DNA of 64,000 bases from Bacteroidaceae bacterium (GTDB lineage: Bacteria > Bacteroidota > Bacteroidia > Bacteroidales > Bacteroidaceae). The translations under genes and the position numbers were made by a program. Below the pieces are notes generated by a model. The model saw only the letters and a program-made list of their open reading frames with translations, ran no database searches and was not told the origin of the DNA. Below, in pieces: positions 1 to 64,000 of this stretch (positions within the stretch are counted from its first letter, which is position 1; every line of letters starts with the position of its first letter). The stretch covers positions 124,001 to 188,000 of the forward strand of contig JAGBTN010000003.1 in NCBI GenBank assembly GCA_017631315.1. Reading direction: 5' to 3'.

Positions 1-629
1 GGATAAGCACCCTTTGCGTCAGCCTCTTCTGCACGGTTGTAGATGAGACGGTCGCCATACTTGCCCATGCCTTTGAGGAAGCTGCTGTCGGGAGCGTTGC
101 ACTCCATAACCTGAATGATGGTACCAGAGCGAGTCGTGTTGGGACAAGCCACAAGTTCGAAGGTGTCGCCCTGAGAGAAGGGGATGTAGCGCATAGAGTC
201 TGCCACGAAACCTTCGTAGTTGTAAAGAGAGTCCTTCAGAGAAACCCATATGGTATCGCGACGGAAGTTTTGCAGACCGTTCTCGGCAATTGCCTTTTCA
301 TCACCGCTATTAACGATGGCGGCAGCAGAACTTTCTGTCAAACCCTTCTCCATCTGCTCTTCGGTAAGCACGCCCTGCTTCATGATAACAGGCAACTTTC
401 CGTTCTTGACGAAGTCGATGAGTACAGACCAGTCTGCGCAATACTCACCATTGTGCTGTGCCTTATAAGCCTCCTCAGCACTACGAATCTCCATCAGACG
501 AGCTTTTACCACACTCTCACGACTTGCGACATCTGCATCGAAGTCCTCTGTATCCTTAATGCTGCGCCAGCAAATGAAGAGCAGACCTACAGCACAGATA
601 CCCAGAATAAGATTTATTCCTTTTTTCAT
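1..629 (-). CDS. Membrane-anchored protein of unknown function, 3' end outside window
   Basis: The open frame begins at the ATG at 629-627 and runs off the left edge without a stop, so about 209 residues are visible. Residues 1-22 (MKKGINLILGICAVGLLFIC) form one hydrophobic segment, read as an N-terminal anchor or uncleaved signal. The rest is soluble and charged, beginning with a likely helical stretch (residues 25-60). I do not recognise a family; small one-span proteins like this are common in Bacteroidales. It is divergent from the helicase gene, with a good Bacteroidetes promoter at 666-698. The existence of the gene is well supported by frame, start and promoter; no function is assigned. 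Confidence 0.7.
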   Translation of the reverse strand, partial: MKKGINLILGICAVGLLFICWRSIKDTEDFDADVASRESVVKARLMEIRSAEEAYKAQHNGEYCADWSVLIDFVKNGKLPVIMKQGVLTEEQMEKGLTESSAAAIVNSGDEKAIAENGLQNFRRDTIWVSLKDSLYNYEGFVADSMRYIPFSQGDTFELVACPNTTRSGTIIQVMECNAPDSSFLKGMGKYGDRLIYNRAEEADAKGAY

Positions 630-665
630 GATGTTATTTGTGTATTATTTTGTATATTCGCATCG

Positions 666-698
666 CAAAAGTAACAAGATTTCTTTACATTTCCGAAA
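666..698 (-). promoter_or_regulatory. Bacteroidetes-type promoter for the left-edge gene
   Basis: On the minus strand TACTTTTG (plus 666-673) matches the -7 consensus TAnnTTTG. A TTTC at about 695-698 sits 20-21 bp upstream as a near-match to the -33 TTTG. It lies about 37 bp before the start codon. Confidence 0.6.
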
Positions 699-722
699 AA
701 ACAGTCTTTTTTTTGTTAAAGA

Positions 723-2171
723 ATGGCAATAACTGACGATTTAGGTGCCCTTATAAGGGAGAACTTTCTACATAATCCGACAAAAGAACAGGAAAAAGCC
801 ATTTCCTTGCTTTCCGACTTTCTGCTCTCGCGAGAGCAAGACAGCATTTTCCTGCTGAAGGGTTATGCAGGCACAGGCAAGACGTCGCTTCTGGCAGCAT
901 TGGTACGGACAATGCAACAGTTGCGTCTGCGCGTCATGCTGCTGGCACCAACAGGCCGGGCCGCCAAAGTCTTGTCCAACTATGCAGGCGCACCAGCCTT
1001 CACCATACATCGGAAGATATACCGACAAAAGTCAATTACGGAAATGGATGTCTTCCAGAACAATATCAACATGCGGCAGGATACGCTCTTCATTGTCGAC
1101 GAAGCATCGATGATTGCCAACGATGCACACGAACAGACCATGTTCGGAACTGGAAGATTGCTTGATGACCTGATGCAATATGTGTATTCCTGCAACGGAT
1201 GCAGGCTGCTGCTTGTGGGAGACACGGCACAGCTGCCGCCGGTTGGCGAAACAGAAAGTCCGGCACTAAGCCGCACAATGCTGGAGGGATACGGCATGGA
1301 GGTGACGGAACTCTGCCTGACACAAGTGGTCAGACAACTCGAAGAGTCAGGCATTCTATGGAACGCCACCATGTTGCGCAGCCTCATACAAAACGACGAT
1401 GTGTATGCCTTTCCAAAACTTCGAGGCAAGAGTTTTCCAGACATCAAAGTATTACCCGGCAACGAACTCATCGAAGCACTCGAACAAAGCTACCGCAATC
1501 ATGGCACAGACGGCACTATTGTCGTAACACGCAGCAACAAACGTGCCAACATCTTCAACAACGGCATCCGAACACGAATCCTCGACTATGAAACCGAATT
1601 GTCTGGAGGCGACCTGATAATGGTGGCAAAAAACAACTACTACTGGACGGAACGTGAGCAAGCAGCGAATGGAGTGGCAGCAGACGCAATGACGTTCATT
1701 GCAAACGGTGATGTGGCAATTGTGCGACGTATGCGCAACGAACGCTCGTTCTACGGCTTTCGCTTTGCCGATGTGACACTTTGTTTCCCCGATTACGACC
1801 ATCGGGAATTAGACGTCACCATATTACTCGACACACTGCAAAGCGAATCACCCGCATTAACTCGCCAACAGCAAGAAACACTCTTCAACGGTGTGTGGGA
1901 AGACTATCCCGAATTAACAAACAAACGCGACCGCATGAAACGACTGCGCCAGGACATATATTACAATGCTTTACAAATCAAATATGCCTATGCCGTCACC
2001 TGTCACAAGGCTCAAGGCGGCCAGTGGGAACATGTCTATATCGACCAAGGATACATCAACGAAGAGATGCTTTCGCCCGACTATTTCCGATGGCTCTACA
2101 CCGCCATCACACGAGCAACGGAGCAAGTCTATCTCGTCAACTGGCCAGACAACGCCCTGAGGGACGCATAA
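723..2171 (+). CDS. ATP-dependent RecD-like DNA helicase (UvrD/RecD superfamily 1)
   Basis: 482 residues. Walker A is GYAGTGKT at residues 47-54, motif Ia follows (LLAPTGRAAKVL, about 73-84) and Walker B/motif II is VDEAS at about 125-129. A Gln-containing motif III (GDTAQLPPVG) follows, and the C-terminal UvrD_C_2 signature YAYAVTCHKAQGGQW lies near residue 420. This is the short RecD-like/exonuclease V alpha-type helicase common in Bacteroidetes, not part of an evident RecBCD cluster. Likely role: 5'-3' ATP-driven DNA unwinding in repair or recombination in the cytoplasm. It starts just after an A/T-rich leader, divergent from the left-edge gene. Family confident, exact substrate unknown. 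Confidence 0.9.
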   Translation: MAITDDLGALIRENFLHNPTKEQEKAISLLSDFLLSREQDSIFLLKGYAGTGKTSLLAALVRTMQQLRLRVMLLAPTGRAAKVLSNYAGAPAFTIHRKIYRQKSITEMDVFQNNINMRQDTLFIVDEASMIANDAHEQTMFGTGRLLDDLMQYVYSCNGCRLLLVGDTAQLPPVGETESPALSRTMLEGYGMEVTELCLTQVVRQLEESGILWNATMLRSLIQNDDVYAFPKLRGKSFPDIKVLPGNELIEALEQSYRNHGTDGTIVVTRSNKRANIFNNGIRTRILDYETELSGGDLIMVAKNNYYWTEREQAANGVAADAMTFIANGDVAIVRRMRNERSFYGFRFADVTLCFPDYDHRELDVTILLDTLQSESPALTRQQQETLFNGVWEDYPELTNKRDRMKRLRQDIYYNALQIKYAYAVTCHKAQGGQWEHVYIDQGYINEEMLSPDYFRWLYTAITRATEQVYLVNWPDNALRDA

Positions 2172-2349
2172 ATCCAAACATTTATGCCTTGAAAAATTGT
2201 TAATCAAAACAACAGGAAACAATGCTGCGTCTGACGAGAAAAACGATAACAGGCTGAAAGAAAGCAGTCAAAGTAACTCAATTCATGTAAAAACATCTGT
2301 TTTCTGGAAAAAAATTACACACATAAGCACTTCGTTCATTTATTTTTTT

Positions 2350-2357
2350 TAACTTTG
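2350..2357 (+). promoter_or_regulatory. Probable -7 element for the rfbDCB genes
   Basis: TAACTTTG fits TAnnTTTG and lies 30 bp before the rfbD start. No clean TTTG is seen at the expected upstream distance, so the -33 half is weak. Confidence 0.45.
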
Positions 2358-2386
2358 TCTCATAAAGTATAATTATTTTTAATACA

Positions 2387-3376
2387 ATGACAATACTCGT
2401 CACTGGAGCCAACGGACAACTGGGCAACGAAATGCGCCTCATTGCAGAAGGCTCGGCAGACAAATATATCTTCACCGACGTCACAGAACAAGAGGGCGTA
2501 GAAACCACGTTCCTTGACATTACGGATCTCAATGCCATCCGTGCCATAGTCAGAGAGAACAACGTCGGAGCCATCGTGAACTGTGCCGCATGGACTAACG
2601 TCGATGCAGCCGAAGCACCTGAGAATCATGCACTCGTAGAGAAACTCAATGCTACTGCTCCCGAGAATCTGGCAAAAGCCATGAAAGAAGTCGGCGGCTG
2701 GCTTGTGCAAATATCAACCGATTACGTCTTTGGCAAAGAACCATATAACACCCCATGCCAGCCAAACCAGCAGGGGACACCGACCGGAGTCTATGGTCAA
2801 ACAAAGAAATTAGGAGAAGAAAAAATCATAAAAGAATTCAGCCCCCTCCCCGCTCCCCCTTTGGGGGAGTGCTCTCGAGGAACAGAAGGTGGGCAACTTG
2901 TACACTCCCCCAAAGGGGGAGAAGGAGGGGGCTACGTCATCATTCGCACAGCCTGGCTATATAGCGAATACGGCAAAAACTTCTGCAAGACGATGCTCAA
3001 CCTCACGGCTACCAAACCACAACTCAAGGTTGTCTTCGACCAATGTGGCACTCCAACATATGCCCTCGACCTTGCAAAAGCAATACAAACCATCCTCGCA
3101 AAGCCCGTACAAGGCACCTATCACTTCTCTAACGAAGGCGTCTGTTCTTGGTACGACTTCACACAAATGATTGCACGCATTGCAGGACATAAGGATTGTG
3201 ACATACAGCCATGCTATTCATCGGAATATCCAAGTCCCGTGACACGTCCCTCCTACTCTGTCCTCGACAAAAGAAGCATCCGTGAAACCTTCGGCATCGA
3301 GGTTCCGTATTGGGTGGACTCACTCGAAAAGTGCATTGCCAACATCAAGAAACAACAAACTAATGGAAGTAATTAA
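2387..3376 (+). CDS. rfbD: dTDP-4-dehydrorhamnose reductase, with an in-frame palindromic insertion
   Basis: Final reductive step to dTDP-L-rhamnose. The N-terminal Rossmann motif TGANGQLG is at residues 6-13, STDYVFG is near residue 110, and YGQTKKLGEE supplies the YxxxK pair. The substrate half ends with RPSYSVLDKRSIRETFG. At 329 residues it is about 30 longer than usual. The excess is a Pro/Gly-rich stretch (about residues 152-183) encoded by the inverted repeat at 2840-2933, inserted just before the conserved YVIIRTAWLYS strand. The frame is intact, so the protein may still fold with an external loop. The 3' end overlaps rfbC by 14 bp. Known neighbours rfbC and rfbB follow; rfbA is missing from this cluster. 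Confidence 0.93.
   Translation: MTILVTGANGQLGNEMRLIAEGSADKYIFTDVTEQEGVETTFLDITDLNAIRAIVRENNVGAIVNCAAWTNVDAAEAPENHALVEKLNATAPENLAKAMKEVGGWLVQISTDYVFGKEPYNTPCQPNQQGTPTGVYGQTKKLGEEKIIKEFSPLPAPPLGECSRGTEGGQLVHSPKGGEGGGYVIIRTAWLYSEYGKNFCKTMLNLTATKPQLKVVFDQCGTPTYALDLAKAIQTILAKPVQGTYHFSNEGVCSWYDFTQMIARIAGHKDCDIQPCYSSEYPSPVTRPSYSVLDKRSIRETFGIEVPYWVDSLEKCIANIKKQQTNGSN
2840..2933. repeat. 94-bp C/G-rich inverted repeat inserted in the rfbD reading frame
   Basis: Two arms of about 31 bp are near-perfect reverse complements: 2840-2871 starts AGCCCCCTCC and ends GGGGGAGTG; 2903-2933 starts CACTCCCCC and ends GGAGGGGGCT. Each arm itself contains the small palindrome CTCCCCCTTTGGGGGAG. The roughly 31-bp centre is not paired. 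The whole is translated without stops. It looks like a non-autonomous palindromic element (MITE/REP-like) that landed in a surface loop of RfbD. Confidence 0.85.
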
Positions 3377-3923
3377 GACCGCCATTGAAGGCGTAGTAAT
3401 CATAGAACCGCGCATCTTCAAAGATGCCCGTGGATATTTCTTCGAATCATTTTCGCAAAGAGAATTCGAAGAAAAAGTCGGCCCCATCAAATTCGTGCAA
3501 GACAACGAAAGCATGTCCTCCTATGGTGTGATGCGAGGACTGCATTTCCAACGCCCACCCTACACACAGAGCAAACTTGTTCGCTGCGTAAAAGGTGCCG
3601 TTCTCGACGTTGCCGTTGACCTGCGCAAAGGTTCACCCACCTACGGACAGCATGTTGCCGTCGAACTCACCGAAGACAATCACAGACAATTCTTCATACC
3701 GAAAGGTTTTGCCCACGGTTTTGCGGTACTGAGCGAGACTGCCGTCTTCCAATATAAGTGCGATGAGTTCTATCACCCCGAGGCAGACGGAGGCATCTCC
3801 ATCACAGACGAAAGCCTCGGCATCAACTGGCAAATCCCCACAGAGGAAGCCATCCTCAGCGAAAAAGACACCAAACATCCAAACCTCAAGGACTTCGAAA
3901 GTCCATTCGAATATAAAGTATAA
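3363..3923 (+). CDS. rfbC: dTDP-4-dehydrorhamnose 3,5-epimerase
   Basis: 186 residues, the usual length. The start is placed at 3363 because homologues begin at this METVIxx-type N-terminus; an upstream in-frame ATG (3282) lies deep in rfbD. The cupin core shows the catalytic His in MRGLHFQ (H61), KLVRCVKGAVLDVAVDLR, IPKGFAHGF and the active-site Tyr region FQYKCDEFYHPE. It epimerises dTDP-4-keto-6-deoxyglucose to the L-lyxo form in the cytoplasm. It overlaps rfbD by 14 bp and is separated from rfbB by 2 bp, so translation is probably coupled. Confidence 0.95.
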   Translation: MEVIKTAIEGVVIIEPRIFKDARGYFFESFSQREFEEKVGPIKFVQDNESMSSYGVMRGLHFQRPPYTQSKLVRCVKGAVLDVAVDLRKGSPTYGQHVAVELTEDNHRQFFIPKGFAHGFAVLSETAVFQYKCDEFYHPEADGGISITDESLGINWQIPTEEAILSEKDTKHPNLKDFESPFEYKV

Positions 3924-3925
3924 TT

Positions 3926-5062
3926 ATGAAACATAGCATTGTCATAACTGGTGGCGCCGGTTTTATAGGCAGTCATGTAGTACGTCTCTTCGTAAACAAG
4001 TACCCGGAATATAATATCATCAACCTCGACAAGTTGACCTATGCTGGCAACCTCGCCAACCTGAAGGACATTGAGGACAAGCCCAATTATAAGTTCGTAA
4101 AGATGGACATCTGCGACTTCGATGCCTTCTACAAGTTGATGCAGGACGAAAAGATAGACGGCATCATCCACCTTGCAGCAGAAAGTCATGTGGACCGCAG
4201 CATCAAAGATCCTTTCACGTTTGCTCGTACGAACGTTATGGGAACTCTCTCCCTGCTGCAAGCTGCCAAACTCTATTGGGAAAGTCTGCCGGAGAAATAC
4301 GAAGGCAAACGCTTCTATCACATCTCGACCGACGAGGTGTATGGTGCTCTCGAAATGGATCATCCCGAAGGCATCAAGCCGCCTTTCACCACAACAGCCA
4401 GCAGTTCGGAACACCACCTGGCATACGGCACTGATTTCTTCTACGAGACAACAAAGTACAATCCCCATAGTCCGTACTCCGCCTCGAAAGCCTCCAGCGA
4501 CCATTTCGTCCGTGCTTTCCACGACACTTACGGCATGCCAACCATCGTGACGAACTGTTCCAACAATTATGGCCCCTATCAGTTCCCAGAGAAACTGATA
4601 CCTCTCTTCATCAACAACATACGTCATCGCAAGCCGCTTCCCGTCTATGGCAAGGGCGAGAACGTACGCGATTGGCTCTACGTAGAAGATCATACTCGAG
4701 CCATCGACACCATCTTCCACAAAGGAACTATCGCCGAAACATACAACATTGGTGGTTTCAACGAATGGAAGAACATCGACATCATTAAGACAGTCATCAA
4801 CACCGTTGATCGTCTGCTTGGACGTCCAGAAGGTGCTGATATGGACCTCATAACCTATGTGACAGACCGTCTTGGGCACGATGCACGCTATGCCATCGAC
4901 TCCACCAAGTTGCAGAAGGAACTTGGATGGGAACCATCGCTCCAGTTCGAAGAGGGCATCGAGAAGACTGTTAAGTGGTATCTCGAAAACGAAGCTTGGA
5001 TGGACAACATCACAAGCGGCGACTACGAAAAGTACTACGACGATATGTACAAGAACAGATAA
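3926..5062 (+). CDS. rfbB: dTDP-glucose 4,6-dehydratase
   Basis: 378 residues, extended short-chain dehydrogenase. The NAD-binding GGAGFIGSH is at residues 9-17, the catalytic TDE at 135-137, and the Y184xxxK188 pair lies in SPYSASKAS. VTNCSNNYGPYQFPEKLIP and RDWLYVEDH are family signatures. It carries out the second step of dTDP-rhamnose synthesis, feeding O-antigen or capsule assembly. It is the third gene of the rfbDCB unit. No rfbA (glucose-1-phosphate thymidylyltransferase) lies nearby, so the substrate must come from an enzyme encoded elsewhere. Confidence 0.96.
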   Translation: MKHSIVITGGAGFIGSHVVRLFVNKYPEYNIINLDKLTYAGNLANLKDIEDKPNYKFVKMDICDFDAFYKLMQDEKIDGIIHLAAESHVDRSIKDPFTFARTNVMGTLSLLQAAKLYWESLPEKYEGKRFYHISTDEVYGALEMDHPEGIKPPFTTTASSSEHHLAYGTDFFYETTKYNPHSPYSASKASSDHFVRAFHDTYGMPTIVTNCSNNYGPYQFPEKLIPLFINNIRHRKPLPVYGKGENVRDWLYVEDHTRAIDTIFHKGTIAETYNIGGFNEWKNIDIIKTVINTVDRLLGRPEGADMDLITYVTDRLGHDARYAIDSTKLQKELGWEPSLQFEEGIEKTVKWYLENEAWMDNITSGDYEKYYDDMYKNR

Positions 5063-5089
5063 ATAACAAACCATATAACATTATCTATT

Positions 5090-6235
5090 ATGAAAAAACG
5101 TTTTCAAACAAGAGTTAAGGCATTGTTTGCAGCAGCAGCATTGCTGACAACTGTTTCCACTGTACAGGCAGAGGAAGCACCAGAGAACTATGTTTCCTAT
5201 CCTCATGCATTTATCAGCGCACAAGGCGGCGGACAGCTCACATTCTCCAATTACAACAACTGGCAATACATTACTCCCACCGCAAGCCTTGGTGTCGGTG
5301 TACACTTCACACCGGTATTCGGTGCACGCGTTCACGTCAATGGCCTTTGGAACAAAGCCGGCATACGCATCGACGGCGTCGACACAAAATACTCTTGGAA
5401 ATATGCGACGAGCAACCTCGACGCGATGATCAACCTTGTCAACCTCTTCAAGAAGAACAACTACAATCCTGTAAACGTATACCTCATTGGTGGTGTAGGT
5501 ATCAACTACTCTTGGGACAATGAGACCTCTCCCCTGTTGAAGCAGTACCTCAACACGATTGACACACGAGCTCGTCTGAGCCACAACTTCCGTGTCGGCA
5601 CAATGCTCGACGTCAAAGTTGCCCGCAACTGGAGTGTCAACCTCGAGGTAGACGCTAACAGCCTCAGCGACCGCTACAACAGCAAGTACAGCGGCAGCGA
5701 CGACTGGCAACTCACAGCACAAGTGGGTGTTACATATAAGTTTGGTGTAAAGAAGAAAAAGCCGGCTCCCGTGGTTGAGGAAGTTTGGGAAACCCGCATA
5801 GACACCATCTGGTATGACGATGTTGTATATACACCCATCACAAAGGATGGCAAAGCAACCTGGAATGTATTCTACAAGATTCGCGAGAGTGACTTCGATG
5901 CAGACGCACAATTGGCGGCTATCGGTGCTTTCTTGAAAGACCACCGCGATTGCAAGGTGACCATTAAGTCATACGCAGACGTACAGACCGGTAATCCCAA
6001 AATCAACATGAAGTACTCTAAGCAGCGTTCAGAAAAGGCCGTTAAGGCTCTGACCGATGCCGGCGTTCCTGCATCTTCAATCACTGCCAATTACTATGGC
6101 GACACTATTCAGCCCTTTGCCGAAAACGACAAGAACCGTGTCACCATCATCGAAGCAACTGGCTTGAAGGACCTCAAGAAGGAAGACAAAGTCAAGAAAT
6201 TCAAGACTAAGGAAGTACGCTATCGTGTGAAATAA
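5090..6235 (+). CDS. OmpA-family outer-membrane protein
   Basis: 381 residues. A signal peptide (KALFAAAALLTTVSTVQA) is cut near residue 27. Residues about 35-220 alternate in the manner of an eight-stranded beta barrel (GGQLTFSNYNNWQYI, SLGVGVHFTPVFGARVHVNG, WQLTAQVGVTYKFGVKKKKP). A Pro-rich linker leads to a C-terminal OmpA-like peptidoglycan-binding domain (MKYSKQRSEKAVKALTDAG, GDTIQPFAENDKNRVTI). It is an outer-membrane porin or structural anchor between outer membrane and peptidoglycan. It starts 27 bp after rfbB and ends at a strong terminator, so it may be cotranscribed. Confidence 0.88.
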   Translation: MKKRFQTRVKALFAAAALLTTVSTVQAEEAPENYVSYPHAFISAQGGGQLTFSNYNNWQYITPTASLGVGVHFTPVFGARVHVNGLWNKAGIRIDGVDTKYSWKYATSNLDAMINLVNLFKKNNYNPVNVYLIGGVGINYSWDNETSPLLKQYLNTIDTRARLSHNFRVGTMLDVKVARNWSVNLEVDANSLSDRYNSKYSGSDDWQLTAQVGVTYKFGVKKKKPAPVVEEVWETRIDTIWYDDVVYTPITKDGKATWNVFYKIRESDFDADAQLAAIGAFLKDHRDCKVTIKSYADVQTGNPKINMKYSKQRSEKAVKALTDAGVPASSITANYYGDTIQPFAENDKNRVTIIEATGLKDLKKEDKVKKFKTKEVRYRVK

Positions 6236-6264
6236 GCGTCTTCGTTTAGATAGACACTAACAAC

Positions 6265-6300
6265 AAAAGCCGTTCTCGACACGAGAGCGGCTTTTGCTTT
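6265..6300 (+). terminator. Rho-independent terminator after the OmpA-family gene
   Basis: AAAAGCCGTTCTCG (6265-6278) pairs with CGAGAGCGGCTTTT (6282-6295) across a 3-nt loop with one G-T pair, followed by GCTTT. It lies 30 bp past the stop codon. Confidence 0.85.
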
Positions 6301-6335
6301 AAGATGATACGGGCAATGTCCTTAAACACTCCTGC

Positions 6336-6379
6336 AGTCCACTTGCCCAAACGGACGCGTCCGTTTGGGCAAGTGGACT
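6336..6379. repeat. Perfect 44-bp palindrome
   Basis: Every base from 6336 to 6357 pairs with 6379 to 6358, giving 22-bp arms with no spacer, centred on GGACGCGTCC. It lies between the OmpA terminator and the 3' end of the convergent GH99-like gene. It could act as a bidirectional terminator hairpin, although no clear T-run follows, or as a cruciform or protein-binding site. Confidence 0.9.
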
Positions 6380-6422
6380 CGTGGGTTGAAAATTTTCTTT
6401 GGATGGTTGTTCAGCCTTCCGG

Positions 6423-7607
6423 TTATTCCTCGTCCAGAAACACTTTCTTCACTGCCCGAAGGTAGCCGTAGCCATAGACATTGTCTGGCTGCAGATAACT
6501 TGTTTCCGTCCATTCGTTCCAGGAATTGATGGTGATGAGCGGATGAAGGTCCGGACGTTCGTCGACGTAAGCCTTTGCTTTGCGCAAGGCCTGTTCTACG
6601 TTTTCAGGCGTATTGTTCTGTACGACGGCACTCTGGCGAGTGCGTGGACTGTTGTCCCACCCCAGGCTGACGTGCGGATAGTATGGTATCGAAAAGTCAC
6701 GCTCGAGGCGTTTCCATTCCTCTGCGGCCTGTTGAACAATGTGAGGATAGTCGTCGTTGACGTTGAGGAAATGGCAGAACTGGTAGTGGCTGGAACTGTT
6801 GAAACCGATTTTTCGAACAAAGGCATCCTCCGGTTTATCATTCTTCCCGGCGTCGAATCCGCTGTAGTTGAGATTGGGAGCCCACATGGTCAGTTGCAAT
6901 TCGAGGTCGGGGAAACCTGCTTTCTTCACTTCCTTGCGGAACCACTTTACGGCATCCGCTGCCTCGTCGATGCCGCCCAGACCATCGATAAAGTTCTTGA
7001 CATCGTAAATCATAAAAACGGGCTTGCCGTCTATCTTGTAATAGTTGGGTTGAGAGAAGAACATCTCGATGTTGCGCCGACAAATCTTCTCGAACTCCTG
7101 GCGGTCAATCCCTCCACGCCAGATGATGTTGTTCTCGCCGAGATGAGCAATGCGAGTGTCCCAGTAGTTGAGGACATCATGGTTGGCCCACATCAGATAG
7201 AACTGCATGCGATTATTATTGCGAGCCTTGAGGAAACCGTTCGTAAGTGTAGTCTCCATGAACGGCCGTCCGTCGTACCAGTACCAGTCGAAGATGAAGA
7301 CATTGACGCCGTGGTCGGCAGCCTGATTGATTTCCATCTCCATGACTGCAGGGTCGGCCTCGTTCACGTAACCCCAAAGCGGATAACGCCTCCAGTAATG
7401 GCCGGGATTACGCTGCTGCATGGTCATCACCGTCTCCCATTCGCCTATTCCCATTGGCCAAAAAGGACGCAGCCTCGGGTCATCAGCGGCATAAGCGGGA
7501 TAGACGTATGCCGCCACATCATAAGACTTCTTTGCATACATCTTCAGTGCAACGGCAGTCAGGGCCACCACAATCAGGAACGCTTTCTGTAAAATGTGCT
7601 TCTTCAT
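6423..7607 (-). CDS. Secreted glycoside hydrolase family 99-like / WbsX-domain protein
   Basis: 394 residues with a signal peptide (ILQKAFLIVVALTAVALKMYA). The mature part begins DVAAYVYPAYAADDPRLRPFWPMGIGEWE and continues with NQAADHGVNVFIFDWYWYDG and FYLMWANHDV. These are typical of the WbsX/GH99-like TIM barrel that recurs in Bacteroidetes polysaccharide loci. SWNEWTETSYLQPD near the C-terminus is the conserved SWNEWxE signature. It probably acts in the periplasm or at the surface on a mannose-type or related glycan; true GH99 activity cannot be claimed from the sequence. It is downstream of alaS on the same strand, separated by a terminator-like hairpin. Confidence 0.8.
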   Translation of the reverse strand: MKKHILQKAFLIVVALTAVALKMYAKKSYDVAAYVYPAYAADDPRLRPFWPMGIGEWETVMTMQQRNPGHYWRRYPLWGYVNEADPAVMEMEINQAADHGVNVFIFDWYWYDGRPFMETTLTNGFLKARNNNRMQFYLMWANHDVLNYWDTRIAHLGENNIIWRGGIDRQEFEKICRRNIEMFFSQPNYYKIDGKPVFMIYDVKNFIDGLGGIDEAADAVKWFRKEVKKAGFPDLELQLTMWAPNLNYSGFDAGKNDKPEDAFVRKIGFNSSSHYQFCHFLNVNDDYPHIVQQAAEEWKRLERDFSIPYYPHVSLGWDNSPRTRQSAVVQNNTPENVEQALRKAKAYVDERPDLHPLITINSWNEWTETSYLQPDNVYGYGYLRAVKKVFLDEE

Positions 7608-7631
7608 AGTACTTGTGTGTTAGATAAAAGA

Positions 7632-7660
7632 GAGGTTGTAAAGCATCGCCCTACAACCTC
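7632..7660 (-). terminator. Hairpin between alaS and the GH99-like gene
   Basis: GAGGTTGTA (7632-7640) pairs with TACAACCTC (7652-7660), with an 11-nt loop. On the minus strand it is followed by TCTTTT, about 17 bp past the alaS stop. Confidence 0.6.
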
Positions 7661-7676
7661 ACACATTATGTTCTTA

Positions 7677-10295
7677 TTATGCTGTTAGAATCTCAATGAG
7701 TTTCTCCACGGCTGCAATCATGCCGTCGGGATTCTTGCCGCCGGCTGTTGCGAAATGGGGCTGTCCGCCACCGCCGCCTTGAATGAGTTTGGCAGCCTCG
7801 CGAATGTTCTTGCCTATGTTCACCCCTGCAGCAACGGCACTGTCGGATGCTGCTGCAGTGAGGAGAGGCTTGCCGCTTGTCACCGAACCAATCACAACGA
7901 TGCTGTTCTCCACTTCTGCTCGGAGTTGGAAGGCAATGTCCTTAACGTATTCAGCACCAAGAGGTGTGATGGCACTCAAAACCTTGAAGCCGGCCATTTC
8001 CTTCTGCTTCGCCAGCATATCCTGCTTGAGGGCAGCCGCACGTTCGTGCATCACGTCTTCAATCTGCTTCTTGAGTTCGGCATTGTCATTGATGGCCTTG
8101 CGGATGGTTCCTTCCAGGTCTGGGGCGTTATTGAAGAGGCTGCGAAGGCCGGCAAGCAAGTCCTGCTGTTTGTCCATTGCTTCCTCTACGGCCTTGCCGG
8201 TAATGGCTTCTATGCGACGAACACCTGCAGCGACACTGCTTTCCGACAGGATGCGCACCATACCTATGCAGCCTGTGCTGCTTGCATGGCAACCGCCACA
8301 GAACTCCACACTTGTGCCAAACTGGATGACACGCACCTTGTCGCCATACTTCTCACCAAAGAGGGCAATGGCACCGAGTTTCTTTGCTTCCTCGATTGGA
8401 GTATCGCGATATTCCTGCAGAGGCAGGTTCTGACGGATACGTTCGTTGACGAGGTGTTCCACTTCGCGTATCTGTTCGGGAGTAACCTTCTCGAAGTGTG
8501 AGAAGTCGAAGCGCAGATAGTCGGGCGTTACGAGTGAGCCTTTCTGCTCTACATGATTGCCGAGGACTTCCTTGAGGGCTTGGTCGAGCAGGTGTGTGCA
8601 GGTGTGGTTTGCCTCGATGGCACGGCGACGTTCCACATCGACGCAAGCCATGAATTCTGCTGCGGGGTTGTTGGGAATACGTTCAAGCAAGTGAACGCTC
8701 ACGCCATTCTCTTTCTTTGTATCTATTACCTTGATGGTCTCTTCTTCGTTTACAATGACGCCCGAGTCGCCAACCTCACCGCCCATCTCGCCATAGAATG
8801 GTGTCTGGTCGAAGATGGCTTCATAGACAACGCCTTTCTTCTGCTTCACCTCGCGATACTTCACGATGTGGCAGGTGTATTCTGTGTAGTCGTAGCCGAC
8901 GAACTGCTGTTCGAGTTGGTCGTTGATGATTACCCAGTCGCCGGCTTCCACTTGTGCGGCATTGCGTGCACGCTCTTTCTGTTTCTGCATTTCGGTGTTG
9001 AAACCGGCCTCGTCCACTGTTAGTCCGTTCTCACGACAGATGAGTTCTGTGAGGTCGAGGGGGAAGCCATAGGTGTCGAAGAGCGTGAAGGCCTTCTCGC
9101 CAGCTATCTCTGTCTGGCCAGCCGCCTTTGTCTCTTTCATGACGCCATCCAGCAGTCGGATGCCAGTCTCGAGTGTGCGGAGGAAACTTTCCTCCTCTTC
9201 TTTCATCACTTTCGAAATGAGTTCCTTCTGCCCTTCCAGTTCGGGATATGTTGCGCCCATTTCCTGAATGAGGACGGGAAGCAGACGATAGATGAAGGCT
9301 TCCTTCTGTCCGAGGAAGGTGTATGCGTAGCGAACGGCACGACGCAGTATGCGGCGGATGACGTAGCCTGCTTTTGCGTTGCCTGGCAACTGGCCGTCTG
9401 CGATGGAGAAGGCTATGGTGCGAAGGTGGTCGGCTACGACGCGCATGGCCACATCGACTTCTTCTTTCTCGCCATAACGGAAGCCGCTGAGGTCGCCGAT
9501 GGCTTTGATGATGGGCTGGAAGACGTCGGTGTCGTAGTTGGACTGTTTGCCTTGGATGGCACGCACGAGGCGTTCGAAGCCCATGCCGGTGTCGATGACG
9601 TTCATTCCGAGCGGTTCGAGGTGGCCGTCGGCCTTGCGTTCATACTGCATGAAAACGATGTTCCAGATTTCGATGACCTGCGGATCGTCCTTGTTGACGA
9701 GTTCACGTCCGGGCACCTTTGCCTTTTCTTCTGCCGAACGAGAGTCGAGATGTATCTCGGAACAGGGTCCGCATGGGCCTGTATCGCCCATTTCCCAGAA
9801 GTTGTCATGCTTGTTGCCATTGATGATGTGGTCGGCGGGGACGTGTTTCAGCCAGTAGCCTGCCGCCTCGTCGTCGCGGACGAGATTCTCCTCGGGGCTT
9901 CCCTCGAAGACTGTTACGTAGAGGTCTTCCGGATTGAGTTTCAGTACATCCACGAGGTATTCCCATGCCATGTCGATGGCACCCTCCTTGAAGTAGTCGC
10001 CGAAACTCCAGTTGCCGAGCATTTCGAACATGGTGTGGTGGTAGGTGTCATGTCCTACTTCCTCCAGGTCGTTGTGCTTTCCGCTGACGCGCAGGCACTT
10101 CTGGCTGTCGGCACGGCGTCGGGGTTCCGGGTCGCGTGCGCCGAGGATGATGTCCTTCCACTGGTTCATGCCGGCATTGGTGAACATGAGTGTGGGGTCG
10201 TCCTTCACCACCATAGGTGCAGAAGGCTCTATCTTATGTCCTTTGGACTCAAAAAACTTCAGGTACGAGTTGCGTATCTCATTTGCAGTCATCAT
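7677..10295 (-). CDS. alaS: Alanyl-tRNA synthetase
   Basis: About 872 residues from the chosen start [20 protein letters not shown]. An in-frame ATG at 10343 exists but falls within a few bases of the predicted transcription start, so the inner start is preferred. The class II catalytic domain has [13 protein letters not shown] and [19 protein letters not shown]. The editing domain has [18 protein letters not shown] and [13 protein letters not shown] (zinc ligands). The C-Ala domain ends with the glycine-rich [16 protein letters not shown]. It charges tRNA-Ala in the cytoplasm. It is divergent from merR. Confidence 0.97.
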
Positions 10296-10356
10296 ATTAT
10301 TTTCGTTTTGACGATTTACTATTTGTGATTTGTTGGGTTGCATTGTTAAATGCGTG

Positions 10357-10364
10357 CAAATGTA
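10357..10364 (-). promoter_or_regulatory. -7 element for alaS
   Basis: On the minus strand TACATTTG fits TAnnTTTG. It lies 61 bp upstream of the chosen alaS start. The -33 element is not clear. Confidence 0.5.
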
Positions 10365-10394
10365 CGAATTATTTATGAATTATGTGCCATGTGC

Positions 10395-10425
10395 TTTGTT
10401 TTTTGAGTTTAATTTTATACTTTTG
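10395..10425 (+). promoter_or_regulatory. Bacteroidetes promoter for the merR gene
   Basis: TTTG (10395-10398), 19 bp, then TACTTTTG (10418-10425). This is a full consensus, 68 bp before the start codon. Confidence 0.8.
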
Positions 10426-10493
10426 CAACGAAATTGTGCGTTATGAGTTACATAGCAATTTGTAAATAGTAAATAGTCAAACAGTAAATCGAC

Positions 10494-10838
10494 ATGGCAT
10501 ACAATCCGAACAAAGAACTCAAGAAATACTACGGCATAGCCGAAGTAGCCGAACAGTTCAATGTGGCAGAGTCGTTGCTGCGCTATTGGGAGAAGGAGTT
10601 CCCTAACATAAAGCCCAAGAAGAGCGGCAGAGGTGTCCGTCAGTACACGAAGGAAGACATCGAAGAGGTGCGCCTCGTTTACAATCTGCTCAAGGTGCGT
10701 GGCATGAAGATTGCAGCCGCCAAGCAGGTGCTGACCAAGAATCGCAAGGCTGCCAGCGATGCATCCCAGATCATCGACCGTTTGCAATCCATCCGTTCCG
10801 AGTTGCAGGAAATCAGCCGCGAACTGGGAGAGTTATAA
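10494..10838 (+). CDS. MerR-family transcriptional regulator
   Basis: 114 residues. The winged helix-turn-helix is at about residues 12-80: YYGIAEVAEQFNVAESLLRYWEKEFP is helix-turn-helix one, and RGVRQYTKEDIEEVRLVYNLLKVRGMKI follows. A short coiled coil at the C-terminus (IIDRLQSIRSELQEISREL) would give the dimer. There is no effector domain or cysteine set, so no metal ligand is predicted. Small MerR proteins of this type are common next to alaS or peptidase genes in Bacteroidales. Its targets are unknown; the alaS-merR intergenic region could hold a site, but no dyad is obvious. Confidence 0.88.
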   Translation: MAYNPNKELKKYYGIAEVAEQFNVAESLLRYWEKEFPNIKPKKSGRGVRQYTKEDIEEVRLVYNLLKVRGMKIAAAKQVLTKNRKAASDASQIIDRLQSIRSELQEISRELGEL

Positions 10839-10861
10839 TCCCCTCATTCTTAATCGATAAA

Positions 10862-10949
10862 AAAGGTTAACCTATTTCGAGATAAAGGTTAACCATTCCG
10901 CCCATAGAGGTTAACCATTTTGCCAATAATGGTTAACCTTTATTTTCAG
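10862..10949. repeat. Array A: four 22-bp GGTTAACC units
   Basis: Units start at 10862, 10884, 10906 and 10928. All four cores are perfect GGTTAACC. The fourth unit ends TTTATTTTCAG and is identical over 22 bp to the last unit of array B. It begins 24 bp after the merR stop. Confidence 0.95.
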
Positions 10950-10990
10950 ACACCCGTGCGGAGGCGAAACAGCAGCCCAAGCGACACAAA

Positions 10991-11093
10991 AACAAAGGAG
11001 CAAAGCCTTGTCGACCTTGCTCCTTCCTTGTGGGCGCTGACGGATTCGTTCCGGCCTTGCCGCCTGACCGTAGGGAAGAACTGCCGACCCTCT
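10991..11093 (-). pseudogene. Partial duplicate of tRNA-Val 3' half plus its terminator
   Basis: 10991-11048 repeats 11101-11158 with about six mismatches, exactly 110 bp away. It covers the terminator hairpin and the acceptor/T-arm end GGGCGCTGACGGATTCG. About 30 bp of unrelated sequence follows (11049-11078), then AACTGCCGACCCTCT resembles the next part of the tRNA. The anticodon and 5' half are lost, so it cannot be a tRNA. Confidence 0.75.
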
Positions 11094-11100
11094 TATACGA

Positions 11101-11135
11101 AACAAAGGAGCAAAGCCTCATTGACTTTGCTCCTT
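11101..11135 (-). terminator. Terminator of tRNA-Val
   Basis: AAAGGAGCAAAG (11104-11115) pairs with CTTTGCTCCTT (11125-11135). On the minus strand it starts about 6 nt beyond the tRNA 3' end and is followed by a TTTGTTT tail. Confidence 0.75.
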
Positions 11136-11140
11136 CTTTG

Positions 11141-11215
11141 TGGGCGCTGACGGATTCGAACCGCCGACCCTCTGCTTGTAAGGCAGATGCTCTGAACCAG
11201 CTGAGCTAAGCGCCC
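11141..11215 (-). tRNA. tRNA-Val (anticodon TAC)
   Basis: 75 nt including the discriminator A; CCA is not encoded. Acceptor GGGCGCT/AGCGCCC, D arm GCTCAGCTGGTTCAGAGC, anticodon stem TCTGC/GCAGA with loop CTTACAA, variable GGGTC, T arm GGCGGTTCGAATCCGTC. All four stems pair. Confidence 0.97.
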
Positions 11216-11245
11216 AAACGGAGTACCTTTCTCCGAAAAGCGCTG

Positions 11246-11277
11246 CAAAGGTACAACAATCCCCCAACTCCTGCAAA
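11246..11277 (-). promoter_or_regulatory. Promoter of tRNA-Val
   Basis: On the minus strand TTTG (11277-11274), 20 bp, then TACCTTTG (11253-11246), an exact consensus, about 30 bp before the mature 5' end. Confidence 0.85.
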
Positions 11278-11320
11278 CATTTCGACAGAAAAGTTTCAAA
11301 AAAAGTTTCGCCAGAAAAGA

Positions 11321-11361
11321 AAAACGGAGTGCCTTGCGACAATCTCTCGCCAAGCACTCCG
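11321..11361 (-). terminator. Terminator after lipoprotein 1
   Basis: CGGAGTGCCTTG (11325-11336) pairs with CAAGCACTCCG (11351-11361) with one bulge. On the minus strand it is followed by TTTTTCTTTTC. It lies 17 bp past the stop. Confidence 0.85.
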
Positions 11362-11378
11362 ATAAAACTCGTTGATAT

Positions 11379-11798
11379 TTATTGTTTCTTGAATGTCACG
11401 GGATAATCGCCATCTTCAAACAGAAACACCACTACTGTCGGAGATAATACCTCTACTTTAAATGTCTCTGTGCCATCTTCGTGGAAGATAGTCAAAGTCT
11501 TAGATTTGTCGTCATACTTGTAAGCGCCGCTTTCCTTATACTCATCCTTTATCTTGCCATTTTCATCCTGTTCGTATGAAACACTAAGATATGTGCCATC
11601 AGCATTGAAAGTAATTATCCCAATCTCACCGTCTCCCTGACCCTTCCATGTGCCGACAATAGAAAATGCTGATGCAGTTGGCCCAGAAGGGTTTCCTGGC
11701 TCTGGAGTTACGGGATCGTCTGGACATGCTGTTAAACTAACACTCAGTACTGCTGCCACAAAAAAGGCAAACAAACCTTGGAAAAACTTTTTAGTCAT
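11379..11798 (-). CDS. Small lipoprotein with lipocalin-like domain, paralogue 1
   Basis: 139 residues. Signal peptide MTKKFFQGLFAFFVAAVLSV ends in lipobox LTAC, with Cys25 as the lipidated residue; D-D follows. A Pro/Gly linker leads to FSIVGTWKGQGDGEIGIITF, FNADGTYLSV and SGAYKYDDKSKTLTIFHEDG, the strand pattern of small Bacteroidetes lipocalin-like lipoproteins. It presumably sits in the outer membrane; ligand unknown. The paralogue at 17666-18106 shares the first 20 residues exactly while the mature part has diverged. It is preceded by the structured RNA at 11862-12051 and, with no other promoter visible, is probably transcribed as part of that RNA. Confidence 0.8.
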   Translation of the reverse strand: MTKKFFQGLFAFFVAAVLSVSLTACPDDPVTPEPGNPSGPTASAFSIVGTWKGQGDGEIGIITFNADGTYLSVSYEQDENGKIKDEYKESGAYKYDDKSKTLTIFHEDGTETFKVEVLSPTVVVFLFEDGDYPVTFKKQ

Positions 11799-11861
11799 AA
11801 TACTTTGTTATAAATGTTTTGTGCAATATTGCCTCTGCCTTCGTGGCGTCTGCACTGACTT

Positions 11862-12051
11862 CAGAGCATGAAAAAAGCGCAGAACTCCGCCATAATCCAC
11901 TCGGGCCTGGAACTGCCCCTATACACCTATGGTGAAGACTGCGCTATGTGCACAGCTTCAACGGTGTATAGGCTTTGCTCTTGTATCTTGTTCGAGGTTC
12001 CAGTTCGAGTGGATAATTGAGCAACAAAGTATTTGCATTTCATGCGAAACG
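11862..12051 (-). ncRNA. Structured RNA, copy 1 (leader or small RNA upstream of lipoprotein 1)
   Basis: Transcription is expected to start near 12051, after the promoter at 12057-12088. Helices visible on the minus strand: P1 ATCCACTCG/CGAGTGGAT (12014-12006 with 11903-11895), P2 CTGGAAC/GTTCCAG, P3 CTATACACC/GGTGTATAG (plus 11919-11927 with 11963-11971), apical CTGTGC/GCGCAG, and a 3' hairpin CGGAG/CTCTG (11885-11889 with 11862-11866) whose loop holds GCGCTTTTTT. The apical strand AGCGCAG (11939-11945) is also perfectly complementary to the loop CTGCGCT (11876-11882). Copy 2 (18171-18360) preserves each helix with different bases. It resembles no riboswitch I can name; a 6S-like rod is an alternative. 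Confidence 0.75.
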
Positions 12052-12056
12052 CTCTG

Positions 12057-12088
12057 CAAAAGTACAATCTTCTGACGAAAGAAACAAA
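12057..12088 (-). promoter_or_regulatory. Promoter of structured RNA copy 1
   Basis: On the minus strand TTTG (12088-12085), 20 bp, then TACTTTTG (12064-12057). This is a full consensus match. Confidence 0.85.
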
Positions 12089-12200
12089 ATATATGGCAGA
12101 AAAATTAACCTGATATGCACATTGTCTCTCTGCCGGGGCAATACCTGCACAATCCGGCACCAATGGCGGGAGTTGCAACGCCCCTTGCCACCGAACCAAA

Positions 12201-12288
12201 ATAGGTTAACCTTTTGGGCAATAATGGTTAAGCCTTCCAACCATAATGGTTAACCTTTTTGCTCGGAATGGTTAACCTTTATTTTCAG
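12201..12288. repeat. Array B: four 22-bp GGTTAACC units
   Basis: Units start at 12201, 12223, 12245 and 12267. Unit 2 has the variant GGTTAAGC. The last unit is identical to that of array A and ends TTTATTTTCAG. It lies between the RNA copy 1 promoter and the DUF2723 gene, the only array not directly 3' of a coding gene apart from L. Confidence 0.95.
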
Positions 12289-12481
12289 AGGGCTTTGGCC
12301 TTGCAGGATAAGGCTTTGCCGCCTGCATGGTTTCTACCTGGCAGTCAGAGCATTGCAGGCGTCTGTGACTGCACACTCCGCCATGGCACGAGGGCTCGGG
12401 GAATGGGACGAAAAACGGGAAGGAAAAGTTAATCAAATATAATAAATGTGTACCTTTAGCATATATGTCAGCAAAAAGTCG
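12289..12481. other. Non-coding stretch between array B and the DUF2723 promoter
   Basis: No open frame with coding character. Short inverted repeats are present: GCCTGCA (12321-12327) with TGCAGGC (12354-12360), and an overlapping GCAGTCA/TGACTGC pair. A small hairpin is possible but no named element is recognised. Confidence 0.4.
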
Positions 12482-12489
12482 TACCTTTG
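12482..12489 (+). promoter_or_regulatory. -7 element for the DUF2723 gene
   Basis: TACCTTTG, an exact consensus, 43 bp before the start codon. A clean TTTG at the proper spacing is lacking. Confidence 0.6.
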
Positions 12490-12532
12490 CACGAAATTAT
12501 ATACATCTTATTATATTATATAAGCGCGCGAA

Positions 12533-15500
12533 ATGAAGCATTTCAGACTTATCGACAACCTGATGGGGTGGCTTGCGTTCGCCATTGCCGCATTCGTCTA
12601 CTGCAGCACGGTGGAACCAACAGCAAGTTTCTGGGACTGCCCCGAGTTCATCACAACAGCCTATAAGCTCGAAGTCGGTCACCCCCCTGGGGCACCCTTC
12701 TTCATGCTCACTGCCAATCTGTTCACACAGTTCGTAAGCGACCCCACGAAAGTCGCACTGATGGTCAACATGATGAGCGCCCTCTTCAGCGCAGCCTGCA
12801 TCATGTTCCTCTTCTGGAGCATAAGCCATCTGGCAAGAAAACTGGTCGGCGTGAACGGACAGGTGCAGAACCTGGCACAACTCATCACGGTGGAAGCCAG
12901 CGCACTGACCGGCGCACTGGTCTATACCTTCAGCGACACCTTCTGGTTCAGCGCAGTGGAAGGCGAGGTATATGCATACAGCAGCCTCTTCACGGCAGTC
13001 GTCTTCTGGCTGATGCTCAAGTGGGAAGACCATGCCGACGAGCCCGGAAGCGACCGTTGGCTCATCCTCATAGCCTACCTCACCGGCCTCTCCATCGGTG
13101 TCCACCTGCTCAACCTGCTCTGTCTGCCAGCCCTCGTGCTCATCTTCTACTATCGTAAGGTGAAGAATGCCACCATGAAGGGCGCCATGCTCTCGCTGGC
13201 CGGCAGCGGACTCCTCATTGCCGCAGTGCTCTACGGCATCGTGCCGGGCATCGTAAAGGTAGGCGGATGGTTCGAACTCCTCTTTGTCAACACGTTCAAC
13301 ATGCCTTTCAACACCGGCGTCATCGTCTACATCGCCCTGCTGGTAGGCATCGTGCTCTGGAGCATTTGGGAGACCATCAAACAGAAAAGCCGCATCCGCA
13401 TGACGCTCTCCTACCTGCTGAGCGTAGGCATGCTGGGCATCCCATTCTACGGACACGGCTGGGGCAGCTTCGTCTGCGGCGTTCTTGTGCTGGGCGTTCT
13501 CTTCTTCCTCCTCCGCTGGAAAAAGGACGGCAAGAACATCGTCTCCGCACGCCTCATGAACACCTCGCTGCTCTGCATGCTCATGATAATGATAGGTTAC
13601 AGCTCATACGCCGTAATCGTCATCCGCAGTTCTGCCAACACGCCGATGGACCAGAACTCGCCCGAAGACATCTTCACCCTGGGAACATACCTGAGTCGTG
13701 AGCAGTATGGCGACCGTCCCCTGCTCTACGGACCCGCCTACACCAGCCAGGTTCTCCTCAAACCCGACGGCAACTACTGCGTCCCCGTTAGCGAAAAAGG
13801 CGCCCCCGTCTATCAGCGCAAAGAGAAACAAGACAAGGAAAACGAGCCCGACCGCTACGAAATACAACGCTACAAGACCGATTACGTCTATCAGCAAAAC
13901 ATGTTCTTCCCCCGCATGTACAGCGAACACCACACCAATGCCTACGAAAGCTGGATGGGTGGCGTAAAGGGAAAAACAAAGACCTACGAGCGCTGTGGCG
14001 ATATGGTACAGATAAAAACACCCACACAGCTCGAAAACCTCCGATTCTTCCTCAGCTATCAGGTCAACTTCATGTATTGGCGCTACTTCATGTGGAACTT
14101 CGCTGGACGACAGAACGACCTGCAAGGCTACGGAGAATGGGAACATGGTAACTGGATCACCGGCATCCCCTTCCTCGACAACATGCGCCTTGGCGACCAA
14201 AGCAAACTGCCAACAGAACTCAAGGAGAACAAGGGGCACAACGTCTTCTACTGCCTGCCACTGCTGCTCGGCCTGATAGGTCTGCTCTGGCAACTCTTCA
14301 AGAACGACGAAAAGAACAACGGCGAAGGCGAAAAACAATTCGGAATCGTCTTCTTCCTCTTCTTCATGACAGGCCTCGCCATCGTGCTCTACCTCAACCA
14401 AACACCGGCACAGCCTCGTGAACGCGACTACGCCTATGCCGGTTCCTTCTACGCCTTCTCCATTTGGGTAGGTCTTGGCGTAGCCGCCATTGCATACTAT
14501 CTGCAGAAAGTCCTCAAGAACGAGAAACTCAGTGCCGTACTGAGTTGCCTCTGCATCCTCGTTCCCATCCAGATGGCAGGACAGACTTGGGACGACCATG
14601 ACCGTAGTGGTCGCTATGCTTGCCGTGACTTCGGCCGCAACTACCTCGAGTCGCTCGACAAAGACAACTACCCCATCATCTATACCAACGGTGATAACGA
14701 CACCTTCCCCCTCTGGTATGCACAGGAAACAGAAGGCTTCCGCACCGATGCCCGCGTTTGTAACCTCTCGTATCTGCAAACCGACTGGTACATCGACCAG
14801 ATGAAACGTCCTGCCTACGAATCGCCGGCAGTGCCCATTCACTGGAGCCGTCTGCAATATGTGGCAGGCACAAGAGAAGGCATCACCGTTCGTCCGGGCA
14901 CATTGGAACGCCTCGTCGATTCCTACAAGGACGACCCTGAGACACTTCGCGAACTTCTGGGCGACGATCCCTTCGAGCTCAAGAACATCATCGACAAGTG
15001 GGTACTCAGCGACAATCCCGACCTGCGTTTCATCCCGACCGACAGCATTGTCATGACCATCGACAAGGAAGCAGTCCGCCGCAGCGGTATGATGATGGCT
15101 GCCGACAGCATCCCCGACAAGATGCACATCAGCCTTAAGGGCAAGAGAGCCGTCTATAAGAGCGAGATGATGATGTACGAAATGCTCCTGCAATGTAATT
15201 GGGAACGCCCGCTTTATGTTGCCATGACCGTAGGAAAGGACAACTATGGCAACCTGGGTGACTACTTTGTTCAGGAAGGACTTGCCAACCGCATCACACC
15301 TTTCAACACAGCCAAGAGCGGCAAAAACATCGACACAGAGAAGATGTACGAGAACCTGATGACACGTTTTACCTTCGGTGGCATCGACAAGCCTGGCATC
15401 TATCTTGACGAAACGGTGATGCGTATGTGTGGCACACACCGTCGTGTGTTCTCCATGCTTGCCACAAGACTTGTGCAAGAAGGCAAGCTCGACAAAGCCG

Positions 15501-15910
15501 CCAATGTGGTGGAGAAGGCCGAGAAGGTTATTCCTCCGACAACCGTGCCACACAGTTACGGCAGTGGTTCTTTGGAATTGGCTCGCGTATGGAACACCTT
15601 GGGCAAGAAACAGGAAGCCACCGACATTGTATATCCCGTTGCCATCCAGGCGACAGAATACATCGACTGGTACCTAAGCCTGCCCAACAAGATATTGCTC
15701 ATCAGCGAGAAAGAGTGCTTCTACTACCTCTATCAGTTGCATGCTGCAGTAGCAATCCTGCAGAGTGCCGGTAGCGACAAGGCGATGGAGCTGAACAAAC
15801 AACTCGACGTCTACAACCAACTCATCCAAAGACGCCTTTATGGTTCGGTCGGGATGAGTTTGGATGCCGACGACATCGAAGAAGAAAGTTACGAAGACGA
15901 TACTGTATAA
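12533..15910 (+). CDS. DUF2723 multi-pass membrane protein (GT117-type, O-mannosyltransferase-like)
   Basis: 1,125 residues. The N-terminus RLIDNLMGWLAFAIAAFVYC, then TASFWDCPEFITTAYKLEVG and HPPGAPFFML, is the DUF2723 signature with the acidic loop (WDCPE) expected of GT-C fold glycosyltransferases. Residues 1-380 contain about ten membrane segments. A second hydrophobic set lies at about 565-670 (LPLLLGLIGLLWQLF, FFLFFMTGLAIVLYL, with QPRERDYAYAGSFYAFSIW between). The C-terminal 450 residues are soluble and probably periplasmic, with NGDNDTFPLWYAQE. The family is near-universal in Bacteroidetes and implicated in protein or lipid glycosylation; substrate not deducible. It lies 33 bp upstream of the deacetylase. 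Confidence 0.88.
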   Translation: MKHFRLIDNLMGWLAFAIAAFVYCSTVEPTASFWDCPEFITTAYKLEVGHPPGAPFFMLTANLFTQFVSDPTKVALMVNMMSALFSAACIMFLFWSISHLARKLVGVNGQVQNLAQLITVEASALTGALVYTFSDTFWFSAVEGEVYAYSSLFTAVVFWLMLKWEDHADEPGSDRWLILIAYLTGLSIGVHLLNLLCLPALVLIFYYRKVKNATMKGAMLSLAGSGLLIAAVLYGIVPGIVKVGGWFELLFVNTFNMPFNTGVIVYIALLVGIVLWSIWETIKQKSRIRMTLSYLLSVGMLGIPFYGHGWGSFVCGVLVLGVLFFLLRWKKDGKNIVSARLMNTSLLCMLMIMIGYSSYAVIVIRSSANTPMDQNSPEDIFTLGTYLSREQYGDRPLLYGPAYTSQVLLKPDGNYCVPVSEKGAPVYQRKEKQDKENEPDRYEIQRYKTDYVYQQNMFFPRMYSEHHTNAYESWMGGVKGKTKTYERCGDMVQIKTPTQLENLRFFLSYQVNFMYWRYFMWNFAGRQNDLQGYGEWEHGNWITGIPFLDNMRLGDQSKLPTELKENKGHNVFYCLPLLLGLIGLLWQLFKNDEKNNGEGEKQFGIVFFLFFMTGLAIVLYLNQTPAQPRERDYAYAGSFYAFSIWVGLGVAAIAYYLQKVLKNEKLSAVLSCLCILVPIQMAGQTWDDHDRSGRYACRDFGRNYLESLDKDNYPIIYTNGDNDTFPLWYAQETEGFRTDARVCNLSYLQTDWYIDQMKRPAYESPAVPIHWSRLQYVAGTREGITVRPGTLERLVDSYKDDPETLRELLGDDPFELKNIIDKWVLSDNPDLRFIPTDSIVMTIDKEAVRRSGMMMAADSIPDKMHISLKGKRAVYKSEMMMYEMLLQCNWERPLYVAMTVGKDNYGNLGDYFVQEGLANRITPFNTAKSGKNIDTEKMYENLMTRFTFGGIDKPGIYLDETVMRMCGTHRRVFSMLATRLVQEGKLDKAANVVEKAEKVIPPTTVPHSYGSGSLELARVWNTLGKKQEATDIVYPVAIQATEYIDWYLSLPNKILLISEKECFYYLYQLHAAVAILQSAGSDKAMELNKQLDVYNQLIQRRLYGSVGMSLDADDIEEESYEDDTV

Positions 15911-15943
15911 ATCGTAAATCGGCAAAATTAGTAGATAGATATC

Positions 15944-16558
15944 GTGTTCATTGAGCAGCCACCACGCCTCTTTCGTTGGTTATACCCCCATGCCCTGTGG
16001 CGGATAAACCCCGACAAGAAGATTGTTTACCTTACCTTCGACGATGGTCCGATACCGGAGGCCACTCCTTTTATCCTCGACACATTGGACCGCTTCGAGG
16101 TAAAGGCAACATTCTTCATGGTGGGTGACAATGCGGTGAAGTATCCCCATTTGCTCGACGAAGTACGGCGAAGAGGACACCAGATAGGCAATCACACCTT
16201 CAACCACCTCTCCGGCTTCCGTCACCGCCCGTGGAGTTACCTTGCCAACATCAAGAAGGCCAACGATATCTTCCACACCAACCTCTTCCGTCCGCCACAC
16301 GGCTGGATAGGTCTGGTGCAATACCGAGTGCTGCGCTACTGTGGCTTAAAGGTCGTGATGTGGGATGTTGTGACACGCGACTACAGCCGTCTGCTCACCG
16401 CCGGCGATGTCGTGAACAACGTGAAGCGCTACACCAGAAACGGCAGCATCATTACGATGCACGACTCGCTCAAGAGCATCGACAAACTCAAGCATGCCCT
16501 GCCGGAGATTCTCGTCTGGCTGAAACAGGAAGGATATGAGTTCGGCATTATTGAATAG
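15944..16558 (+). CDS. Polysaccharide deacetylase (NodB, carbohydrate esterase 4)
   Basis: 204 residues from a GTG start. The NodB domain shows motif 1 TFDDGP (catalytic Asp and metal Asp), motif 2 GNHTFNH (HxxxH metal ligands), motif 3 FRPPHGW, and a C-terminal ITMHDSLKS (motif 5 His). There is no signal peptide, so it is cytoplasmic or works on a lipid-linked or membrane-proximal substrate. It would remove N-acetyl groups from a glycan. It lies between the DUF2723 gene (33 bp) and queG (23-bp overlap), suggesting one transcript. Confidence 0.88.
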   Translation: MFIEQPPRLFRWLYPHALWRINPDKKIVYLTFDDGPIPEATPFILDTLDRFEVKATFFMVGDNAVKYPHLLDEVRRRGHQIGNHTFNHLSGFRHRPWSYLANIKKANDIFHTNLFRPPHGWIGLVQYRVLRYCGLKVVMWDVVTRDYSRLLTAGDVVNNVKRYTRNGSIITMHDSLKSIDKLKHALPEILVWLKQEGYEFGIIE

Positions 16559-17429
16559 CACAGACATCAAAGCCCAGGCCTTGCGCTTGGGCTTTGTTGC
16601 TTGCGGTCTGGCAAAGGCAGAACCTGTGGCAGAGTCGTTTGCCGAACGCTACCTCCATTGGCTGGAACGTGGTTTCTGTGCCGAGATGGACTACATGCGT
16701 CGCAACGTCGAGATGCGTCTACAGCCCGACCTCCTCGTGCCGGGCGTGCGAACCATCGTCTGCCTTGCCATGAATTTCATGCCTGAACGACAGCAGCCTG
16801 CCATCAGCCTGTATGCACAAGGGAAAGACTATCACGATGTGATGAAGCAAAGGATGCAGGAACTCATGCAGACGTGTGGGCTCGAAGGCCGCTGCTTTGT
16901 CGACACCGCCCCCGTGCTCGAACGCTACTGGGCTTGGAAGAGCGGCATAGGAACCATTACGCCAAGCGGACTGATTGCTGTGCCAGGCTACGGACCAACC
17001 GTCTTTCTTGGCGAACTCTTCCTGACATCCGAAGCCGATTCCTACGATGCTCCACTGCCAGGAGCCATGCCCACAAAGTCGGGATGGCAGTCGCTTTGTC
17101 CGGCTCTCACTGCCGAAGGACTGGATGCAAGGAAGTGTGTCAGTTATCAGACCATAGAACATCGTGGCGAACTGCCGGAATCGATACGGCTCCACCAAAC
17201 CTTCTACGGTTGCGACCGTTGTCTGCGTGCCACGCCACAATTCGTTGAGGCACGACCCACACAAGAGCCTGCCTTCCAACCTTCCGACGCCTTATTGGAG
17301 ATGACGCCCAACGACTGGAGAAATCTCACCGAAGAGCAGTACCGCACCCTCTTCAAAGGCTCCGCCGTCAAACGCGCCAAATACGAAGGCCTCATGCGCA
17401 ACATCAACCGATGGCTGAAGCAAGGCTGA
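16536..17429 (+). CDS. QueG-like epoxyqueuosine reductase with degenerate Fe-S cysteines
   Basis: 297 residues, aligned with QueG by DYMRRNVEMRLQPDLLVPG, the catalytic-Asp motif FVDTAPVLER, FLGEL, LDARKCVSYQTIEHRGELP and the ending EGLMRNINRWL. QueG reduces epoxyqueuosine to queuosine using cobalamin and two [4Fe-4S] clusters. The expected CGxCxxCxxxCP motif is here GAMPTKSGWQSLCP, with three of four Cys replaced, and the second motif is YGCDRCLRATP, with the last Cys lost (about 17060-17240). The frame is intact. It is either a degraded enzyme or one with changed chemistry, so the symbol is withheld. It overlaps the deacetylase by 23 bp; its TGA stop sits in the left border of array C. Confidence 0.8.
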   Translation: MSSALLNSTDIKAQALRLGFVACGLAKAEPVAESFAERYLHWLERGFCAEMDYMRRNVEMRLQPDLLVPGVRTIVCLAMNFMPERQQPAISLYAQGKDYHDVMKQRMQELMQTCGLEGRCFVDTAPVLERYWAWKSGIGTITPSGLIAVPGYGPTVFLGELFLTSEADSYDAPLPGAMPTKSGWQSLCPALTAEGLDARKCVSYQTIEHRGELPESIRLHQTFYGCDRCLRATPQFVEARPTQEPAFQPSDALLEMTPNDWRNLTEEQYRTLFKGSAVKRAKYEGLMRNINRWLKQG

Positions 17430-17432
17430 AAT

Positions 17433-17520
17433 AAAGGTTAACCTTTCCGGCAATAATGGTTAAGCATTCCAGGCATAATGGTTAACCTTTTCGGCCAAAA
17501 TGGCTAACCATTATTTGTAG
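17433..17520. repeat. Array C: four 22-bp GGTTAACC units
   Basis: Units start at 17433, 17455, 17477 and 17499. Cores are GGTTAACC, GGTTAAGC, GGTTAACC and GGCTAACC. The left border CTGAAAT (17426-17432) contains the queG stop codon; the right end TTATTTGTAG mirrors it. Confidence 0.95.
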
Positions 17521-17599
17521 ATAACTCTAATAAGGGAAAAGCAAGATATTGTAATTTGCAAACACCTTGCCTGAAAATTTCGCAGAGCCTTCCTGCTTA

Positions 17600-17648
17600 A
17601 AAACAAAAATCGGGATACCCGGTCGCCAACTTGCGCCAAGCATCCCGA
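17600..17648 (-). terminator. Terminator after lipoprotein 2
   Basis: CGGGATAC (17611-17618) pairs with GCATCCCG (17640-17647) with one mismatch and an interior G/C-rich loop. The minus strand continues ATTTTTGTTTTT. It lies 18 bp past the stop. Confidence 0.7.
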
Positions 17649-17665
17649 AAGATTTCATTGGATTT

Positions 17666-18106
17666 TTATTGTCTTACAAACACCTCTCCGTCAAATTTCA
17701 CCTTATTTGATGAAATTACTTCAATCTCCCATTCTTCTTTTTCATCACCAAACGAACACTGCAGAGTAATCAACAGATTTCCTGTTTCACTTGTTTCTCT
17801 GCCTAGTACTTTATAGTTAAAGTACTCTTCCTCATCAATATGTAATTTCCCATCTTTATAAAAGTACTCACCGTAAACTCCTGTTCCATTGGAATTCAAT
17901 GTAATGATAGAATACCCCCTATCGCCATTGTCAGTCCATTCACACTTCCATGTGCCAACAACAGAGAATGTTGATGGGTCGGACACACTTGGTCCGGAAG
18001 GATTTTGGGGATTTTGTGTTTCATCATCCTTACAAGAAACTAATCCAACACTCAGCACTGCTGCCACAAAAAAGGCAAACAAACCTTGAAAAAACTTTTT
18101 AGTCAT
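17666..18106 (-). CDS. Small lipoprotein with lipocalin-like domain, paralogue 2
   Basis: 146 residues. The first 20 residues equal those of the protein at 11379-11798; the lipobox is LVSC. The mature half (FSVVGTWKCEWTDNGDRGYS, ITLNSNGTGVYGEYFYKDG) keeps the GTW...NxxGTG lipocalin-like pattern but few other residues. Length and strand order suggest a small beta barrel on an outer-membrane lipid anchor. The 5' leader is almost identical for about 45 bp before the ATG, and the structured RNA copy 2 lies upstream. Convergent with queG. Confidence 0.8.
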   Translation of the reverse strand: MTKKFFQGLFAFFVAAVLSVGLVSCKDDETQNPQNPSGPSVSDPSTFSVVGTWKCEWTDNGDRGYSIITLNSNGTGVYGEYFYKDGKLHIDEEEYFNYKVLGRETSETGNLLITLQCSFGDEKEEWEIEVISSNKVKFDGEVFVRQ

Positions 18107-18170
18107 AATACTTTGTTATAAATGTTTTGTGCAATATTGCCTTTGACCACCATAGCATCTGCACTGATTT

Positions 18171-18360
18171 TAGGGTATAAAAAAAGCGCAAACCCTACCA
18201 TAATCTCAGCCAGGCTTACGACAACCTCTACACACTATGGACAAGTCTGCGCTTATGCGCACACTCCATGTGTGTAGGTTTTAGCTCGCAAAAATCTCGT
18301 TCGAGGTCGTAATTCGGCTGAGAAATTGAGCAACAATGTATTTACATTTCATACGAAATG
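18171..18360 (-). ncRNA. Structured RNA, copy 2 (leader or small RNA upstream of lipoprotein 2)
   Basis: It has the same architecture as 11862-12051. P1 is TCTCAGCC/GGCTGAGA, P2 TTACGAC/GTCGTAA, P3 CTACACAC/GTGTGTAG, apical ATGGA/TCCAT then GTGTGCGC/GCGCAGAC (one mismatch), and the 3' hairpin TAGGGT/ACCCTA (18193-18198 with 18171-18176) around GCGCTTTTTTT. The apical AAGCGCA (18248-18254) is again perfectly complementary to TGCGCTT in the 3' loop (18185-18191). Unpaired blocks TTGCTCAATT and ACCTCGAACnAGAT are identical to copy 1, as expected for a conserved functional RNA. Confidence 0.75.
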
Positions 18361-18365
18361 CTCTG

Positions 18366-18397
18366 CAAAAATACTATCTTCTCATGAAAGAAACAAA
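18366..18397 (-). promoter_or_regulatory. Promoter of structured RNA copy 2
   Basis: On the minus strand TTTG (18397-18394), 20 bp, then TATTTTTG (18373-18366), with the same spacing and flanks as copy 1. Confidence 0.85.
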
Positions 18398-18509
18398 ATT
18401 TATGCTGGAAAAATTAATCTAATATGTGTATTTTCTCGCCACTATGCCAACACCTATATAATCAGACGCAAACAGGGAGGTATCATATTACCCTTACACC
18501 TCCTGAAAT

Positions 18510-18575
18510 AAAGGTTAACCTTTCGGGCAATAATGGTTAAGCATTCCAGGCATAATGGTTAACCTTTTCGACCAA
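18510..18575. repeat. Array D: three 22-bp GGTTAACC units, fourth lost
   Basis: Units start at 18510, 18532 and 18554 and match units 1-3 of array C with only a few differences. The expected fourth unit (from 18576) reads CATCCCACACC and has no core. The left border is CTGAAAT (18503-18509). It lies 3' of the PHP gene. Confidence 0.93.
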
Positions 18576-18639
18576 CATCCCACACCTTTCCGGCAGGCCC
18601 TGCTGGCGAAGTCTTCTCACACCCTCCTGTATTACACCA

Positions 18640-18671
18640 AGAAGGCTCTGTATCAAAAAGTTAAGCCTTCT
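18640..18671 (-). terminator. Possible hairpin at the end of the dapB-PHP operon
   Basis: AGAAGGCT (18640-18647) pairs with AGCCTTCT (18664-18671), 8 bp past the PHP stop on the minus strand. No T-run follows, so termination is uncertain. Confidence 0.4.
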
Positions 18672-18678
18672 GCCACGA

Positions 18679-19389
18679 CTAAGAAATATATTCCAGAAAT
18701 TGCCGTGTATCGTAGTTCACTATCAACCCATCGGGGAATTCTGTTTCTTGCAGGAGCGGCAGGACAAAACCGTAGTCGGCAATGGAGGCACTGAAATGGG
18801 CGTCGCTCCCCAGAATGACAGGCACTTCGTAATGCTTGCACAGGCGGAGTATCTCAAGATTGTTGGCGAGGGCTTTCTGCTTGCCACGCACGGGATTGAG
18901 GCTGCTGTTGTTGATTTCGAGTAAGGTGTTCGTCTCTTTCGCTGCCAGCACAATCGGTTCGAAGAGGAGTTCGGCAGTGCCGTCGCCCGGGTGGGTGATG
19001 ATGTGCGTCCACGGGTTTCTTATGGCATTGACCATGCCTTGAGTGTTTTCCTCGATGGTTCCGCCCTGCCAGCAGAGCAGATGTATGCCGGCTATGCGGA
19101 GGTCGAGCAAGGGGTAGATGGTCTCGTCGAGGTCGATTGTCCCACGGGTATCAAGGATGTTCAGTTCGGCTCCAAGCAGGAGTCTGAGGCTTCCCATCTG
19201 CCGGGGCACGACATGAAGGTTGCGGAAATAGATGGGGTCGCACGTGCCCGGGATGCCCGGAGCATGCTCCGTGATGCCCAAGATGTCGAGGCCTTTTTGC
19301 TGAGCCACAGCCGCCATCTCCTGAAGGGTGCTATAGGCATGGCCGCTCATAATGGTATGCGTATGGACGTCAAGTGATATCTTCTTCAT
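18679..19389 (-). CDS. PHP-domain phosphoesterase (YcdX-like)
   Basis: 236 residues from MKKISLDVHTHTIMSGHAYS; an ATG seven codons earlier (19410) is also in frame. Metal-binding motifs of the PHP fold: DVHTHT (HxH), GITEHAPG, GAELNIL, HPGDG and GSDAHF near the C-terminus. YcdX-type proteins are trinuclear-metal phosphatases of uncertain substrate; histidinol-phosphatase activity is possible but unproven. Last gene of the minus-strand run dapB-lepB-wbqC-rluA-PHP, overlapping rluA by 20 bp, so translation is probably coupled. Confidence 0.85.
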   Translation of the reverse strand: MKKISLDVHTHTIMSGHAYSTLQEMAAVAQQKGLDILGITEHAPGIPGTCDPIYFRNLHVVPRQMGSLRLLLGAELNILDTRGTIDLDETIYPLLDLRIAGIHLLCWQGGTIEENTQGMVNAIRNPWTHIITHPGDGTAELLFEPIVLAAKETNTLLEINNSSLNPVRGKQKALANNLEILRLCKHYEVPVILGSDAHFSASIADYGFVLPLLQETEFPDGLIVNYDTRQFLEYIS

Positions 19390-20962
19390 CTTCGAATGTT
19401 TTTCCTTCAAACGTAATGCTGTAAGCGTGTAACATCAGTCTTTCGGCAGGTTTGCCGTAAAGTCGATCGCCAACGATAGGGTTGTTCAGTCCGAGCGGAT
19501 GGGCGCAGTGTACACGTAGTTGATGAGTGCGTCCGGTTATGGGCTGCAACTCCAGGAGGGCATGGCCTCCTTTGTTGGCCAGTACACGATAATGCGTCAG
19601 TGCCGGCTTGCCGTTCTGCTCATCGACCATCTGCCGAGGGCGATCGTCGATATCCGGACGCAGAGGCAAGTTGATGTCGCCCTCCTCTCCGACAGGCATC
19701 TCCCGCTCGAGCAGGGCGTGATACACCTTATGCACCTTGCGATGCAGGAAGATTGTCTGCAATTCGTGATACTTCTCGTCGGTCAAGGCAAGAAGCATCA
19801 AGCCGCTGGTGTCCATGTCGAGACGGTGTACAATGAGCGGCCCCTCGGCCGACGGCAAAGTCCTTCTTATGGCGTCCTGCACATTTGGCAGTTCGTCCTT
19901 GCCCGGCACGGAAAGCATTCCTGCCGGTTTGCTCACCACAGCCATTTCGCCATCATTATATATAATGTGCAATTGAGACAACAATCTCTCGTGTCCGGCA
20001 AGCAGCGGGTTGGGTTCCACGTCGAGCCCCCCGAGCATGTGGCGCAGGATGGGACGGCATTTGCTGTTGCACGAGGGGTAGTAATGTCCATCGTGACGCA
20101 CCTCGCCTTTGGGCGAAGCACCCACCCAGAACTCGGCCATACAGAGTGGTTGCAAGCCTTCCTTGTATGCAGCCTGAAGAAGCCTTGGCGCACAACACTC
20201 GCCTGCTCCTGCTGGTGGCACGGCAGGAGCAAAGAGTTCTGTCAACGAACATGACTTACCGTGAGCATCCAAGAACGAGAACTGACAGAACAGCCACTGC
20301 TGCAAAGCATTGCTCCGCTCGTAGCGTTCCTCCTGCAATCGTGCCAATTCCCCTTGTCTCTCACGCAGAGCAGCCTCATCGTCAAAGATGCGTTGCTCCC
20401 AAGCCTGCTTCAGCCTTCGGTATTCTGCCTTTTGGTGTTGGCTTTCTCTAATAAGGAGTCCCACCCCATCCTCCTCGTCGGAAGAGGAGTTCTGGCGTTT
20501 GGCATCGCGCTCTGCCTTGCTTTGTTGCATGAACTCACGATAAGCGGCCAACTCCTCGTCCATTTGCCGGCGCAAAGGACTTGGCTGCATGGTGCTCTCG
20601 AGCAACAAGATGCGACGATTGATGGCACTAATGGCCGCTTCCTCTCTCTGGAAATAGCAACCGGGAGCCATCAAGTCGAAAACCGGAGGCACAAAATATT
20701 CGTGCTGCGTCTTGCCATCGAGCGTACCGGAAAAAGCAGCAAGGAAACCCAATCCATTGAGCGTTTTCACTATGAGGACTCCAAACATCTTGCCCTTTTG
20801 CAACTCATCGTGCCATTCTGCATGCCGACTGATGTAACGTCGCACCTCGTCGGCTGCTGCAACACAAAGCGGATGGGGTTCGTAGCAAAAAGGATAAGTA
20901 AATTGCTTAGGAGCATTTACCTTTTCAACGCAAAATGGCAAAGGATGCAAGCTTACAGCCAT
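19370..20962 (-). CDS. RluA-family pseudouridine synthase with long N-terminal extension
   Basis: 530 residues, of which the synthase is only the C-terminal third. The catalytic motif HRLDMDTSGLML places the Asp near residue 382; ITGRTHQLRVHCAHPLGL and GDRLYGKP follow. Residues about 130-230 are charged and predicted to form a coiled coil (EYRRLKQAWEQRIFDDEAAL, LRERQGELARLQEERYERS). A Cys pair lies just before the synthase (YPSCNSKCRP). This long architecture exists in other Bacteroidetes. It isomerises uridine in rRNA or tRNA; the exact site is unknown. It overlaps both neighbours by 10-20 bp. Confidence 0.88.
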   Translation of the reverse strand: MAVSLHPLPFCVEKVNAPKQFTYPFCYEPHPLCVAAADEVRRYISRHAEWHDELQKGKMFGVLIVKTLNGLGFLAAFSGTLDGKTQHEYFVPPVFDLMAPGCYFQREEAAISAINRRILLLESTMQPSPLRRQMDEELAAYREFMQQSKAERDAKRQNSSSDEEDGVGLLIRESQHQKAEYRRLKQAWEQRIFDDEAALRERQGELARLQEERYERSNALQQWLFCQFSFLDAHGKSCSLTELFAPAVPPAGAGECCAPRLLQAAYKEGLQPLCMAEFWVGASPKGEVRHDGHYYPSCNSKCRPILRHMLGGLDVEPNPLLAGHERLLSQLHIIYNDGEMAVVSKPAGMLSVPGKDELPNVQDAIRRTLPSAEGPLIVHRLDMDTSGLMLLALTDEKYHELQTIFLHRKVHKVYHALLEREMPVGEEGDINLPLRPDIDDRPRQMVDEQNGKPALTHYRVLANKGGHALLELQPITGRTHQLRVHCAHPLGLNNPIVGDRLYGKPAERLMLHAYSITFEGKTFEDEEDIT

Positions 20963-21516
20963 AAGACACCCTCCGGACCTTGATTAAAGAGCAAATCAAC
21001 AATGCTGAGGTCTGGCAAGAAGCCGTGGCGCGAAGCAAACATCTGGTAGTAAGGCCGTGGCTCGAATGTTGGCAACGCAGCAAACGCATCGCCTTCAAAA
21101 CAAGATGTTCTGCTTACGGGTTTACCAATGTCGAGCAACGAGGTAACCATCGCCATCAATTCTTCGTTGAAGTCTGCAAGGAATTCCCACTTCTTTTCAT
21201 AGAAGGGGGCAAAGTCATCGGCATAATATTCAAAGAAAGGCGACTGCCTATAACTGCTCTCCAAAGCAATCCAATGTTGATGTCGCCAGTTGCCATGGTC
21301 GCTGATACGAATGTCACGCATAGGCGTCTTTGCTCCTGTCTTCACAACCGGTACAGTGAGAGCAAGCGCCCCATTAGGGCTGTCAATCCAACAGCGATTG
21401 CGAAAGGTCTGCTTCACAAAGTGGTCGCAAACCTCAAACCGCACTTCATCTGCACGAAAGTAAGCGCTGTAGTGAGATACAGGTGCAAGATAGCAGCAAG
21501 GCAACAACACGGCCAA
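20953..21516 (-). CDS. WbqC-like family protein
   Basis: 187 residues. The start LPCCYLAPVSHYSAYFRADE matches the family beginning (LPxxYxxPxxYF). The middle FRNRCWIDSPNGALALTVPV and HQHWIALESSYRQSPFFEYY are the recognisable WbqC block, and the C-terminal third is also typical. Members were first seen in O-antigen clusters, but this one is in a housekeeping operon with lepB. The biochemical function is unknown. The gene lies 7 bp after lepB and overlaps rluA by 10 bp. Confidence 0.8.
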   Translation of the reverse strand: MAVLLPCCYLAPVSHYSAYFRADEVRFEVCDHFVKQTFRNRCWIDSPNGALALTVPVVKTGAKTPMRDIRISDHGNWRHQHWIALESSYRQSPFFEYYADDFAPFYEKKWEFLADFNEELMAMVTSLLDIGKPVSRTSCFEGDAFAALPTFEPRPYYQMFASRHGFLPDLSIVDLLFNQGPEGVLWL

Positions 21517-21523
21517 AAGAACA

Positions 21524-22975
21524 CTACTTTATGTTGTCGACCAAAGAGAACAGACGACTCCAGCGGATATGATGGCCGCTCAACCAAGAACGGTCTTTAT
21601 CCGTGCTGAGCCAAATAAAGATAGGTTTGCCCACGATATGGTCCTCCGGAACAAAACCCCAATAGCGTGAGTCTGCCGAGCAATGACGATTGTCGCCTTG
21701 CATCCAGTAGTAGTCCATTCTGAAGGTATATTCCGTTGCCTTCTGTCCATTGATGAAGATGTCGCCTTCTGGTGTTACCTTCAATTCGTTGCCTTCGTAG
21801 TTGCGGATAGGACGCTCGTAAATGGCGATGTTGTCCTTGTTGAGTTGTATACTCTCTCCCTTCTTCGGAATCCAAATCGGGCCATAGTTGTCGCAAGTCC
21901 AACCTGTGTAGGCATTCTGCGGATAAAGACTTTCCTTGTCATTGTTTATGACAGGTGTAATGCTTGCCACATAGTCTGTATACTTCTCCAAACCCTCTTT
22001 TGCTGCATGAGTTAAAGGAATACATCCCGTCTGATACATGTCTTGAACATCATCCATGCTCAAGCCAAGTTCATAGACCACAGATTCCGGCAGATAGCTG
22101 GTGCGCAAATCAACATGATAGTTGAACTGCACGTTCTTTGGAGCAGGGTTCTCCTTGCCGTCGAGATAGACCACGCGGTTGCGAATCTCGAGCGTTTGGC
22201 CAGGCAAGCCTATGCATCGCTTTACGTAATTCTCTCGTCTGTCAACCGGACGCCAATCCACTTCTCCAAAATCCTGTGGAGCAAGACGAATGTACTTGCT
22301 GCCCAAATCATAGACGTTGCTATAATACTCTCGCTGCTTTTCTGGGGTCATAACCTCGGGTTGGGGCACTCTTCCCGTCTGTTGCTGGTAGAGTTGTGCG
22401 CCGATGCCATAACAAAGAGCATAGTATTCGGTTTGATATCTGACGTTGCTGACAATGGTGTCGCCTGCAGGATAATTGAAGACAACGATGTCGTTGAGTT
22501 GGATAGGCTTCGGAGAAACACGTTTATATTCCCATTGCGGCCATGTCAGATAGCTTTTTCCGCCAAAGGGAAGGGTGTGCTGACAGAGGGGCATGTGCAG
22601 AGGTGTCTGCGGAACACGGGGGCCATAGCTCATCTTGCTTACCAGCAGATAGTCGCCTACAAGCAGGCTTTTCTCCAGAGAACTGGAGGGAATGGTGTAG
22701 TTCTGGAAGAAATAGATATTGACAAAGTAGACCGCCACCAATGCAAAGACAATGGCATCCACCCAGCTCATCACGGTACGCACAATGGGATTCTCGGCGT
22801 CCTTCCACCACGTCCAGGGAATACGACGCGTTACGTAGGCATCGAAAATGAATGGGATGACGATGACGCCCCACCAGGCATCCACCCAATTTAGGAAGGC
22901 GATATATAGTGCAATGGCAATGATGGCTTTTGCCCAGTCTTTGGGTGTAGCCTTGTATTGTTTCTTTTCTGTCAT
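21524..22975 (-). CDS. lepB: Signal peptidase I
   Basis: 483 residues. Two N-terminal membrane segments (WAKAIIAIALYIAFLNWVDA, SWVDAIVFALVAVYFVNIYF), then the catalytic Ser block FQNYTIPSSSLEKSLLVGDY and the Lys block RENYVKRCIGLPGQTLEIRN. The C-terminal QGDNRHCSADSRYWGFVPEDHIVGKP is box E. A long insertion separates the catalytic Ser and Lys blocks (about residues 140-235) and a second precedes box E, a size usual in Bacteroidetes. It removes signal peptides at the outer face of the inner membrane. It follows dapB by 19 bp. Confidence 0.95.
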   Translation of the reverse strand: MTEKKQYKATPKDWAKAIIAIALYIAFLNWVDAWWGVIVIPFIFDAYVTRRIPWTWWKDAENPIVRTVMSWVDAIVFALVAVYFVNIYFFQNYTIPSSSLEKSLLVGDYLLVSKMSYGPRVPQTPLHMPLCQHTLPFGGKSYLTWPQWEYKRVSPKPIQLNDIVVFNYPAGDTIVSNVRYQTEYYALCYGIGAQLYQQQTGRVPQPEVMTPEKQREYYSNVYDLGSKYIRLAPQDFGEVDWRPVDRRENYVKRCIGLPGQTLEIRNRVVYLDGKENPAPKNVQFNYHVDLRTSYLPESVVYELGLSMDDVQDMYQTGCIPLTHAAKEGLEKYTDYVASITPVINNDKESLYPQNAYTGWTCDNYGPIWIPKKGESIQLNKDNIAIYERPIRNYEGNELKVTPEGDIFINGQKATEYTFRMDYYWMQGDNRHCSADSRYWGFVPEDHIVGKPIFIWLSTDKDRSWLSGHHIRWSRLFSLVDNIK

Positions 22976-22994
22976 ATATGTGTGTGATTGGTAT

Positions 22995-23708
22995 TTAGAA
23001 CTGGAAGAGGTCTTCCATTGTCAACAGTCCGTTGTGCTGTGCGGTGTACTCTGCGGCAATGACTGCACCGAGTGCAAAGCCCTTGCGGCCATGGGCATCG
23101 TGTGTGATGGTTATCATGTCTTCGGGCGAATCGTAGGTGATGGTATGGATGCCGGGCACTTCTTTTCGGCGGATGTCGTCGATGCGAAGGACGCCTTCCT
23201 TTGTTTCGTGCAAGCCCCAACGCTCTTTGCGGTCGAGATTGTCCACTATTTGTTCTGCCAGGGTGATGGCTGTTCCGGAAGGAGCGTCGAGTTTGTGGAC
23301 ATGGTGTGTCTCGACGAGGTTAACATCGTACTGCTCGAAGCGGTTCATGATCTTTGCAAGATATGTGTTGACCGCACCGAATATGGCAACGCCCACACTG
23401 AAGTTGCTTGCCCAGAAGAGTGTTTTGCCGTCCTGACAAGCCTTGCGTACGTCGTCGCCATGTTCCTTCATCCAGCCTGTGCTTCCGCTGACAACCTTGA
23501 CGCCTGCCTTCCATGCTTTGAGGTAGTTGTCGTAGGCTGTCCAGGGTGTTGTGAACTCGATGGCAACATCGGCACTGGCAAATGCTGGGGATTCGAACTC
23601 GTCTTGGTTGTCGATGTCTATGATGCTGACGATTTCATGCCCACGTGAAACGGCGATTTCTTCTATCATACGGCCCATCTTGCCGTAGCCTATAAGTGCT
23701 ATTTTCAT
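22995..23708 (-). CDS. dapB: 4-hydroxy-tetrahydrodipicolinate reductase
   Basis: 237 residues. NAD(P)-binding GYGKMGRMIEE is at residues 7-17, EFTTPWTAYDN and GSTGWMKEHG in the middle, ETHHVHKLDAPSGTA holds the catalytic His and Lys, and RRKEVPGIHTI is near the end. It catalyses the reductive step toward lysine and meso-diaminopimelate in the cytoplasm. First gene of the minus-strand operon, with a good -7 box just upstream. Confidence 0.95.
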   Translation of the reverse strand: MKIALIGYGKMGRMIEEIAVSRGHEIVSIIDIDNQDEFESPAFASADVAIEFTTPWTAYDNYLKAWKAGVKVVSGSTGWMKEHGDDVRKACQDGKTLFWASNFSVGVAIFGAVNTYLAKIMNRFEQYDVNLVETHHVHKLDAPSGTAITLAEQIVDNLDRKERWGLHETKEGVLRIDDIRRKEVPGIHTITYDSPEDMITITHDAHGRKGFALGAVIAAEYTAQHNGLLTMEDLFQF

Positions 23709-23730
23709 ATGTTATCTTATATTTCTTATG

Positions 23731-23738
23731 CAAAGGTA
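23731..23738 (-). promoter_or_regulatory. -7 element for the dapB operon
   Basis: On the minus strand TACCTTTG, an exact consensus, 23 bp before the dapB start. The -33 element is not clear. Confidence 0.6.
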
Positions 23739-23802
23739 TGGCTTTTCGCTTAAATATACTTAAATTTGTTTCACAAAATAAGTTAACGGAGCCAAAATAG
23801 GA

Positions 23803-25047
23803 ATGGAAAGGCTGCTGCACTATGTCTGGAAGCACAAGTTGCTGCCACTCGGTCCTCTCCGCACGTCGGAGGGGCTGGAGGTGGAGGTCATCGACCTGGG
23901 TCTTCACAACCACGACCAGGGCCCCGACTTCTTCAATGCCAAGATTCGGCTGGGCGGAACGCTATGGGCGGGCAACATTGAGATGCATCTGCGCTCGTCG
24001 GACTGGTACAGACATGGTCACGACAGCGACCCCTCCTACAACAGTGTCATCCTGCATGTTGTGGGGGAGGTTGACGGTGAGGCCAGGACTCTGGAGGGAA
24101 AGACGTTGCCTCAGGTTCGGCTTGACATTCCGGAGTACATCCGCACGAACTACGAGGTGCTTTGCCGGACGGAGGATTATCCGCGTTGCCACCGTATTAT
24201 TCCGTCGCTGCCGCTGCTGAAGGTGCATCAATGGATGGATGCTTTGCTTGTGGAGAGGCTGAGGGAGCGGTCGGAAAGGATAACGATGCTGGCGGAAAGG
24301 CTGGGTGGCGACTGGGAGCGTGCCACGTTTGTCACGCTGAGCCGCAGTTTCGGTTTTGGTCTGAACGGCGATGCCTTCGAGCGTTGGGCCATGCGTATTC
24401 CGCTTTCGGCGGCAGGCAAGCATCGCGACGACCTGTTCCAAATCGAGTCGCTCTTCCTGGGTATGGCAGGCCTCATCGACGAGATGGAGAAGCAGAGGAG
24501 CGGCTCGGAGGTTCGGCTTCTCAGGCAGGAGTTTGAGTTCCTGAAGCACAAATTCGGCCTGACAGACGCGATGGAGCGGTCGGACTGGTGCTTCATGCGA
24601 ACCCGTCCCCGCAACTTTCCCTACCTGCGCATCCTGCAGATAGCGGAACTCTACCATGGCGGCAAGGCCCAGATGAGCAAACTACTGGAAGCCGAAAGCA
24701 TCGAGAGTCTGCAGGAATGCATGAGGGTGAAGGGAATGACGGCTGCAAGCCGCAGGCTGCTCATCATCAACACGGCGGTGCCCTTGCTCTTCGCCTATGG
24801 CAAGCACAGCAGTAATGAGGACATCTGCCAGCGTGCCATCCGCCTTCTGGAGGCCTTGCCTGCGGAGAACAACCACATTCTGCGACAGTGGCAAACCTGC
24901 GGACTGAAGGTCGCCACGGCAGCCGACAGCCAGGCACTCATACAACTCAAACGCCAATACTGCGACAGGGCAGACTGCCTCAGGTGCAGGTTCGGATACG
25001 AATACCTGCGGGGGAGCAAAAAAGATGGCGTGCCTTGTCGGCAATAA
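23803..25047 (+). CDS. DUF2851 family protein
   Basis: 414 residues. The N-terminus MERLLHYVWKHKLLPLGPLR, then EVIDLGLHNHDQGPDFFNAK and WAGNIEMHLRSSDWYRHGHD, is the conserved DUF2851 block with a D/E-H arrangement resembling a PD-(D/E)XK nuclease core. SRSFGFGLNGDAFERWAM and RPRNFPYLRIL follow. The C-terminus has CDRADCLRCRFGYEYLRG, a Cys cluster (CxxxxCxxC) that could hold a metal. Function unknown. The last codons and stop (GVPCRQ) fall within array E, so the original C-terminus may have been replaced. Divergent from dapB. Confidence 0.8.
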   Translation: MERLLHYVWKHKLLPLGPLRTSEGLEVEVIDLGLHNHDQGPDFFNAKIRLGGTLWAGNIEMHLRSSDWYRHGHDSDPSYNSVILHVVGEVDGEARTLEGKTLPQVRLDIPEYIRTNYEVLCRTEDYPRCHRIIPSLPLLKVHQWMDALLVERLRERSERITMLAERLGGDWERATFVTLSRSFGFGLNGDAFERWAMRIPLSAAGKHRDDLFQIESLFLGMAGLIDEMEKQRSGSEVRLLRQEFEFLKHKFGLTDAMERSDWCFMRTRPRNFPYLRILQIAELYHGGKAQMSKLLEAESIESLQECMRVKGMTAASRRLLIINTAVPLLFAYGKHSSNEDICQRAIRLLEALPAENNHILRQWQTCGLKVATAADSQALIQLKRQYCDRADCLRCRFGYEYLRGSKKDGVPCRQ

Positions 25048-25111
25048 TGCTTAACCATTATGCCCATAAAGGTTAACCCTTTCGGGCAACAAGGCAGTAG
25101 ATGTTTTACAA
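25024..25111. repeat. Array E: 22-bp unit array with divergent outer units
   Basis: Units start at 25024, 25046, 25068 and 25090. The inner cores are GCTTAACC and GGTTAACC. The outer cores are GGCGTGCC and GGCAGTAG, the same outer pair as in array L. The first unit overlaps the last 24 bp of the DUF2851 gene and supplies its final codons. Confidence 0.85.
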
Positions 25112-25141
25112 TAACCCATAAGTAACTAAAAATCACAACAG

Positions 25142-25552
25142 ATGAAGAACTACGCATACCAACTGAAGATGAAGGTCCGCGACTACGAATGCGACATGGA
25201 AGGCATCGTCAACAACGCCAACTACCAACACTACATGGAACACACACGGCATGAGTTTCTGCTCGAGACAGGCATCAGTTTCGCCGAAATGTGCGAGCAA
25301 AACATCATCTCCGTAGTGGCACGCATCGCCATCGACTACAAGACACCACTCCGCAGCCGCGACGAATTCCTCTCATGTCTGAACATTCGGCAAGAAGGCG
25401 TCCGCTACGTCTTCTACCAAGACATCTACCGTCTGCCCGACATGAAACTGGCCACACGAGGAAAAGTGGACGTCGTATGCCTCGTCGACGGCAAACTGAG
25501 CCGCTGCCCCGAACTGGAAGAAAAACTGAAAGCCCACTACTCCGAAGAATGA
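25142..25552 (+). CDS. Acyl-CoA thioesterase, 4HBT/YbgC-like hotdog protein
   Basis: 136 residues. The hotdog signature VRDYECDMEGIVNNANYQHYMEHTR contains the Asp/Glu and Asn-rich turn typical of the 4-hydroxybenzoyl-CoA thioesterase family. IDYKTPLRSRDEFLS and YQDIYRLPDMKLATRGKVDVVCL form the later strands. It hydrolyses short or medium acyl-CoA thioesters in the cytoplasm; the true substrate is unknown. Its TGA stop overlaps the dprA ATG (ATGA), indicating coupled translation. Confidence 0.87.
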   Translation: MKNYAYQLKMKVRDYECDMEGIVNNANYQHYMEHTRHEFLLETGISFAEMCEQNIISVVARIAIDYKTPLRSRDEFLSCLNIRQEGVRYVFYQDIYRLPDMKLATRGKVDVVCLVDGKLSRCPELEEKLKAHYSEE

Positions 25553-26676
25553 CCGACCAGGAAACACTCTACATGATGGCATTGGCGCAAGTCCCATCGG
25601 TCAGCCAGACAAACCTGCATCTGCTGATCGACGAACTGGGAACAGCCACCGCCATCTACGAAAACCGCAAGTCGCTCAAGGAACTCCTGCCAGCCGCCTC
25701 GCAGAAGACACTCGACGCCCTGGCCTCCATAGACAACCATCTGAAACGCGCCGAAGAAGAACTCCAGTTCTGCAAGGAAGGCAAAATACAATGCCTGGGC
25801 ATCAACGACAACAACTACCCACAACGACTCAAGGACTGCAACGACGCCCCAATACTCCTATACTACCGCGGCTCCGCCAACCTCAACACACAACACATCG
25901 TCAGCATGGTAGGCACACGGCAAATCACCGCCTACGGAAAAGACCTCTGCCGCACATTCGTCCGCGACCTGAAGCAAATCTGTCCCGACACCCTCGTAGT
26001 AAGCGGACTGGCCTACGGCGTAGACATCCATTGCCACAAGGCAGCCCTGGAAGAAGGACTCGACACCGTCGGCGTCCTGGCCCACGGCATGGACCAAATC
26101 TATCCGCGAATGCATCGCGACACAGCAAAACAGATGCTCACACAAGGAGGCCTGCTGACGGAATACCTCTCGCGAACCCCAATCGACAAACGCAACTTCG
26201 TCCAGCGCAACCGCATCGTGGCAGGAGTGGCCGACGCCATCATCGTAGTGGAAAGCGCAACAAAAGGCGGTTCGCTCATCACCGCAGACATCGCCCTCAG
26301 CTACAACAGGCAAGTGTGGGCCTAGCCCGGCCGCATCACCGACACCTACTCGGCAGGTTGCAACAAACTCATCACCTCGAACAAAGCCTCCCTGCTCCTC
26401 GATGCCGAAGACTTCTGCCTTTCAATGGGCTGGACCAACGACATTCGGCACAGGAAGAAACTCTCCGACGGCATACAGCAAGAACTCTTTTCCGACTTCT
26501 CGGCAGAGGAACGGCGCATCGTGGAAGCCCTCGCCAAGGCAGACAGCAAGCAAATCAATGTGCTTTCCGTAGAGACGAACATCCCCATCGGGCAGCTCTC
26601 CAGCCTCCTCTTCACGCTTGAAATGAAAGGCGCGGTGCAGATGCTCGTCGGAGGCAAGTACAAAATTGCCCGATAA
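25549..26676 (+). pseudogene. dprA: dprA (DNA processing protein A) interrupted by an in-frame TAG
   Basis: Read through, 375 residues would give a full DprA: a SAM-like N-terminus, the Rossmann core with MVGTRQITAYG, SGLAYGVDIHCHKAALEEG, TVGVLAHGMDQIYP, FVQRNRIVAG and ESATKGGSLITADIAL, and a C-terminal winged helix (IVEALAKADSKQINVLSVET). The codon at 26323-26325 is TAG, where DprA proteins have a small hydrophobic residue (A-x-PGR). Downstream PGRITDTYSAGCNKLI continues in the same frame without loss. One substitution (for example TTG to TAG) explains it. DprA loads RecA on incoming ssDNA. The first 258 residues could still be made from the coupled start. Confidence 0.85.
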
Positions 26677-26772
26677 ACCCTGCCAACATCCCCATTATGA
26701 ACAACTAAGACACCACAAGGCCTTGAGGATTGGGCTTTATTTCCTACTTTAAGGTTTTTTAATTGCCAAAAG

Positions 26773-26803
26773 TTTGTAGATAAGGAAAAAGTCCCTAACT
26801 TTG
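26773..26803 (+). promoter_or_regulatory. Promoter for greA
   Basis: TTTG (26773-26776), 19 bp, then TAACTTTG (26796-26803), a full consensus, about 160 bp upstream of greA. The leader between holds a further TACTTTG at 26878-26884, possibly a second start. Confidence 0.75.
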
Positions 26804-26964
26804 CACCCGATAACTTATAAAACGGAAGAAAGACAAGGGTTTCGGCCAAGAAGGGGTCGGGATTCTTATTTTTTTCGTACTTTGCGGAGGCATATAAGGT
26901 TGCGGAGCACACCTGCCGATGCGCATCTACATATATAATAAGGTATAACTCAAACGACAATAAT

Positions 26965-27432
26965 ATGGCTTACATGACTCAAAAAGGCTACGATGAGCTC
27001 GTAGCGAAACTGCAGCACATGGAGAGCGTGGACCGTCCCGCTGCCAGTGCCGCCATTGCCGAGGCGCGCGACAAGGGCGACCTCTCGGAGAACGCAGAGT
27101 ATGATGCTGCCAAGGAATGGCAGGGAAAACTGGAGACTGAGATTGCAATGCTCAAGAAAACCATCATCGAAGCGAAGATTATCGACATTACACATCTCGA
27201 CACAAGCACCGTGCAGATTCTCTCTACCGTAGAGCTGCGCAACGTGAAGAACAAGATGACGATGAAGTACACCATCGTCAGCGCAACGGAAGCCGACTTG
27301 CGCAATGGCAAAATCAGCGTGGAGACTCCCATCGCAAAGGGTTTGCTTGGCAAGAAAGTGGGCGACATTGCCGAGATTAAAGTACCTCAAGGCACCGTTC
27401 AACTCGAGGTGATGAGCATCTCTTTCGACTAA
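26965..27432 (+). CDS. greA: Transcription elongation factor GreA
   Basis: 155 residues. The N-terminal coiled coil spans about residues 1-75, with YMTQKGYDELVAKLQHMES and ARDKGDLSENAEYDAAKEWQ (acidic tip DLSENAEY, which reaches the polymerase active site). The C-terminal FKBP-like domain ends SPIAKGLLGKKVGD-type sequence (ETPIAKGLLGKKVGDIAEIK). It rescues backtracked RNA polymerase by stimulating transcript cleavage. It is followed by a HIT gene 55 bp downstream. Confidence 0.96.
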   Translation: MAYMTQKGYDELVAKLQHMESVDRPAASAAIAEARDKGDLSENAEYDAAKEWQGKLETEIAMLKKTIIEAKIIDITHLDTSTVQILSTVELRNVKNKMTMKYTIVSATEADLRNGKISVETPIAKGLLGKKVGDIAEIKVPQGTVQLEVMSISFD

Positions 27433-27487
27433 GAGATGACTCCCATCGCCAAACAATAAATAGTAAACCGTCATAACGCAAACAGAC

Positions 27488-27880
27488 ATGGCAAGCATCT
27501 TTTCCCGCATCGTGGCCGGTGAAATACCGAGCTACAAGATAGCCGAGGACGACCGCTACTACGCCTTCCTCGACATCAGCCCCCTGCAGAAAGGGCACAC
27601 ACTCGTGATTCCCAAACGTGAGGTGGACTACATCTTCGACCTCGAAGACGACGAACTCGCCGGACTTCAAGTGTTCGCCAAGAAGGTAGCCAACGCCATC
27701 AAGCGTGCCATCCCCTGCGTCAAAGTAGGACAATGCGTGCTGGGGCTCGAAGTTCCCCATGCCCACATCCACCTCGTCCCCATGCAGAGCGAGGCCGACA
27801 TGCGCTTCAATGCACCACACCTGCAGCTCACGACGGAAGAGTTCCAGCAGATAGCCGAAAGCATCCGAAAGGAACTGTAA
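27488..27880 (+). CDS. HIT-family nucleotide hydrolase
   Basis: 130 residues. FSRIVAGEIPSYKIAEDDRY, FLDISPLQKGHTLVIPKREV and the histidine triad VPHAHIHLVPM near residues 96-106. HIT proteins cleave nucleoside phosphoramidates or dinucleotides; the physiological substrate is unknown. Cytoplasmic, probably cotranscribed with greA. Array F begins 26 bp after its stop. Confidence 0.93.
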   Translation: MASIFSRIVAGEIPSYKIAEDDRYYAFLDISPLQKGHTLVIPKREVDYIFDLEDDELAGLQVFAKKVANAIKRAIPCVKVGQCVLGLEVPHAHIHLVPMQSEADMRFNAPHLQLTTEEFQQIAESIRKEL

Positions 27881-27906
27881 ACCACCGCCTTGGGCAACCA
27901 CGAAAT

Positions 27907-27994
27907 AATGCTTAACCATTATCGGCAATTAGGTTAACCATTATGGACATAATGCTTAACCATTCCAGCCAAAAAGGTTAACCCTTTTCCAAAC
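27907..27994. repeat. Array F: four 22-bp units
   Basis: Units start at 27907, 27929, 27951 and 27973. Cores are GCTTAACC, GGTTAACC, GCTTAACC and GGTTAACC, a strict alternation. The left border CGAAAT resembles the CTGAAAT of C, D and H. It lies between HIT and the SGNH gene. Confidence 0.95.
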
Positions 27995-28037
27995 ACACCC
28001 CGACAACTAAAACTAAAACCCTAAAACACCCTGAACT

Positions 28038-28730
28038 ATGAAAACAAGAATCATTGCAGCCATCGCCATGCTCAGCATCGCACTTGGCATCCAAGCACAG
28101 AAACACGAGTTTGGCAACTGGAAACGCTACGCCAAAGCAAACAAAGAACTCGGCGCACCCGCCAAAGGCGAAAAACGCGTCGTACTGATGGGCAACTCCA
28201 TCACCGACGGATGGCCACACACACGTCCAGACTTCTTCAAGAACAACAACCTCATCGGACGAGGCATCGGCGGACAGACATCATACCAGTTCCTACTCCG
28301 CTTCCGCGAAGACGTCATCAACCTACAGCCCAAAGTAGTAGTCATCAACTACGGCACAAACGACATCGCCGAAAACACCGGCCCATACGACGAAGACCTC
28401 ACCTACGGCAACGTACTCTCAATGGTTGAACTGGCACGCTACCACAAGTGCAAAGTCATCCTCACCAGTTGCCTGCCCGCAGGCGGCTTCAGCTGGCGAC
28501 CGGCCATCACCGACGGCATGGACAAAATACGTAGCCTCAACGCACGCGTCAAAGCCTATGCCGAAGCAAACAAAATCCCATACGTCGACTACTTCAACGC
28601 CATGCTCAACGAAGACGGCACAGCCATGAACCCAGAGCTGGCCAACGACAACCCCGGCGTACACCCCAATGCCGCAGGCTACGCAATCATGGAGAGCCTA
28701 CTCCTACCCGTCATCAAGAAACTTCGCTAA
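28038..28730 (+). CDS. Secreted SGNH/GDSL hydrolase
   Basis: 230 residues with signal peptide (IIAAIAMLSIALGIQA). Block I GNSITDGW (catalytic Ser), block II GRGIGGQT, block III INYGTNDIAEN (Asn), block V NPGVHPNAAGYA (catalytic His). The Asp usually three residues before the His is a Pro here (PGVH), so the triad may use another acid, such as the Asp of NDNPG. It probably removes acetyl groups from a polysaccharide in the periplasm. It lies 9 bp upstream of the guanylyltransferase gene. Confidence 0.87.
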   Translation: MKTRIIAAIAMLSIALGIQAQKHEFGNWKRYAKANKELGAPAKGEKRVVLMGNSITDGWPHTRPDFFKNNNLIGRGIGGQTSYQFLLRFREDVINLQPKVVVINYGTNDIAENTGPYDEDLTYGNVLSMVELARYHKCKVILTSCLPAGGFSWRPAITDGMDKIRSLNARVKAYAEANKIPYVDYFNAMLNEDGTAMNPELANDNPGVHPNAAGYAIMESLLLPVIKKLR

Positions 28731-28739
28731 ACAAACACT

Positions 28740-29816
28740 ATGGCAGACAACAAGTATTGCCTCATACTGGCCGGAGGCAACGGCAGTCGACTCTGGCCCA
28801 TCAGCCGAACAGTCAAGCCCAAACAATTCCTCGACCTCTTCGGCACAGGACGAACACTGCTACAGCAAACCTACGACCGCGTAGCCAAGTTCATCGACCC
28901 CTCACACATCTACGTCAGCACAAACGTAGCATACCTGCCACTCGTCTATGAGCAGTTGCCCGAACTGGACGACATGCACATCCTCGAAGAACCAGTACGA
29001 CGCGGCACACTCGCCTCCGTAGCATGGGGCTCCGTCTTCATCGCAAAACAAAACCCGCAAGCAACACTCTTCGTCACACCCGCCGATCAGATAATCCTCA
29101 AAGAGGAACAATACCGGCAAGACGTGCTCCACGGAATGGAATTTGCAAGCGAAAATGACGGACTCCTCGTCATGGGCATCACACCATCACGACCCGAAAC
29201 AGGCTACGGCTACATCCAAATGAACGACGATCGGCCACTCAGTCACGACATCTACCCCGTCAAGTCCTTCACCGAGAAACCCGACGCCGAGTTTGCCAAC
29301 ATATTCATGCAGGAAGAAAACTTCCTCTGGAACACCGGACTGCTGTGCTTCAACACACGCGTCATGCTGGATAATCTCTTCATGCTCATACCCGAGTACC
29401 GACTCGAGATACCCCGTCTGATGGCAGAAGCCGAAAGCAACGACCCAAAACTCGTGCCCGAAAACTTCAATGTCCTACCCAATCGCAACATGGACGTCAG
29501 CATTCTCGAACGAAGCGAACACGTCTATGTACAACGCGGACACTTCGGCTGGGCCGACATCGGCACATGGGCAAGCATCGGAAAGGACCTCCCTGCTAAC
29601 GACGAGGGCAACATCCTGCTCAACACCGATGCACATCTCTACGAGTGTTCGGGCAACATTGTCCGTCTCCCCGAAGGCCGAACGGCAGTTATCAAAGGGC
29701 TGAAAGACTACGTTGTGGCAGAGGAAGGAGAGATTCTCATGATATGTCCGCGCCAAGATGTTGCAGCAATGCGCCGCATGCACACAGACACAAAGTTCGG
29801 CGACTCTAAGAATTAA
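28740..29816 (+). CDS. manC: Mannose-1-phosphate guanylyltransferase (GDP)
   Basis: 358 residues, without the C-terminal phosphomannose isomerase domain. The nucleotidyltransferase signature LAGGNGSRLWPISR is at residues 10-23, with PKQFLDLFG after it. TPADQIIL, GYGYIQMN and VKSFTEKPD carry the metal and sugar sites; the C-terminal half has FGWADIGTWASI. It makes GDP-mannose for polysaccharide or glycoprotein synthesis in the cytoplasm. It overlaps the convergent DUF2027 gene by 11 bp. Confidence 0.93.
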   Translation: MADNKYCLILAGGNGSRLWPISRTVKPKQFLDLFGTGRTLLQQTYDRVAKFIDPSHIYVSTNVAYLPLVYEQLPELDDMHILEEPVRRGTLASVAWGSVFIAKQNPQATLFVTPADQIILKEEQYRQDVLHGMEFASENDGLLVMGITPSRPETGYGYIQMNDDRPLSHDIYPVKSFTEKPDAEFANIFMQEENFLWNTGLLCFNTRVMLDNLFMLIPEYRLEIPRLMAEAESNDPKLVPENFNVLPNRNMDVSILERSEHVYVQRGHFGWADIGTWASIGKDLPANDEGNILLNTDAHLYECSGNIVRLPEGRTAVIKGLKDYVVAEEGEILMICPRQDVAAMRRMHTDTKFGDSKN

Positions 29817-30546
29817 GTGCTTCTTTCACCTGTTCGACATCGGCAAAGACGCTTCGAACGGGTTTATCATCACGGATAATGTCTTCCGTCCAATTGGGTT
29901 CGTTAAAGAATTCATTTGGGTGGAAGACATGCATTTTATAGAACTTCGTCAGGTTTAGGCGAAGTTCTGTTGTCAATGCAGGCTTCAATGCGAATGGTTT
30001 ATCTTGTTTCCATGCGATGATTTGCACGCAGATGCGTTCCAAATCGTTGAGTTGTGAGCGTTCGAAGGCTTCGACAAAGAGTTTGCTGTTTGGTTCCACT
30101 ACGCCACAGAAGCGCAGTCTCCAACTGGCACTTTCTGCGCAGAGCAGGGAGATTTGCATGTAGTAGTTGCTGTCATTGACGAAGTAAGATTCGAAATCTG
30201 TAGTGGAAAACTCCTTGATATTGTCGGGCAGGAAGGAGAGATAGAGGTTGAGTCGTTCTCCTTCTCGCCTTTCGAGTGGTTTGGGTTTGAAGGTGGTTGG
30301 TTTTTCTTCGGGTTCGTCTTGTTCTCTTGCTCTGCTGGGGGAAGTGGTTTGGGGGTGGCTGTTTTCTGTTGTATTTGTTGTTCCTTTGTCGTATGTTTCG
30401 TTGCCTACGACTACTACTTCCTGCATTTGCATTGGTATTTCGAAGCCGTCTTCATCTTCGACGAGGACGATGTTTTTTCCTTGGAAGCCGCTCACTCTGC
30501 CTCCTCCTGCTTCGGAGAGGAAGCGCACTTGGTCGCCTATTTTCAT
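29806..30546 (-). CDS. DUF2027-domain protein lacking an evident Smr domain
   Basis: 246 residues from MKIGDQVRFLSEAGGGRVSG; nine codons upstream (30573) is another ATG. Residues 1-60 form the small beta domain of DUF2027 (VSGFQGKNIVLVEDEDGFEI). A low-complexity charged linker follows, then a second domain LNLYLSFLPDNIKEFSTTDF through NLTKFYKMHVFHPNEFF. Relatives usually continue into a C-terminal Smr (MutS-related) nuclease domain; here the protein stops after EQVKEALNS. The stop lies inside the 3' end of manC, so truncation at this junction is possible. Function unknown. Confidence 0.75.
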   Translation of the reverse strand: MKIGDQVRFLSEAGGGRVSGFQGKNIVLVEDEDGFEIPMQMQEVVVVGNETYDKGTTNTTENSHPQTTSPSRAREQDEPEEKPTTFKPKPLERREGERLNLYLSFLPDNIKEFSTTDFESYFVNDSNYYMQISLLCAESASWRLRFCGVVEPNSKLFVEAFERSQLNDLERICVQIIAWKQDKPFALKPALTTELRLNLTKFYKMHVFHPNEFFNEPNWTEDIIRDDKPVRSVFADVEQVKEALNS

Positions 30547-30674
30547 AAGTCTTCTGTGTTTTTGTTTTTGCAAAGTTACGGAATCGTGCGTTAATAAGCA
30601 AATTTATTGTGCTGTTCCGAAGGCTTTGTTGTATGGAATATGGTGGCAGGGCGGGATATTTTGGAGATGGCTAT

Positions 30675-30705
30675 TTTGTATTTTGAATTAACTTTCGTAC
30701 CTTTG
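30675..30705 (+). promoter_or_regulatory. Promoter for queA
   Basis: TTTG (30675-30678), 19 bp, then TACCTTTG (30698-30705), a full consensus, 14 bp before the start codon, giving a very short leader. Confidence 0.8.
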
Positions 30706-30718
30706 CAGTGCTTTTATT

Positions 30719-31993
30719 ATGGAAACGAAACAGATTCAGATACGCGATTACGACTATCCTTTGCCCGACGAGCGCATTGCCAAGTTCCCGTTGCCTGAGC
30801 GCGACTGCAGCAAATTGCTTGTCTGCGATGGCGGTCGCATCAGCCATACGCAGTTCCGTTCTTTGCCTTCGTTGCTGCCGGAGGGTGCTTTGATGGTGTT
30901 CAACAACACGCGGGTTATCCAGGCGAGGCTGCATTTCCGCAAGGGTGAGGCTCAGGATGGTGCTCTCATCGAGGTGTTTCTTTTGGAGCCTGCCACGCCT
31001 GTGGAGTATCAGGAGAACTTCCTGCAGCGTGGGAGTTGCTCGTGGTATTGCCTTGTGGGCAATCTGAAGAAGTGGAAGGAGGGAGTCCTATCCAGAGATT
31101 TCTATATTCAAGATTCCAAATTCAGGCTCACGGCGGAGCGCATCGGCACGCATGGCACGAGCCAGGAGATACGGTTCTGCTGGGAAGCCTCTCCTAATTC
31201 CTCCCCTGAAGGGAAGGACTTACAATCATCCCCCCCTAAGGAGGAAACGGAGGATTCCTTCACCTGGGCGGAGGTCATCGACGCCATCGGCGAACTTCCC
31301 ATACCGCCATACCTCAACCGCAAGACGCAGGAGAGCGACAAGACGACGTACCAGACGGTCTATTCCAAGATAAAAGGTTCGGTGGCAGCCCCTACGGCGG
31401 GACTGCACTTCACGCAGCGGGTTCTTGCCGACATCGATGCTCGCGGCATAGAACGCGAGGAAGTGACGCTCCACGTGGGCGCAGGCACGTTCCGCCCCGT
31501 CAAGAGTGAGGACATCGGAGGCCACGACATGCACACCGAGCACATTGCCGTCCGGCGGCAAACCATAGAGCGTCTGCTGGCACACAACAGCGAGGCGATT
31601 GCCGTAGGCACCACCAGTGTGCGCACACTCGAAAGCCTCTACTACATGGGGGTGCTCGCCAGCCAAGGCAAAGAGGACCTGCACGTGCCACAATGGATGC
31701 CGTATGAACACGACAACCGGCTCACGGCAACAGAAGCCCTCGCAGCCCTGTTGCACTATCTGGACGAGAGGAACGAGGAAGTGCTCCACTCCAGCACACA
31801 GATAATCATTGCACCCGGCTACAAGTATCACATTGTCCGCCGCATAATCACCAACTTCCACCAGCCGCAAAGCACACTGCTTCTGCTGGTAGGCGCCTTC
31901 ATCGGAGACAAATGGCACGACGTCTACGACTACGCCCTCGCCCACGACTTCCGCTTCCTCAGCTACGGCGACAGTTCGCTCCTCATACCCTAA
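30719..31993 (+). CDS. queA: S-adenosylmethionine:tRNA ribosyltransferase-isomerase
   Basis: 424 residues, longer than the usual 340-360. N-terminus DYDYPLPDERIAKFPLPERD, then GALMVFNNTRVIQARLHF, GSVAAPTAGLHFT, LHVGAGTFRPVK and HNSEAIAVGTTSVRTLES are family motifs. It transfers the ribosyl part of SAM to 7-aminomethyl-7-deazaguanine in tRNA, giving epoxyqueuosine. The extra length sits in two insertions before SFTWAEVIDAIG: a charged stretch and a Ser/Pro/Glu segment encoded by an imperfect inverted repeat (31185-31258). The product is the substrate of QueG, whose homologue in this window is degenerate. Confidence 0.94.
   Translation: METKQIQIRDYDYPLPDERIAKFPLPERDCSKLLVCDGGRISHTQFRSLPSLLPEGALMVFNNTRVIQARLHFRKGEAQDGALIEVFLLEPATPVEYQENFLQRGSCSWYCLVGNLKKWKEGVLSRDFYIQDSKFRLTAERIGTHGTSQEIRFCWEASPNSSPEGKDLQSSPPKEETEDSFTWAEVIDAIGELPIPPYLNRKTQESDKTTYQTVYSKIKGSVAAPTAGLHFTQRVLADIDARGIEREEVTLHVGAGTFRPVKSEDIGGHDMHTEHIAVRRQTIERLLAHNSEAIAVGTTSVRTLESLYYMGVLASQGKEDLHVPQWMPYEHDNRLTATEALAALLHYLDERNEEVLHSSTQIIIAPGYKYHIVRRIITNFHQPQSTLLLLVGAFIGDKWHDVYDYALAHDFRFLSYGDSSLLIP
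31185..31258. repeat. Imperfect inverted repeat within queA
   Basis: CTCCTAATTCCTCCCCTGAA (31191-31210) is approximately complementary to TAAGGAGGAAACGGAGGA (31237-31254). It is read in frame as a Ser/Pro/Glu-rich segment absent from typical QueA. It resembles a decayed form of the C/G-rich palindromic insertion in rfbD. Confidence 0.5.
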
Positions 31994-32024
31994 GCCACAA
32001 CACACCCACAGGCACGTCTCAAAA

Positions 32025-32112
32025 ATAGGTTAACCTTTCCGGCAAGAATGGTTAACCTTTCTTCATATAATGGTTAACCTTTCCGCCCATAATGCTTAAC
32101 CTTTTCCGAAAG
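32025..32112. repeat. Array G: four 22-bp units
   Basis: Units start at 32025, 32047, 32069 and 32091. Cores are three GGTTAACC and one GCTTAACC. It lies 31 bp after the queA stop. The remaining leader to 32226 is A/T-rich with no gene. Confidence 0.95.
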
Positions 32113-32226
32113 ACAGAAAATCCCCTCAAAAAAAGCCGCCCAACCATTCTTTTTTGCAAACATCATACCATTTTGGCACAACAAAGTGCAAAAATAAGCA
32201 CTAAACAGACATTTTCGCATCAAAGC

Positions 32227-32258
32227 ATTGCCAATGTAGGCGATAATCACTAATTTTG
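32227..32258 (+). promoter_or_regulatory. Promoter for the GH115 gene
   Basis: ATTG (32227-32230), 20 bp, then TAATTTTG (32251-32258), 40 bp before the start codon. Confidence 0.65.
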
Positions 32259-32298
32259 CAAGAAGAAAAACAACAGGCAAAATCTAAAACATCACATA

Positions 32299-35200
32299 AT
32301 GAAAACCAAATCACTACTGACACTATTAGCCACATTCTTCGCCCTCACAACCATGGCCGAAGACCTGAAAGTCGTCACCACACCAGTTGACGGAGGCTTC
32401 ACCATCGCCGGACAAGAAACCGCCGACAAAGCCATCCTCCTCTACGACAGCCAAGACGCCGAAGTCGTACAGACCGTCGTAGACTGTCTCCTGTCCGACC
32501 TCAAAGCCGTCACAAAGAAAACATTCAGCAAATACAAAACCAAACCCACCACAGCCCAAAACCCCATCATCGTCGGCACCATAGGGCAATCCACATACAT
32601 CGACAACCTCATCGCCCAAGGCAAAATAGACGTAAACGAAATCAAAGGCAAATGGGAAGCTTTCGGCATGCAGGTAGTCGACAACCCCATGGAGGGAACA
32701 GAACGAGCACTCGTCATCTTCGGCGCACAACCACGAGGCACAGCCTACGGCATGTTCCACCTCAGCCGCCTGATGGGCGTATCACCATGGATATGGTGGG
32801 CAGACGCAACACCCACCACAAAGACACAACTCTACGTCACACCCGGCAGATACATCTCCGGAACACCATCCGTCAAATACCGAGGCATCTTCCTCAACGA
32901 CGAAGACTACGGCCTCCGACCCTGGGCAGCCAAGAAGATGGACACCAACCTCAACAACTTCGGACCCAAAACCTACGCAGCCATCATGGAACTACTGCTG
33001 CGCCTGCGAGCCAACACCCTCTGGCCCGCCATGCACGCAGGCTCAAGAGCCTTCTGGTACGAAAAGACCAACATCCCACTCATCATGAAGTACGACATCT
33101 ACATGGGCTCAAGTCACTGCGAACAAATGCTGCGCAATAACGAATACGAGTGGGGCTGGAACGGCGACAAGTACGGCGGACACTACAACAGCGACTGGGT
33201 GTGGCACTCCAATCAAGACATGATCAAACGCTACTGGGCAGAACGCGTAGGCGAAAGCCGTGGCAAAAACGCCATCTACACCCTCGGCATGAGAGGCGTA
33301 CACGACACCGGAATCAACGGATACAACTCAACAGCCGAACGAGTTGCCGCACTAACCGAAATCATAGCCTACCAGAGACAACTGCTCGCCGACAGCATAG
33401 GCGACCCAACCACCATACCACAAATATTCATACCCTACAAGGAAGTGCTCGACTGCTACAACGCCGGACTGAAAGTTCCCGAAGATGTCACCCTCATGTG
33501 GGTCGACGACAACCACGGATACATACGCCAAATGCCCGACAAAACCGAACAAGCACGCTCCGGAGGCAACGCCATCTACTACCATCTCTCCTATTGGGGC
33601 AGCCCGGACTCCTACCTCTGGTTGAGCACCATCTCACCCTCTCTTTGCAGTTACGAACTGAGTAAAGCCTACGCACAAGGCATCAAAGACCAATGGATCA
33701 TCAACGTAGGCGACATCAAACCTGCAGAAGAAGAACTGGAATTCTGCATGGATCTGGCATGGGACATCAACAGCTGGACGCCGGAAAGAGCATATCTCTA
33801 CACCAGAGACTGGGCCGCACGCATCTTCGGCGAAGAGCTTGCCGACGAAATCAACTCGATAAAAATGGCTTATTATCGTTTGGGCATTGCTGCAAAGCCA
33901 GAGCATGTGCAGCTTTGTCACTTTGATCATTCGAACACACAGATTGACGAACGCATTGCAGAGTACCAGGATTTGTACAATAGGGCAAAGGCTCTCGTCA
34001 GCAAAGTCCCTCGCACTTTGCGCGACGCCTACTGCCATCTTGTGGAATATCCTGTTTGTGCTTGTGCCAAGCAGAACATCAAGTTGCTCCGTGCACGCCA
34101 GAGTTTCGAGTATGCTTGGGCTGGACAGAAGGAGAAGGCGCTGAGCTATTCAAGTGCTGCGCAAGCGGCTTTCAACGACATCAAATCGCTTACCACTAAA
34201 TATAATGCTGGCTATACGAACAATGGCAAGTGGCAGGGCATGATGGACTTCCAGCCTAATGACTGGGCACAGCACTTGATGCCGGCGGTTGCCACTGCGG
34301 CGGATGTGGCAGAGCAGCAGAGCAGCATTCTGCAACCAGAGGTTCATATTATTGCGGGCGGTTGCTTCGACCATACTTCGGCTACGGTGAAGACTTTGTA
34401 TGGTCTTGGCATTCAGGGCAGCACGGCTACGGTTTGGCCTCTTGACATGCAGGCTTATTCTTCGGCTGCCTCTGCTCCTTATGCGGAATATACTTTGCCT
34501 GTGCAGAAGGGGTTGAATGTGATTCAGGTCCGTTGCCTGCCTACGTTCCGCTTGAACAAGGGTTATGACCTCCGTGTGGGCGTTTCTATTGATGGTGGTG
34601 CTGCGGAGATTCAGTCCATCAAGCAGACGGAGCGCACCGAGGCGTGGGACGAGACGGTTGCTTTGGGCTATATTCCTGTGGGTGTTCACTACACGAGTAC
34701 GGAGGATAAGACGGTTTCTGTTCGTGTTTACTTTATGGATCCGGGCCTTTGCGTGAGTGCTTTGGCAAGTATTCCCTTCAGTGTTGGGGCGGAAGACCTT
34801 ACGGATTTGCTGACGAACCCTGACTTCGAGTACGGCACGAGTGGTACGCTTGTGCCGAGGGGCGGTATGGTTCGCGGTGTGCCTAAGGGTTGGAAAGCGA
34901 CCGGAACGATGAACGGCAATTCGTGGGGTGTCAACCAGGATGCCAAACATCTGTGGGGTGTCAGCATGTATTGGGCAAGTGCCAAGCCTATGCCCAACGT
35001 TTACGAGTTGTCGCAGACCATTCCTGCAACGAGACTTGGGGCGGGCACTTATCTTGTCACCTGCCTGCTGGGTGTTCAGAAAGACAAGTTGGCGAACTGC
35101 CGACTGTTTGCGAACAAGAGTGTGCAGTACTATGGCAAGGAGAGCGACTATCTGTCGTCTATGCTCACTTCGGGCGAGACGAACACTTTTGCGGGCTACG

Positions 35201-35571
35201 GTGCTTCCGGGGCTGGCAAGATGACGCTCCGCCCGATGGCTGTGATGGTGACGCTCAAGGACGGCGAGAGCCTGAAATTGGGTATTCGCTCGAGCAACTT
35301 CAAGGCGGACGGCACCCGTTCTACGAACGACAGTCACGGTTGGTTCAAAGTGGACCATTTCCGCCTGCAGCGCATCGATGCGGAAGAGATTACGACGGAA
35401 ATCGACCGCATAGAAGCGGAAGACGAGTGGCAGGGGCTGACTGAGAACGACCTGCAAGACGGCCAGTTCTTCGACCTGCAAGGGCGTCGGTTCGACTTTG
35501 GCCCTGCTCGTCAAAGCGGCATCTTCATCCTGCGTCGCCCGGACGGCAGCGTCATCAAATTTGCGAAGTAA
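32299..35571 (+). CDS. Secreted glycoside hydrolase family 115 (alpha-glucuronidase)
   Basis: 1,090 residues with signal peptide ending about residue 20 (TLLATFFALTTMAEDL). Family block: PIIVGTIGQSTYID, RGTAYGMFHLSRLMGVSPW and WIWWADATP, then KYRGIFLNDEDYGLRPWAAK, RANTLWPAMHAGSRAFWYEK and YTLGMRGVHDTGINGY in the barrel. A helical domain (about 515-625) and a C-terminal carbohydrate-binding region with a jelly-roll-like part (about 830-1030) follow. GH115 removes (4-O-methyl)glucuronic acid from xylan. The last 40 residues (DLQGRRFDF, GIFILRRPDGSVIK) look like a type IX secretion tail. Base composition flips abruptly near 33855. No SusCD neighbour. Confidence 0.9.
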   Translation: MKTKSLLTLLATFFALTTMAEDLKVVTTPVDGGFTIAGQETADKAILLYDSQDAEVVQTVVDCLLSDLKAVTKKTFSKYKTKPTTAQNPIIVGTIGQSTYIDNLIAQGKIDVNEIKGKWEAFGMQVVDNPMEGTERALVIFGAQPRGTAYGMFHLSRLMGVSPWIWWADATPTTKTQLYVTPGRYISGTPSVKYRGIFLNDEDYGLRPWAAKKMDTNLNNFGPKTYAAIMELLLRLRANTLWPAMHAGSRAFWYEKTNIPLIMKYDIYMGSSHCEQMLRNNEYEWGWNGDKYGGHYNSDWVWHSNQDMIKRYWAERVGESRGKNAIYTLGMRGVHDTGINGYNSTAERVAALTEIIAYQRQLLADSIGDPTTIPQIFIPYKEVLDCYNAGLKVPEDVTLMWVDDNHGYIRQMPDKTEQARSGGNAIYYHLSYWGSPDSYLWLSTISPSLCSYELSKAYAQGIKDQWIINVGDIKPAEEELEFCMDLAWDINSWTPERAYLYTRDWAARIFGEELADEINSIKMAYYRLGIAAKPEHVQLCHFDHSNTQIDERIAEYQDLYNRAKALVSKVPRTLRDAYCHLVEYPVCACAKQNIKLLRARQSFEYAWAGQKEKALSYSSAAQAAFNDIKSLTTKYNAGYTNNGKWQGMMDFQPNDWAQHLMPAVATAADVAEQQSSILQPEVHIIAGGCFDHTSATVKTLYGLGIQGSTATVWPLDMQAYSSAASAPYAEYTLPVQKGLNVIQVRCLPTFRLNKGYDLRVGVSIDGGAAEIQSIKQTERTEAWDETVALGYIPVGVHYTSTEDKTVSVRVYFMDPGLCVSALASIPFSVGAEDLTDLLTNPDFEYGTSGTLVPRGGMVRGVPKGWKATGTMNGNSWGVNQDAKHLWGVSMYWASAKPMPNVYELSQTIPATRLGAGTYLVTCLLGVQKDKLANCRLFANKSVQYYGKESDYLSSMLTSGETNTFAGYGASGAGKMTLRPMAVMVTLKDGESLKLGIRSSNFKADGTRSTNDSHGWFKVDHFRLQRIDAEEITTEIDRIEAEDEWQGLTENDLQDGQFFDLQGRRFDFGPARQSGIFILRRPDGSVIKFAK

Positions 35572-35585
35572 ACCATGTCTGAAAT

Positions 35586-35673
35586 AATGCTTAACCATTA
35601 TTGCCAAATAGGTTAAGCATTATGGGCGGAAAGGTTAAGGGTTTTGGCCGAAAAGGTTAACCTATTTTTCCGA
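35586..35673. repeat. Array H: four 22-bp units
   Basis: Units start at 35586, 35608, 35630 and 35652. Cores are GCTTAACC, GGTTAAGC, GGTTAAGG and GGTTAACC. The left border is CTGAAAT (35579-35585). It fills the gap between the convergent GH115 and ComEA-like genes. Confidence 0.95.
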
Positions 35674-35714
35674 CACGACACTGGCATTTGAACTACACCC
35701 CTTGCCTCGCTCTT

Positions 35715-36638
35715 TCAGAACTCGAGGTAGGGGTGTAATTTTTCTATGTCTGTCGGACGAAATTCGTCGAGTTCGCGGAGCACATCGATGCTTTGAATCG
35801 CCCCATGATCACGGCGATATTCGCTGATGGCCTTGGCCTGATAGAAACTGATGTACGGGTGTTTCATGAGTTGCGAAACAGAGAGTCGGTTGACGTTCAC
35901 ACGTCTCACAGGCTGCGGCGAGAGCGTCATGTAGCGAAGCACACTGTCGGGCATCTCCGTTGCCTCCATGGCCTGCTCCTTCGTCACAAAGCCTCCCAGT
36001 GCATTCCGATAGGCCACAATGCGGGCAGCCCGCTTCGAAGCAATGCCCGGCACCATCTTCAACAGCGTCGTGTCTGCAGTGTTGACATCAACCGTCTGCC
36101 CCACCCTCAACTTATCCCTTCGGGGGAACGTATCACGAGGCACAACATCCTCACAGCAAACCTCCGCCACAGGCGGCTCCACAGCCCTCGCCGGCTCACG
36201 CCTCTCACGAGGCTCTTCGCGCTCCACATAGCGGAACCTTGGAGCAATGCGTATGTAAGGCTCCAGACGAACCCATTGCTCCACAGTCAGATTGGGCACA
36301 TTCCTGAACTCCTCCACCCTGCTATATCGGCCACGCTTTGCACGATATCGGTAAATACTGCGCACCTGCCAAGGAGAAAGACCCAAGCGAAGGAGCGTCG
36401 TAGAATCGGCAGTATTAGGGTCGAAAGGAAAGACTTCTACCGAATCCTCCGCAGTGGCATAAGTGATGTCCCTCACCACATAGTCCGACTTCCTGCTCAT
36501 CACCTTCCTTTTCTCACTGCCACTGTCGGCACTCTGCCACCTCCATACAGACAAACCAATGATGGCTAACAACAGCAACCACTCAATGACAAGCAATGCC
36601 CGACGCTGAGACGAAGTAAAGAAAGGCAGACGCTTCAT
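35715..36638 (-). CDS. Helix-hairpin-helix (ComEA-like) membrane-anchored DNA-binding protein
   Basis: 307 residues. One membrane segment (LLVIEWLLLLAIIGLSVW, about 15-32), then three HhH repeats: TLLRLGLSPWQVRSIYRYRA, VDVNTADTTLLKMVPGIASK (RAARIVAYRNALGGF) and NRLSVSQLMKHPYISFYQAK. A short Pro/Glu linker separates the first two. ComEA proteins bind incoming dsDNA in competence; in Bacteroidetes the role is unproven. It forms an operon with two upstream sodium symporter genes, with ATGA overlap with the first. A broken dprA lies 9 kb away. Confidence 0.85.
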   Translation of the reverse strand: MKRLPFFTSSQRRALLVIEWLLLLAIIGLSVWRWQSADSGSEKRKVMSRKSDYVVRDITYATAEDSVEVFPFDPNTADSTTLLRLGLSPWQVRSIYRYRAKRGRYSRVEEFRNVPNLTVEQWVRLEPYIRIAPRFRYVEREEPRERREPARAVEPPVAEVCCEDVVPRDTFPRRDKLRVGQTVDVNTADTTLLKMVPGIASKRAARIVAYRNALGGFVTKEQAMEATEMPDSVLRYMTLSPQPVRRVNVNRLSVSQLMKHPYISFYQAKAISEYRRDHGAIQSIDVLRELDEFRPTDIEKLHPYLEF

Positions 36639-37987
36639 GCAACAAGCTCCTGCACAAAGACCGCAGCAATAGCAAGCGGAGCCACATAGCGAACAATGAA
36701 ATAATACAAACGGAACAGACGGAAACGCACCGTACCACCATTCGTCAACTCATCCTCCACCAGCCTGCGGTCAAGATACCAACCGGTAAACAAACAAATA
36801 ACAATGCCGCCCAAAGGAAGAATCACCTTCGAAGAAACAAAATCAAACAACTCAAACAGATTCATGCCGAACAAAGTCAGATGACTCCACATGCCAAAAG
36901 ACAAAGAACAAGCAACGCCAAGCGTCATACAAGCAACCGAAACAATGACCGCAGCCCTTTTGCGCGGAATGGAAAAGGTCTCCAAAAGATACGCCGTAAC
37001 ACTCTCATGCAACGACATAGCACTGGTCAAAGCCGCCAACATAAGCAGCAAATAAAACAGACCCGAGAAGACATATCCCAACCACGGAACACCATGGAAA
37101 GCAATATTGAACACACTTGGCAAAGTAATGAACACCAATCCCGGACCGGCATCCACACTGACACTGTCCACACTGAACACCGCAGGGAAAATAAAGAAAC
37201 CACTCAACACAGCAACAGACGTATCAATAGCACCCACACCCATCGCCGTCTTAGGTAATCTCGTATCCGACCTGAAGTAAGAAGCATAAGTGCAAAGACA
37301 ACCCATCGCAAGGCTCAACGAATAAAAAGCCTGCCCTACAGCACTCAGAACAACACTGCCCGTAATCTTAGAGAAGTCCGGCTTCAGCAAAAAGCGAAGC
37401 CCCTCGGAACTGCCAGGCATACTGAACGAACAAACAACCAATATGCCTATAATGAAAAGCAACATCGGCATCATCAACTTCGAGAACCTCTCAATGCCAG
37501 ACTGCACACCACGAGCAATGATAACGTGTGTCAATCCCATAAAAGCCAATGCCATCAGCACCGGCATCCAAGGGTCCGTCACAAAATCATTATAGACAAG
37601 ATTGTAATCCCGGTCAGCCATCAGTTGTCCCCCAACCGACTGAATGAAGTAAAAAAGCGTCCATCCACTCACAACTATGTAGTAGGAAAGAATGATAAAA
37701 GCAACAAAAACACCTGCCACACCCTCTAAACGCCACCACTTTCCGGGAGCGAGTTTGGAAAAAGCGGTAATGGTGTTGGCACGAGTATGTCTGCCTATAA
37801 GGAACTCGCTCATCATGACGGGGATGCCAATGAAAGCAATGCAGAGGAGATAGACCACGATAAATGCCGCGCCGCCGTTGTTCCCGACCTCGGTAGGGAA
37901 ACGCCAAACATTGCCAAGACCTACGGCAGAACCTGCCGCGGCCAACACTGCTCCTATCTTACTGCCAAAGTTACTTCTTGTTTCCAT
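36635..37987 (-). CDS. Sodium-dependent neurotransmitter-symporter-family transporter 1
   Basis: 450 residues, about eleven or twelve membrane segments. The NSS hallmark GSAVGLGNVWRFPTEVGNNG is at residues 19-38 (first Na+ site), followed by SEFLIGRHTR, the TM3 region YYIVVSGWTLFYF and the TM6 substrate-site stretch. It imports an amino acid or related solute with Na+ across the inner membrane. It is about 55% similar by eye to the next gene, a tandem paralogue. Its plus-strand G+T content is very low (16 of 60 at 36901-36960), unlike its neighbour. Confidence 0.9.
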   Translation of the reverse strand: METRSNFGSKIGAVLAAAGSAVGLGNVWRFPTEVGNNGGAAFIVVYLLCIAFIGIPVMMSEFLIGRHTRANTITAFSKLAPGKWWRLEGVAGVFVAFIILSYYIVVSGWTLFYFIQSVGGQLMADRDYNLVYNDFVTDPWMPVLMALAFMGLTHVIIARGVQSGIERFSKLMMPMLLFIIGILVVCSFSMPGSSEGLRFLLKPDFSKITGSVVLSAVGQAFYSLSLAMGCLCTYASYFRSDTRLPKTAMGVGAIDTSVAVLSGFFIFPAVFSVDSVSVDAGPGLVFITLPSVFNIAFHGVPWLGYVFSGLFYLLLMLAALTSAMSLHESVTAYLLETFSIPRKRAAVIVSVACMTLGVACSLSFGMWSHLTLFGMNLFELFDFVSSKVILPLGGIVICLFTGWYLDRRLVEDELTNGGTVRFRLFRLYYFIVRYVAPLAIAAVFVQELVA

Positions 37988-37991
37988 GCTG

Positions 37992-39371
37992 TTATTTTAT
38001 AATGAGAGGTATTAGTTCGTTGAGAAATATGATGAGGATGCCGGCCGGAACGACCCAGCGAATGAGCAGAAGAAGCGGACGCATGAAGCGGACGGGGATG
38101 TGGCCGTCGTTTGTCAACTGCTGTTCGACGAGGCGTTTGTCGAGGTAATGTCCGACGAAGAGGGTCATCAGGAGGCCTCCCAGGGGCATGAGGAATTTTG
38201 TGACGGTAACGTCGAAGAGGTCGAAGATGCCAAGCCCGAAGACTTTTATCTCTTGCCATGGGCCGAAGGAGAGCGAGCAGAAACTGCCCAGCAGGAGGCA
38301 GATGGCGGTGACGATGACTGCGGCTGTGTGTCGGCTTTTACGGAAGTGTTCGGAGATGAAGGCTGTGCATATCTCGTGCATGCTGATGCTGCTTGTGAGG
38401 GCTGCCAGCAGGAGGAGTACGTAGAAGAGGAGGGCAAAGATGTATCCGACGAGGGGTATTTCACCGAACATCATGGCGAAGACGTTGGGCAGTGTGATGA
38501 ATACGAGTCCGGGGCCTGCGTCGGGTGCGATGCCGACGCTGAATACTGTGGGGAAGATAATGAATCCGCTGAGGATGGCTACTGCGGTGTCGATGATGCA
38601 GACGTTGGTGGCGGACTTGACGAGGCGTGTTTCCCGGCTGAAATATGATGAGTAGGTGACCAGGCAGCCTATGCCTACGCTGAGGGAGAAGAAGGCTTGT
38701 CCCATTGCTCCGAGTATGGTGTCGATGGTGACTTCGCTCAAATCGGGTTGGAGCAGGAAGCGTATTCCTTCGGATGCGCCTGGCATTGTGAGCGAGAAGC
38801 CTACGAGGATGACGATGATGGCGAGGAGGAGGGGCATCATGAGTTTGGAATAGCGTTCGATGCCGTGCTGTATGCCTCGTGCCACGACGAGGTGTGTGAG
38901 CAGGAGGAATGCGGCGAGATAGGCGATAGGCTGCAGGGGTGAGGCGACGAAGGTGTTGAAGGCTTGTGTGAAATCGGTGTCGCCCTGAACATGAAGGTGG
39001 CCTAAGACGGACTGTGTGGTGTAGTGCAGGGTCCAGCCTGCCACGACGGAATAGTATGAGAGGACGAGGAATCCGCCCAGCACGCCCATGATGCCGGCGA
39101 GCACCCATGGTTTGCCGGGGGCGAGTTTCTGGTAGGCTCCGATGGCGTTGCTGTGCGAGGAGCGTCCGATGACGAACTCGCTGACCATGACGGGCATGGC
39201 AAGGAAGAAGATGAAGCAGAGATAGATGAGGATGAAGGCTGCGCCGCCGCCTTTGCCTACCTCTGTGGGGAAGCGCCATATGTTGCCCAGCCCGACTGCC
39301 GAGCCTGCGGAAGCCAGCACGACTCCCAGTTGGCTGCCGAAACTGCCTCTGGCTGTGTTATCATTGTTCAT
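37992..39371 (-). CDS. Sodium-dependent neurotransmitter-symporter-family transporter 2
   Basis: 459 residues. GSAVGLGNIWRFPTEVGKGG at residues 22-41, then SEFVIGRSSHS, YYSVVAGWTLHYT and SGFIIFPTVFSVG. It is a paralogue of the adjacent transporter, 4 bp away, so the two probably share one transcript and may carry related amino acids. The substrate cannot be read from the sequence. The coding strand is C-rich in third positions, the reverse of transporter 1. Confidence 0.9.
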   Translation of the reverse strand: MNNDNTARGSFGSQLGVVLASAGSAVGLGNIWRFPTEVGKGGGAAFILIYLCFIFFLAMPVMVSEFVIGRSSHSNAIGAYQKLAPGKPWVLAGIMGVLGGFLVLSYYSVVAGWTLHYTTQSVLGHLHVQGDTDFTQAFNTFVASPLQPIAYLAAFLLLTHLVVARGIQHGIERYSKLMMPLLLAIIVILVGFSLTMPGASEGIRFLLQPDLSEVTIDTILGAMGQAFFSLSVGIGCLVTYSSYFSRETRLVKSATNVCIIDTAVAILSGFIIFPTVFSVGIAPDAGPGLVFITLPNVFAMMFGEIPLVGYIFALLFYVLLLLAALTSSISMHEICTAFISEHFRKSRHTAAVIVTAICLLLGSFCSLSFGPWQEIKVFGLGIFDLFDVTVTKFLMPLGGLLMTLFVGHYLDKRLVEQQLTNDGHIPVRFMRPLLLLIRWVVPAGILIIFLNELIPLIIK

Positions 39372-39399
39372 GTGGGAATGTTTTTAGGAAAATATGTTG

Positions 39400-39428
39400 C
39401 AAAGATACACAAAATTCTCGTACCTTTG
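39400..39428. promoter_or_regulatory. Divergent promoters: minus for NSS 2, plus for VanZ
   Basis: On the plus strand TACCTTTG (39421-39428), with TTG 21 bp upstream, drives vanZ-like transcription. On the minus strand TATCTTTG (plus 39400-39407) lies 29 bp before the NSS 2 start. The two -7 boxes are only 13 bp apart, so the promoters must interfere. Confidence 0.65.
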
Positions 39429-39456
39429 CCGTGTTCTTCTTAAAAAAAGTCCTTAT

Positions 39457-39867
39457 ATGCTGCTGCTCTATTTCCGACGCTACCCCATTACTTTTCTTTT
39501 GGCTTTGGCCATTGTTTTGCTCTCGCTGTTGCCCATACCGGATGTCAGGATGCCGGTGGAGGTTCCGCTTGTGGACAAGTGGACGCACATGGTGATGTAT
39601 GGTGTGCTGACACTTGTGATTTGGCTGGAATACATCAGGGCACACAGGCAGATGCGTGGCCTTAGGCTGCTGTTGTTGGCTTTCCTTGCGCCCATTGCGA
39701 TGGGCGGTGCTTTGGAACTGATGCAGGCCTACCTGACGACGTGCCGCAGCGGCGAGTGGCTGGACTTTGTGGCCAACAGCATCGGAGCCGTTGTCGGTGC
39801 CGGCTGCGGACTACTGGCGAGCAGGCTTGGGGGTCGCTCTTCTGCCAAACCGAAAACAGGGGTATGA
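39457..39867 (+). CDS. VanZ-family membrane protein
   Basis: 136 residues. The start at 39457 (MLLLYFRRYPITF) is chosen because the earlier ATG (39394) lies upstream of the predicted promoter. Four membrane segments: FLLALAIVLLSLLPIP, MVMYGVLTLVIWLEYI, LLLLAFLAPIAMGGALELMQ and FVANSIGAVVGAGCGLLASR. The VanZ core DKWTHMVMYG and ELMQAYLTTCRSGEWLDFVANSIG is complete. The function of VanZ-like proteins is poorly known; despite the name, no resistance role is implied. It ends shortly before array I. Confidence 0.85.
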   Translation: MLLLYFRRYPITFLLALAIVLLSLLPIPDVRMPVEVPLVDKWTHMVMYGVLTLVIWLEYIRAHRQMRGLRLLLLAFLAPIAMGGALELMQAYLTTCRSGEWLDFVANSIGAVVGAGCGLLASRLGGRSSAKPKTGV

Positions 39868-39892
39868 ATCCGAGGCTTAGGCCTCCGTTGAA

Positions 39893-39980
39893 AAAGGTTA
39901 ACCTTTTCGGCAATAATGCTGTACCATTCTAACAAGAAAGGTTAACCATTATCGGCATAATGGTTAACCTATTTTGAGAG
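39893..39980. repeat. Array I: four 22-bp units, one decayed
   Basis: Units start at 39893, 39915, 39937 and 39959. Cores are GGTTAACC, GCTGTACC (decayed), GGTTAACC and GGTTAACC. It lies between the convergent VanZ and GH76 genes. Confidence 0.93.
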
Positions 39981-40034
39981 GGAGGTACGCCCTGTTTGGG
40001 GGCGACCCCTTCCTTGTGTTTTCGGTCTGTTGTT

Positions 40035-41483
40035 TTACTTAATGAGAATCTTCTTGCGCTGGAAGATGTAAAGCCCGCTCTCGAACTCACGAACCTGCTC
40101 GGGAGTGGCATCCTTCATGACGAGTTTTCCGTCGGGAGTATAGACGTCCGACGGGCCGTCGTACTTCCTCTCCACCACATCGGCAATGGGCGTTGCCGTA
40201 TCGCTGGCAGGGAACATGAGCATCAGCGCAGGCATACCGCTGGCACCATAACTCTCTACGACATCGGTCGAAGCAGTCTTCTTGGCAAAATAGCCAATCT
40301 GAATGCCACGCTCTGCGTCCATGTTGGTGTAAGCCTTCTGGATGTTCTTCTGGATGTGCGTCAGGTACTTCTTCACATAAGCAAGGCTCAAGTCGCATTC
40401 ATAGACAAGCATCTTGATGTACTGCGCATAGATGGCAGCATAAATGCCCTGCTCGTAGCCGTTCTCATACTTGAGGATGCCGGCAGTACACATGTTGTTT
40501 ATCACATAATCTGCTGCACGGCGAGCCTTCGAGAGGTATGAGACCTCGCCCGTCAACTTGTAGAGCATACAGCTGGCACCAATATAAGTGGCCTGGTTGT
40601 AGAGATGGTCGGTAAACTCCGGACCACCGCCATGGATACCGTCCGCCACACGGCCGCTGCTGTTGACAAGCGTCTTGTCCGCCCAAGCATAAACCTCCTT
40701 CGCCTTCTCCAAATACCATTCCTTGGTTTGCATCGTAGGACGCGCAGCCGTCGGGACAGATCTGCCTTCAGGAACAATCGTATGCAACAGGCAGGCAGCA
40801 ATAACAGTGGGGAAATTGATGCAAGCCGAACGGAAATCGCCAGGCTTGTGAGGATTGGCCTTCTCAATGGGCTGCCACTCCCAGAACATGCCGCCGCCAT
40901 ACTGACCCTCGAAGCGAGCCGGGTCGGCATAAGAACCATCGTCGCCCACCTTGGCAGAGCCATACCACACACGGCAAAAGCTTCTCTCCGAATACGACAG
41001 GTATTCCGACTTGTCAAAGGTCTTGTAAGCACGCGCCAAAGCACACGTCCACCACATAATATCATCATAGACGAACCAACCGTTGTTCGTGTTGGGATTG
41101 TGAAAATCGAAGTTCACATAGTGAGCCTTCTCGCCCTTATAGATATTGTTGTGCAACGTCTGATACTTTCTCATGCGCGCCTCGTCGCCCTCTTCCTTGG
41201 CACGGTTGTAGGCATTGATGACCATGTCGTACATAATGGCCTGACACCAGATGGCAGCAGCACAGCCGCTCACATCATTGTCTCTGTAGCCGTTGCCACG
41301 ATGGTAAGCACCCGGCTGCTTCGTGTCTGCCTTGTAGATGTACTTTGACTTGTCGAGGAACGCATTATTGAAGTCCTCATAGGCCTTCCATTGCGCTTCG
41401 TTGTCGTAAGTAATCGTCGTCTGCGCACTGGCAACACCAGCAAAAGCAGACAAACACAAAATAAGGATTGACAGTCTTTTCAT
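40035..41483 (-). CDS. Secreted glycoside hydrolase family 76 (alpha-1,6-mannanase)
   Basis: 482 residues with signal peptide (ILILCLSAFAGVASAQ). The barrel of six helical hairpins carries the paired catalytic Asp of GH76 in FVYDDIMWW (D140-D141). Other family parts: YHRGNGYRDNDVSGCAAAIW, GMFWEWQPIEK and the DGIHGGGPEFTDHLYNQATY block. It cleaves internal alpha-1,6-mannose linkages, as in yeast mannan backbones. The last residues (VYTPDGKLVMKDA, GLYIFQRKKILIK) resemble a type IX secretion tail. Last gene of the operon that also contains GH92. Confidence 0.9.
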   Translation of the reverse strand: MKRLSILILCLSAFAGVASAQTTITYDNEAQWKAYEDFNNAFLDKSKYIYKADTKQPGAYHRGNGYRDNDVSGCAAAIWCQAIMYDMVINAYNRAKEEGDEARMRKYQTLHNNIYKGEKAHYVNFDFHNPNTNNGWFVYDDIMWWTCALARAYKTFDKSEYLSYSERSFCRVWYGSAKVGDDGSYADPARFEGQYGGGMFWEWQPIEKANPHKPGDFRSACINFPTVIAACLLHTIVPEGRSVPTAARPTMQTKEWYLEKAKEVYAWADKTLVNSSGRVADGIHGGGPEFTDHLYNQATYIGASCMLYKLTGEVSYLSKARRAADYVINNMCTAGILKYENGYEQGIYAAIYAQYIKMLVYECDLSLAYVKKYLTHIQKNIQKAYTNMDAERGIQIGYFAKKTASTDVVESYGASGMPALMLMFPASDTATPIADVVERKYDGPSDVYTPDGKLVMKDATPEQVREFESGLYIFQRKKILIK

Positions 41484-41510
41484 AACTCTTATAATAAAAG
41501 GGCTAAATAA

Positions 41511-41536
41511 TATGAGCCCCCAACAAGGGGCTCATA
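41511..41536 (-). terminator. Hairpin between GH92 and GH76
   Basis: TATGAGCCCC (41511-41520) pairs with GGGGCTCATA (41527-41536), with an AT-rich tail (TTATTT) on the minus strand. It may reduce readthrough from GH92 into GH76 or protect the upstream mRNA. Confidence 0.65.
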
Positions 41537-41541
41537 TAAAA

Positions 41542-43848
41542 TTATTTACGTTTCTTCTTGCTCTTTGCCTTGCCAGCCGGCTTGTACTCCTTGCTGAAAG
41601 AATAAGGAGCTGCCTCGGCAGTCGTGCCACGCTGCTGGTTAGGCTGCGGCTGCATCGTGTAGTCCATCTTCATGCCGCCAAGAAGGTCGGTATGATTCAC
41701 ATAATTCTTTCCGTACTCCACACCATTCACCTTCAGCGTACCGACATAGCGGTTCACGTCGCTCTGCTCGGGAGCAGTGATGACAACGTCCTTGCCATTC
41801 TCCAAATGGAGCGTCATCTTCTTGAAGTAAGGCGCACCAAGCACATACTCACCGCTGCCCGGACAAACAGGATAGAAGCCCATAGCCGTGAAAATATACC
41901 AAGCAGAAGTCTGGCCATTGTCCTCGTCACCACAATAACCGTCAGCCTGCGCATTATACATACGGTTCATGGTTTCACGCAACCAGTACTGCGTCTTCCA
42001 AGGCTGACCACTGTAATTATACATATAAATCATGTGCTGAATAGGCTGATTGCCGTGAGCATAGTTACCCATATTCATGATCTGCATCTCACGAATCTCA
42101 TGGATAACACCGCCATAGTAACTCTCGTCGAAAATAGGAGGCAAGATGAACACACTGTCGAGCATCTGGTTGAAAGTATCATTGCCACCCATAAGGTCGA
42201 TAAGACCCTGAGGATCGTGGAACACACTCCATGAATAATGCCAGCTGTTGCCCTCGGTGAAAGCATCACCCCACTTGAAAGGATTGAAATTAGGTGCCCA
42301 TTCGCCATTAGCAAGCCTGCCACGCATCAAGTTATATTCCTTGTCGAACAGATTCTTATAGTTGAACGCATGCTCAGCATACACCTTGATTTCCTTCTCT
42401 GGTTTACCCAGAGCCTGACCAAGTTTGTAGATGCTCCAGTCGTCAAAAGCATACTCCAACGTGCGGGCAGCACTCTCATTGATGCTGTCATAAGGCACAT
42501 AACCCAACTTATTGTAGTTCTGCCACTGCTTACGTCCACTGGTAGTACGAGGCAAATCTGCATTGGCACCATGCGTCACAGCATTCCAAAGAGCCTCGAT
42601 ATCATAACCTCTGAGGCCTTTGAGATATGCATCAGCCACAACACTCGCAGAGTTATTGCCTACCATGCAAGCACGATGACCGGGAGAACTCCATTCCGGC
42701 AAGAAACCACTCTCCTTGTAAGCATTGACCCAACCTTCTTGCATCTTGCGACCCATCTCGGGATACATCAAGTTAACCAAGGGGAAAAGAGCACGGAAGG
42801 TGTCCCAGAAACCCGTATCGGCAAAGAGATAACCAGGAAGAACCTGACCATTATAAGGACTATAGTGAACAACTTCACCCTTTGCATTTATCTCATAGAA
42901 GCTGCGAGGGAAGAGAACACTGCGATAAAGACAGCTGTAGAAAGTACGCAACCTGTCGACATCACTATTGTCTTCTACATCAATAACGCTCAACACCTTG
43001 TTCCATTCCTGACGACCGGCTTCGCAAACCTCCTCAAGACTTCTGTTGCCAAGCTCCTTGAGGTTCTGCTCTGCCTGCTCAATGCTGATGAATGAACTTG
43101 CAACACGCACGTTAACCTGTTCGCCACGCTTGGTCTGGAAACCAACTGCGGCAGCAGCATGTTTGCTCTTCATCTCAAGGTTTGTGCTTTCCTTACCTTC
43201 GTCTGCGGTTGATGTGTAAGTAAACGGGCGGTCGAACTGCAGCACGAAATAGTTCTTGAAGTTGCGAGGAACACCGCCACTGTTACGTGTTGTGTAGCCT
43301 ACAATCTTGTTTTCGCCAGGAATAACCTTGACGTATGAGCCACGGTCGAAAGCATCAACGATGACGAAGTTCTTGCCTTCGGTGAAGGTGAAGCGGAAGA
43401 TTGCTGCACGACTTGTAGGAGCTATCTCGGTTGTTATGTCATAGTCTGCGAGATAGACCTTGTAGTAATGTGGTTTGCTTACTTCTGCTTTGTGGCTATA
43501 CCAGCTGGCGCGACGATTTTCATCATAGATGGGTGCGTCGCCACTTTCCGGCATGATGTTGAACATTGCGTAGTCGTTCATCCATGGGCTTGGCTGGTGT
43601 GTTTGTTTGAAGCCGCGTATCTTCTCGGCATCATAGGTGTAGCACCATCCGTCGCCCATCTTGCCTGTCTGTGGTGTCCAGAAGTTCATGCCCCATGGAA
43701 GGGCGATGGCCGGGTATGTATTGCCTGTGGAGAGGCCTACTGTTGAGTGTGAGCCTACCAGAGGATTGACATATTGTACGGGGTCTTCTATTGCATATAC
43801 TCCTACTGAAAGGAGTGTTGCAATGACTGATACTATGAGTTTCTTCAT
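41542..43848 (-). CDS. Secreted glycoside hydrolase family 92 (alpha-mannosidase)
   Basis: 768 residues with signal peptide (IVSVIATLLSVGVYAI). N-terminal PVQYVNPLVGSHSTVGLSTG and TYPAIALPWGMNFWTPQTG begin the beta-sandwich; the (alpha/alpha)6 barrel has YLFADTGFWDTFRALFPLVN, FLPEWSSPGHRACMVGNNSA and GYCGDEDNGQTSAWYIFTAM (acid/base Glu region). GH92 enzymes are Ca-dependent exo-alpha-mannosidases acting on N-glycans or yeast mannan. A short basic C-terminus (KAKSKKKRK) ends the protein. Composition changes inside the gene near 43100. Confidence 0.94.
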   Translation of the reverse strand: MKKLIVSVIATLLSVGVYAIEDPVQYVNPLVGSHSTVGLSTGNTYPAIALPWGMNFWTPQTGKMGDGWCYTYDAEKIRGFKQTHQPSPWMNDYAMFNIMPESGDAPIYDENRRASWYSHKAEVSKPHYYKVYLADYDITTEIAPTSRAAIFRFTFTEGKNFVIVDAFDRGSYVKVIPGENKIVGYTTRNSGGVPRNFKNYFVLQFDRPFTYTSTADEGKESTNLEMKSKHAAAAVGFQTKRGEQVNVRVASSFISIEQAEQNLKELGNRSLEEVCEAGRQEWNKVLSVIDVEDNSDVDRLRTFYSCLYRSVLFPRSFYEINAKGEVVHYSPYNGQVLPGYLFADTGFWDTFRALFPLVNLMYPEMGRKMQEGWVNAYKESGFLPEWSSPGHRACMVGNNSASVVADAYLKGLRGYDIEALWNAVTHGANADLPRTTSGRKQWQNYNKLGYVPYDSINESAARTLEYAFDDWSIYKLGQALGKPEKEIKVYAEHAFNYKNLFDKEYNLMRGRLANGEWAPNFNPFKWGDAFTEGNSWHYSWSVFHDPQGLIDLMGGNDTFNQMLDSVFILPPIFDESYYGGVIHEIREMQIMNMGNYAHGNQPIQHMIYMYNYSGQPWKTQYWLRETMNRMYNAQADGYCGDEDNGQTSAWYIFTAMGFYPVCPGSGEYVLGAPYFKKMTLHLENGKDVVITAPEQSDVNRYVGTLKVNGVEYGKNYVNHTDLLGGMKMDYTMQPQPNQQRGTTAEAAPYSFSKEYKPAGKAKSKKKRK

Positions 43849-43879
43849 AGGTTTCTCCTTATATATATATTATGTGTGG

Positions 43880-44638
43880 TTAAAGTTCTTTGATCTTTAT
43901 GTTCTTGAACCATACTTCGTCGCCGTGGTCCTGGAGGAGGATACGTCCGTCGCGGTTGCCGAAGTTGGGCCAGTTTTTGTATTTGCTGTATGCGACGAGT
44001 GCGTTCCACTGCTGTGTGCCACGCTCGTACTGGACGAGTTTTACGCCGTTGAGCCAGTGTTCTACATGGTTATCCTTGACGATAATGGTTGCGGTGTTCC
44101 ATGTTGTGATGTCGAAGGGCTTCTGTTCGGGTGCGGGGATGAGGTCGTAGAGTGAACCGAGTTTGCGGTTTCCTTTTACGCCGAGCTTTGCATCGGGGTG
44201 ACGGAGGTCGTCGAGGATTTGGAATTCACAACCGATGGCACTGCCTTCGCCTTGGTTCATGTCGGGGTCGACGAAGTATTTGATGCCGCTGTTGGCTCCT
44301 TCTGTAATCTTGAAGTCTACTTTGAGGATGAAGTTGTGGTAGTTCTTTTCGGTTACGATGTCTCCGCCGTTGCCGCTTTCTGCGCCGCTGGCTTTTTCTA
44401 CTTTGAGGATGCCTTCTTCCATGCGCCAGCCTTTGGTGGGGAAGGTTTGGAGTTTAGCGCCGCGCCATCCGTTGGTTGTTTTGCCGTCCCAGAGGAGTTT
44501 CCATCCTTCGCGTTGTTCTTGTTCGGTGAGGATGTTGTCTGTGGTGGGTGCGGGAGCCGGTGCGGCTGCTGTCTTCTTTACTTTTGCTGTTGCGGTCAAT
44601 GCGGTGAGCATTGCCATAGCTAATACTATTTTTTTCAT
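43880..44638 (-). CDS. Secreted DUF1080 protein (3-keto-disaccharide hydrolase family)
   Basis: 252 residues with signal peptide ([17 protein letters not shown]). [17 protein letters not shown] opens the DUF1080 jelly roll; [40 protein letters not shown] and [13 protein letters not shown] are the most conserved parts, and [20 protein letters not shown] closes it. DUF1080 members hydrolyse 3-keto-glycosides formed by a dehydrogenase. The gene immediately upstream is such an oxidoreductase (20 bp gap), so the two probably work in sequence. Confidence 0.9.
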
Positions 44639-44658
44639 TTTCTTTGTTTTGTTTATCC

Positions 44659-46080
44659 TTAATCAATCTTGTAGTATTCTTCCCATCCGCGACGTGGTGG
44701 CATGCCGGTGAGCATGGCGTTTGCGAATTCGTTGTTTGTGAACTTCTTGGTGCGTGGGTCGAAGAAGAGTTGTGTGTTGAGGCGTTGTGCGATTACGCCG
44801 AGGCAGAATACCTGACAGAGTACGCCGGCAATCTGGAATGGTGAGCGTGTCTTTTCGGTTCCCTGGCATGCGCGGAGGAAGTTGACGTAGTGATTGCTGG
44901 GACTTTTGGGTACTTCGGGGAGTTTGTCCTTCATTGCTTCGGCTTTTTCTTTGGGTATGATTTCGAGTGTGCTGCCGTGGCTTGCTCCCTTGAATGTGAG
45001 GTCTCGGCCGTAGATTATCTTGCCGGGGTTGAGTTTCAGTTTGGTGTATTCGCCTTGTCCGCTTGCGGGTATGCCGTCGGCGAGTTTGCTTTCTCCGTAT
45101 CCTTCGGGCAATGGTGGTTGGTTGTCAGTGCCGTCGTACCAGATGAGGTCGCATGGTGGCATGTTGCCGCGTGCGCCGAATCGGAATTCGATGGTGCTGG
45201 AGAAGGGGAAGAAGAACTCGTTGTGGTTTTTGGCGTACTTCATGTTGATTTCGTAGGGCAGTCCGAGGTTGAGGAACTCGTGTGCTGTGTCGATGAGGTG
45301 TGCGCCCCAGTCGCCGAGTGCTCCCATGCCGAAGTCGTACCAGCTGCGCCAGTCGCCTTGGTGGAAGAGTTTGCTGAAGTTGTGGTAGCGGATGCCGCCG
45401 TGCCATGTGTCGTAGTCCATTCCTTCGGGGATTGCATCGCCATCGGGCATTTTGGTCATGTTCCAGTCGTACTTGTGCCAACGGCGGTCGTTGTTCATGT
45501 GTGCTACGACTTTTGTTACGTCCTTGATGATGCCTGCTTCCATCCATGCCTTGAACTGGAAGTAGTTGGCTTCGGAGTGTCCCTGGTTGCCTACTTGTGT
45601 GACGATTTCGGGATGGCGGTTTGCCATTTCGATGAGTATTTCGCCTTCCTGGAAGGTGCGGATGAGGGGTTTTTCGCAGTAGACGTGTTTGCCGTGCTTC
45701 ATGGCTGCCATGCAGACTACGAAGTGTGTGTGGTCGGGTACGCTGACGGCTACGGCGTCGAAGTGTTCGCTGTATTCGTCGAAGAGTTTACGGAAGTCGG
45801 TGAAGCGTTTTGCGTTGGGATACATCTTGAGTGCTTTCTGGCACTGTTTTCCTTGCAGGTCTACGTCGCAGAGTGCCACTACTTCCACCATATTTGTTCT
45901 GGCAAACTCGTCGATGTTCTGCTGGCCTCGGTTGCCGATGCCTATGTATGCGATCTTCACTTTGTCGCCTTTTGCCTTTTTGGCTTCTTTGCTTGTCATG
46001 GCAAAAACGCTGCCTGGGTTGAGGGTTACGCCTGCTGTGGCAAGGCCTACGCCCTTCAGAAAATCTCTTCTTGTTGACAT
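44659..46080 (-). CDS. Gfo/Idh/MocA-family oxidoreductase, exported by Tat
   Basis: 473 residues. The N-terminus [19 protein letters not shown] is a twin-arginine signal. The Rossmann fold starts [20 protein letters not shown], then EKPL (catalytic Lys region) at [16 protein letters not shown]. The C-terminal dehydrogenase half contains [20 protein letters not shown]. Exported Gfo/Idh enzymes with bound NAD(P) oxidise sugars at C3; paired with DUF1080 they allow oxidative cleavage of glycosides. First gene of the four-gene minus-strand operon. Confidence 0.9.
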
Positions 46081-46119
46081 AATTATGGGATTTAAATTGT
46101 TTAATCTTATATCTGCCTA

Positions 46120-46149
46120 CAAAATTAGCAAAAAAATCCTATAAGCAAA
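46120..46149 (-). promoter_or_regulatory. Promoter of the Gfo/Idh-DUF1080-GH92-GH76 operon
   Basis: On the minus strand TTTG (46149-46146), 18 bp, then TAATTTTG (46127-46120), 40 bp before the start codon. Upstream an inverted pair AATCCGCA (46175-46182) and TGCGGATT (46227-46234) may be a regulator site. Confidence 0.65.
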
Positions 46150-46286
46150 CACACGAAGGCAAAAAAATATCAGCAATCCGCAAATTGTTGTTAATATCTA
46201 CACATACGGCATTGTAATGTATATTCTGCGGATTGTTTATCAGCGTATTATACCTATAAAAAAGGCGGCTTTGGGGCTTCCGAAAA

Positions 46287-46374
46287 AAAGGTTAACCATT
46301 CTTGCCCGAAAGGTTAAGCATTAGGGGCAGAAAGGTTAACCTATTTGGCAATAATGGTTAAGGTTTTTTGCAGA
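46287..46374. repeat. Array J: four 22-bp units
   Basis: Units start at 46287, 46309, 46331 and 46353. Cores are GGTTAACC, GGTTAAGC, GGTTAACC and GGTTAAGG. It lies 3' of tsaE and upstream of the mannan operon promoter. Confidence 0.95.
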
Positions 46375-46394
46375 GGGGGTGTGGGGCGGCGATT

Positions 46395-46814
46395 TCAGTC
46401 GATGCAGACGGTGCGCGACTGGTCGTCGTGGACTTCGATGCGGACTGCTACGGTCTCCTCGGGCAGGAGTGGCTCTACGAGTTCGGGCCACTCGATGAAG
46501 CAGGGACTGCCGCTGTAGAAGTACTCCTCGGAGCCTATGTCGTAGGCCTCGCCGAGGTTCTTAATCCTATAGAAATCGAAGTGATAGACGGGTTCTCCGT
46601 CGGCGTCGGCATATTCGTTGACAATGGCGAAGGTGGGCGATGCCACGGTGTCCTCCACCCCGAGGGCTTCGCAAACGGCCTTGATGAAGGTGGTCTTGCC
46701 GGCACCCATCTTGCCGTAGAAGGCGAAAATGCGTCGGTCGCCCATTGCCTGCACGAACTGCTCTGCGGCAGCGGCAAGGCATGAAGTGTCTTCTATTCTT
46801 ATCTCTTTCATCAT
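46395..46814 (-). CDS. tsaE: tRNA threonylcarbamoyladenosine biosynthesis ATPase TsaE
   Basis: 139 residues from MMKEIRIEDTSCLAAAAEQF; in-frame ATGs at 46820 and 46856 are alternatives. P-loop GKMGAGKTTFIKAVCEALG is at about residues 34-52, then SPTFAIVNEYADADG, HFDFYRI and IEWPELVEPLLPE complete the family pattern. It drives the TsaBDE complex that makes t6A on tRNAs. It follows porX by about 70 bp. Confidence 0.93.
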   Translation of the reverse strand: MMKEIRIEDTSCLAAAAEQFVQAMGDRRIFAFYGKMGAGKTTFIKAVCEALGVEDTVASPTFAIVNEYADADGEPVYHFDFYRIKNLGEAYDIGSEEYFYSGSPCFIEWPELVEPLLPEETVAVRIEVHDDQSRTVCID

Positions 46815-46882
46815 ACTCATGTTCCGGCCATCGGGCTTTGGAGCGCCTATCTGCAACTCACACCGCCCAAGGCAAATTGTCT

Positions 46883-48433
46883 TTATCGTTTCTTCCCGCG
46901 CAAAGTGATGAGGGGCACCAGCATCTCCTCCATGCTGATACCGCCGTGCTGGAAGGTATCCTTGTAATACTGAACGTAATAGTTATAGTTGTTGGGGTAG
47001 GCAAAGAAGTCGTCCTGCATGGCAAAAATGTAGGCCGTGCTGAGGTTCGGACTGGGCAAGCCAGCCCGCAGAGGCTCCTTTATCTCGAATACCTCCTTCT
47101 GGTTGTACGACAGATTCTTGCCCAACTTGTAGCGCAAATTCGTATTCGTGTTGCGGTCGCCAATCACCTTCACAGGGTTGTAGCAGCGGATGCTGCCGTG
47201 GTCGGTGGTAAGAACAATGGTGCAGTCCTGCGCCGCAAGGGCCCGGAAGAGTTCGCTCACAGCCGAATGGCGCAACCAGCTCTGCGTAATGCTGCGGTAA
47301 GCCGCCTCGCTGTTGGCAAGTTCGCGCACCATCATGCTCTCCGTGCGTGCATGGCTGAGCATATCGATGAAGTTGATGACCACAACATTCAAGTCGTTCT
47401 TCATCAAACCCGGTATCTGCGACACAAACTTCTCGGCAGCACCGGAATGATTTATCTTATGGTAAGAAAACGAATTCTTGCGGCGATAGCGGTCGAGATG
47501 CGTCCGGACCAGAGGCTCCTCGTTGAGATTCTTGCCCTCCTCGCTGTCCTCGTCCACCCAAAGCTCGGGGAACATCCTGGCAATATCGTTAGGCATCAAA
47601 CCACTGAAAATGGCATTGCGCGCATACTGGGTAGCCGTAGGCAGAATACTGCAATACATATTCTCCTCCACAGAAAAGCCATCCGCAATCTCGCCAAGCA
47701 GCATACGCCACTGGTCGTAACGGAAATTGTCGATAACCACAAGGAAAACCTTCTCCCCCCGGTCCAGCAAAGGGAAGACAGCACGCTTGAAGATGTCGGG
47801 ACTCATCACCGGACGGGCATCGGCATCCTGCATCCATCGCATGTAGTTCTTGCGTATGAACTTTGCAAACTCCGCATTGGCCTCATGCTTCTGCATGGCA
47901 AGCATCTCCTGCATCCCACTCTCCGTCTCGCTCAACTGAAGTTCCCAGTAAGTAAGGCGCTTATAGACCTCCTTCCACTCCTCAATGCTCGAAGCATCGT
48001 TGATAAGCATACCCAGACGCGAAAAGTCCTGCTGATAGTTCGACTGCGTGTGCTCCGTCACGATTTCCTTCTGCTGGATGTTCTTCTTCAGCGAGAGAAG
48101 TATCTGCGTGGGGTTAACCGGTTTGATGAGATAGTCTGCAATCTTGGCACCAATGGCTTGCTCCATGATGTGCTCCTCCTCGCTCTTCGTGACCATCACG
48201 ACAGGCGTAGCAGGCAGGATTTCCTTGACACGCGTCAAAGTTTCCAGTCCACTCAAGCCCGGCATATTCTCGTCGAGCAGAATAAGGTCGAACGCCTCCA
48301 CGGCACAACGGTCGAGCGCATCATAGCCATTCGTCACCGTCTCAACCTCATAACCCTTCTTCTCGAGAAAAAGAATATGAGCCTTCAAGAGTTCTATCTC
48401 ATCGTCAACCCAAAGCAGCTTATAAGTCACCAT
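46883..48433 (-). CDS. porX: PorX: response regulator with PglZ/alkaline-phosphatase domain
   Basis: 516 residues. The receiver domain is at 1-115, with acidic pair D10-D11 (LWVDDE), phosphoacceptor D54 (ILLDENMPG) and K104 (LIKPVNP). A helical linker spans about 115-200. The PglZ domain (about 200-510) has FLVVIDNFRYDQWR, SILPTATQYARNAIFSGLMP, VNFIDMLSHAR and TTDHGSIRCYNP, carrying the zinc-type Asp/His ligands. PorX governs type IX secretion genes with the kinase PorY and a sigma factor; neither is in the window. It fits with the PorW-like gene and type IX tails found nearby. Confidence 0.93.
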   Translation of the reverse strand: MVTYKLLWVDDEIELLKAHILFLEKKGYEVETVTNGYDALDRCAVEAFDLILLDENMPGLSGLETLTRVKEILPATPVVMVTKSEEEHIMEQAIGAKIADYLIKPVNPTQILLSLKKNIQQKEIVTEHTQSNYQQDFSRLGMLINDASSIEEWKEVYKRLTYWELQLSETESGMQEMLAMQKHEANAEFAKFIRKNYMRWMQDADARPVMSPDIFKRAVFPLLDRGEKVFLVVIDNFRYDQWRMLLGEIADGFSVEENMYCSILPTATQYARNAIFSGLMPNDIARMFPELWVDEDSEEGKNLNEEPLVRTHLDRYRRKNSFSYHKINHSGAAEKFVSQIPGLMKNDLNVVVINFIDMLSHARTESMMVRELANSEAAYRSITQSWLRHSAVSELFRALAAQDCTIVLTTDHGSIRCYNPVKVIGDRNTNTNLRYKLGKNLSYNQKEVFEIKEPLRAGLPSPNLSTAYIFAMQDDFFAYPNNYNYYVQYYKDTFQHGGISMEEMLVPLITLRGKKR

Positions 48434-48458
48434 TGAACAAAGTCTGTGTTTTGCACTG

Positions 48459-48466
48459 CAAAGATA
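48459..48466 (-). promoter_or_regulatory. -7 element for porX
   Basis: On the minus strand TATCTTTG, consensus TAnnTTTG, 26 bp before the start codon. Confidence 0.6.
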
Positions 48467-48550
48467 TGGCTTTTAATTGAAAACAGAAAACCCCAAGCAG
48501 AAAAACTTACCATTCACCACACTATCTCACACCACAGCAAAGCCACAAGC

Positions 48551-48585
48551 AAAAAAGCCCCGCCCTGGCAAAGCCAAAGCGGGAC
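48551..48585 (-). terminator. Terminator of the sulfatase operon
   Basis: GCCCCGCCCTGGC (48557-48569) pairs with GCCAAAGCGGGAC (48573-48585), with two or three weak pairs. The minus strand then reads TTTTTT (48556-48551). It lies 26 bp past the stop of the large gene. Confidence 0.88.
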
Positions 48586-48610
48586 CTGCAGACAAGACAA
48601 ACAATGTCCT

Positions 48611-51600
48611 CTACTTCATAATCTTCTTGCCATCCCTAATGTATATACCTTTGGGAAGGCTGGAACGCTTCACAGACTCTGTCTGCCATTTGCGACCGTA
48701 AAGATCATAGTAAGCGCCATCGGAAGATACGCTGCCTCTAATCTCATCAACAGCATCGTCATCACTGCCATCGCCAAGATCGACACTCAAAGTGCAAGCA
48801 TTCATATTGAAACTAACAACATAGTCCTTCGGCGCCTCACCCGGAGTCCATTCAATACGGAAACGATGATTATTGCCATAGCCACGAACCAAGTCACCAA
48901 CAGGCTCTCCAGGAATCAACATACAATCCGATTCCGAACCCGTATAACTGGCTTCGAGCCAACCCGGACGCGTAACAGTACTACCCTGCTCCTCGTCGAG
49001 TGTGGAACGGCTAGCCATAATCAAGAAAGTAGCATAACCAGGATATACATAATCCTCGAAGAAACGTACCGTTCCCACATACAGGCCATTGCCCTTATGC
49101 TCCAAAGGCGCCACCTCGTCGTTCCTCCAACGATGCTCCTCGTCATTCTTGTCCATAATAGAACCACACACAAAGACATTGTCGGGCCATTCGTATTCAA
49201 TAGCCTCAAAGACAACAGTACTATCCTTGGGGTTAAGTGTCACCTTCATCTTTGCGCCAACCATCTGATAGTCCTGACCAGCACCGACAACCAGCTTGTG
49301 CTGATTCTTCTCTGGTGTCACGAAATGATTGTACGGCTGGTTGGACTTAAATGTCTGATTCAATCTGGTAAAGTAAATACCGGCACGAGCATCCGCATGA
49401 ACAAGATTAGCACGATTCTGAGTCGTGAACATACCAGTATAAGTGCCATCCTCCTGACGTTCGAGCGGATAATTGATGTTGCGTGTTGCATAATCAAGCT
49501 TGTTGCCTTCTGCATCAACCAAATCACCCTGCACATAGAAACCACCACCAATAGACGCATCGTCCCTGATGTCTGTCATGTATTGCATCACCTCTTCGTC
49601 CGAAAGGTCACCGCTCAACAGATGTTCCACTATTTCATTGCCCTTTTCAAAGAGCGCATCACTCAACGTAGGATCAACATCAAACAGAGCATCACCCTGA
49701 TCAAAACAATAATTCATCAAAGCCGCCAACTCCTGATAAATAGCATAACTGCCGTTGATAGCATTGAATTCCGCATTGATTTGCTTGGCAAGTTCCATCT
49801 TCTCATTTGCCTCAGCTGCCGATTTGGCAGCATCAATCAGAAAAGAAATGCGATCCAGACGCTCCACACTGATGTAGAATTCATACATCTCCTGCGCCGT
49901 ACGAATATTGTCGAGGTGTTTCTCAAAATTGTCCAGCATACTCTGAAGAGCCTCATCACTCACACCACGATATATCAGACGGAATTTGCCCCATGCCGTC
50001 ACACCACCATCGTACCAGGGAGTTCCCGTACTCTGGATGCCAACACGCAACTTACCATCTTCAACAATAGCATAAGCATGATTAACAAAACGGCCGGCCG
50101 AGAAAGCAAAACTCATTGCTGCACGACCTTCAGGAACCCAACCAAGACCCGTATCTATGTCATAAGAAGACACCTCTTCTCCATTGTGAGGAGCCGATGG
50201 ATCACCACTGGGATCGATGCGACAGTTAACACCATTGATTGCCTCATTGTATGGCAAAATACATTTATATAAGTTCCACACAGGAGTATGGAAATCATTT
50301 ATAAAGATATCAGATGCCACAAGTTCGTCACCAGAAAAGTCGCCCAAGCCAATGTCGCCAGTACGTTGGTATGCAGGAACTATCAATTCGTAAATTCCAT
50401 TAGGCAGACCTTCCTCCAAATCCTGGTACACATAGAAAGACGTGCTCTTGCTGGCATTCACAGGATAAATGTCAAGGAAACCTGTACGACAAGAGAAGTT
50501 CCAACCTGTTCCTGTACGAGTTGTCTTTGCCACCCATCCTTTAAAGTTTCCATCCTCAGTAAAGTCTGAGTTGTATATGAGGTTCGTAATCTCAGAGCCC
50601 TCGTCAATACTGTTCTTAACTGCTTGCTTGAATAGTTCTTGAACGAAGACTATTTCATCTGCCAATTCTGCAACGGAAAGCATCTTGGTCGTGATGATGT
50701 TCTGATATGTTCCATTAGGCAAACCTTCTACCTCCTCCACGTCTTCATCAAGATAGGTATAAAGCAGTTCTGCATAAGCGCCATAAAGTTGCCCACGCGA
50801 TTCCACCTCTGCCTTAATGGCATTGATGGCTGCTGCATAGTCAATATATGCCAGATGGCTCAAACGAATCTGTTCCGGCAAACGTGAAAGCTGATCTGCA
50901 ATATTTAACATTTCATCCATCGCGGTGGCTTGAGAAAGTTGCTGACTTGCCTCTTCGTAGCCTTCAATCAGCTGTGTTTGTCCTTCAAGTTCATCCAAAT
51001 CCTGCAGGTTCTTCTCTTGCTGAGCACGAATAAGTTCTACTGCTTCTTCTTCGCTGATGTCATTCAGACGTTCCAAACGCCATGTGTCCCATACCGTCCA
51101 GTTGCCATAAAGATACATTTGGTTTTCGACGCCTACCTTGATTGTATCTTCGCTGCTTGTTACGGCGAAGTAGATTGGTTCGTTCCAGTATAAGCCCTCC
51201 GAGAAGTATGAACGGCATGCAGCCAGCGAGTTCGGCACGTAGTAGCCGGTAGGCTCGTGGTATGTCTGTGTTCCTGTGCCTATCTTCTCTTCCTGCTTGC
51301 CTTGCGCAATATCGATAAAGAGATTGCTAATGCAACGAGTTCCCGTTTCGACATAATACTGGCTGTTGTGGTAGAGTTGTACGTATTCAGGGTTCAACTC
51401 TGCATTCTCGTAAGCCACATCATCAGTATCTGTCCATGCTTTTACGCGAGAAAGGCCTTGTACGCGCAGCTTGTAAATGCCTGGCTCGAGTCCTGTCAAC
51501 ACTTGATGAGAATCGAACCATTTCTGATTCCAGTGTTCGGCCACGCTGTGGTTTATGGCAAGTCCGGAGCCATCGTTACTTTGGTTGTTGATGTAACCTC

Positions 51601-54175
51601 CTGCGGCATCGTGGTCTGCATTTGCAAAGATGCGAATGAATGGGTAGTCTTCGTCTTCTGCATTACATACCTGGCAGAAGCCGTCCTTGAAGGTATGGGG
51701 AGGGATTTCGTTGCCTGTGGTGAGGTTAGAGAAGATTACTGATTCCGGGTCGTAACTTCCGTCGCACAATCTTTCTGACACTACGTATACTTGCGAATGT
51801 GTGGGGACGTATGTTGGATATGGGTCCTGTTCTACGCCTTGTGCATCAATGTTCTGGAACCATCGAATGACGCTTTGGTCTCCGTTGAGGCGATAGCAAA
51901 GCGAGCCACTCTCGAGTTCTCCGTCTTCGATTCGTTGTGCCTGGGCTCCGTACATGCTGAAGCAGTTTGTTACTACTGCATTGTCGTGACGGAAGGCATA
52001 TTTGTCTTCGCTTTGGATGCCGCTTGCGATGGCTGTTGTCCAGCAGTTGCTGATGACGGCACCATTGTTGCCAAGCCATGCTATGAGTGCTGCACTTTCG
52101 GCTGCACCGTTAATGAGGCCTGTGCTGTAGCAGTTTTCCACTGTGAGTTTGGCTATGCTTTGGAAGTTGGCTCCCAAGATTGCGCCTGCGCAAGTGGTGG
52201 AGCCATCTACATTTCCTTCAAAACCTAAATTGCGCAGGAGGATATTGCCAGCCAAGCCGGAGCCGCCGATGAGGGCTGTTCCTTTTGCGCCGGTCAGGTA
52301 ACAACTCTCGTCGAGGCGAAGGTTTTCGATGGTAGAACCGCCACGAATGAAATTGAAGAAGCCCGACCAGTCGTGTGTCACTCCTTCCATTACGAGATTG
52401 CTTATCGTGTGGTACTGGCCGTCGAAGTGTCCCAGGAAGGGTACGGATAGTGAGCCGATGCCGGGGAATTCTACGCCGTCCATATCGATGTCGTTGTCCA
52501 TGACTACTTTCAGGTTGTCGTAGCCTGCTGCCACATATTCGGCAAGCCACAGCAGATGTGTGGGTGTGCTCATGTGGAAGACGCCGTCAACGGGTGTTAT
52601 GTAGTCCTTATTGAAGGTGCCGCATACGGTGCAATAGAAGTCGCCGTCCTCGTATGTATGAGGGGGCAGTATGCTTCCTTCACTGGAGTTGCTGTAGGTA
52701 ACATTGTCGTCTATGGGTGTGCCGTCGCAGTTCATGTTGCCTTGCACGTAGACGCGCTGGCTTGTTGCGAAGGGGACGGGATATGCATCGACGCCCAGTG
52801 TCTGATAGAATGAGATGGCAGACTGGTCGCCATTGAGGTAGTAGCAGAGTCTGCCGCTTGCAACGTCTTCGTCTGTGAAGTCGTGGTCTATGCCTTGGCC
52901 TGCGCCTTCTGTCTGGCTGATGTCGAGCATGTTGATGAAGGTTCCTGTGAGGCGGCCCATTTGGTTTGCGCCGTTGAAGCCTGTCACTATGCCCAGGTTG
53001 ATGATGTTTTCCTGGATGTTTTGTGCATTGTTGCCGTAGTAGCCTGCGATTACGCCTGCATAGCCGTCGGCTGCTGTGCTGGTGATGGCGCCGGTGTTGA
53101 CGATGTTTCGGATGCGCCATGTCGGTGCGTTGCCTGTCTGTCCGCCTACGAGTGCTGCTGCATCGGTTCCGCCTTCTGCTGTTACGTTTGCTTCGTTGAC
53201 GATGTTTTCGAGGGTGATGAGTCCTTGGTTGCCTTGTGAGCATCCGGCAATGGCTCCCACTTGGTGGTGGGCTGTAAAGGAGCAACTCTTGTCGATGATG
53301 AGGTTGCACACGCGTGTGTTACTGTCGGAGTTGCCGCGCAGATAGCCGAAGAGGCCTTGGATGTTCTCTGTCGGACGGTTTATGACGAGGTTCAGGATTC
53401 GGTGTCCATGTCCGTCGAATGTTCCGCGCCAGCGCAAGTCGACATTTTTGCCGATGGGTGTGTGTTCTACGCCGGCCATGTCGATGTCGGCCACCAGGCG
53501 TGCCGATGCGTCGTTCTTGCCGGAGTTTACCAGTCCGGAGAACCATTCCAGCTGATGGGCGTCTGCTATTTCGTAGAATCCGTCTTCTGCGGGTGTGATG
53601 TAGTTCATGTTAATGACGCCACAGACGTTGCAGAAGCCGTTTTCGAACTCGTGCGAGCCGAGGAGGCAGGATGGTGGTTCGGCTTCCTTGAAGAACCAGA
53701 AGCTCTTGTGGTTGGTGCCTACTGCTGCCAGGTAGGACTGGACGTTCTTGGTGTCTTCCTTCCAGTTCAGGGCGATGCACGCCGAGCTGTTGAAAGCCAG
53801 GTTGGCGTGGTCGGAACTTGTCATGCCGAAGCAGTCGGTGCCTTCGCCAGGGGTTGACTTGATGAAGTACTCTACGGGTTCGGTGCCCATGTACACTGCC
53901 ACTCCGGTTGTTTCCGGCACGGTCTGTGCGTAACGCCCTGTGCAGAGGTTCTGCACGTAGTAGCATCCTTCGTTGCCGGTAGGAATGAACCGCCAGTAGG
54001 AATAGGTGTCCAGACCTGCGTTACACTGGATGATGTCGTTACCGCTGTCTTTCATGTACATGGCATGGTTGTTGCGGGGAGAAATCGTGTAGTAACGATT
54101 CTTGTCGATGTCAAGTCCCCATGCGGATGCTATGCATAGCAATAGCATCATCAAAGATAACAGGTTTCTCTTCAT
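48611..54175 (-). CDS. Very large secreted modular protein with repeated beta-helix-like blocks
   Basis: 1,854 residues from MKRNLLSLMMLLLCIASAWG, a signal peptide; an ATG at 54238 lies in array K and is rejected. Residues about 22-160 look like a ricin-type or fascin-like lectin (YYTISPRNNHAMYM, YWRFIPTGNEGCYYVQNLCT). A module built around H-F-E-N/D-G-F-C-x-V-C then occurs three times, each of the first two followed by GLUG-like strands (GTFDGHGHRILNL, GHFDGQYHTISNL). The centre has helical FIVAR-like stretches and two carbohydrate-binding-like parts. The end YYDLYGRKW, LPKGIYIRDGKKIMK resembles a type IX tail. Probably a surface glycan-binding protein working with the sulfatases; no catalytic site recognised. 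Confidence 0.8.
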   Translation of the reverse strand: MKRNLLSLMMLLLCIASAWGLDIDKNRYYTISPRNNHAMYMKDSGNDIIQCNAGLDTYSYWRFIPTGNEGCYYVQNLCTGRYAQTVPETTGVAVYMGTEPVEYFIKSTPGEGTDCFGMTSSDHANLAFNSSACIALNWKEDTKNVQSYLAAVGTNHKSFWFFKEAEPPSCLLGSHEFENGFCNVCGVINMNYITPAEDGFYEIADAHQLEWFSGLVNSGKNDASARLVADIDMAGVEHTPIGKNVDLRWRGTFDGHGHRILNLVINRPTENIQGLFGYLRGNSDSNTRVCNLIIDKSCSFTAHHQVGAIAGCSQGNQGLITLENIVNEANVTAEGGTDAAALVGGQTGNAPTWRIRNIVNTGAITSTAADGYAGVIAGYYGNNAQNIQENIINLGIVTGFNGANQMGRLTGTFINMLDISQTEGAGQGIDHDFTDEDVASGRLCYYLNGDQSAISFYQTLGVDAYPVPFATSQRVYVQGNMNCDGTPIDDNVTYSNSSEGSILPPHTYEDGDFYCTVCGTFNKDYITPVDGVFHMSTPTHLLWLAEYVAAGYDNLKVVMDNDIDMDGVEFPGIGSLSVPFLGHFDGQYHTISNLVMEGVTHDWSGFFNFIRGGSTIENLRLDESCYLTGAKGTALIGGSGLAGNILLRNLGFEGNVDGSTTCAGAILGANFQSIAKLTVENCYSTGLINGAAESAALIAWLGNNGAVISNCWTTAIASGIQSEDKYAFRHDNAVVTNCFSMYGAQAQRIEDGELESGSLCYRLNGDQSVIRWFQNIDAQGVEQDPYPTYVPTHSQVYVVSERLCDGSYDPESVIFSNLTTGNEIPPHTFKDGFCQVCNAEDEDYPFIRIFANADHDAAGGYINNQSNDGSGLAINHSVAEHWNQKWFDSHQVLTGLEPGIYKLRVQGLSRVKAWTDTDDVAYENAELNPEYVQLYHNSQYYVETGTRCISNLFIDIAQGKQEEKIGTGTQTYHEPTGYYVPNSLAACRSYFSEGLYWNEPIYFAVTSSEDTIKVGVENQMYLYGNWTVWDTWRLERLNDISEEEAVELIRAQQEKNLQDLDELEGQTQLIEGYEEASQQLSQATAMDEMLNIADQLSRLPEQIRLSHLAYIDYAAAINAIKAEVESRGQLYGAYAELLYTYLDEDVEEVEGLPNGTYQNIITTKMLSVAELADEIVFVQELFKQAVKNSIDEGSEITNLIYNSDFTEDGNFKGWVAKTTRTGTGWNFSCRTGFLDIYPVNASKSTSFYVYQDLEEGLPNGIYELIVPAYQRTGDIGLGDFSGDELVASDIFINDFHTPVWNLYKCILPYNEAINGVNCRIDPSGDPSAPHNGEEVSSYDIDTGLGWVPEGRAAMSFAFSAGRFVNHAYAIVEDGKLRVGIQSTGTPWYDGGVTAWGKFRLIYRGVSDEALQSMLDNFEKHLDNIRTAQEMYEFYISVERLDRISFLIDAAKSAAEANEKMELAKQINAEFNAINGSYAIYQELAALMNYCFDQGDALFDVDPTLSDALFEKGNEIVEHLLSGDLSDEEVMQYMTDIRDDASIGGGFYVQGDLVDAEGNKLDYATRNINYPLERQEDGTYTGMFTTQNRANLVHADARAGIYFTRLNQTFKSNQPYNHFVTPEKNQHKLVVGAGQDYQMVGAKMKVTLNPKDSTVVFEAIEYEWPDNVFVCGSIMDKNDEEHRWRNDEVAPLEHKGNGLYVGTVRFFEDYVYPGYATFLIMASRSTLDEEQGSTVTRPGWLEASYTGSESDCMLIPGEPVGDLVRGYGNNHRFRIEWTPGEAPKDYVVSFNMNACTLSVDLGDGSDDDAVDEIRGSVSSDGAYYDLYGRKWQTESVKRSSLPKGIYIRDGKKIMK

Positions 54176-54238
54176 TTGATTAGTGATTAAGTTAATTATT
54201 ATTATGGTTGTTTTTCTTTCTGCATGGTTTGTTGTCAA

Positions 54239-54326
54239 ATAGGTTAAGCATTATGGCCAATTAGGTTAACCATTATGGTCGGAAAGGTTAAGCATTATGG
54301 CCCGAAAGGTTAACCTATTTTGGAGC
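54239..54326. repeat. Array K: four 22-bp units
   Basis: Units start at 54239, 54261, 54283 and 54305. Cores are GGTTAAGC, GGTTAACC, GGTTAAGC and GGTTAACC. The fourth unit contains the last codons and the TAG stop of the upstream sulfatase. Confidence 0.95.
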
Positions 54327-56861
54327 GCTGTCCGGGGCGGGTTTCCGAAGTGCTGAAGTGCCTATGGCCACCTTCTTGCCGTCTTGTATGAAAATGCCTG
54401 CGGAGGTGATGGTGTCCTGCCGGCGGCCGTGCAAATCGTAGCACTTTCCATCCGCCAGTTTGTCTGGTCGAACCTCTTCTATTCTGTCGGCAAACGATGC
54501 TCCGAAGGTCGGGTATTCGCCTTCCGTAATTGTCCAGACGGTGTCGAAATCCCAGTTCAGCGTGCCGGTATAGAACGCTTTGGTGCGCAGCACAGCATCG
54601 TCCACCTCCTTAATAGTGCCTGCCGGAATCTGTCCGCCCACGCCTGCGTCTGCATAGTAACTCAACTGAATACCCTTGCGCACATAGAGGCCCGACATGT
54701 GTTCCACCTCATTGTTGGGCGCAACAGGCAGACGGCGCGAATAATAATAGTTGGGGGTGGCACCGGTAATGCTGTTTGCCATTACCAGAACATCCTGCAG
54801 ACGAACATTGCGATTGTTGTCCGTAAAGCCAATCACACCCGTGGCACAGCCCGAGTTATGACTCTGCTGAAGGGTGGAAACATTGCCGGCATAGTAAGCG
54901 CGGGCAATGTCGAGTTTTGCCACCGACGTGCCGTTGTTGGAATGAATGAAGCCCACAAGACCTCCCGCACACGAGGGCGAATCCATCGAAGTACTGAGTC
55001 GGGTAGCCTGAATGTCAGCATTCACATAGCAATCGCGGATAATGTTGTAGTCCGTCTGCGTGCCATCGCGTGCAACACGGCCGGCCAGTCCGCCCACCTC
55101 GCTGTCGCTGGCAATCCTGCCCGTCACAGCAACCCGCTCCAACGTGCATGCCCCTATCATAGCCCCGGTAATGCCTCCCGTAGGTGCCATGCCGGCAATA
55201 TCCACATCCTCGAGCGTCAGGTTCCTGACAGTCCCGTGGTACAATCTTCCAAAAAGACCTTTGAAGGCCTTGGCATTCCTTATCGTAAGCCCCTTTATGG
55301 CATGGCCTCTGCCGTCCAGAATACCGGAGAAACGCTCCGGATTCGTATCGTCCATGCTCGAAGCACCAATAGGCACCCACTCCACACCCTCAGGAATCTC
55401 AATGTCGCAGGCAAGATAATAGTTCTGCGTCAAGTCCTCACGAATGGCATTCAACTCCTCGTAAGTGCTGACAGGCTGAGGCACCTTCAGCGACGGGTCC
55501 TCAGGATTCTTCGAATCCATCAAGGCGCCCCTGTCGCCCTGCTGCTCCATCCATCTGTGCAACTCCCTATACATTATGCCGATACGTTCCTTATGCTCGG
55601 GCACATACGCCAGGTTGTTGAGTTCCCAAGGGTCGGTTTCAAGGTCGTAAAACTCTATGGCCGGACGGTTCTCAAACTTCTCTACAAGCCAGGCGGCATA
55701 GTCATCCGTCTGAGCCGTCTGTAGCCACGACTGCCACATATTGTTGCCCTCCCCCATCATGTGCTTTTCGTAATAACTGCTCTCCGAAGAAAGATTCTCA
55801 ATAAGTTTGTAGCGCTTGTCCTGAATACTGCGAATGGGATACGGCGGCCCCTCAGGACTGTTATTGTGCATGCCATAAACCCACTCACGCTTCTCCGACT
55901 CCTTTCCCAGAAGAACATCCAGTTGGCTGACGCCATCCAGTCCCTCCACCGGATTGCCACCGGCAGCATCGATGAGAGTGGGCAGTATGTCCTCATACTG
56001 CACCAAAGCATCGCTCACACTCCCCGCCTTCACCTTGCCCGGATATCGCACTATCATCGCACTCGACTGACCATAGCGATAACACGTCCACTTGGCAAAA
56101 GGCATCTGCGGACCCTGCTCGCTAAGCACAATTACAAGCGTGTTTTCATCCGCCCCCGCCTCCTTGAGGGCAGACATCACCATTCCCACCTCATCGTCAA
56201 AAAGGCGTATCTCCGCCAAATACCTGCAGAAATCGCTTCGCGTCTTAGCATTGTCCACACAATTAGGCGGCAGTTTTATCTGTGAAGGCGTAAACTCCGA
56301 AGCATCCCCCGCATCCCAAGGCATGTGACTATTGATGCTGCAAACAAACAAACAGAAAGGCTGCCCAGCATCGCGCCTCATAAACTCCAGAATACCATCG
56401 GGCGTGGATTTGGCAGGACGAGAAGCAGTACAACCAACCACAAAGCCCGGTATCTTCTCGAAACCATACACCTTAGGCTGATTCACCGGATGGTCCTTTC
56501 CCGCTCTGCCTACCCGATAACCAAGATCGGAAAGATAGTGCGTCACACTCTTCACCCGAGAATAAGTCGGTTTGTGATTCAAATATGAACCATGGCGAGC
56601 AGGATATAGGCCGGTATACATAGAAGCACGAACAGGAACACTCATTGCCACAGAAGCAAAATTGTTAGTCATAAGCATTCCCTCGCTGGCCACTTGGTCA
56701 ATGTTCGGTGTAGCAAGGTTCTGACCACCATAGCACCCCAATTCACATCGAGCCAAATCATCCGCAATAATCACAAGGATGTTCGGCTTCTGCTGTGCCC
56801 AACTTGACAATGCAGGAATGGCAGACGCCATTGTCAGCATCAAACAATTGTTCTTTTTCAT
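54315..56861 (-). CDS. S1 sulfatase fused to a C-terminal GLUG-like domain
   Basis: 848 residues with signal peptide (LMLTMASAIPALSSWA). Sulfatase domain 25-445: metal Asp D34-D35 (IIADD), nucleophile S74 in SVPVR (serine type, needing an anSME to make formylglycine), GKDHPVNQPKVYGFEKIPGF and LSEQG. The pattern resembles sulfamidase-like S1 enzymes. Residues about 475-800 are a beta-helix-like region (FSGILDGRGHAIKGLTIRNA, GLFGRLYHGTVRNLTLEDVD, GGLAGRV), an unusual partner for a sulfatase. CYDLHGRR and GIFIQDGKKVAIG form a type IX-like tail, followed by 14 extra residues that run into array K. Paralogue of the next gene. Confidence 0.9.
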   Translation of the reverse strand: MKKNNCLMLTMASAIPALSSWAQQKPNILVIIADDLARCELGCYGGQNLATPNIDQVASEGMLMTNNFASVAMSVPVRASMYTGLYPARHGSYLNHKPTYSRVKSVTHYLSDLGYRVGRAGKDHPVNQPKVYGFEKIPGFVVGCTASRPAKSTPDGILEFMRRDAGQPFCLFVCSINSHMPWDAGDASEFTPSQIKLPPNCVDNAKTRSDFCRYLAEIRLFDDEVGMVMSALKEAGADENTLVIVLSEQGPQMPFAKWTCYRYGQSSAMIVRYPGKVKAGSVSDALVQYEDILPTLIDAAGGNPVEGLDGVSQLDVLLGKESEKREWVYGMHNNSPEGPPYPIRSIQDKRYKLIENLSSESSYYEKHMMGEGNNMWQSWLQTAQTDDYAAWLVEKFENRPAIEFYDLETDPWELNNLAYVPEHKERIGIMYRELHRWMEQQGDRGALMDSKNPEDPSLKVPQPVSTYEELNAIREDLTQNYYLACDIEIPEGVEWVPIGASSMDDTNPERFSGILDGRGHAIKGLTIRNAKAFKGLFGRLYHGTVRNLTLEDVDIAGMAPTGGITGAMIGACTLERVAVTGRIASDSEVGGLAGRVARDGTQTDYNIIRDCYVNADIQATRLSTSMDSPSCAGGLVGFIHSNNGTSVAKLDIARAYYAGNVSTLQQSHNSGCATGVIGFTDNNRNVRLQDVLVMANSITGATPNYYYSRRLPVAPNNEVEHMSGLYVRKGIQLSYYADAGVGGQIPAGTIKEVDDAVLRTKAFYTGTLNWDFDTVWTITEGEYPTFGASFADRIEEVRPDKLADGKCYDLHGRRQDTITSAGIFIQDGKKVAIGTSALRKPAPDSAPK

Positions 56862-56883
56862 ATCCTATTTCTCTTTTACCTGT

Positions 56884-58230
56884 CTACAAATCCATTTCCG
56901 CACCCCTGTCGCCCTGTTCCTTCATCCATAGCTCCAACTCGTTCTGCATAGCACGAATACGCTTGGCATATCTTGGCTGAGATGCTAAATTGTTCAGTTC
57001 CCAGGGATCTTTCTCCAAATCATAGAACTCCTGCCTCGGACGATTACGATACTTGTCCATCAGCCAACGAGCATGCTCGTCTGTCTTAACGGTCTCAAGC
57101 CAAGAAGTCCACATGCGGTCCTTGTCCTTCATCATCCTGGTATTGGTATACGCTACCTCAGGTGTAAGATTGACAATTAACTTGTAACGCTTGTCCTGAA
57201 TACTGCGAATGGGATAGGCCGGTCCCTCTGGATGATTGTTGTGCAACCCAAATGCCCAACGTCGCACCTCCCGCTTCTTGCCGAGAAGAACCGGCAACTG
57301 CGACACGCCGTCCAAAGTATCAACGCGCTCGCCACCCGCCACCTCAATAAGTGTCGGCAGGATATCCTCGTATTGAACCAATGCATCACTTCTTGAACCA
57401 GGCTTGATATGACCCGGATAACGTGCAATGAAAGCACTCGACTGACCATAGTTATAGCATGTCCATTTACCGAAAAGCATGCGAGGCCCTTGTTCGCTTA
57501 GCAGGATAACTAACGTATTGTCTTCCTTTCCACTCTCCCTTAATGCCTCCATAACCTTTCCCACCTCATTGTCAAAGAGCCGTATTTCAGCCAAATAGTC
57601 GCAAAATAGTTCGCGAGTTGCCTGATTGTCGATGCAGTTTGGCGGAAGAATAACCTTTGATGGGTCAAACTCCGAAGCATCACCCGCATCCCAAGGCATG
57701 TGGCTGTTAATACTGCAAACAAAGAGACAAAAAGGTTCATCTGCACTTCGGTTTATAAATTCCCTTATACCATCCGTCGTAGCCAATGGAGGATGAGACT
57801 TGGTACAGCCAACAGGAAAACCAGGAACCTTCTCAAAAGCATAGACCTTTGGTTGGTTTGCAGGATGATCCTTCCCTGTCCTGCCTACACGATAACCCAA
57901 CTCCGACAAGAAATGTGTAACACTGCGTGAGCCACGATACGTAGCCTTATGATTACGATAGGAACCATTACGCACAGGATAGAGGCCAGTATACATAGAA
58001 GCACGAATAGGCACACTCATGGCCGCAGAAGCAAAGTTGCTGGTCATAAGCATACCTTCATTGGCCACCCGGTCAATGTTAGGCGTAGCAAGGTTCTGCC
58101 CACCATAGCAACCCAACTCACATCGTGCCATATCATCGGCTATCATAACAAGGATGTTCGGCCTTTGCTGAGCCATTGCCGAACTAAATCCCAACGGCAC
58201 AAATGCCAATATGTATCTGCCTCCTTTCAT
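56884..58230 (-). CDS. S1 sulfatase (sulfamidase-like), without extra domain
   Basis: 448 residues with signal peptide (YILAFVPLGFSSAMAQ). Metal Asp D32-D33, nucleophile S72 in SVPIR, GRTGKDHPANQPKVYAFEKV and DGVSQLPVLLGKKREVRRWA. It is about 65% identical by eye to the sulfatase half of the next gene; the two arose by duplication, one of them having gained or lost the GLUG domain. Its ATG overlaps the previous stop as TAATG, and the next start is 22 bp away, so the four sulfatases are one operon. Substrate unknown; sulfated glycans such as host mucin or glycosaminoglycan are plausible. Confidence 0.92.
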   Translation of the reverse strand: MKGGRYILAFVPLGFSSAMAQQRPNILVMIADDMARCELGCYGGQNLATPNIDRVANEGMLMTSNFASAAMSVPIRASMYTGLYPVRNGSYRNHKATYRGSRSVTHFLSELGYRVGRTGKDHPANQPKVYAFEKVPGFPVGCTKSHPPLATTDGIREFINRSADEPFCLFVCSINSHMPWDAGDASEFDPSKVILPPNCIDNQATRELFCDYLAEIRLFDNEVGKVMEALRESGKEDNTLVILLSEQGPRMLFGKWTCYNYGQSSAFIARYPGHIKPGSRSDALVQYEDILPTLIEVAGGERVDTLDGVSQLPVLLGKKREVRRWAFGLHNNHPEGPAYPIRSIQDKRYKLIVNLTPEVAYTNTRMMKDKDRMWTSWLETVKTDEHARWLMDKYRNRPRQEFYDLEKDPWELNNLASQPRYAKRIRAMQNELELWMKEQGDRGAEMDL

Positions 58231-59573
58231 TACATTCCGAATCTGTAGGTTTTATACCATTGACATACTCGTTTACTGAGTTTGCGAACTAATTTGGGAT
58301 GTTCGGAAGCCACATTCGTGGTCTCCTTTGGATCGGCAACCATATCATAGAGTTGAACATCTGAGGCATCGTCGCCACAAAGCAACTTCCATTTGCCCTG
58401 ACGAATGGCCAAATGCGGACTGCGGTGATATGCATTACGTGGTCTGTTGTACGATTCGTTACGTCCGAAGTCCCACATCAGAACTTCCTTACGTTTTGGT
58501 TCTTCCTTTCCCAAAAATGCTTTGCTGTAGTCTGCCCCATCACTCCAATAACCCTCTTGTGTTGGAATACCACATATACTGCAGAGCGATGGATATAAGT
58601 CCAAAGTAGATAGAACTGTCTTATTGTTCACCTTTCCCGGCTCTATTAACTTGGGGTATCGAATGATGCATGGCATGTTTATACCGCCGTCATATAGACT
58701 ATTCTTTTGGCCGCGCTTACCACAAGTGCGTTCTTGTTTGAAACTTGGAGCAGGACCATTGTCGGCTGTAAAAACAACAATGGTATTGTCCTTTAATCCT
58801 AAACTGTCAATGGCATTGAAGAAACGTCCCAACTGGCGATCCAGTTCTTCCATCACCGGGATAAAACTGGTTCTCTTTTCCCATTCTCCTCTCTTTTCTG
58901 CCACAGCCTCCGGCACCCACGGGGTGTGCACATCGTCTGGCCACAGATTTAAGAAGAATGGCTTTCCATGATCCTTATTCTCCTTCATAAAATCTATGGC
59001 TCTGTCTATGAAATATGCTGTACGATTCCAACGTTTCACCTCGTCGGTTGCAGCCCAAATCCACCTTGTAGAAGTTAGTTTAGGGTCGGGGTCTGGACTT
59101 TCGTATGTAGATACATGGCTGGTGAATCCGTATTGTTCAAAACCTGGAGCATCGGTTACGTCCCTTCCGCCTCCCATGTGCCATTTGCCAAAGTGTCCTG
59201 TGGAATAGCCTGCATCTTTAAAGGCATGTGCCATGGTTGGTGCGTTGGGATCTAAATAGTTGGCATTCTCTACACGAGCATTGGCTGCTTTGGAGTCGAG
59301 GAATGTATTCATGCGATATTTTATGGGGTATCGTCCTGTAAGGAGTCCTGCCCTGGCTGGGGAGCTGACTGGGGCTGCGGAATAGAAACAACCTAATTGC
59401 AAACCTTCGCGAGCTAGTTGGTCAATGTTTGGGGTGGGTGTAATAGTAGAGCCATAGGTTCCGTTGTCGCCAATTCCCATATCATCAACCAATATGACTA
59501 TTACATTGGGCTTCTGTTGCTGGGCATAGCCTATGGTTGCAGCAAAGGGAAGCAAAAACAGGGTTTTCTTCAT
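58230..59573 (-). CDS. S1 arylsulfatase-type sulfatase
   Basis: 447 residues from MKKTLFLLPFAATIGYAQQQ; in-frame codons upstream are not homologous. Metal Asp D30-D31 (VDDMGIGDNG), nucleophile S70 in SSPAR (serine type), GKWHMGGGRDV and FTADNGPAPSFKQERT. The nucleophile motif GLLTGRYP and the PSLCSICGIP end are typical of arylsulfatase A-like members. It lies between two other sulfatases, overlapping the downstream one by 1 bp. Likely periplasmic or surface exposed. Confidence 0.93.
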   Translation of the reverse strand: MKKTLFLLPFAATIGYAQQQKPNVIVILVDDMGIGDNGTYGSTITPTPNIDQLAREGLQLGCFYSAAPVSSPARAGLLTGRYPIKYRMNTFLDSKAANARVENANYLDPNAPTMAHAFKDAGYSTGHFGKWHMGGGRDVTDAPGFEQYGFTSHVSTYESPDPDPKLTSTRWIWAATDEVKRWNRTAYFIDRAIDFMKENKDHGKPFFLNLWPDDVHTPWVPEAVAEKRGEWEKRTSFIPVMEELDRQLGRFFNAIDSLGLKDNTIVVFTADNGPAPSFKQERTCGKRGQKNSLYDGGINMPCIIRYPKLIEPGKVNNKTVLSTLDLYPSLCSICGIPTQEGYWSDGADYSKAFLGKEEPKRKEVLMWDFGRNESYNRPRNAYHRSPHLAIRQGKWKLLCGDDASDVQLYDMVADPKETTNVASEHPKLVRKLSKRVCQWYKTYRFGM

Positions 59574-59593
59574 GTTTGGTAATAATATTGAGA

Positions 59594-60979
59594 TTAGTAT
59601 TCGGTTATCTTCCATTCTTTTGGCGCCACGAAGCCTTTCTGTCCTTTCCCAAAAGGGATTTCCTCCTGATATGGCACGATGGCGTCGCCTTCCTGTATTG
59701 TCCGTCGCAATTGGCTTACCCTTTCCGGGTATTCGTAGATACGACCTTCTCGTTTTTCTGATGGATTCTTTTGGATGTCTGTAATGAAATCTTTCTGGAG
59801 TCGCATGTGCTGGTTTGCCAGAATGAGCTTGTATTGTGCACAGACTCCGGCTCCGCATCCAAGGTAGAAATCACGATCTATCTGTTCTTTTTCTCCTTTA
59901 AGTACGCTAAAGATACTGATGCCGTCGTAGGGATTTTTAGGTGTCTCTTTTATTTCTACGATGTCTGCCAAGGTGGGCAGGATGTCTACAAAGCCTGTGA
60001 CTTGGTCGAGTTTGCGATTGCCCTGCCGAAAGGCTTTCTTCCAGTAAATGCCTGCCACTGTACGTACGCCGCCTTCCCATTCGTCAAACTTCGACCCTCT
60101 CAACGGTCGGTTTACAGAATAGGGTTCCATGCCGGGCACTCCGCCATTATCGCTGAAGAAGAGGATGAGGGTGTTGTCCCATTCTCCGCTTTCGCTGATG
60201 GCTTGCAGAATTGCTCCTATGCCTTTGTCCATACGTGAGACCATGGCTCGGTATGTCCATCCTTTTTGATCTTTAGGGGGGAGGGAGTCGAATTCTTCTT
60301 TGCTTATGAACTTACGTATTTCTTCTTCGGGAGCTTGATAGGGCGAATGGGGTGCGTTGAAGCAGGTGTATATGAAATAGGGGCCTTCCTTGGCATATTC
60401 TTTAATGCAACGTGCCGACTCTGCTGCAATGAGGTCGGTGGAGTAGCCTTTCTCGTAGCAGGATTCCCAATCGTCGTGCCAGTCCAGTTCTTTCTCGCGT
60501 GTATGTTCGAAGTAGTCTATGGCACCATTCAGTGCGCCATGGAAATGTGTGAAGCCTCGGTTTAGGGGATAATAGCGTTGCTTGCTATGACCCATGTGCC
60601 ATTTGCCGATGGCTGCCCGGTGGGCATATCCATTTCGTCCCAGCACATCGGCCATGGTTTCTTCCTCTATGGGAAGTCCGTAGTCGCGCCATGGTGGGAT
60701 TACAGTTTCGCGTATGCCAAACCTGTTGGGGTACCGTCCTGTCATGAGTCCGCATCTGGTTGGTGAACTGACAGGTGCTGTATAGAACCTGTCCAGCTCA
60801 ATACCTTCGTTGAGAATACGGTCTATGTTGGGAGTTGGGATGACGCTGCCGTGGTGACTTACGTCGCCCCAGCCCAGGTCGTCTGCTACGATAATGACGA
60901 TGTTGGGCCTGTCCGTCTGTGCCATTCCCAGCATTGGGAGCAGCGTTGCCGATGATAGTAAAAACTGTTTTGTTCTCAT
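59594..60979 (-). CDS. S1 arylsulfatase-type sulfatase, first gene of the operon
   Basis: 461 residues from MRTKQFLLSSATLLPMLGMA (signal peptide); an ATG six codons earlier (60997) is possible. Metal Asp D33-D34 (VADDLGWGDVSHHG), nucleophile S71 in SSPTR, GKWHMGHSKQRYYP and FFSDNGGVPGMEP. The pattern differs from the other three, so a different linkage is likely. First of four sulfatases, about 330 bp downstream of the promoter at 61311-61342 and following array L. Confidence 0.93.
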   Translation of the reverse strand: MRTKQFLLSSATLLPMLGMAQTDRPNIVIIVADDLGWGDVSHHGSVIPTPNIDRILNEGIELDRFYTAPVSSPTRCGLMTGRYPNRFGIRETVIPPWRDYGLPIEEETMADVLGRNGYAHRAAIGKWHMGHSKQRYYPLNRGFTHFHGALNGAIDYFEHTREKELDWHDDWESCYEKGYSTDLIAAESARCIKEYAKEGPYFIYTCFNAPHSPYQAPEEEIRKFISKEEFDSLPPKDQKGWTYRAMVSRMDKGIGAILQAISESGEWDNTLILFFSDNGGVPGMEPYSVNRPLRGSKFDEWEGGVRTVAGIYWKKAFRQGNRKLDQVTGFVDILPTLADIVEIKETPKNPYDGISIFSVLKGEKEQIDRDFYLGCGAGVCAQYKLILANQHMRLQKDFITDIQKNPSEKREGRIYEYPERVSQLRRTIQEGDAIVPYQEEIPFGKGQKGFVAPKEWKITEY

Positions 60980-61035
60980 AATAACCAATCGTTTCATGGG
61001 GGGCTGTCCAAAACATCATAGGCGAGGTCTGAAAA

Positions 61036-61122
61036 CATGGCGTGCCTTTCCGGGCAAAAGGTTAAGCATTATGGGCGGAAAGGTTAACCTTTATGGGCAG
61101 AAAGGCAGTAGATGTTTTTGTA
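61036..61122. repeat. Array L: 22-bp unit array with divergent outer units
   Basis: Inner units at 61057 and 61079 have cores GGTTAAGC and GGTTAACC. The outer ones read GGCGTGCC (61039) and GGCAGTAG (61104), as in array E, though the first gap is 21 bp. It lies in the 5' leader of the sulfatase operon. Confidence 0.85.
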
Positions 61123-61310
61123 CCACCCTTTGCATGTTACTCTACAGCAATGTCCTCGTTGCCACAATCGCCTCGAATACACACCCTTACACGATCATTG
61201 CCTTTTCCCCTCAGGTCGTCAAACCTGCAAGGAAAGGAACATCTGTTCCCTCCGTAACACCTCCGTATTACACCAATATGATTTTTTCTTTTTCTTTGGA
61301 TTCCGTGCTA
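61123..61310. other. Leader between array L and the sulfatase promoter
   Basis: No open frame with coding character. A/C-rich, with many short direct motifs (ACACC, TTACAC). If the promoter at 61311-61342 is used, this is transcribed as a long 5' leader together with array L. Confidence 0.4.
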
Positions 61311-61342
61311 CAAAGATAACATTTTATATTATATACACGAAA
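61311..61342 (-). promoter_or_regulatory. Promoter of the sulfatase operon
   Basis: On the minus strand TTTC, 20 bp, then TATCTTTG (61318-61311). One mismatch in the -33 element. It gives a leader of about 330 nt. Confidence 0.6.
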
Positions 61343-61492
61343 CTTTGCAGAAAATTATATGCCAAAATTCTGGCAAACAAATCCATTCATTGCTTGCCAA
61401 CAAAACAGAACGCCAATAAAAACTGAACTAATCCATGGGATATACCCCGACCAATGGCGCAGAAAAATTATTTCCGGAAAACGGGAAGAGCA

Positions 61493-64000
61493 TCAGAAGC
61501 CAAAGGGGAAGTCGTCGTCATCTTCCACACTCTCGCCTTCCTCGGAAGATTCCTCCGTAGCCTCTCGCTTATCCAACTCATCGGGGTCGAGAATCTCCAG
61601 ACCGGCTGGGACGTCTATCCTCAAGTCCTCAGGCACCTCGAGCGGAGCAAAATTCTTATCGTAGAACTCCGTATAGTCGTCGAAACTGAACTCCTTGCCT
61701 ATCATCTTCAGATTCTCATCGGAGATAAGAAGAGTACGGATTCCTTCAAGGCGATTGCGCAGACGGCTGTCGGCATAAAGTTTCTGGGCATAGGCATGCA
61801 CCTCGTCATACGCCAGGAAACCACGGATAATCATCATGCTCAAACCGGCATCTGCCTGAATCTCTATGTCGAAGTTGCGCGCCGTGTAATTCGTGAAATT
61901 GTAATGCGCCATTTCGAAGATAAGCATGTTCTCGTTGATGCCGCCTGTCGGGTAAGCCAACACAAAGCAGAAGTCGCTGTATCGGTTGTCACTCAACTGC
62001 GGAACAGCACCCGTACTGTCGTTCGACTCCGTGCGTGCTCTACGGCTCCATATGCTGCTTGCATCATAGCGGTCGTCCATCAACAAGCGTCCCTCGTCGA
62101 GGCCCTTTACAATAGCCGATGCCAACTCTGATACCTCTTCCTTCGGGAACTTCTGCACAACGTCTCGAAGTGTTACCATAAACGTATCACGTTCGCCACC
62201 ATAAAGAGAACTCATGGCACGAATGAACATCATGCGAGCACGATGAGGTCCTTGCGGAAAGTTCTCGGTGCTGAACTGATAGTGCTCCTCAACCTTATCA
62301 TACTCTTCTGCCTGATAAGCACCATATGCCTCTGCATAAATGCTGTCCTCAACATGTTTCCCCTTACGAGCAATCATTTCATAGTTAGGATTGCCCAGCA
62401 AAGCAGCCAGTTTGGCATCCGGAAAGTCTTCAAGAAGATAACCGCGGAACTCTTCTGCACTCGCCACATCGTTCAATCTTCCATAGAGCAAGAAAAGATG
62501 ATAGAAGATATTGTCCGTGCCTTCGTGTTCGGGGAAGTCATTAAGGAACCTCACCATCGTGCGCTCTGCCAGTGGGAAGTTCTCCAGTTGCTCTTGTTCA
62601 AGGATGCCTGCATTGTACAAAGCATCTCCAAGCAAACGGTTAGACTCCGCCATCTGCTCCTCGGTAAAAGGTATTTGCTTAAGGTAGTATTCGCGTTCGT
62701 GAGGATCGTTTGCCAGAGAATCCTTGCGAGCCTGGTCGGCGGCAATGAGGCTGTCGGCTGCCGCGCTGTTGGCTGCGCCGAAAAGACTGTCGGCTGCCGC
62801 TTCGTCGTACTCGTAGTCTTCCACATCCTCTCCCATGCTTCTGAGCAGTTCCTGTTTGTTACTGATTCGCCAGAAGTCTTCGTTGGGACGCATACCCCAT
62901 CGTTTCTGGAACTCCTGAACACCACTGCGAACGGTCGTAGGGTTATAGAAGTACCAGTCGCCTTGCTGCTGAGTGCCAAACGAATTAAGGTCTGTTGCGA
63001 GGGTATTCTTGCCTGCTGCGCCAGCAGCATTGCCCCCTGCCGCAGCATTATTATTGGCATTGGGGTTCAGTGTGCCGTTTGCAGCAGCCTGCTTGGCTTC
63101 TTCTTTTTCCTTCTTCAGCAGTTCGGCTATGACGCGGTCGATGGCTGCGAGATAGACTTCTTCGGGACTTTGCGCCAAGACTTGCAGACTGTCTTGCAGT
63201 TTTATGGTGCTCAGATGCGGCTCCAACTCACCCAAAACCTTGCTGCGTCGTTCTGTTTCTTTGTACTCGACGTGTTCCTTGTCAAGTGCACTGACGCATT
63301 GTTTGTAGGTGCGTGCTGCGTCTATGTAGTTTTCTTGTTCCCAATATAACTGGCTCAAGTGCAAGAGGAGTGTCGCTTTGTCGGGACCATTCTTCTTGCT
63401 TTCCTTCAGGCCTTTTTCCCAGGCATAGATGCAATGTATGGTATCTTCGTTGCTGAGATAGATGTTACCCATTGCATAGTAGACTTTGTCGAGGTAGTCT
63501 TTGTTTTTGTCGCTCTTTGCCATGCGCTTGAGTCGTGCTATCATTTGGCGGAATTTGCCTTTGTGCATAACTTCTGTCTGCATGATGCGAGCGTTGAAGG
63601 CTACTTCGTAAGGTGGATTGGCGCGTATGACTTTGGAGAGTGCCTTATAGGCCAATGTGTCTCGTCCTGTTTCGTGATAGAGTTGTGCGAGCAGGAAGTT
63701 GAGACGTGCTTTAGGGAGTTTGCCACGAGTTGACTGTATGGTGTTCTTCAGATGCGGTATGGCCTCGTTGTATTGTTGTGTGAGAATGTAGTAGGCGGCC
63801 TTGGTGTTTTCCACTTCTTTCTGCCCCTTGTGTGTGATGCTGTCCCTTTTCATTTTGTTCAGGAGGTCTTCTGCATCGTAGGGCCAGTTGAGTGCGATGT
63901 AGCATCGTGCCAGTCTTGCTTTGGCTACAGAGGTGATGTCGGGCTGTGTGCTGTAGAGGCGGAGGATGTAATTATATGTTGATGCTGCTTCGAAGAACTC
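61493..64000 (-). CDS. PorW/SprE-like TPR protein of the type IX secretion system, 5' end outside window
   Basis: At least 835 residues visible; codons remain open past the ATG at 63853 to the right edge (ARLARCYIALNWPYDAEDLL), so the true start is outside. Repeated TPR helices fill about the first 250 residues (AYYILTQQYNEAIPHLKNTI, VYYAMGNIYLSNEDTIHCIY, LLHLSQLYWEQENYIDAART). A low-complexity Ala/Asn stretch (about residues 255-280 of the 63853 frame) and a second TPR set follow. The conserved middle WYFYNPTTVRSGVQEFQKRW is typical of SprE/PorW. The C-terminus is acidic (EEGESVEDDDDFPFGF). PorW is an outer-membrane lipoprotein needed for type IX secretion; the signal would be in the missing part. 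Confidence 0.85.
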   Translation of the reverse strand, partial: EFFEAASTYNYILRLYSTQPDITSVAKARLARCYIALNWPYDAEDLLNKMKRDSITHKGQKEVENTKAAYYILTQQYNEAIPHLKNTIQSTRGKLPKARLNFLLAQLYHETGRDTLAYKALSKVIRANPPYEVAFNARIMQTEVMHKGKFRQMIARLKRMAKSDKNKDYLDKVYYAMGNIYLSNEDTIHCIYAWEKGLKESKKNGPDKATLLLHLSQLYWEQENYIDAARTYKQCVSALDKEHVEYKETERRSKVLGELEPHLSTIKLQDSLQVLAQSPEEVYLAAIDRVIAELLKKEKEEAKQAAANGTLNPNANNNAAAGGNAAGAAGKNTLATDLNSFGTQQQGDWYFYNPTTVRSGVQEFQKRWGMRPNEDFWRISNKQELLRSMGEDVEDYEYDEAAADSLFGAANSAAADSLIAADQARKDSLANDPHEREYYLKQIPFTEEQMAESNRLLGDALYNAGILEQEQLENFPLAERTMVRFLNDFPEHEGTDNIFYHLFLLYGRLNDVASAEEFRGYLLEDFPDAKLAALLGNPNYEMIARKGKHVEDSIYAEAYGAYQAEEYDKVEEHYQFSTENFPQGPHRARMMFIRAMSSLYGGERDTFMVTLRDVVQKFPKEEVSELASAIVKGLDEGRLLMDDRYDASSIWSRRARTESNDSTGAVPQLSDNRYSDFCFVLAYPTGGINENMLIFEMAHYNFTNYTARNFDIEIQADAGLSMMIIRGFLAYDEVHAYAQKLYADSRLRNRLEGIRTLLISDENLKMIGKEFSFDDYTEFYDKNFAPLEVPEDLRIDVPAGLEILDPDELDKREATEESSEEGESVEDDDDFPFGF

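Follow-up and report, generated by a model that had tools for sequence, protein, structure and literature searches.

The window, a stretch of 64,000 nucleotides from an incomplete 2.68 Mb genome of a Bacteroidaceae bacterium (G000), contains twelve short repeat arrays, A to L, at the boundaries of its genes (Table 1). The arrays were described in an earlier note, and all twelve were found at the coordinates given there, each with cores of the GGTTAACC type recurring at a 22-bp step. Some details of that description need correction. Four GGTTAACC-like units are present in nine of the twelve arrays (A, B, C, F, G, H, I, J, K) and not in ten. In E and L, outer units built on another core stand in register with the inner pair, and the first step of L measures 21 bp in the window and 22 bp in the sister genome G023. 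The CTGAAAT sequence claimed for the left end occurs in three arrays only (C, D, H), and TTATTTTCAG, claimed for the right end, in two (A, B). The cores were said to be palindromic, but their dyads are mostly imperfect, with the fully symmetric AATGGTTAACCATT found twice among the second and third cores of 72 four-unit arrays. Array E overlaps the last codons of the upstream open reading frame (ORF), and at the locus of array C the sister genome is rearranged. Tandem Repeats Finder at its default score reports a period of 22 at ten of the twelve sites, missing E (25024) and I (39893). Exact cores of the form G[GC]TTAA[GC]C number 40 in the window: 39 belong to the arrays, and a single stray lies within a gene at 48112.

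Table 1. Positions and main features of the arrays in the window.
Array	Coordinates	Features
A	10858..10945	four units; aligned, same place, in G023
B	12197..12284	four units; divergent gap; aligned in G023
C	17429..17516	four units, fourth core GGCTAACC; directly 3' of a stop codon
D	18506..18593	three units and a decayed fourth; near-copy of C; not alignable in G023
E	25020..25107	two inner GGTTAACC-type units, outer GGCGTGCC and GGCAGTAG; aligned in G023
F	27903..27990	four units; aligned in G023
G	32021..32108	four units; aligned in G023
H	35582..35669	four units; first spacer an exact inversion of that in G023
I	39889..39976	four units, second core GCTGTACC; aligned in G023
J	46283..46370	four units; aligned in G023
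K	54235..54322	four units; touches the stop codon of a minus-strand ORF at 54315; aligned in G023
L	61032..61118	two inner GGTTAACC-type units, outer GGCGTGCC and GGCAGTAG; aligned in G023

The genome-wide pattern search that the earlier note proposed shows that core-N14-core pairs are abundant well beyond the window. GGTTAASC-N14-GGTTAASC occurs 207 times on the forward and 163 times on the reverse strand of G000, and a backwards control gives 0. The spacing does not vary freely, an outcome that would have marked the pattern as chance: at the G000 and G023 loci, which partly overlap each other so that the counts include repeats, core-to-core distances of up to 70 bp are 22 (315), 44 (197), 66 (90) and, in a single exception, 65 bp, with none other. 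Exactly four units are present in 89 of 125 arrays at these loci, and the others have two to five. Wherever both genomes are named here, orthologous arrays are counted in both. A T-rich run of about six bases leads outward from both array ends as a general feature, and a GC-rich dyad lies about one unit beyond the T-rich end.

The arrays correspond to no repeat class that we could identify. The earlier note had allowed that they might prove to be an already annotated repeat; at the gathering threshold, Rfam places nothing on them (its one match in the whole window is a tRNA), and the open-licence literature searched yielded no description of such arrays. CRISPR arrays are regularly spaced palindromic repeats, whereas the present arrays have 8-bp cores with semi-conserved 14-bp spacers and form more than a hundred scattered blocks of four. 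A chromosome can also carry many palindromic sites for nucleoid proteins, Noc or SlmA for example, but these are mostly single sites, unlike the phased four-unit blocks here, whose letters are species-specific. A closer likeness is to REP/BIME elements, which are many short, mostly intergenic palindromes, often downstream of genes, clustered and of several families per genome, and fall into GTAG and CGTC superfamilies, the CGTC type without RAYT (PMC3733652). The arrays are likewise extragenic and mostly downstream of genes, but they differ in their fixed 22-bp phase, their usual four units and the replacement of their sequence by species at shared places. A profile of 178 array ends, covering 36 outward positions and the inner halves, contains no fixed GTAG or CGTC tetramer. 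RAYT (PF01797) has 0 matches in the incomplete genomes G000, G023, G005, G008 and G019; matches are present in 19 of the 41 genomes searched, a set that does not include G035. Identity with REP/RAYT is not supported, the tag and, in G000, RAYT being missing.

Another candidate from the same order is the BrickBuilt MITE of Porphyromonas gingivalis, which also consists of intergenic tandem short repeats in dispersed copies in a member of the Bacteroidales. BrickBuilt has a direct repeat of 23 nt in 1 to 22.8 copies, with 19 copies dispersed, and a leader and tail with IS5-like ends, and it is not made of palindromic phased blocks, unlike the arrays here (PMC4596501). Its 23-nt unit and widely varying copy number are not those of the arrays, with their 22-bp step and four units in 89 of 125 cases, and identity is not supported. 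For P. gingivalis W83 the same paper notes tandem repeats of 22 nt but does not describe them (PMC4596501), and these may be kin to the arrays. Bacteroidota rows also appear in a table of REP counts in the RepRanger report (PMC12306157).

Comparison of G000 with its sister genome G023 indicates which parts of an array are kept. It covers arrays with 30-60 bp of flank within the locus, and repeated array sequences are counted once per genome. Of 41 arrays tested, 31 align through at the same place; the other ten are unaligned because the other flank lies outside the compared sequence, is not colinear or is rearranged. Cores diverge at 2.8% of 928 positions and the spacer TT/AA positions at 1-8%, while the spacer centre diverges at 22-28% at three of its four positions and 12% at the fourth. 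The flank at 10-60 bp diverges at 14.8%, and the further flank, mostly coding, at 7.6%. No gaps fall in core columns, and only 2 of 85 spacers carry one, one of them net, as read off the alignment list. In array H the first spacer of one genome is the exact inversion of that in the other, and two central tetramers (arrays H and K) are inverted as well. The core and the phase thus look to be under selection, and the combination of fixed phase, conserved core and free spacer centre is explained by recognition at the DNA level. A conserved core and a fixed helical phase, the two marks of an array of protein-binding sites, are both present. Of the functions offered in the earlier note, a cooperative protein-binding platform fits these features best, with cooperativity itself only putative.

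The same note also offered a non-autonomous mobile repeat. In this alternative, MITE-like elements would burst in successive families, land next to the 3' ends of genes or within older arrays and then decay, and the shared places would be a limited set of tolerated sites. The sister comparison speaks against it in several ways. Core and phase persist in orthologous arrays whose spacers and close flanks have diverged. All 31 aligned arrays are present in both genomes, and no clean presence/absence pair was found among the 41. Empty sites of the kind the earlier note suggested looking for are seen further away: array F is absent in three congeners.

The congeners show the most unusual property of the arrays. 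In the same orthologous gaps, their genomes carry arrays with the same 22-bp step but unrelated cores, including CACGTG, TACATGTA, CCTATAGG, TTAACACGTTAA and CTCGTGAG. Arrays with other cores are found in gap E in G035, G005 and G008, in gap G in G035, G005, G019 and G008, in gap H in G035, G005 and G012, and in gap I, beside GH76, in G008, G035, G005 and G012. No array is present in gap F in G008, G005 or G035. This gap is 157 bp long in the window genome and 26 bp in array-free G008 and G005, a difference of 131 bp that is close to six units of 22 and so gives an element length of about 130 bp, from this one site only. In G008, an ordinary terminator ends GH115, and the array stands instead after the end of the neighbouring HHH gene. 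At site I of the same genome, terminal inverted repeats flank the array. Both the longer F gap and these inverted repeats favour mobile elements.

The preference for a 22-bp lag is not confined to these gaps. At a score of at least 27, lag 22 is found in 57 of 166 gaps of at least 60 bp from seven genomes, and each other lag from 16 to 29 in at most 5; at a threshold of 25, in 216 intervals, lag 22 is found 59 times, lag 16 and lag 21 12 times each and lag 28 10 times. Among 108 orthologous gap pairs from six genomes at threshold 25, arrays are present in both members of 24, in a single member of 4 and 7, and in neither of 73. The 24 shared pairs represent nine distinct gaps, species pairs share genomes, and one of the nine gaps (G035 L122 near 5292) is AT-rich low-complexity sequence. 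Length-binned shuffles give a mean of 12.0 shared gaps (sd 2.05), and 0 of 5000 reached 24; the individual pair tables have a one-sided p < 0.05 in 5 of 12. Shared occupancy above these shuffles is a further point against mobile elements. This evidence suggests, from the sequences, that spacing and place may count for more than sequence.

Twenty further congeners have lag 22 in 14 of 150 gaps, across 12 genomes, several of these gaps being only weak palindromes, with symmetry at 8 to 12 of 22 positions; the next lag is 21, with 5, and 8 of the 20 stretches have no lag-22 gap. In 18 usable order-level stretches, lag 22 is found in 0 of 97 gaps. The 22-bp array design extends beyond the genus. 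Of five named assemblies tested, four contain GGTTAACC pairs at this distance: a sheep-rumen Bacteroidaceae (17), a Prevotellaceae (6), a Chitinophagaceae (6, all at one place) and Tannerella (2, at one place). The fifth has an array of GCTTAACC form. The named species with arrays are at least those among the matches listed.

Each of five genomes has its own dominant core family, as would be expected of mobile elements. This dominance applies to the families searched, the CCCACGTGAT, CACGTTAA and ACATGT/GCAATTGC patterns having been chosen from the congener stretches sampled. Counts are given as forward/reverse, with palindromic matches counted on both strands. GGTTAASC pairs number 207/163 in G000, 167/185 in G023, 12/20 in G019, 0/1 in G005 and 1/0 in G015, with 0 in the remaining 56 of 61 genomes and, in the control across the 61, 1 each in G005 and G034. 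The other controls give 0. ACATGT/GCAATTGC is found 176 times in G019, 44 in G005, 16 in G012, 14 in G026, 2 in G023 and 1 each in G000 and G035, and in none of the other 34 of 41 genomes. CCCACGTGAT is found in G035 (55/54) and in none of the other 40 of 41, and CACGTTAA in G008 (53/56), G005 (17/7) and seven others (1 to 4 in sum), with none in 32 of 41. Several core families coexist in G005, and at locus L230 three TACATGTA units continue in phase into units of another core. Because of this mixture within one genome or one array, a single sequence-specific protein is not a sufficient explanation, a point against the platform.

Copying of whole blocks is seen in G035. In its 20 arrays, spacers at equal unit positions agree between loci (identity 0.82) far better than spacers within an array (0.45), and 14 of the 20 have ATTTGAAATATT at position 2, where it never appears at position 1 or 3; the block has therefore been copied whole between loci. 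G000 and G023 show no such position memory in their spacers (between versus within, 0.625 versus 0.614 and 0.636 versus 0.633), and in genomes other than G035 spread by blocks is probable by extension. The block sharing in G035 and the absence of F from three congeners are the parts of the mobile-repeat proposal that stand, while orthologous copies look constrained, RAYT (PF01797) is absent in G000, and no target duplication or parent element was noticed incidentally. On balance, we regard mobile elements as an unlikely account of the arrays. One family may replace another at a shared site by inserting into the older array, by gene conversion, or through drift as the protein changes.

The position of the arrays relative to genes brings in a third explanation. 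Of 66 distances between arrays and flanking 3' ends, 54 are below 100 bp, compared with 13 of 54 distances to 5' ends. Arrays occupy 13 of 33 convergent, 37 of 134 tandem and 8 of 43 divergent gaps of at least 60 bp, classes that are uncertain because small genes may be missed by the hexamer script made for this analysis and used instead of a standard gene caller. A role as rearrangement hot spots is not supported: among the incomplete metagenome assemblies compared, an array is found no more than 150 bp away from 7 of 16 synteny breakpoints, with no clear excess over intergenic DNA, where 28.7% of positions (5.4% of all positions) are near arrays.

The closeness to 3' ends agrees with the "transcript-end element" of the earlier note, under which the arrays would be RNA elements, either bidirectional terminators or 3'-end stabilisers, with hairpins between neighbouring palindromes followed by a T-run. 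The T-rich outer halves fit this idea, and ends in convergent gaps carry more T (5.46 of 8) than ends in divergent gaps (4.18), as raw means without a significance test. The last two units and the tail can score as a terminator, for example in array A, and the ordinary terminator after GH115 in G008 stands where others carry array H. Folded as RNA, all 10 arrays examined score better than the mean of their shuffles (z -1.6 to -10.8), which counts against a platform as well as for a transcript. Against an RNA element, T-runs on the exit and entry sides of 65 tandem arrays are equal (4.94 versus 5.12 of 8, p = 0.48), which does not support a simple directional terminator, and arrays also occupy the divergent gaps noted above. 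Gene ends next to an array have terminator-like sites no less often than others (39 of 94, array-made sites included, versus 25 of 93 ends without an array), so that mutual exclusion of arrays and ordinary terminators is not supported. RNA stems do not need fixed spacing, and no Rfam family covers the arrays. A Rho-site arrangement (YC every 11 nt) was dropped by eye, as there are few CC or TC steps in the TACATGTA family.

The arms of the cores were also compared. At cores 2 and 3 of the 72 four-unit arrays, ATT stands against TTT 78 times and like arms face each other 25 times, 22 of these 25 with an asymmetric core. The halves that would pair are anti-correlated and less complementary than re-paired halves, with z to -6.3 (72 arrays, G000 and G023), although mixing of two array orientations may contribute. 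This deficit speaks against a selected RNA hairpin. A second measure shows a mild effect, with perfect core dyads at 7% versus 16-18% after swapping arms. The hairpin as the selected form is thus not supported by the arm statistics, a conclusion weakened by mean arm mismatches near the swapped-arm values (1.53 versus 1.51 and 1.40).

Core polarity also suits RNA. In single-direction (tandem) gaps it tracks transcription in 12:3 and 24:6 arrays, a contrast read after splitting the data, and such tracking is not predicted by a purely DNA-level role. It is not seen in convergent (1:4 and 5:3) or divergent gaps, and for tandem and convergent gaps pooled p is 0.26 in G000 and 0.0017 in G023. The T-run and polarity tests used arrays of at least three units with a called gene on each side. 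A polarity of whole arrays was discarded, unit signs in four-unit arrays being about as mixed as chance when judged by eye. Taken together, we consider RNA elements at transcript ends an improbable explanation, with the 3'-end association standing and a directional role in termination not.

The reading we prefer, at somewhat less than an even chance of being right, is that the arrays are helically phased DNA-binding platforms at gene boundaries that spread as blocks and are kept while their letters turn over. Each 22-bp unit would be a putative binding site of about 14 bp, in the window roughly AANGGTTAACCNTT. The usual four sites lie two helical turns apart, which would place the bound proteins on one face of the DNA, where neighbours could touch and bind cooperatively. 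The resulting nucleoprotein block, which in most cases lies shortly after a stop codon, would work at the DNA level, as an insulator or roadblock that limits read-through or the spread of supercoils. The elements may spread as whole multi-unit blocks, perhaps of about 130 bp, and would afterwards be retained by selection on core and phase. In the longer term, the recognition sequence would be exchanged while many occupied places and the 22-bp phase persist.

A broader and more tentative proposal, which we think more doubtful than probable, is that the arrays form a chromosome-wide punctuation in which place and 22-bp phase are the heritable trait. Species-specific palindrome dialects would co-evolve with putative DNA-binding proteins and replace one another genome-wide. 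Conserved sequence is the usual means of recognising regulatory and structural DNA elements; here position and helical phase appear to outlast the sequence, so that sequence searches would not connect the arrays with one another. A 22-bp lag in intergenic DNA is a simple signature by which such arrays could be found elsewhere. If the arrays are mobile blocks, they would be an unusual case of repeats by which the same sites are renewed again and again; as protein platforms, they would constitute a natural experiment in protein-DNA co-evolution at a hundred or more sites.

Relative to the sister genome G023, a segment of the window (6383-17420) lies in inverted orientation, corresponding to positions 1729-11898 of the G023 locus L116, and arrays with a CTGCAG core are found in G023 close to both ends of this inversion. 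Between arrays A and B, approximately 800 bp (window 11296-12095) are absent from the aligned G023 DNA. The table below gives an ORF inside this segment and a tRNA gene next to array A.

Genes in the region of arrays A and B
Feature	Window position	Strand	Location
Lipocalin-like ORF	11379-11798	minus	inside the approximately 800-bp segment
tRNA gene	11141-11215	minus	next to array A

A difference in the DNA between two adjacent arrays is also seen when locus L132 of the window's own genome, G000 (7998-9576, approximately 1.6 kb), is compared with locus L136 of G023 (7029-10038, approximately 3.0 kb), where the intervening DNA is unlike and the breakpoints are located at the two bordering arrays. 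Within the arrays themselves, array H (window 35589-35633) shows an inversion between G000 and G023 of its first spacer, the 14 bp between cores, and of a central tetramer; in array K (window 54264) a central tetramer is inverted.

In G023 (L117) and in the congeners G005 (L123) and G019 (L126), the GH115 gene that lies next to arrays G and H is duplicated in tandem; the window lacks the second copy.

Arrays of mixed or different core family are also present. In G005, locus L230 carries three TACATGTA units followed by units with a CTTGACGTGTGAAG-type core, with the 22-bp phase unbroken, and G000 itself contains an array of another family, with a AACAAGGCACGTTAAGTTGGCC unit, near position 3040 of L132.
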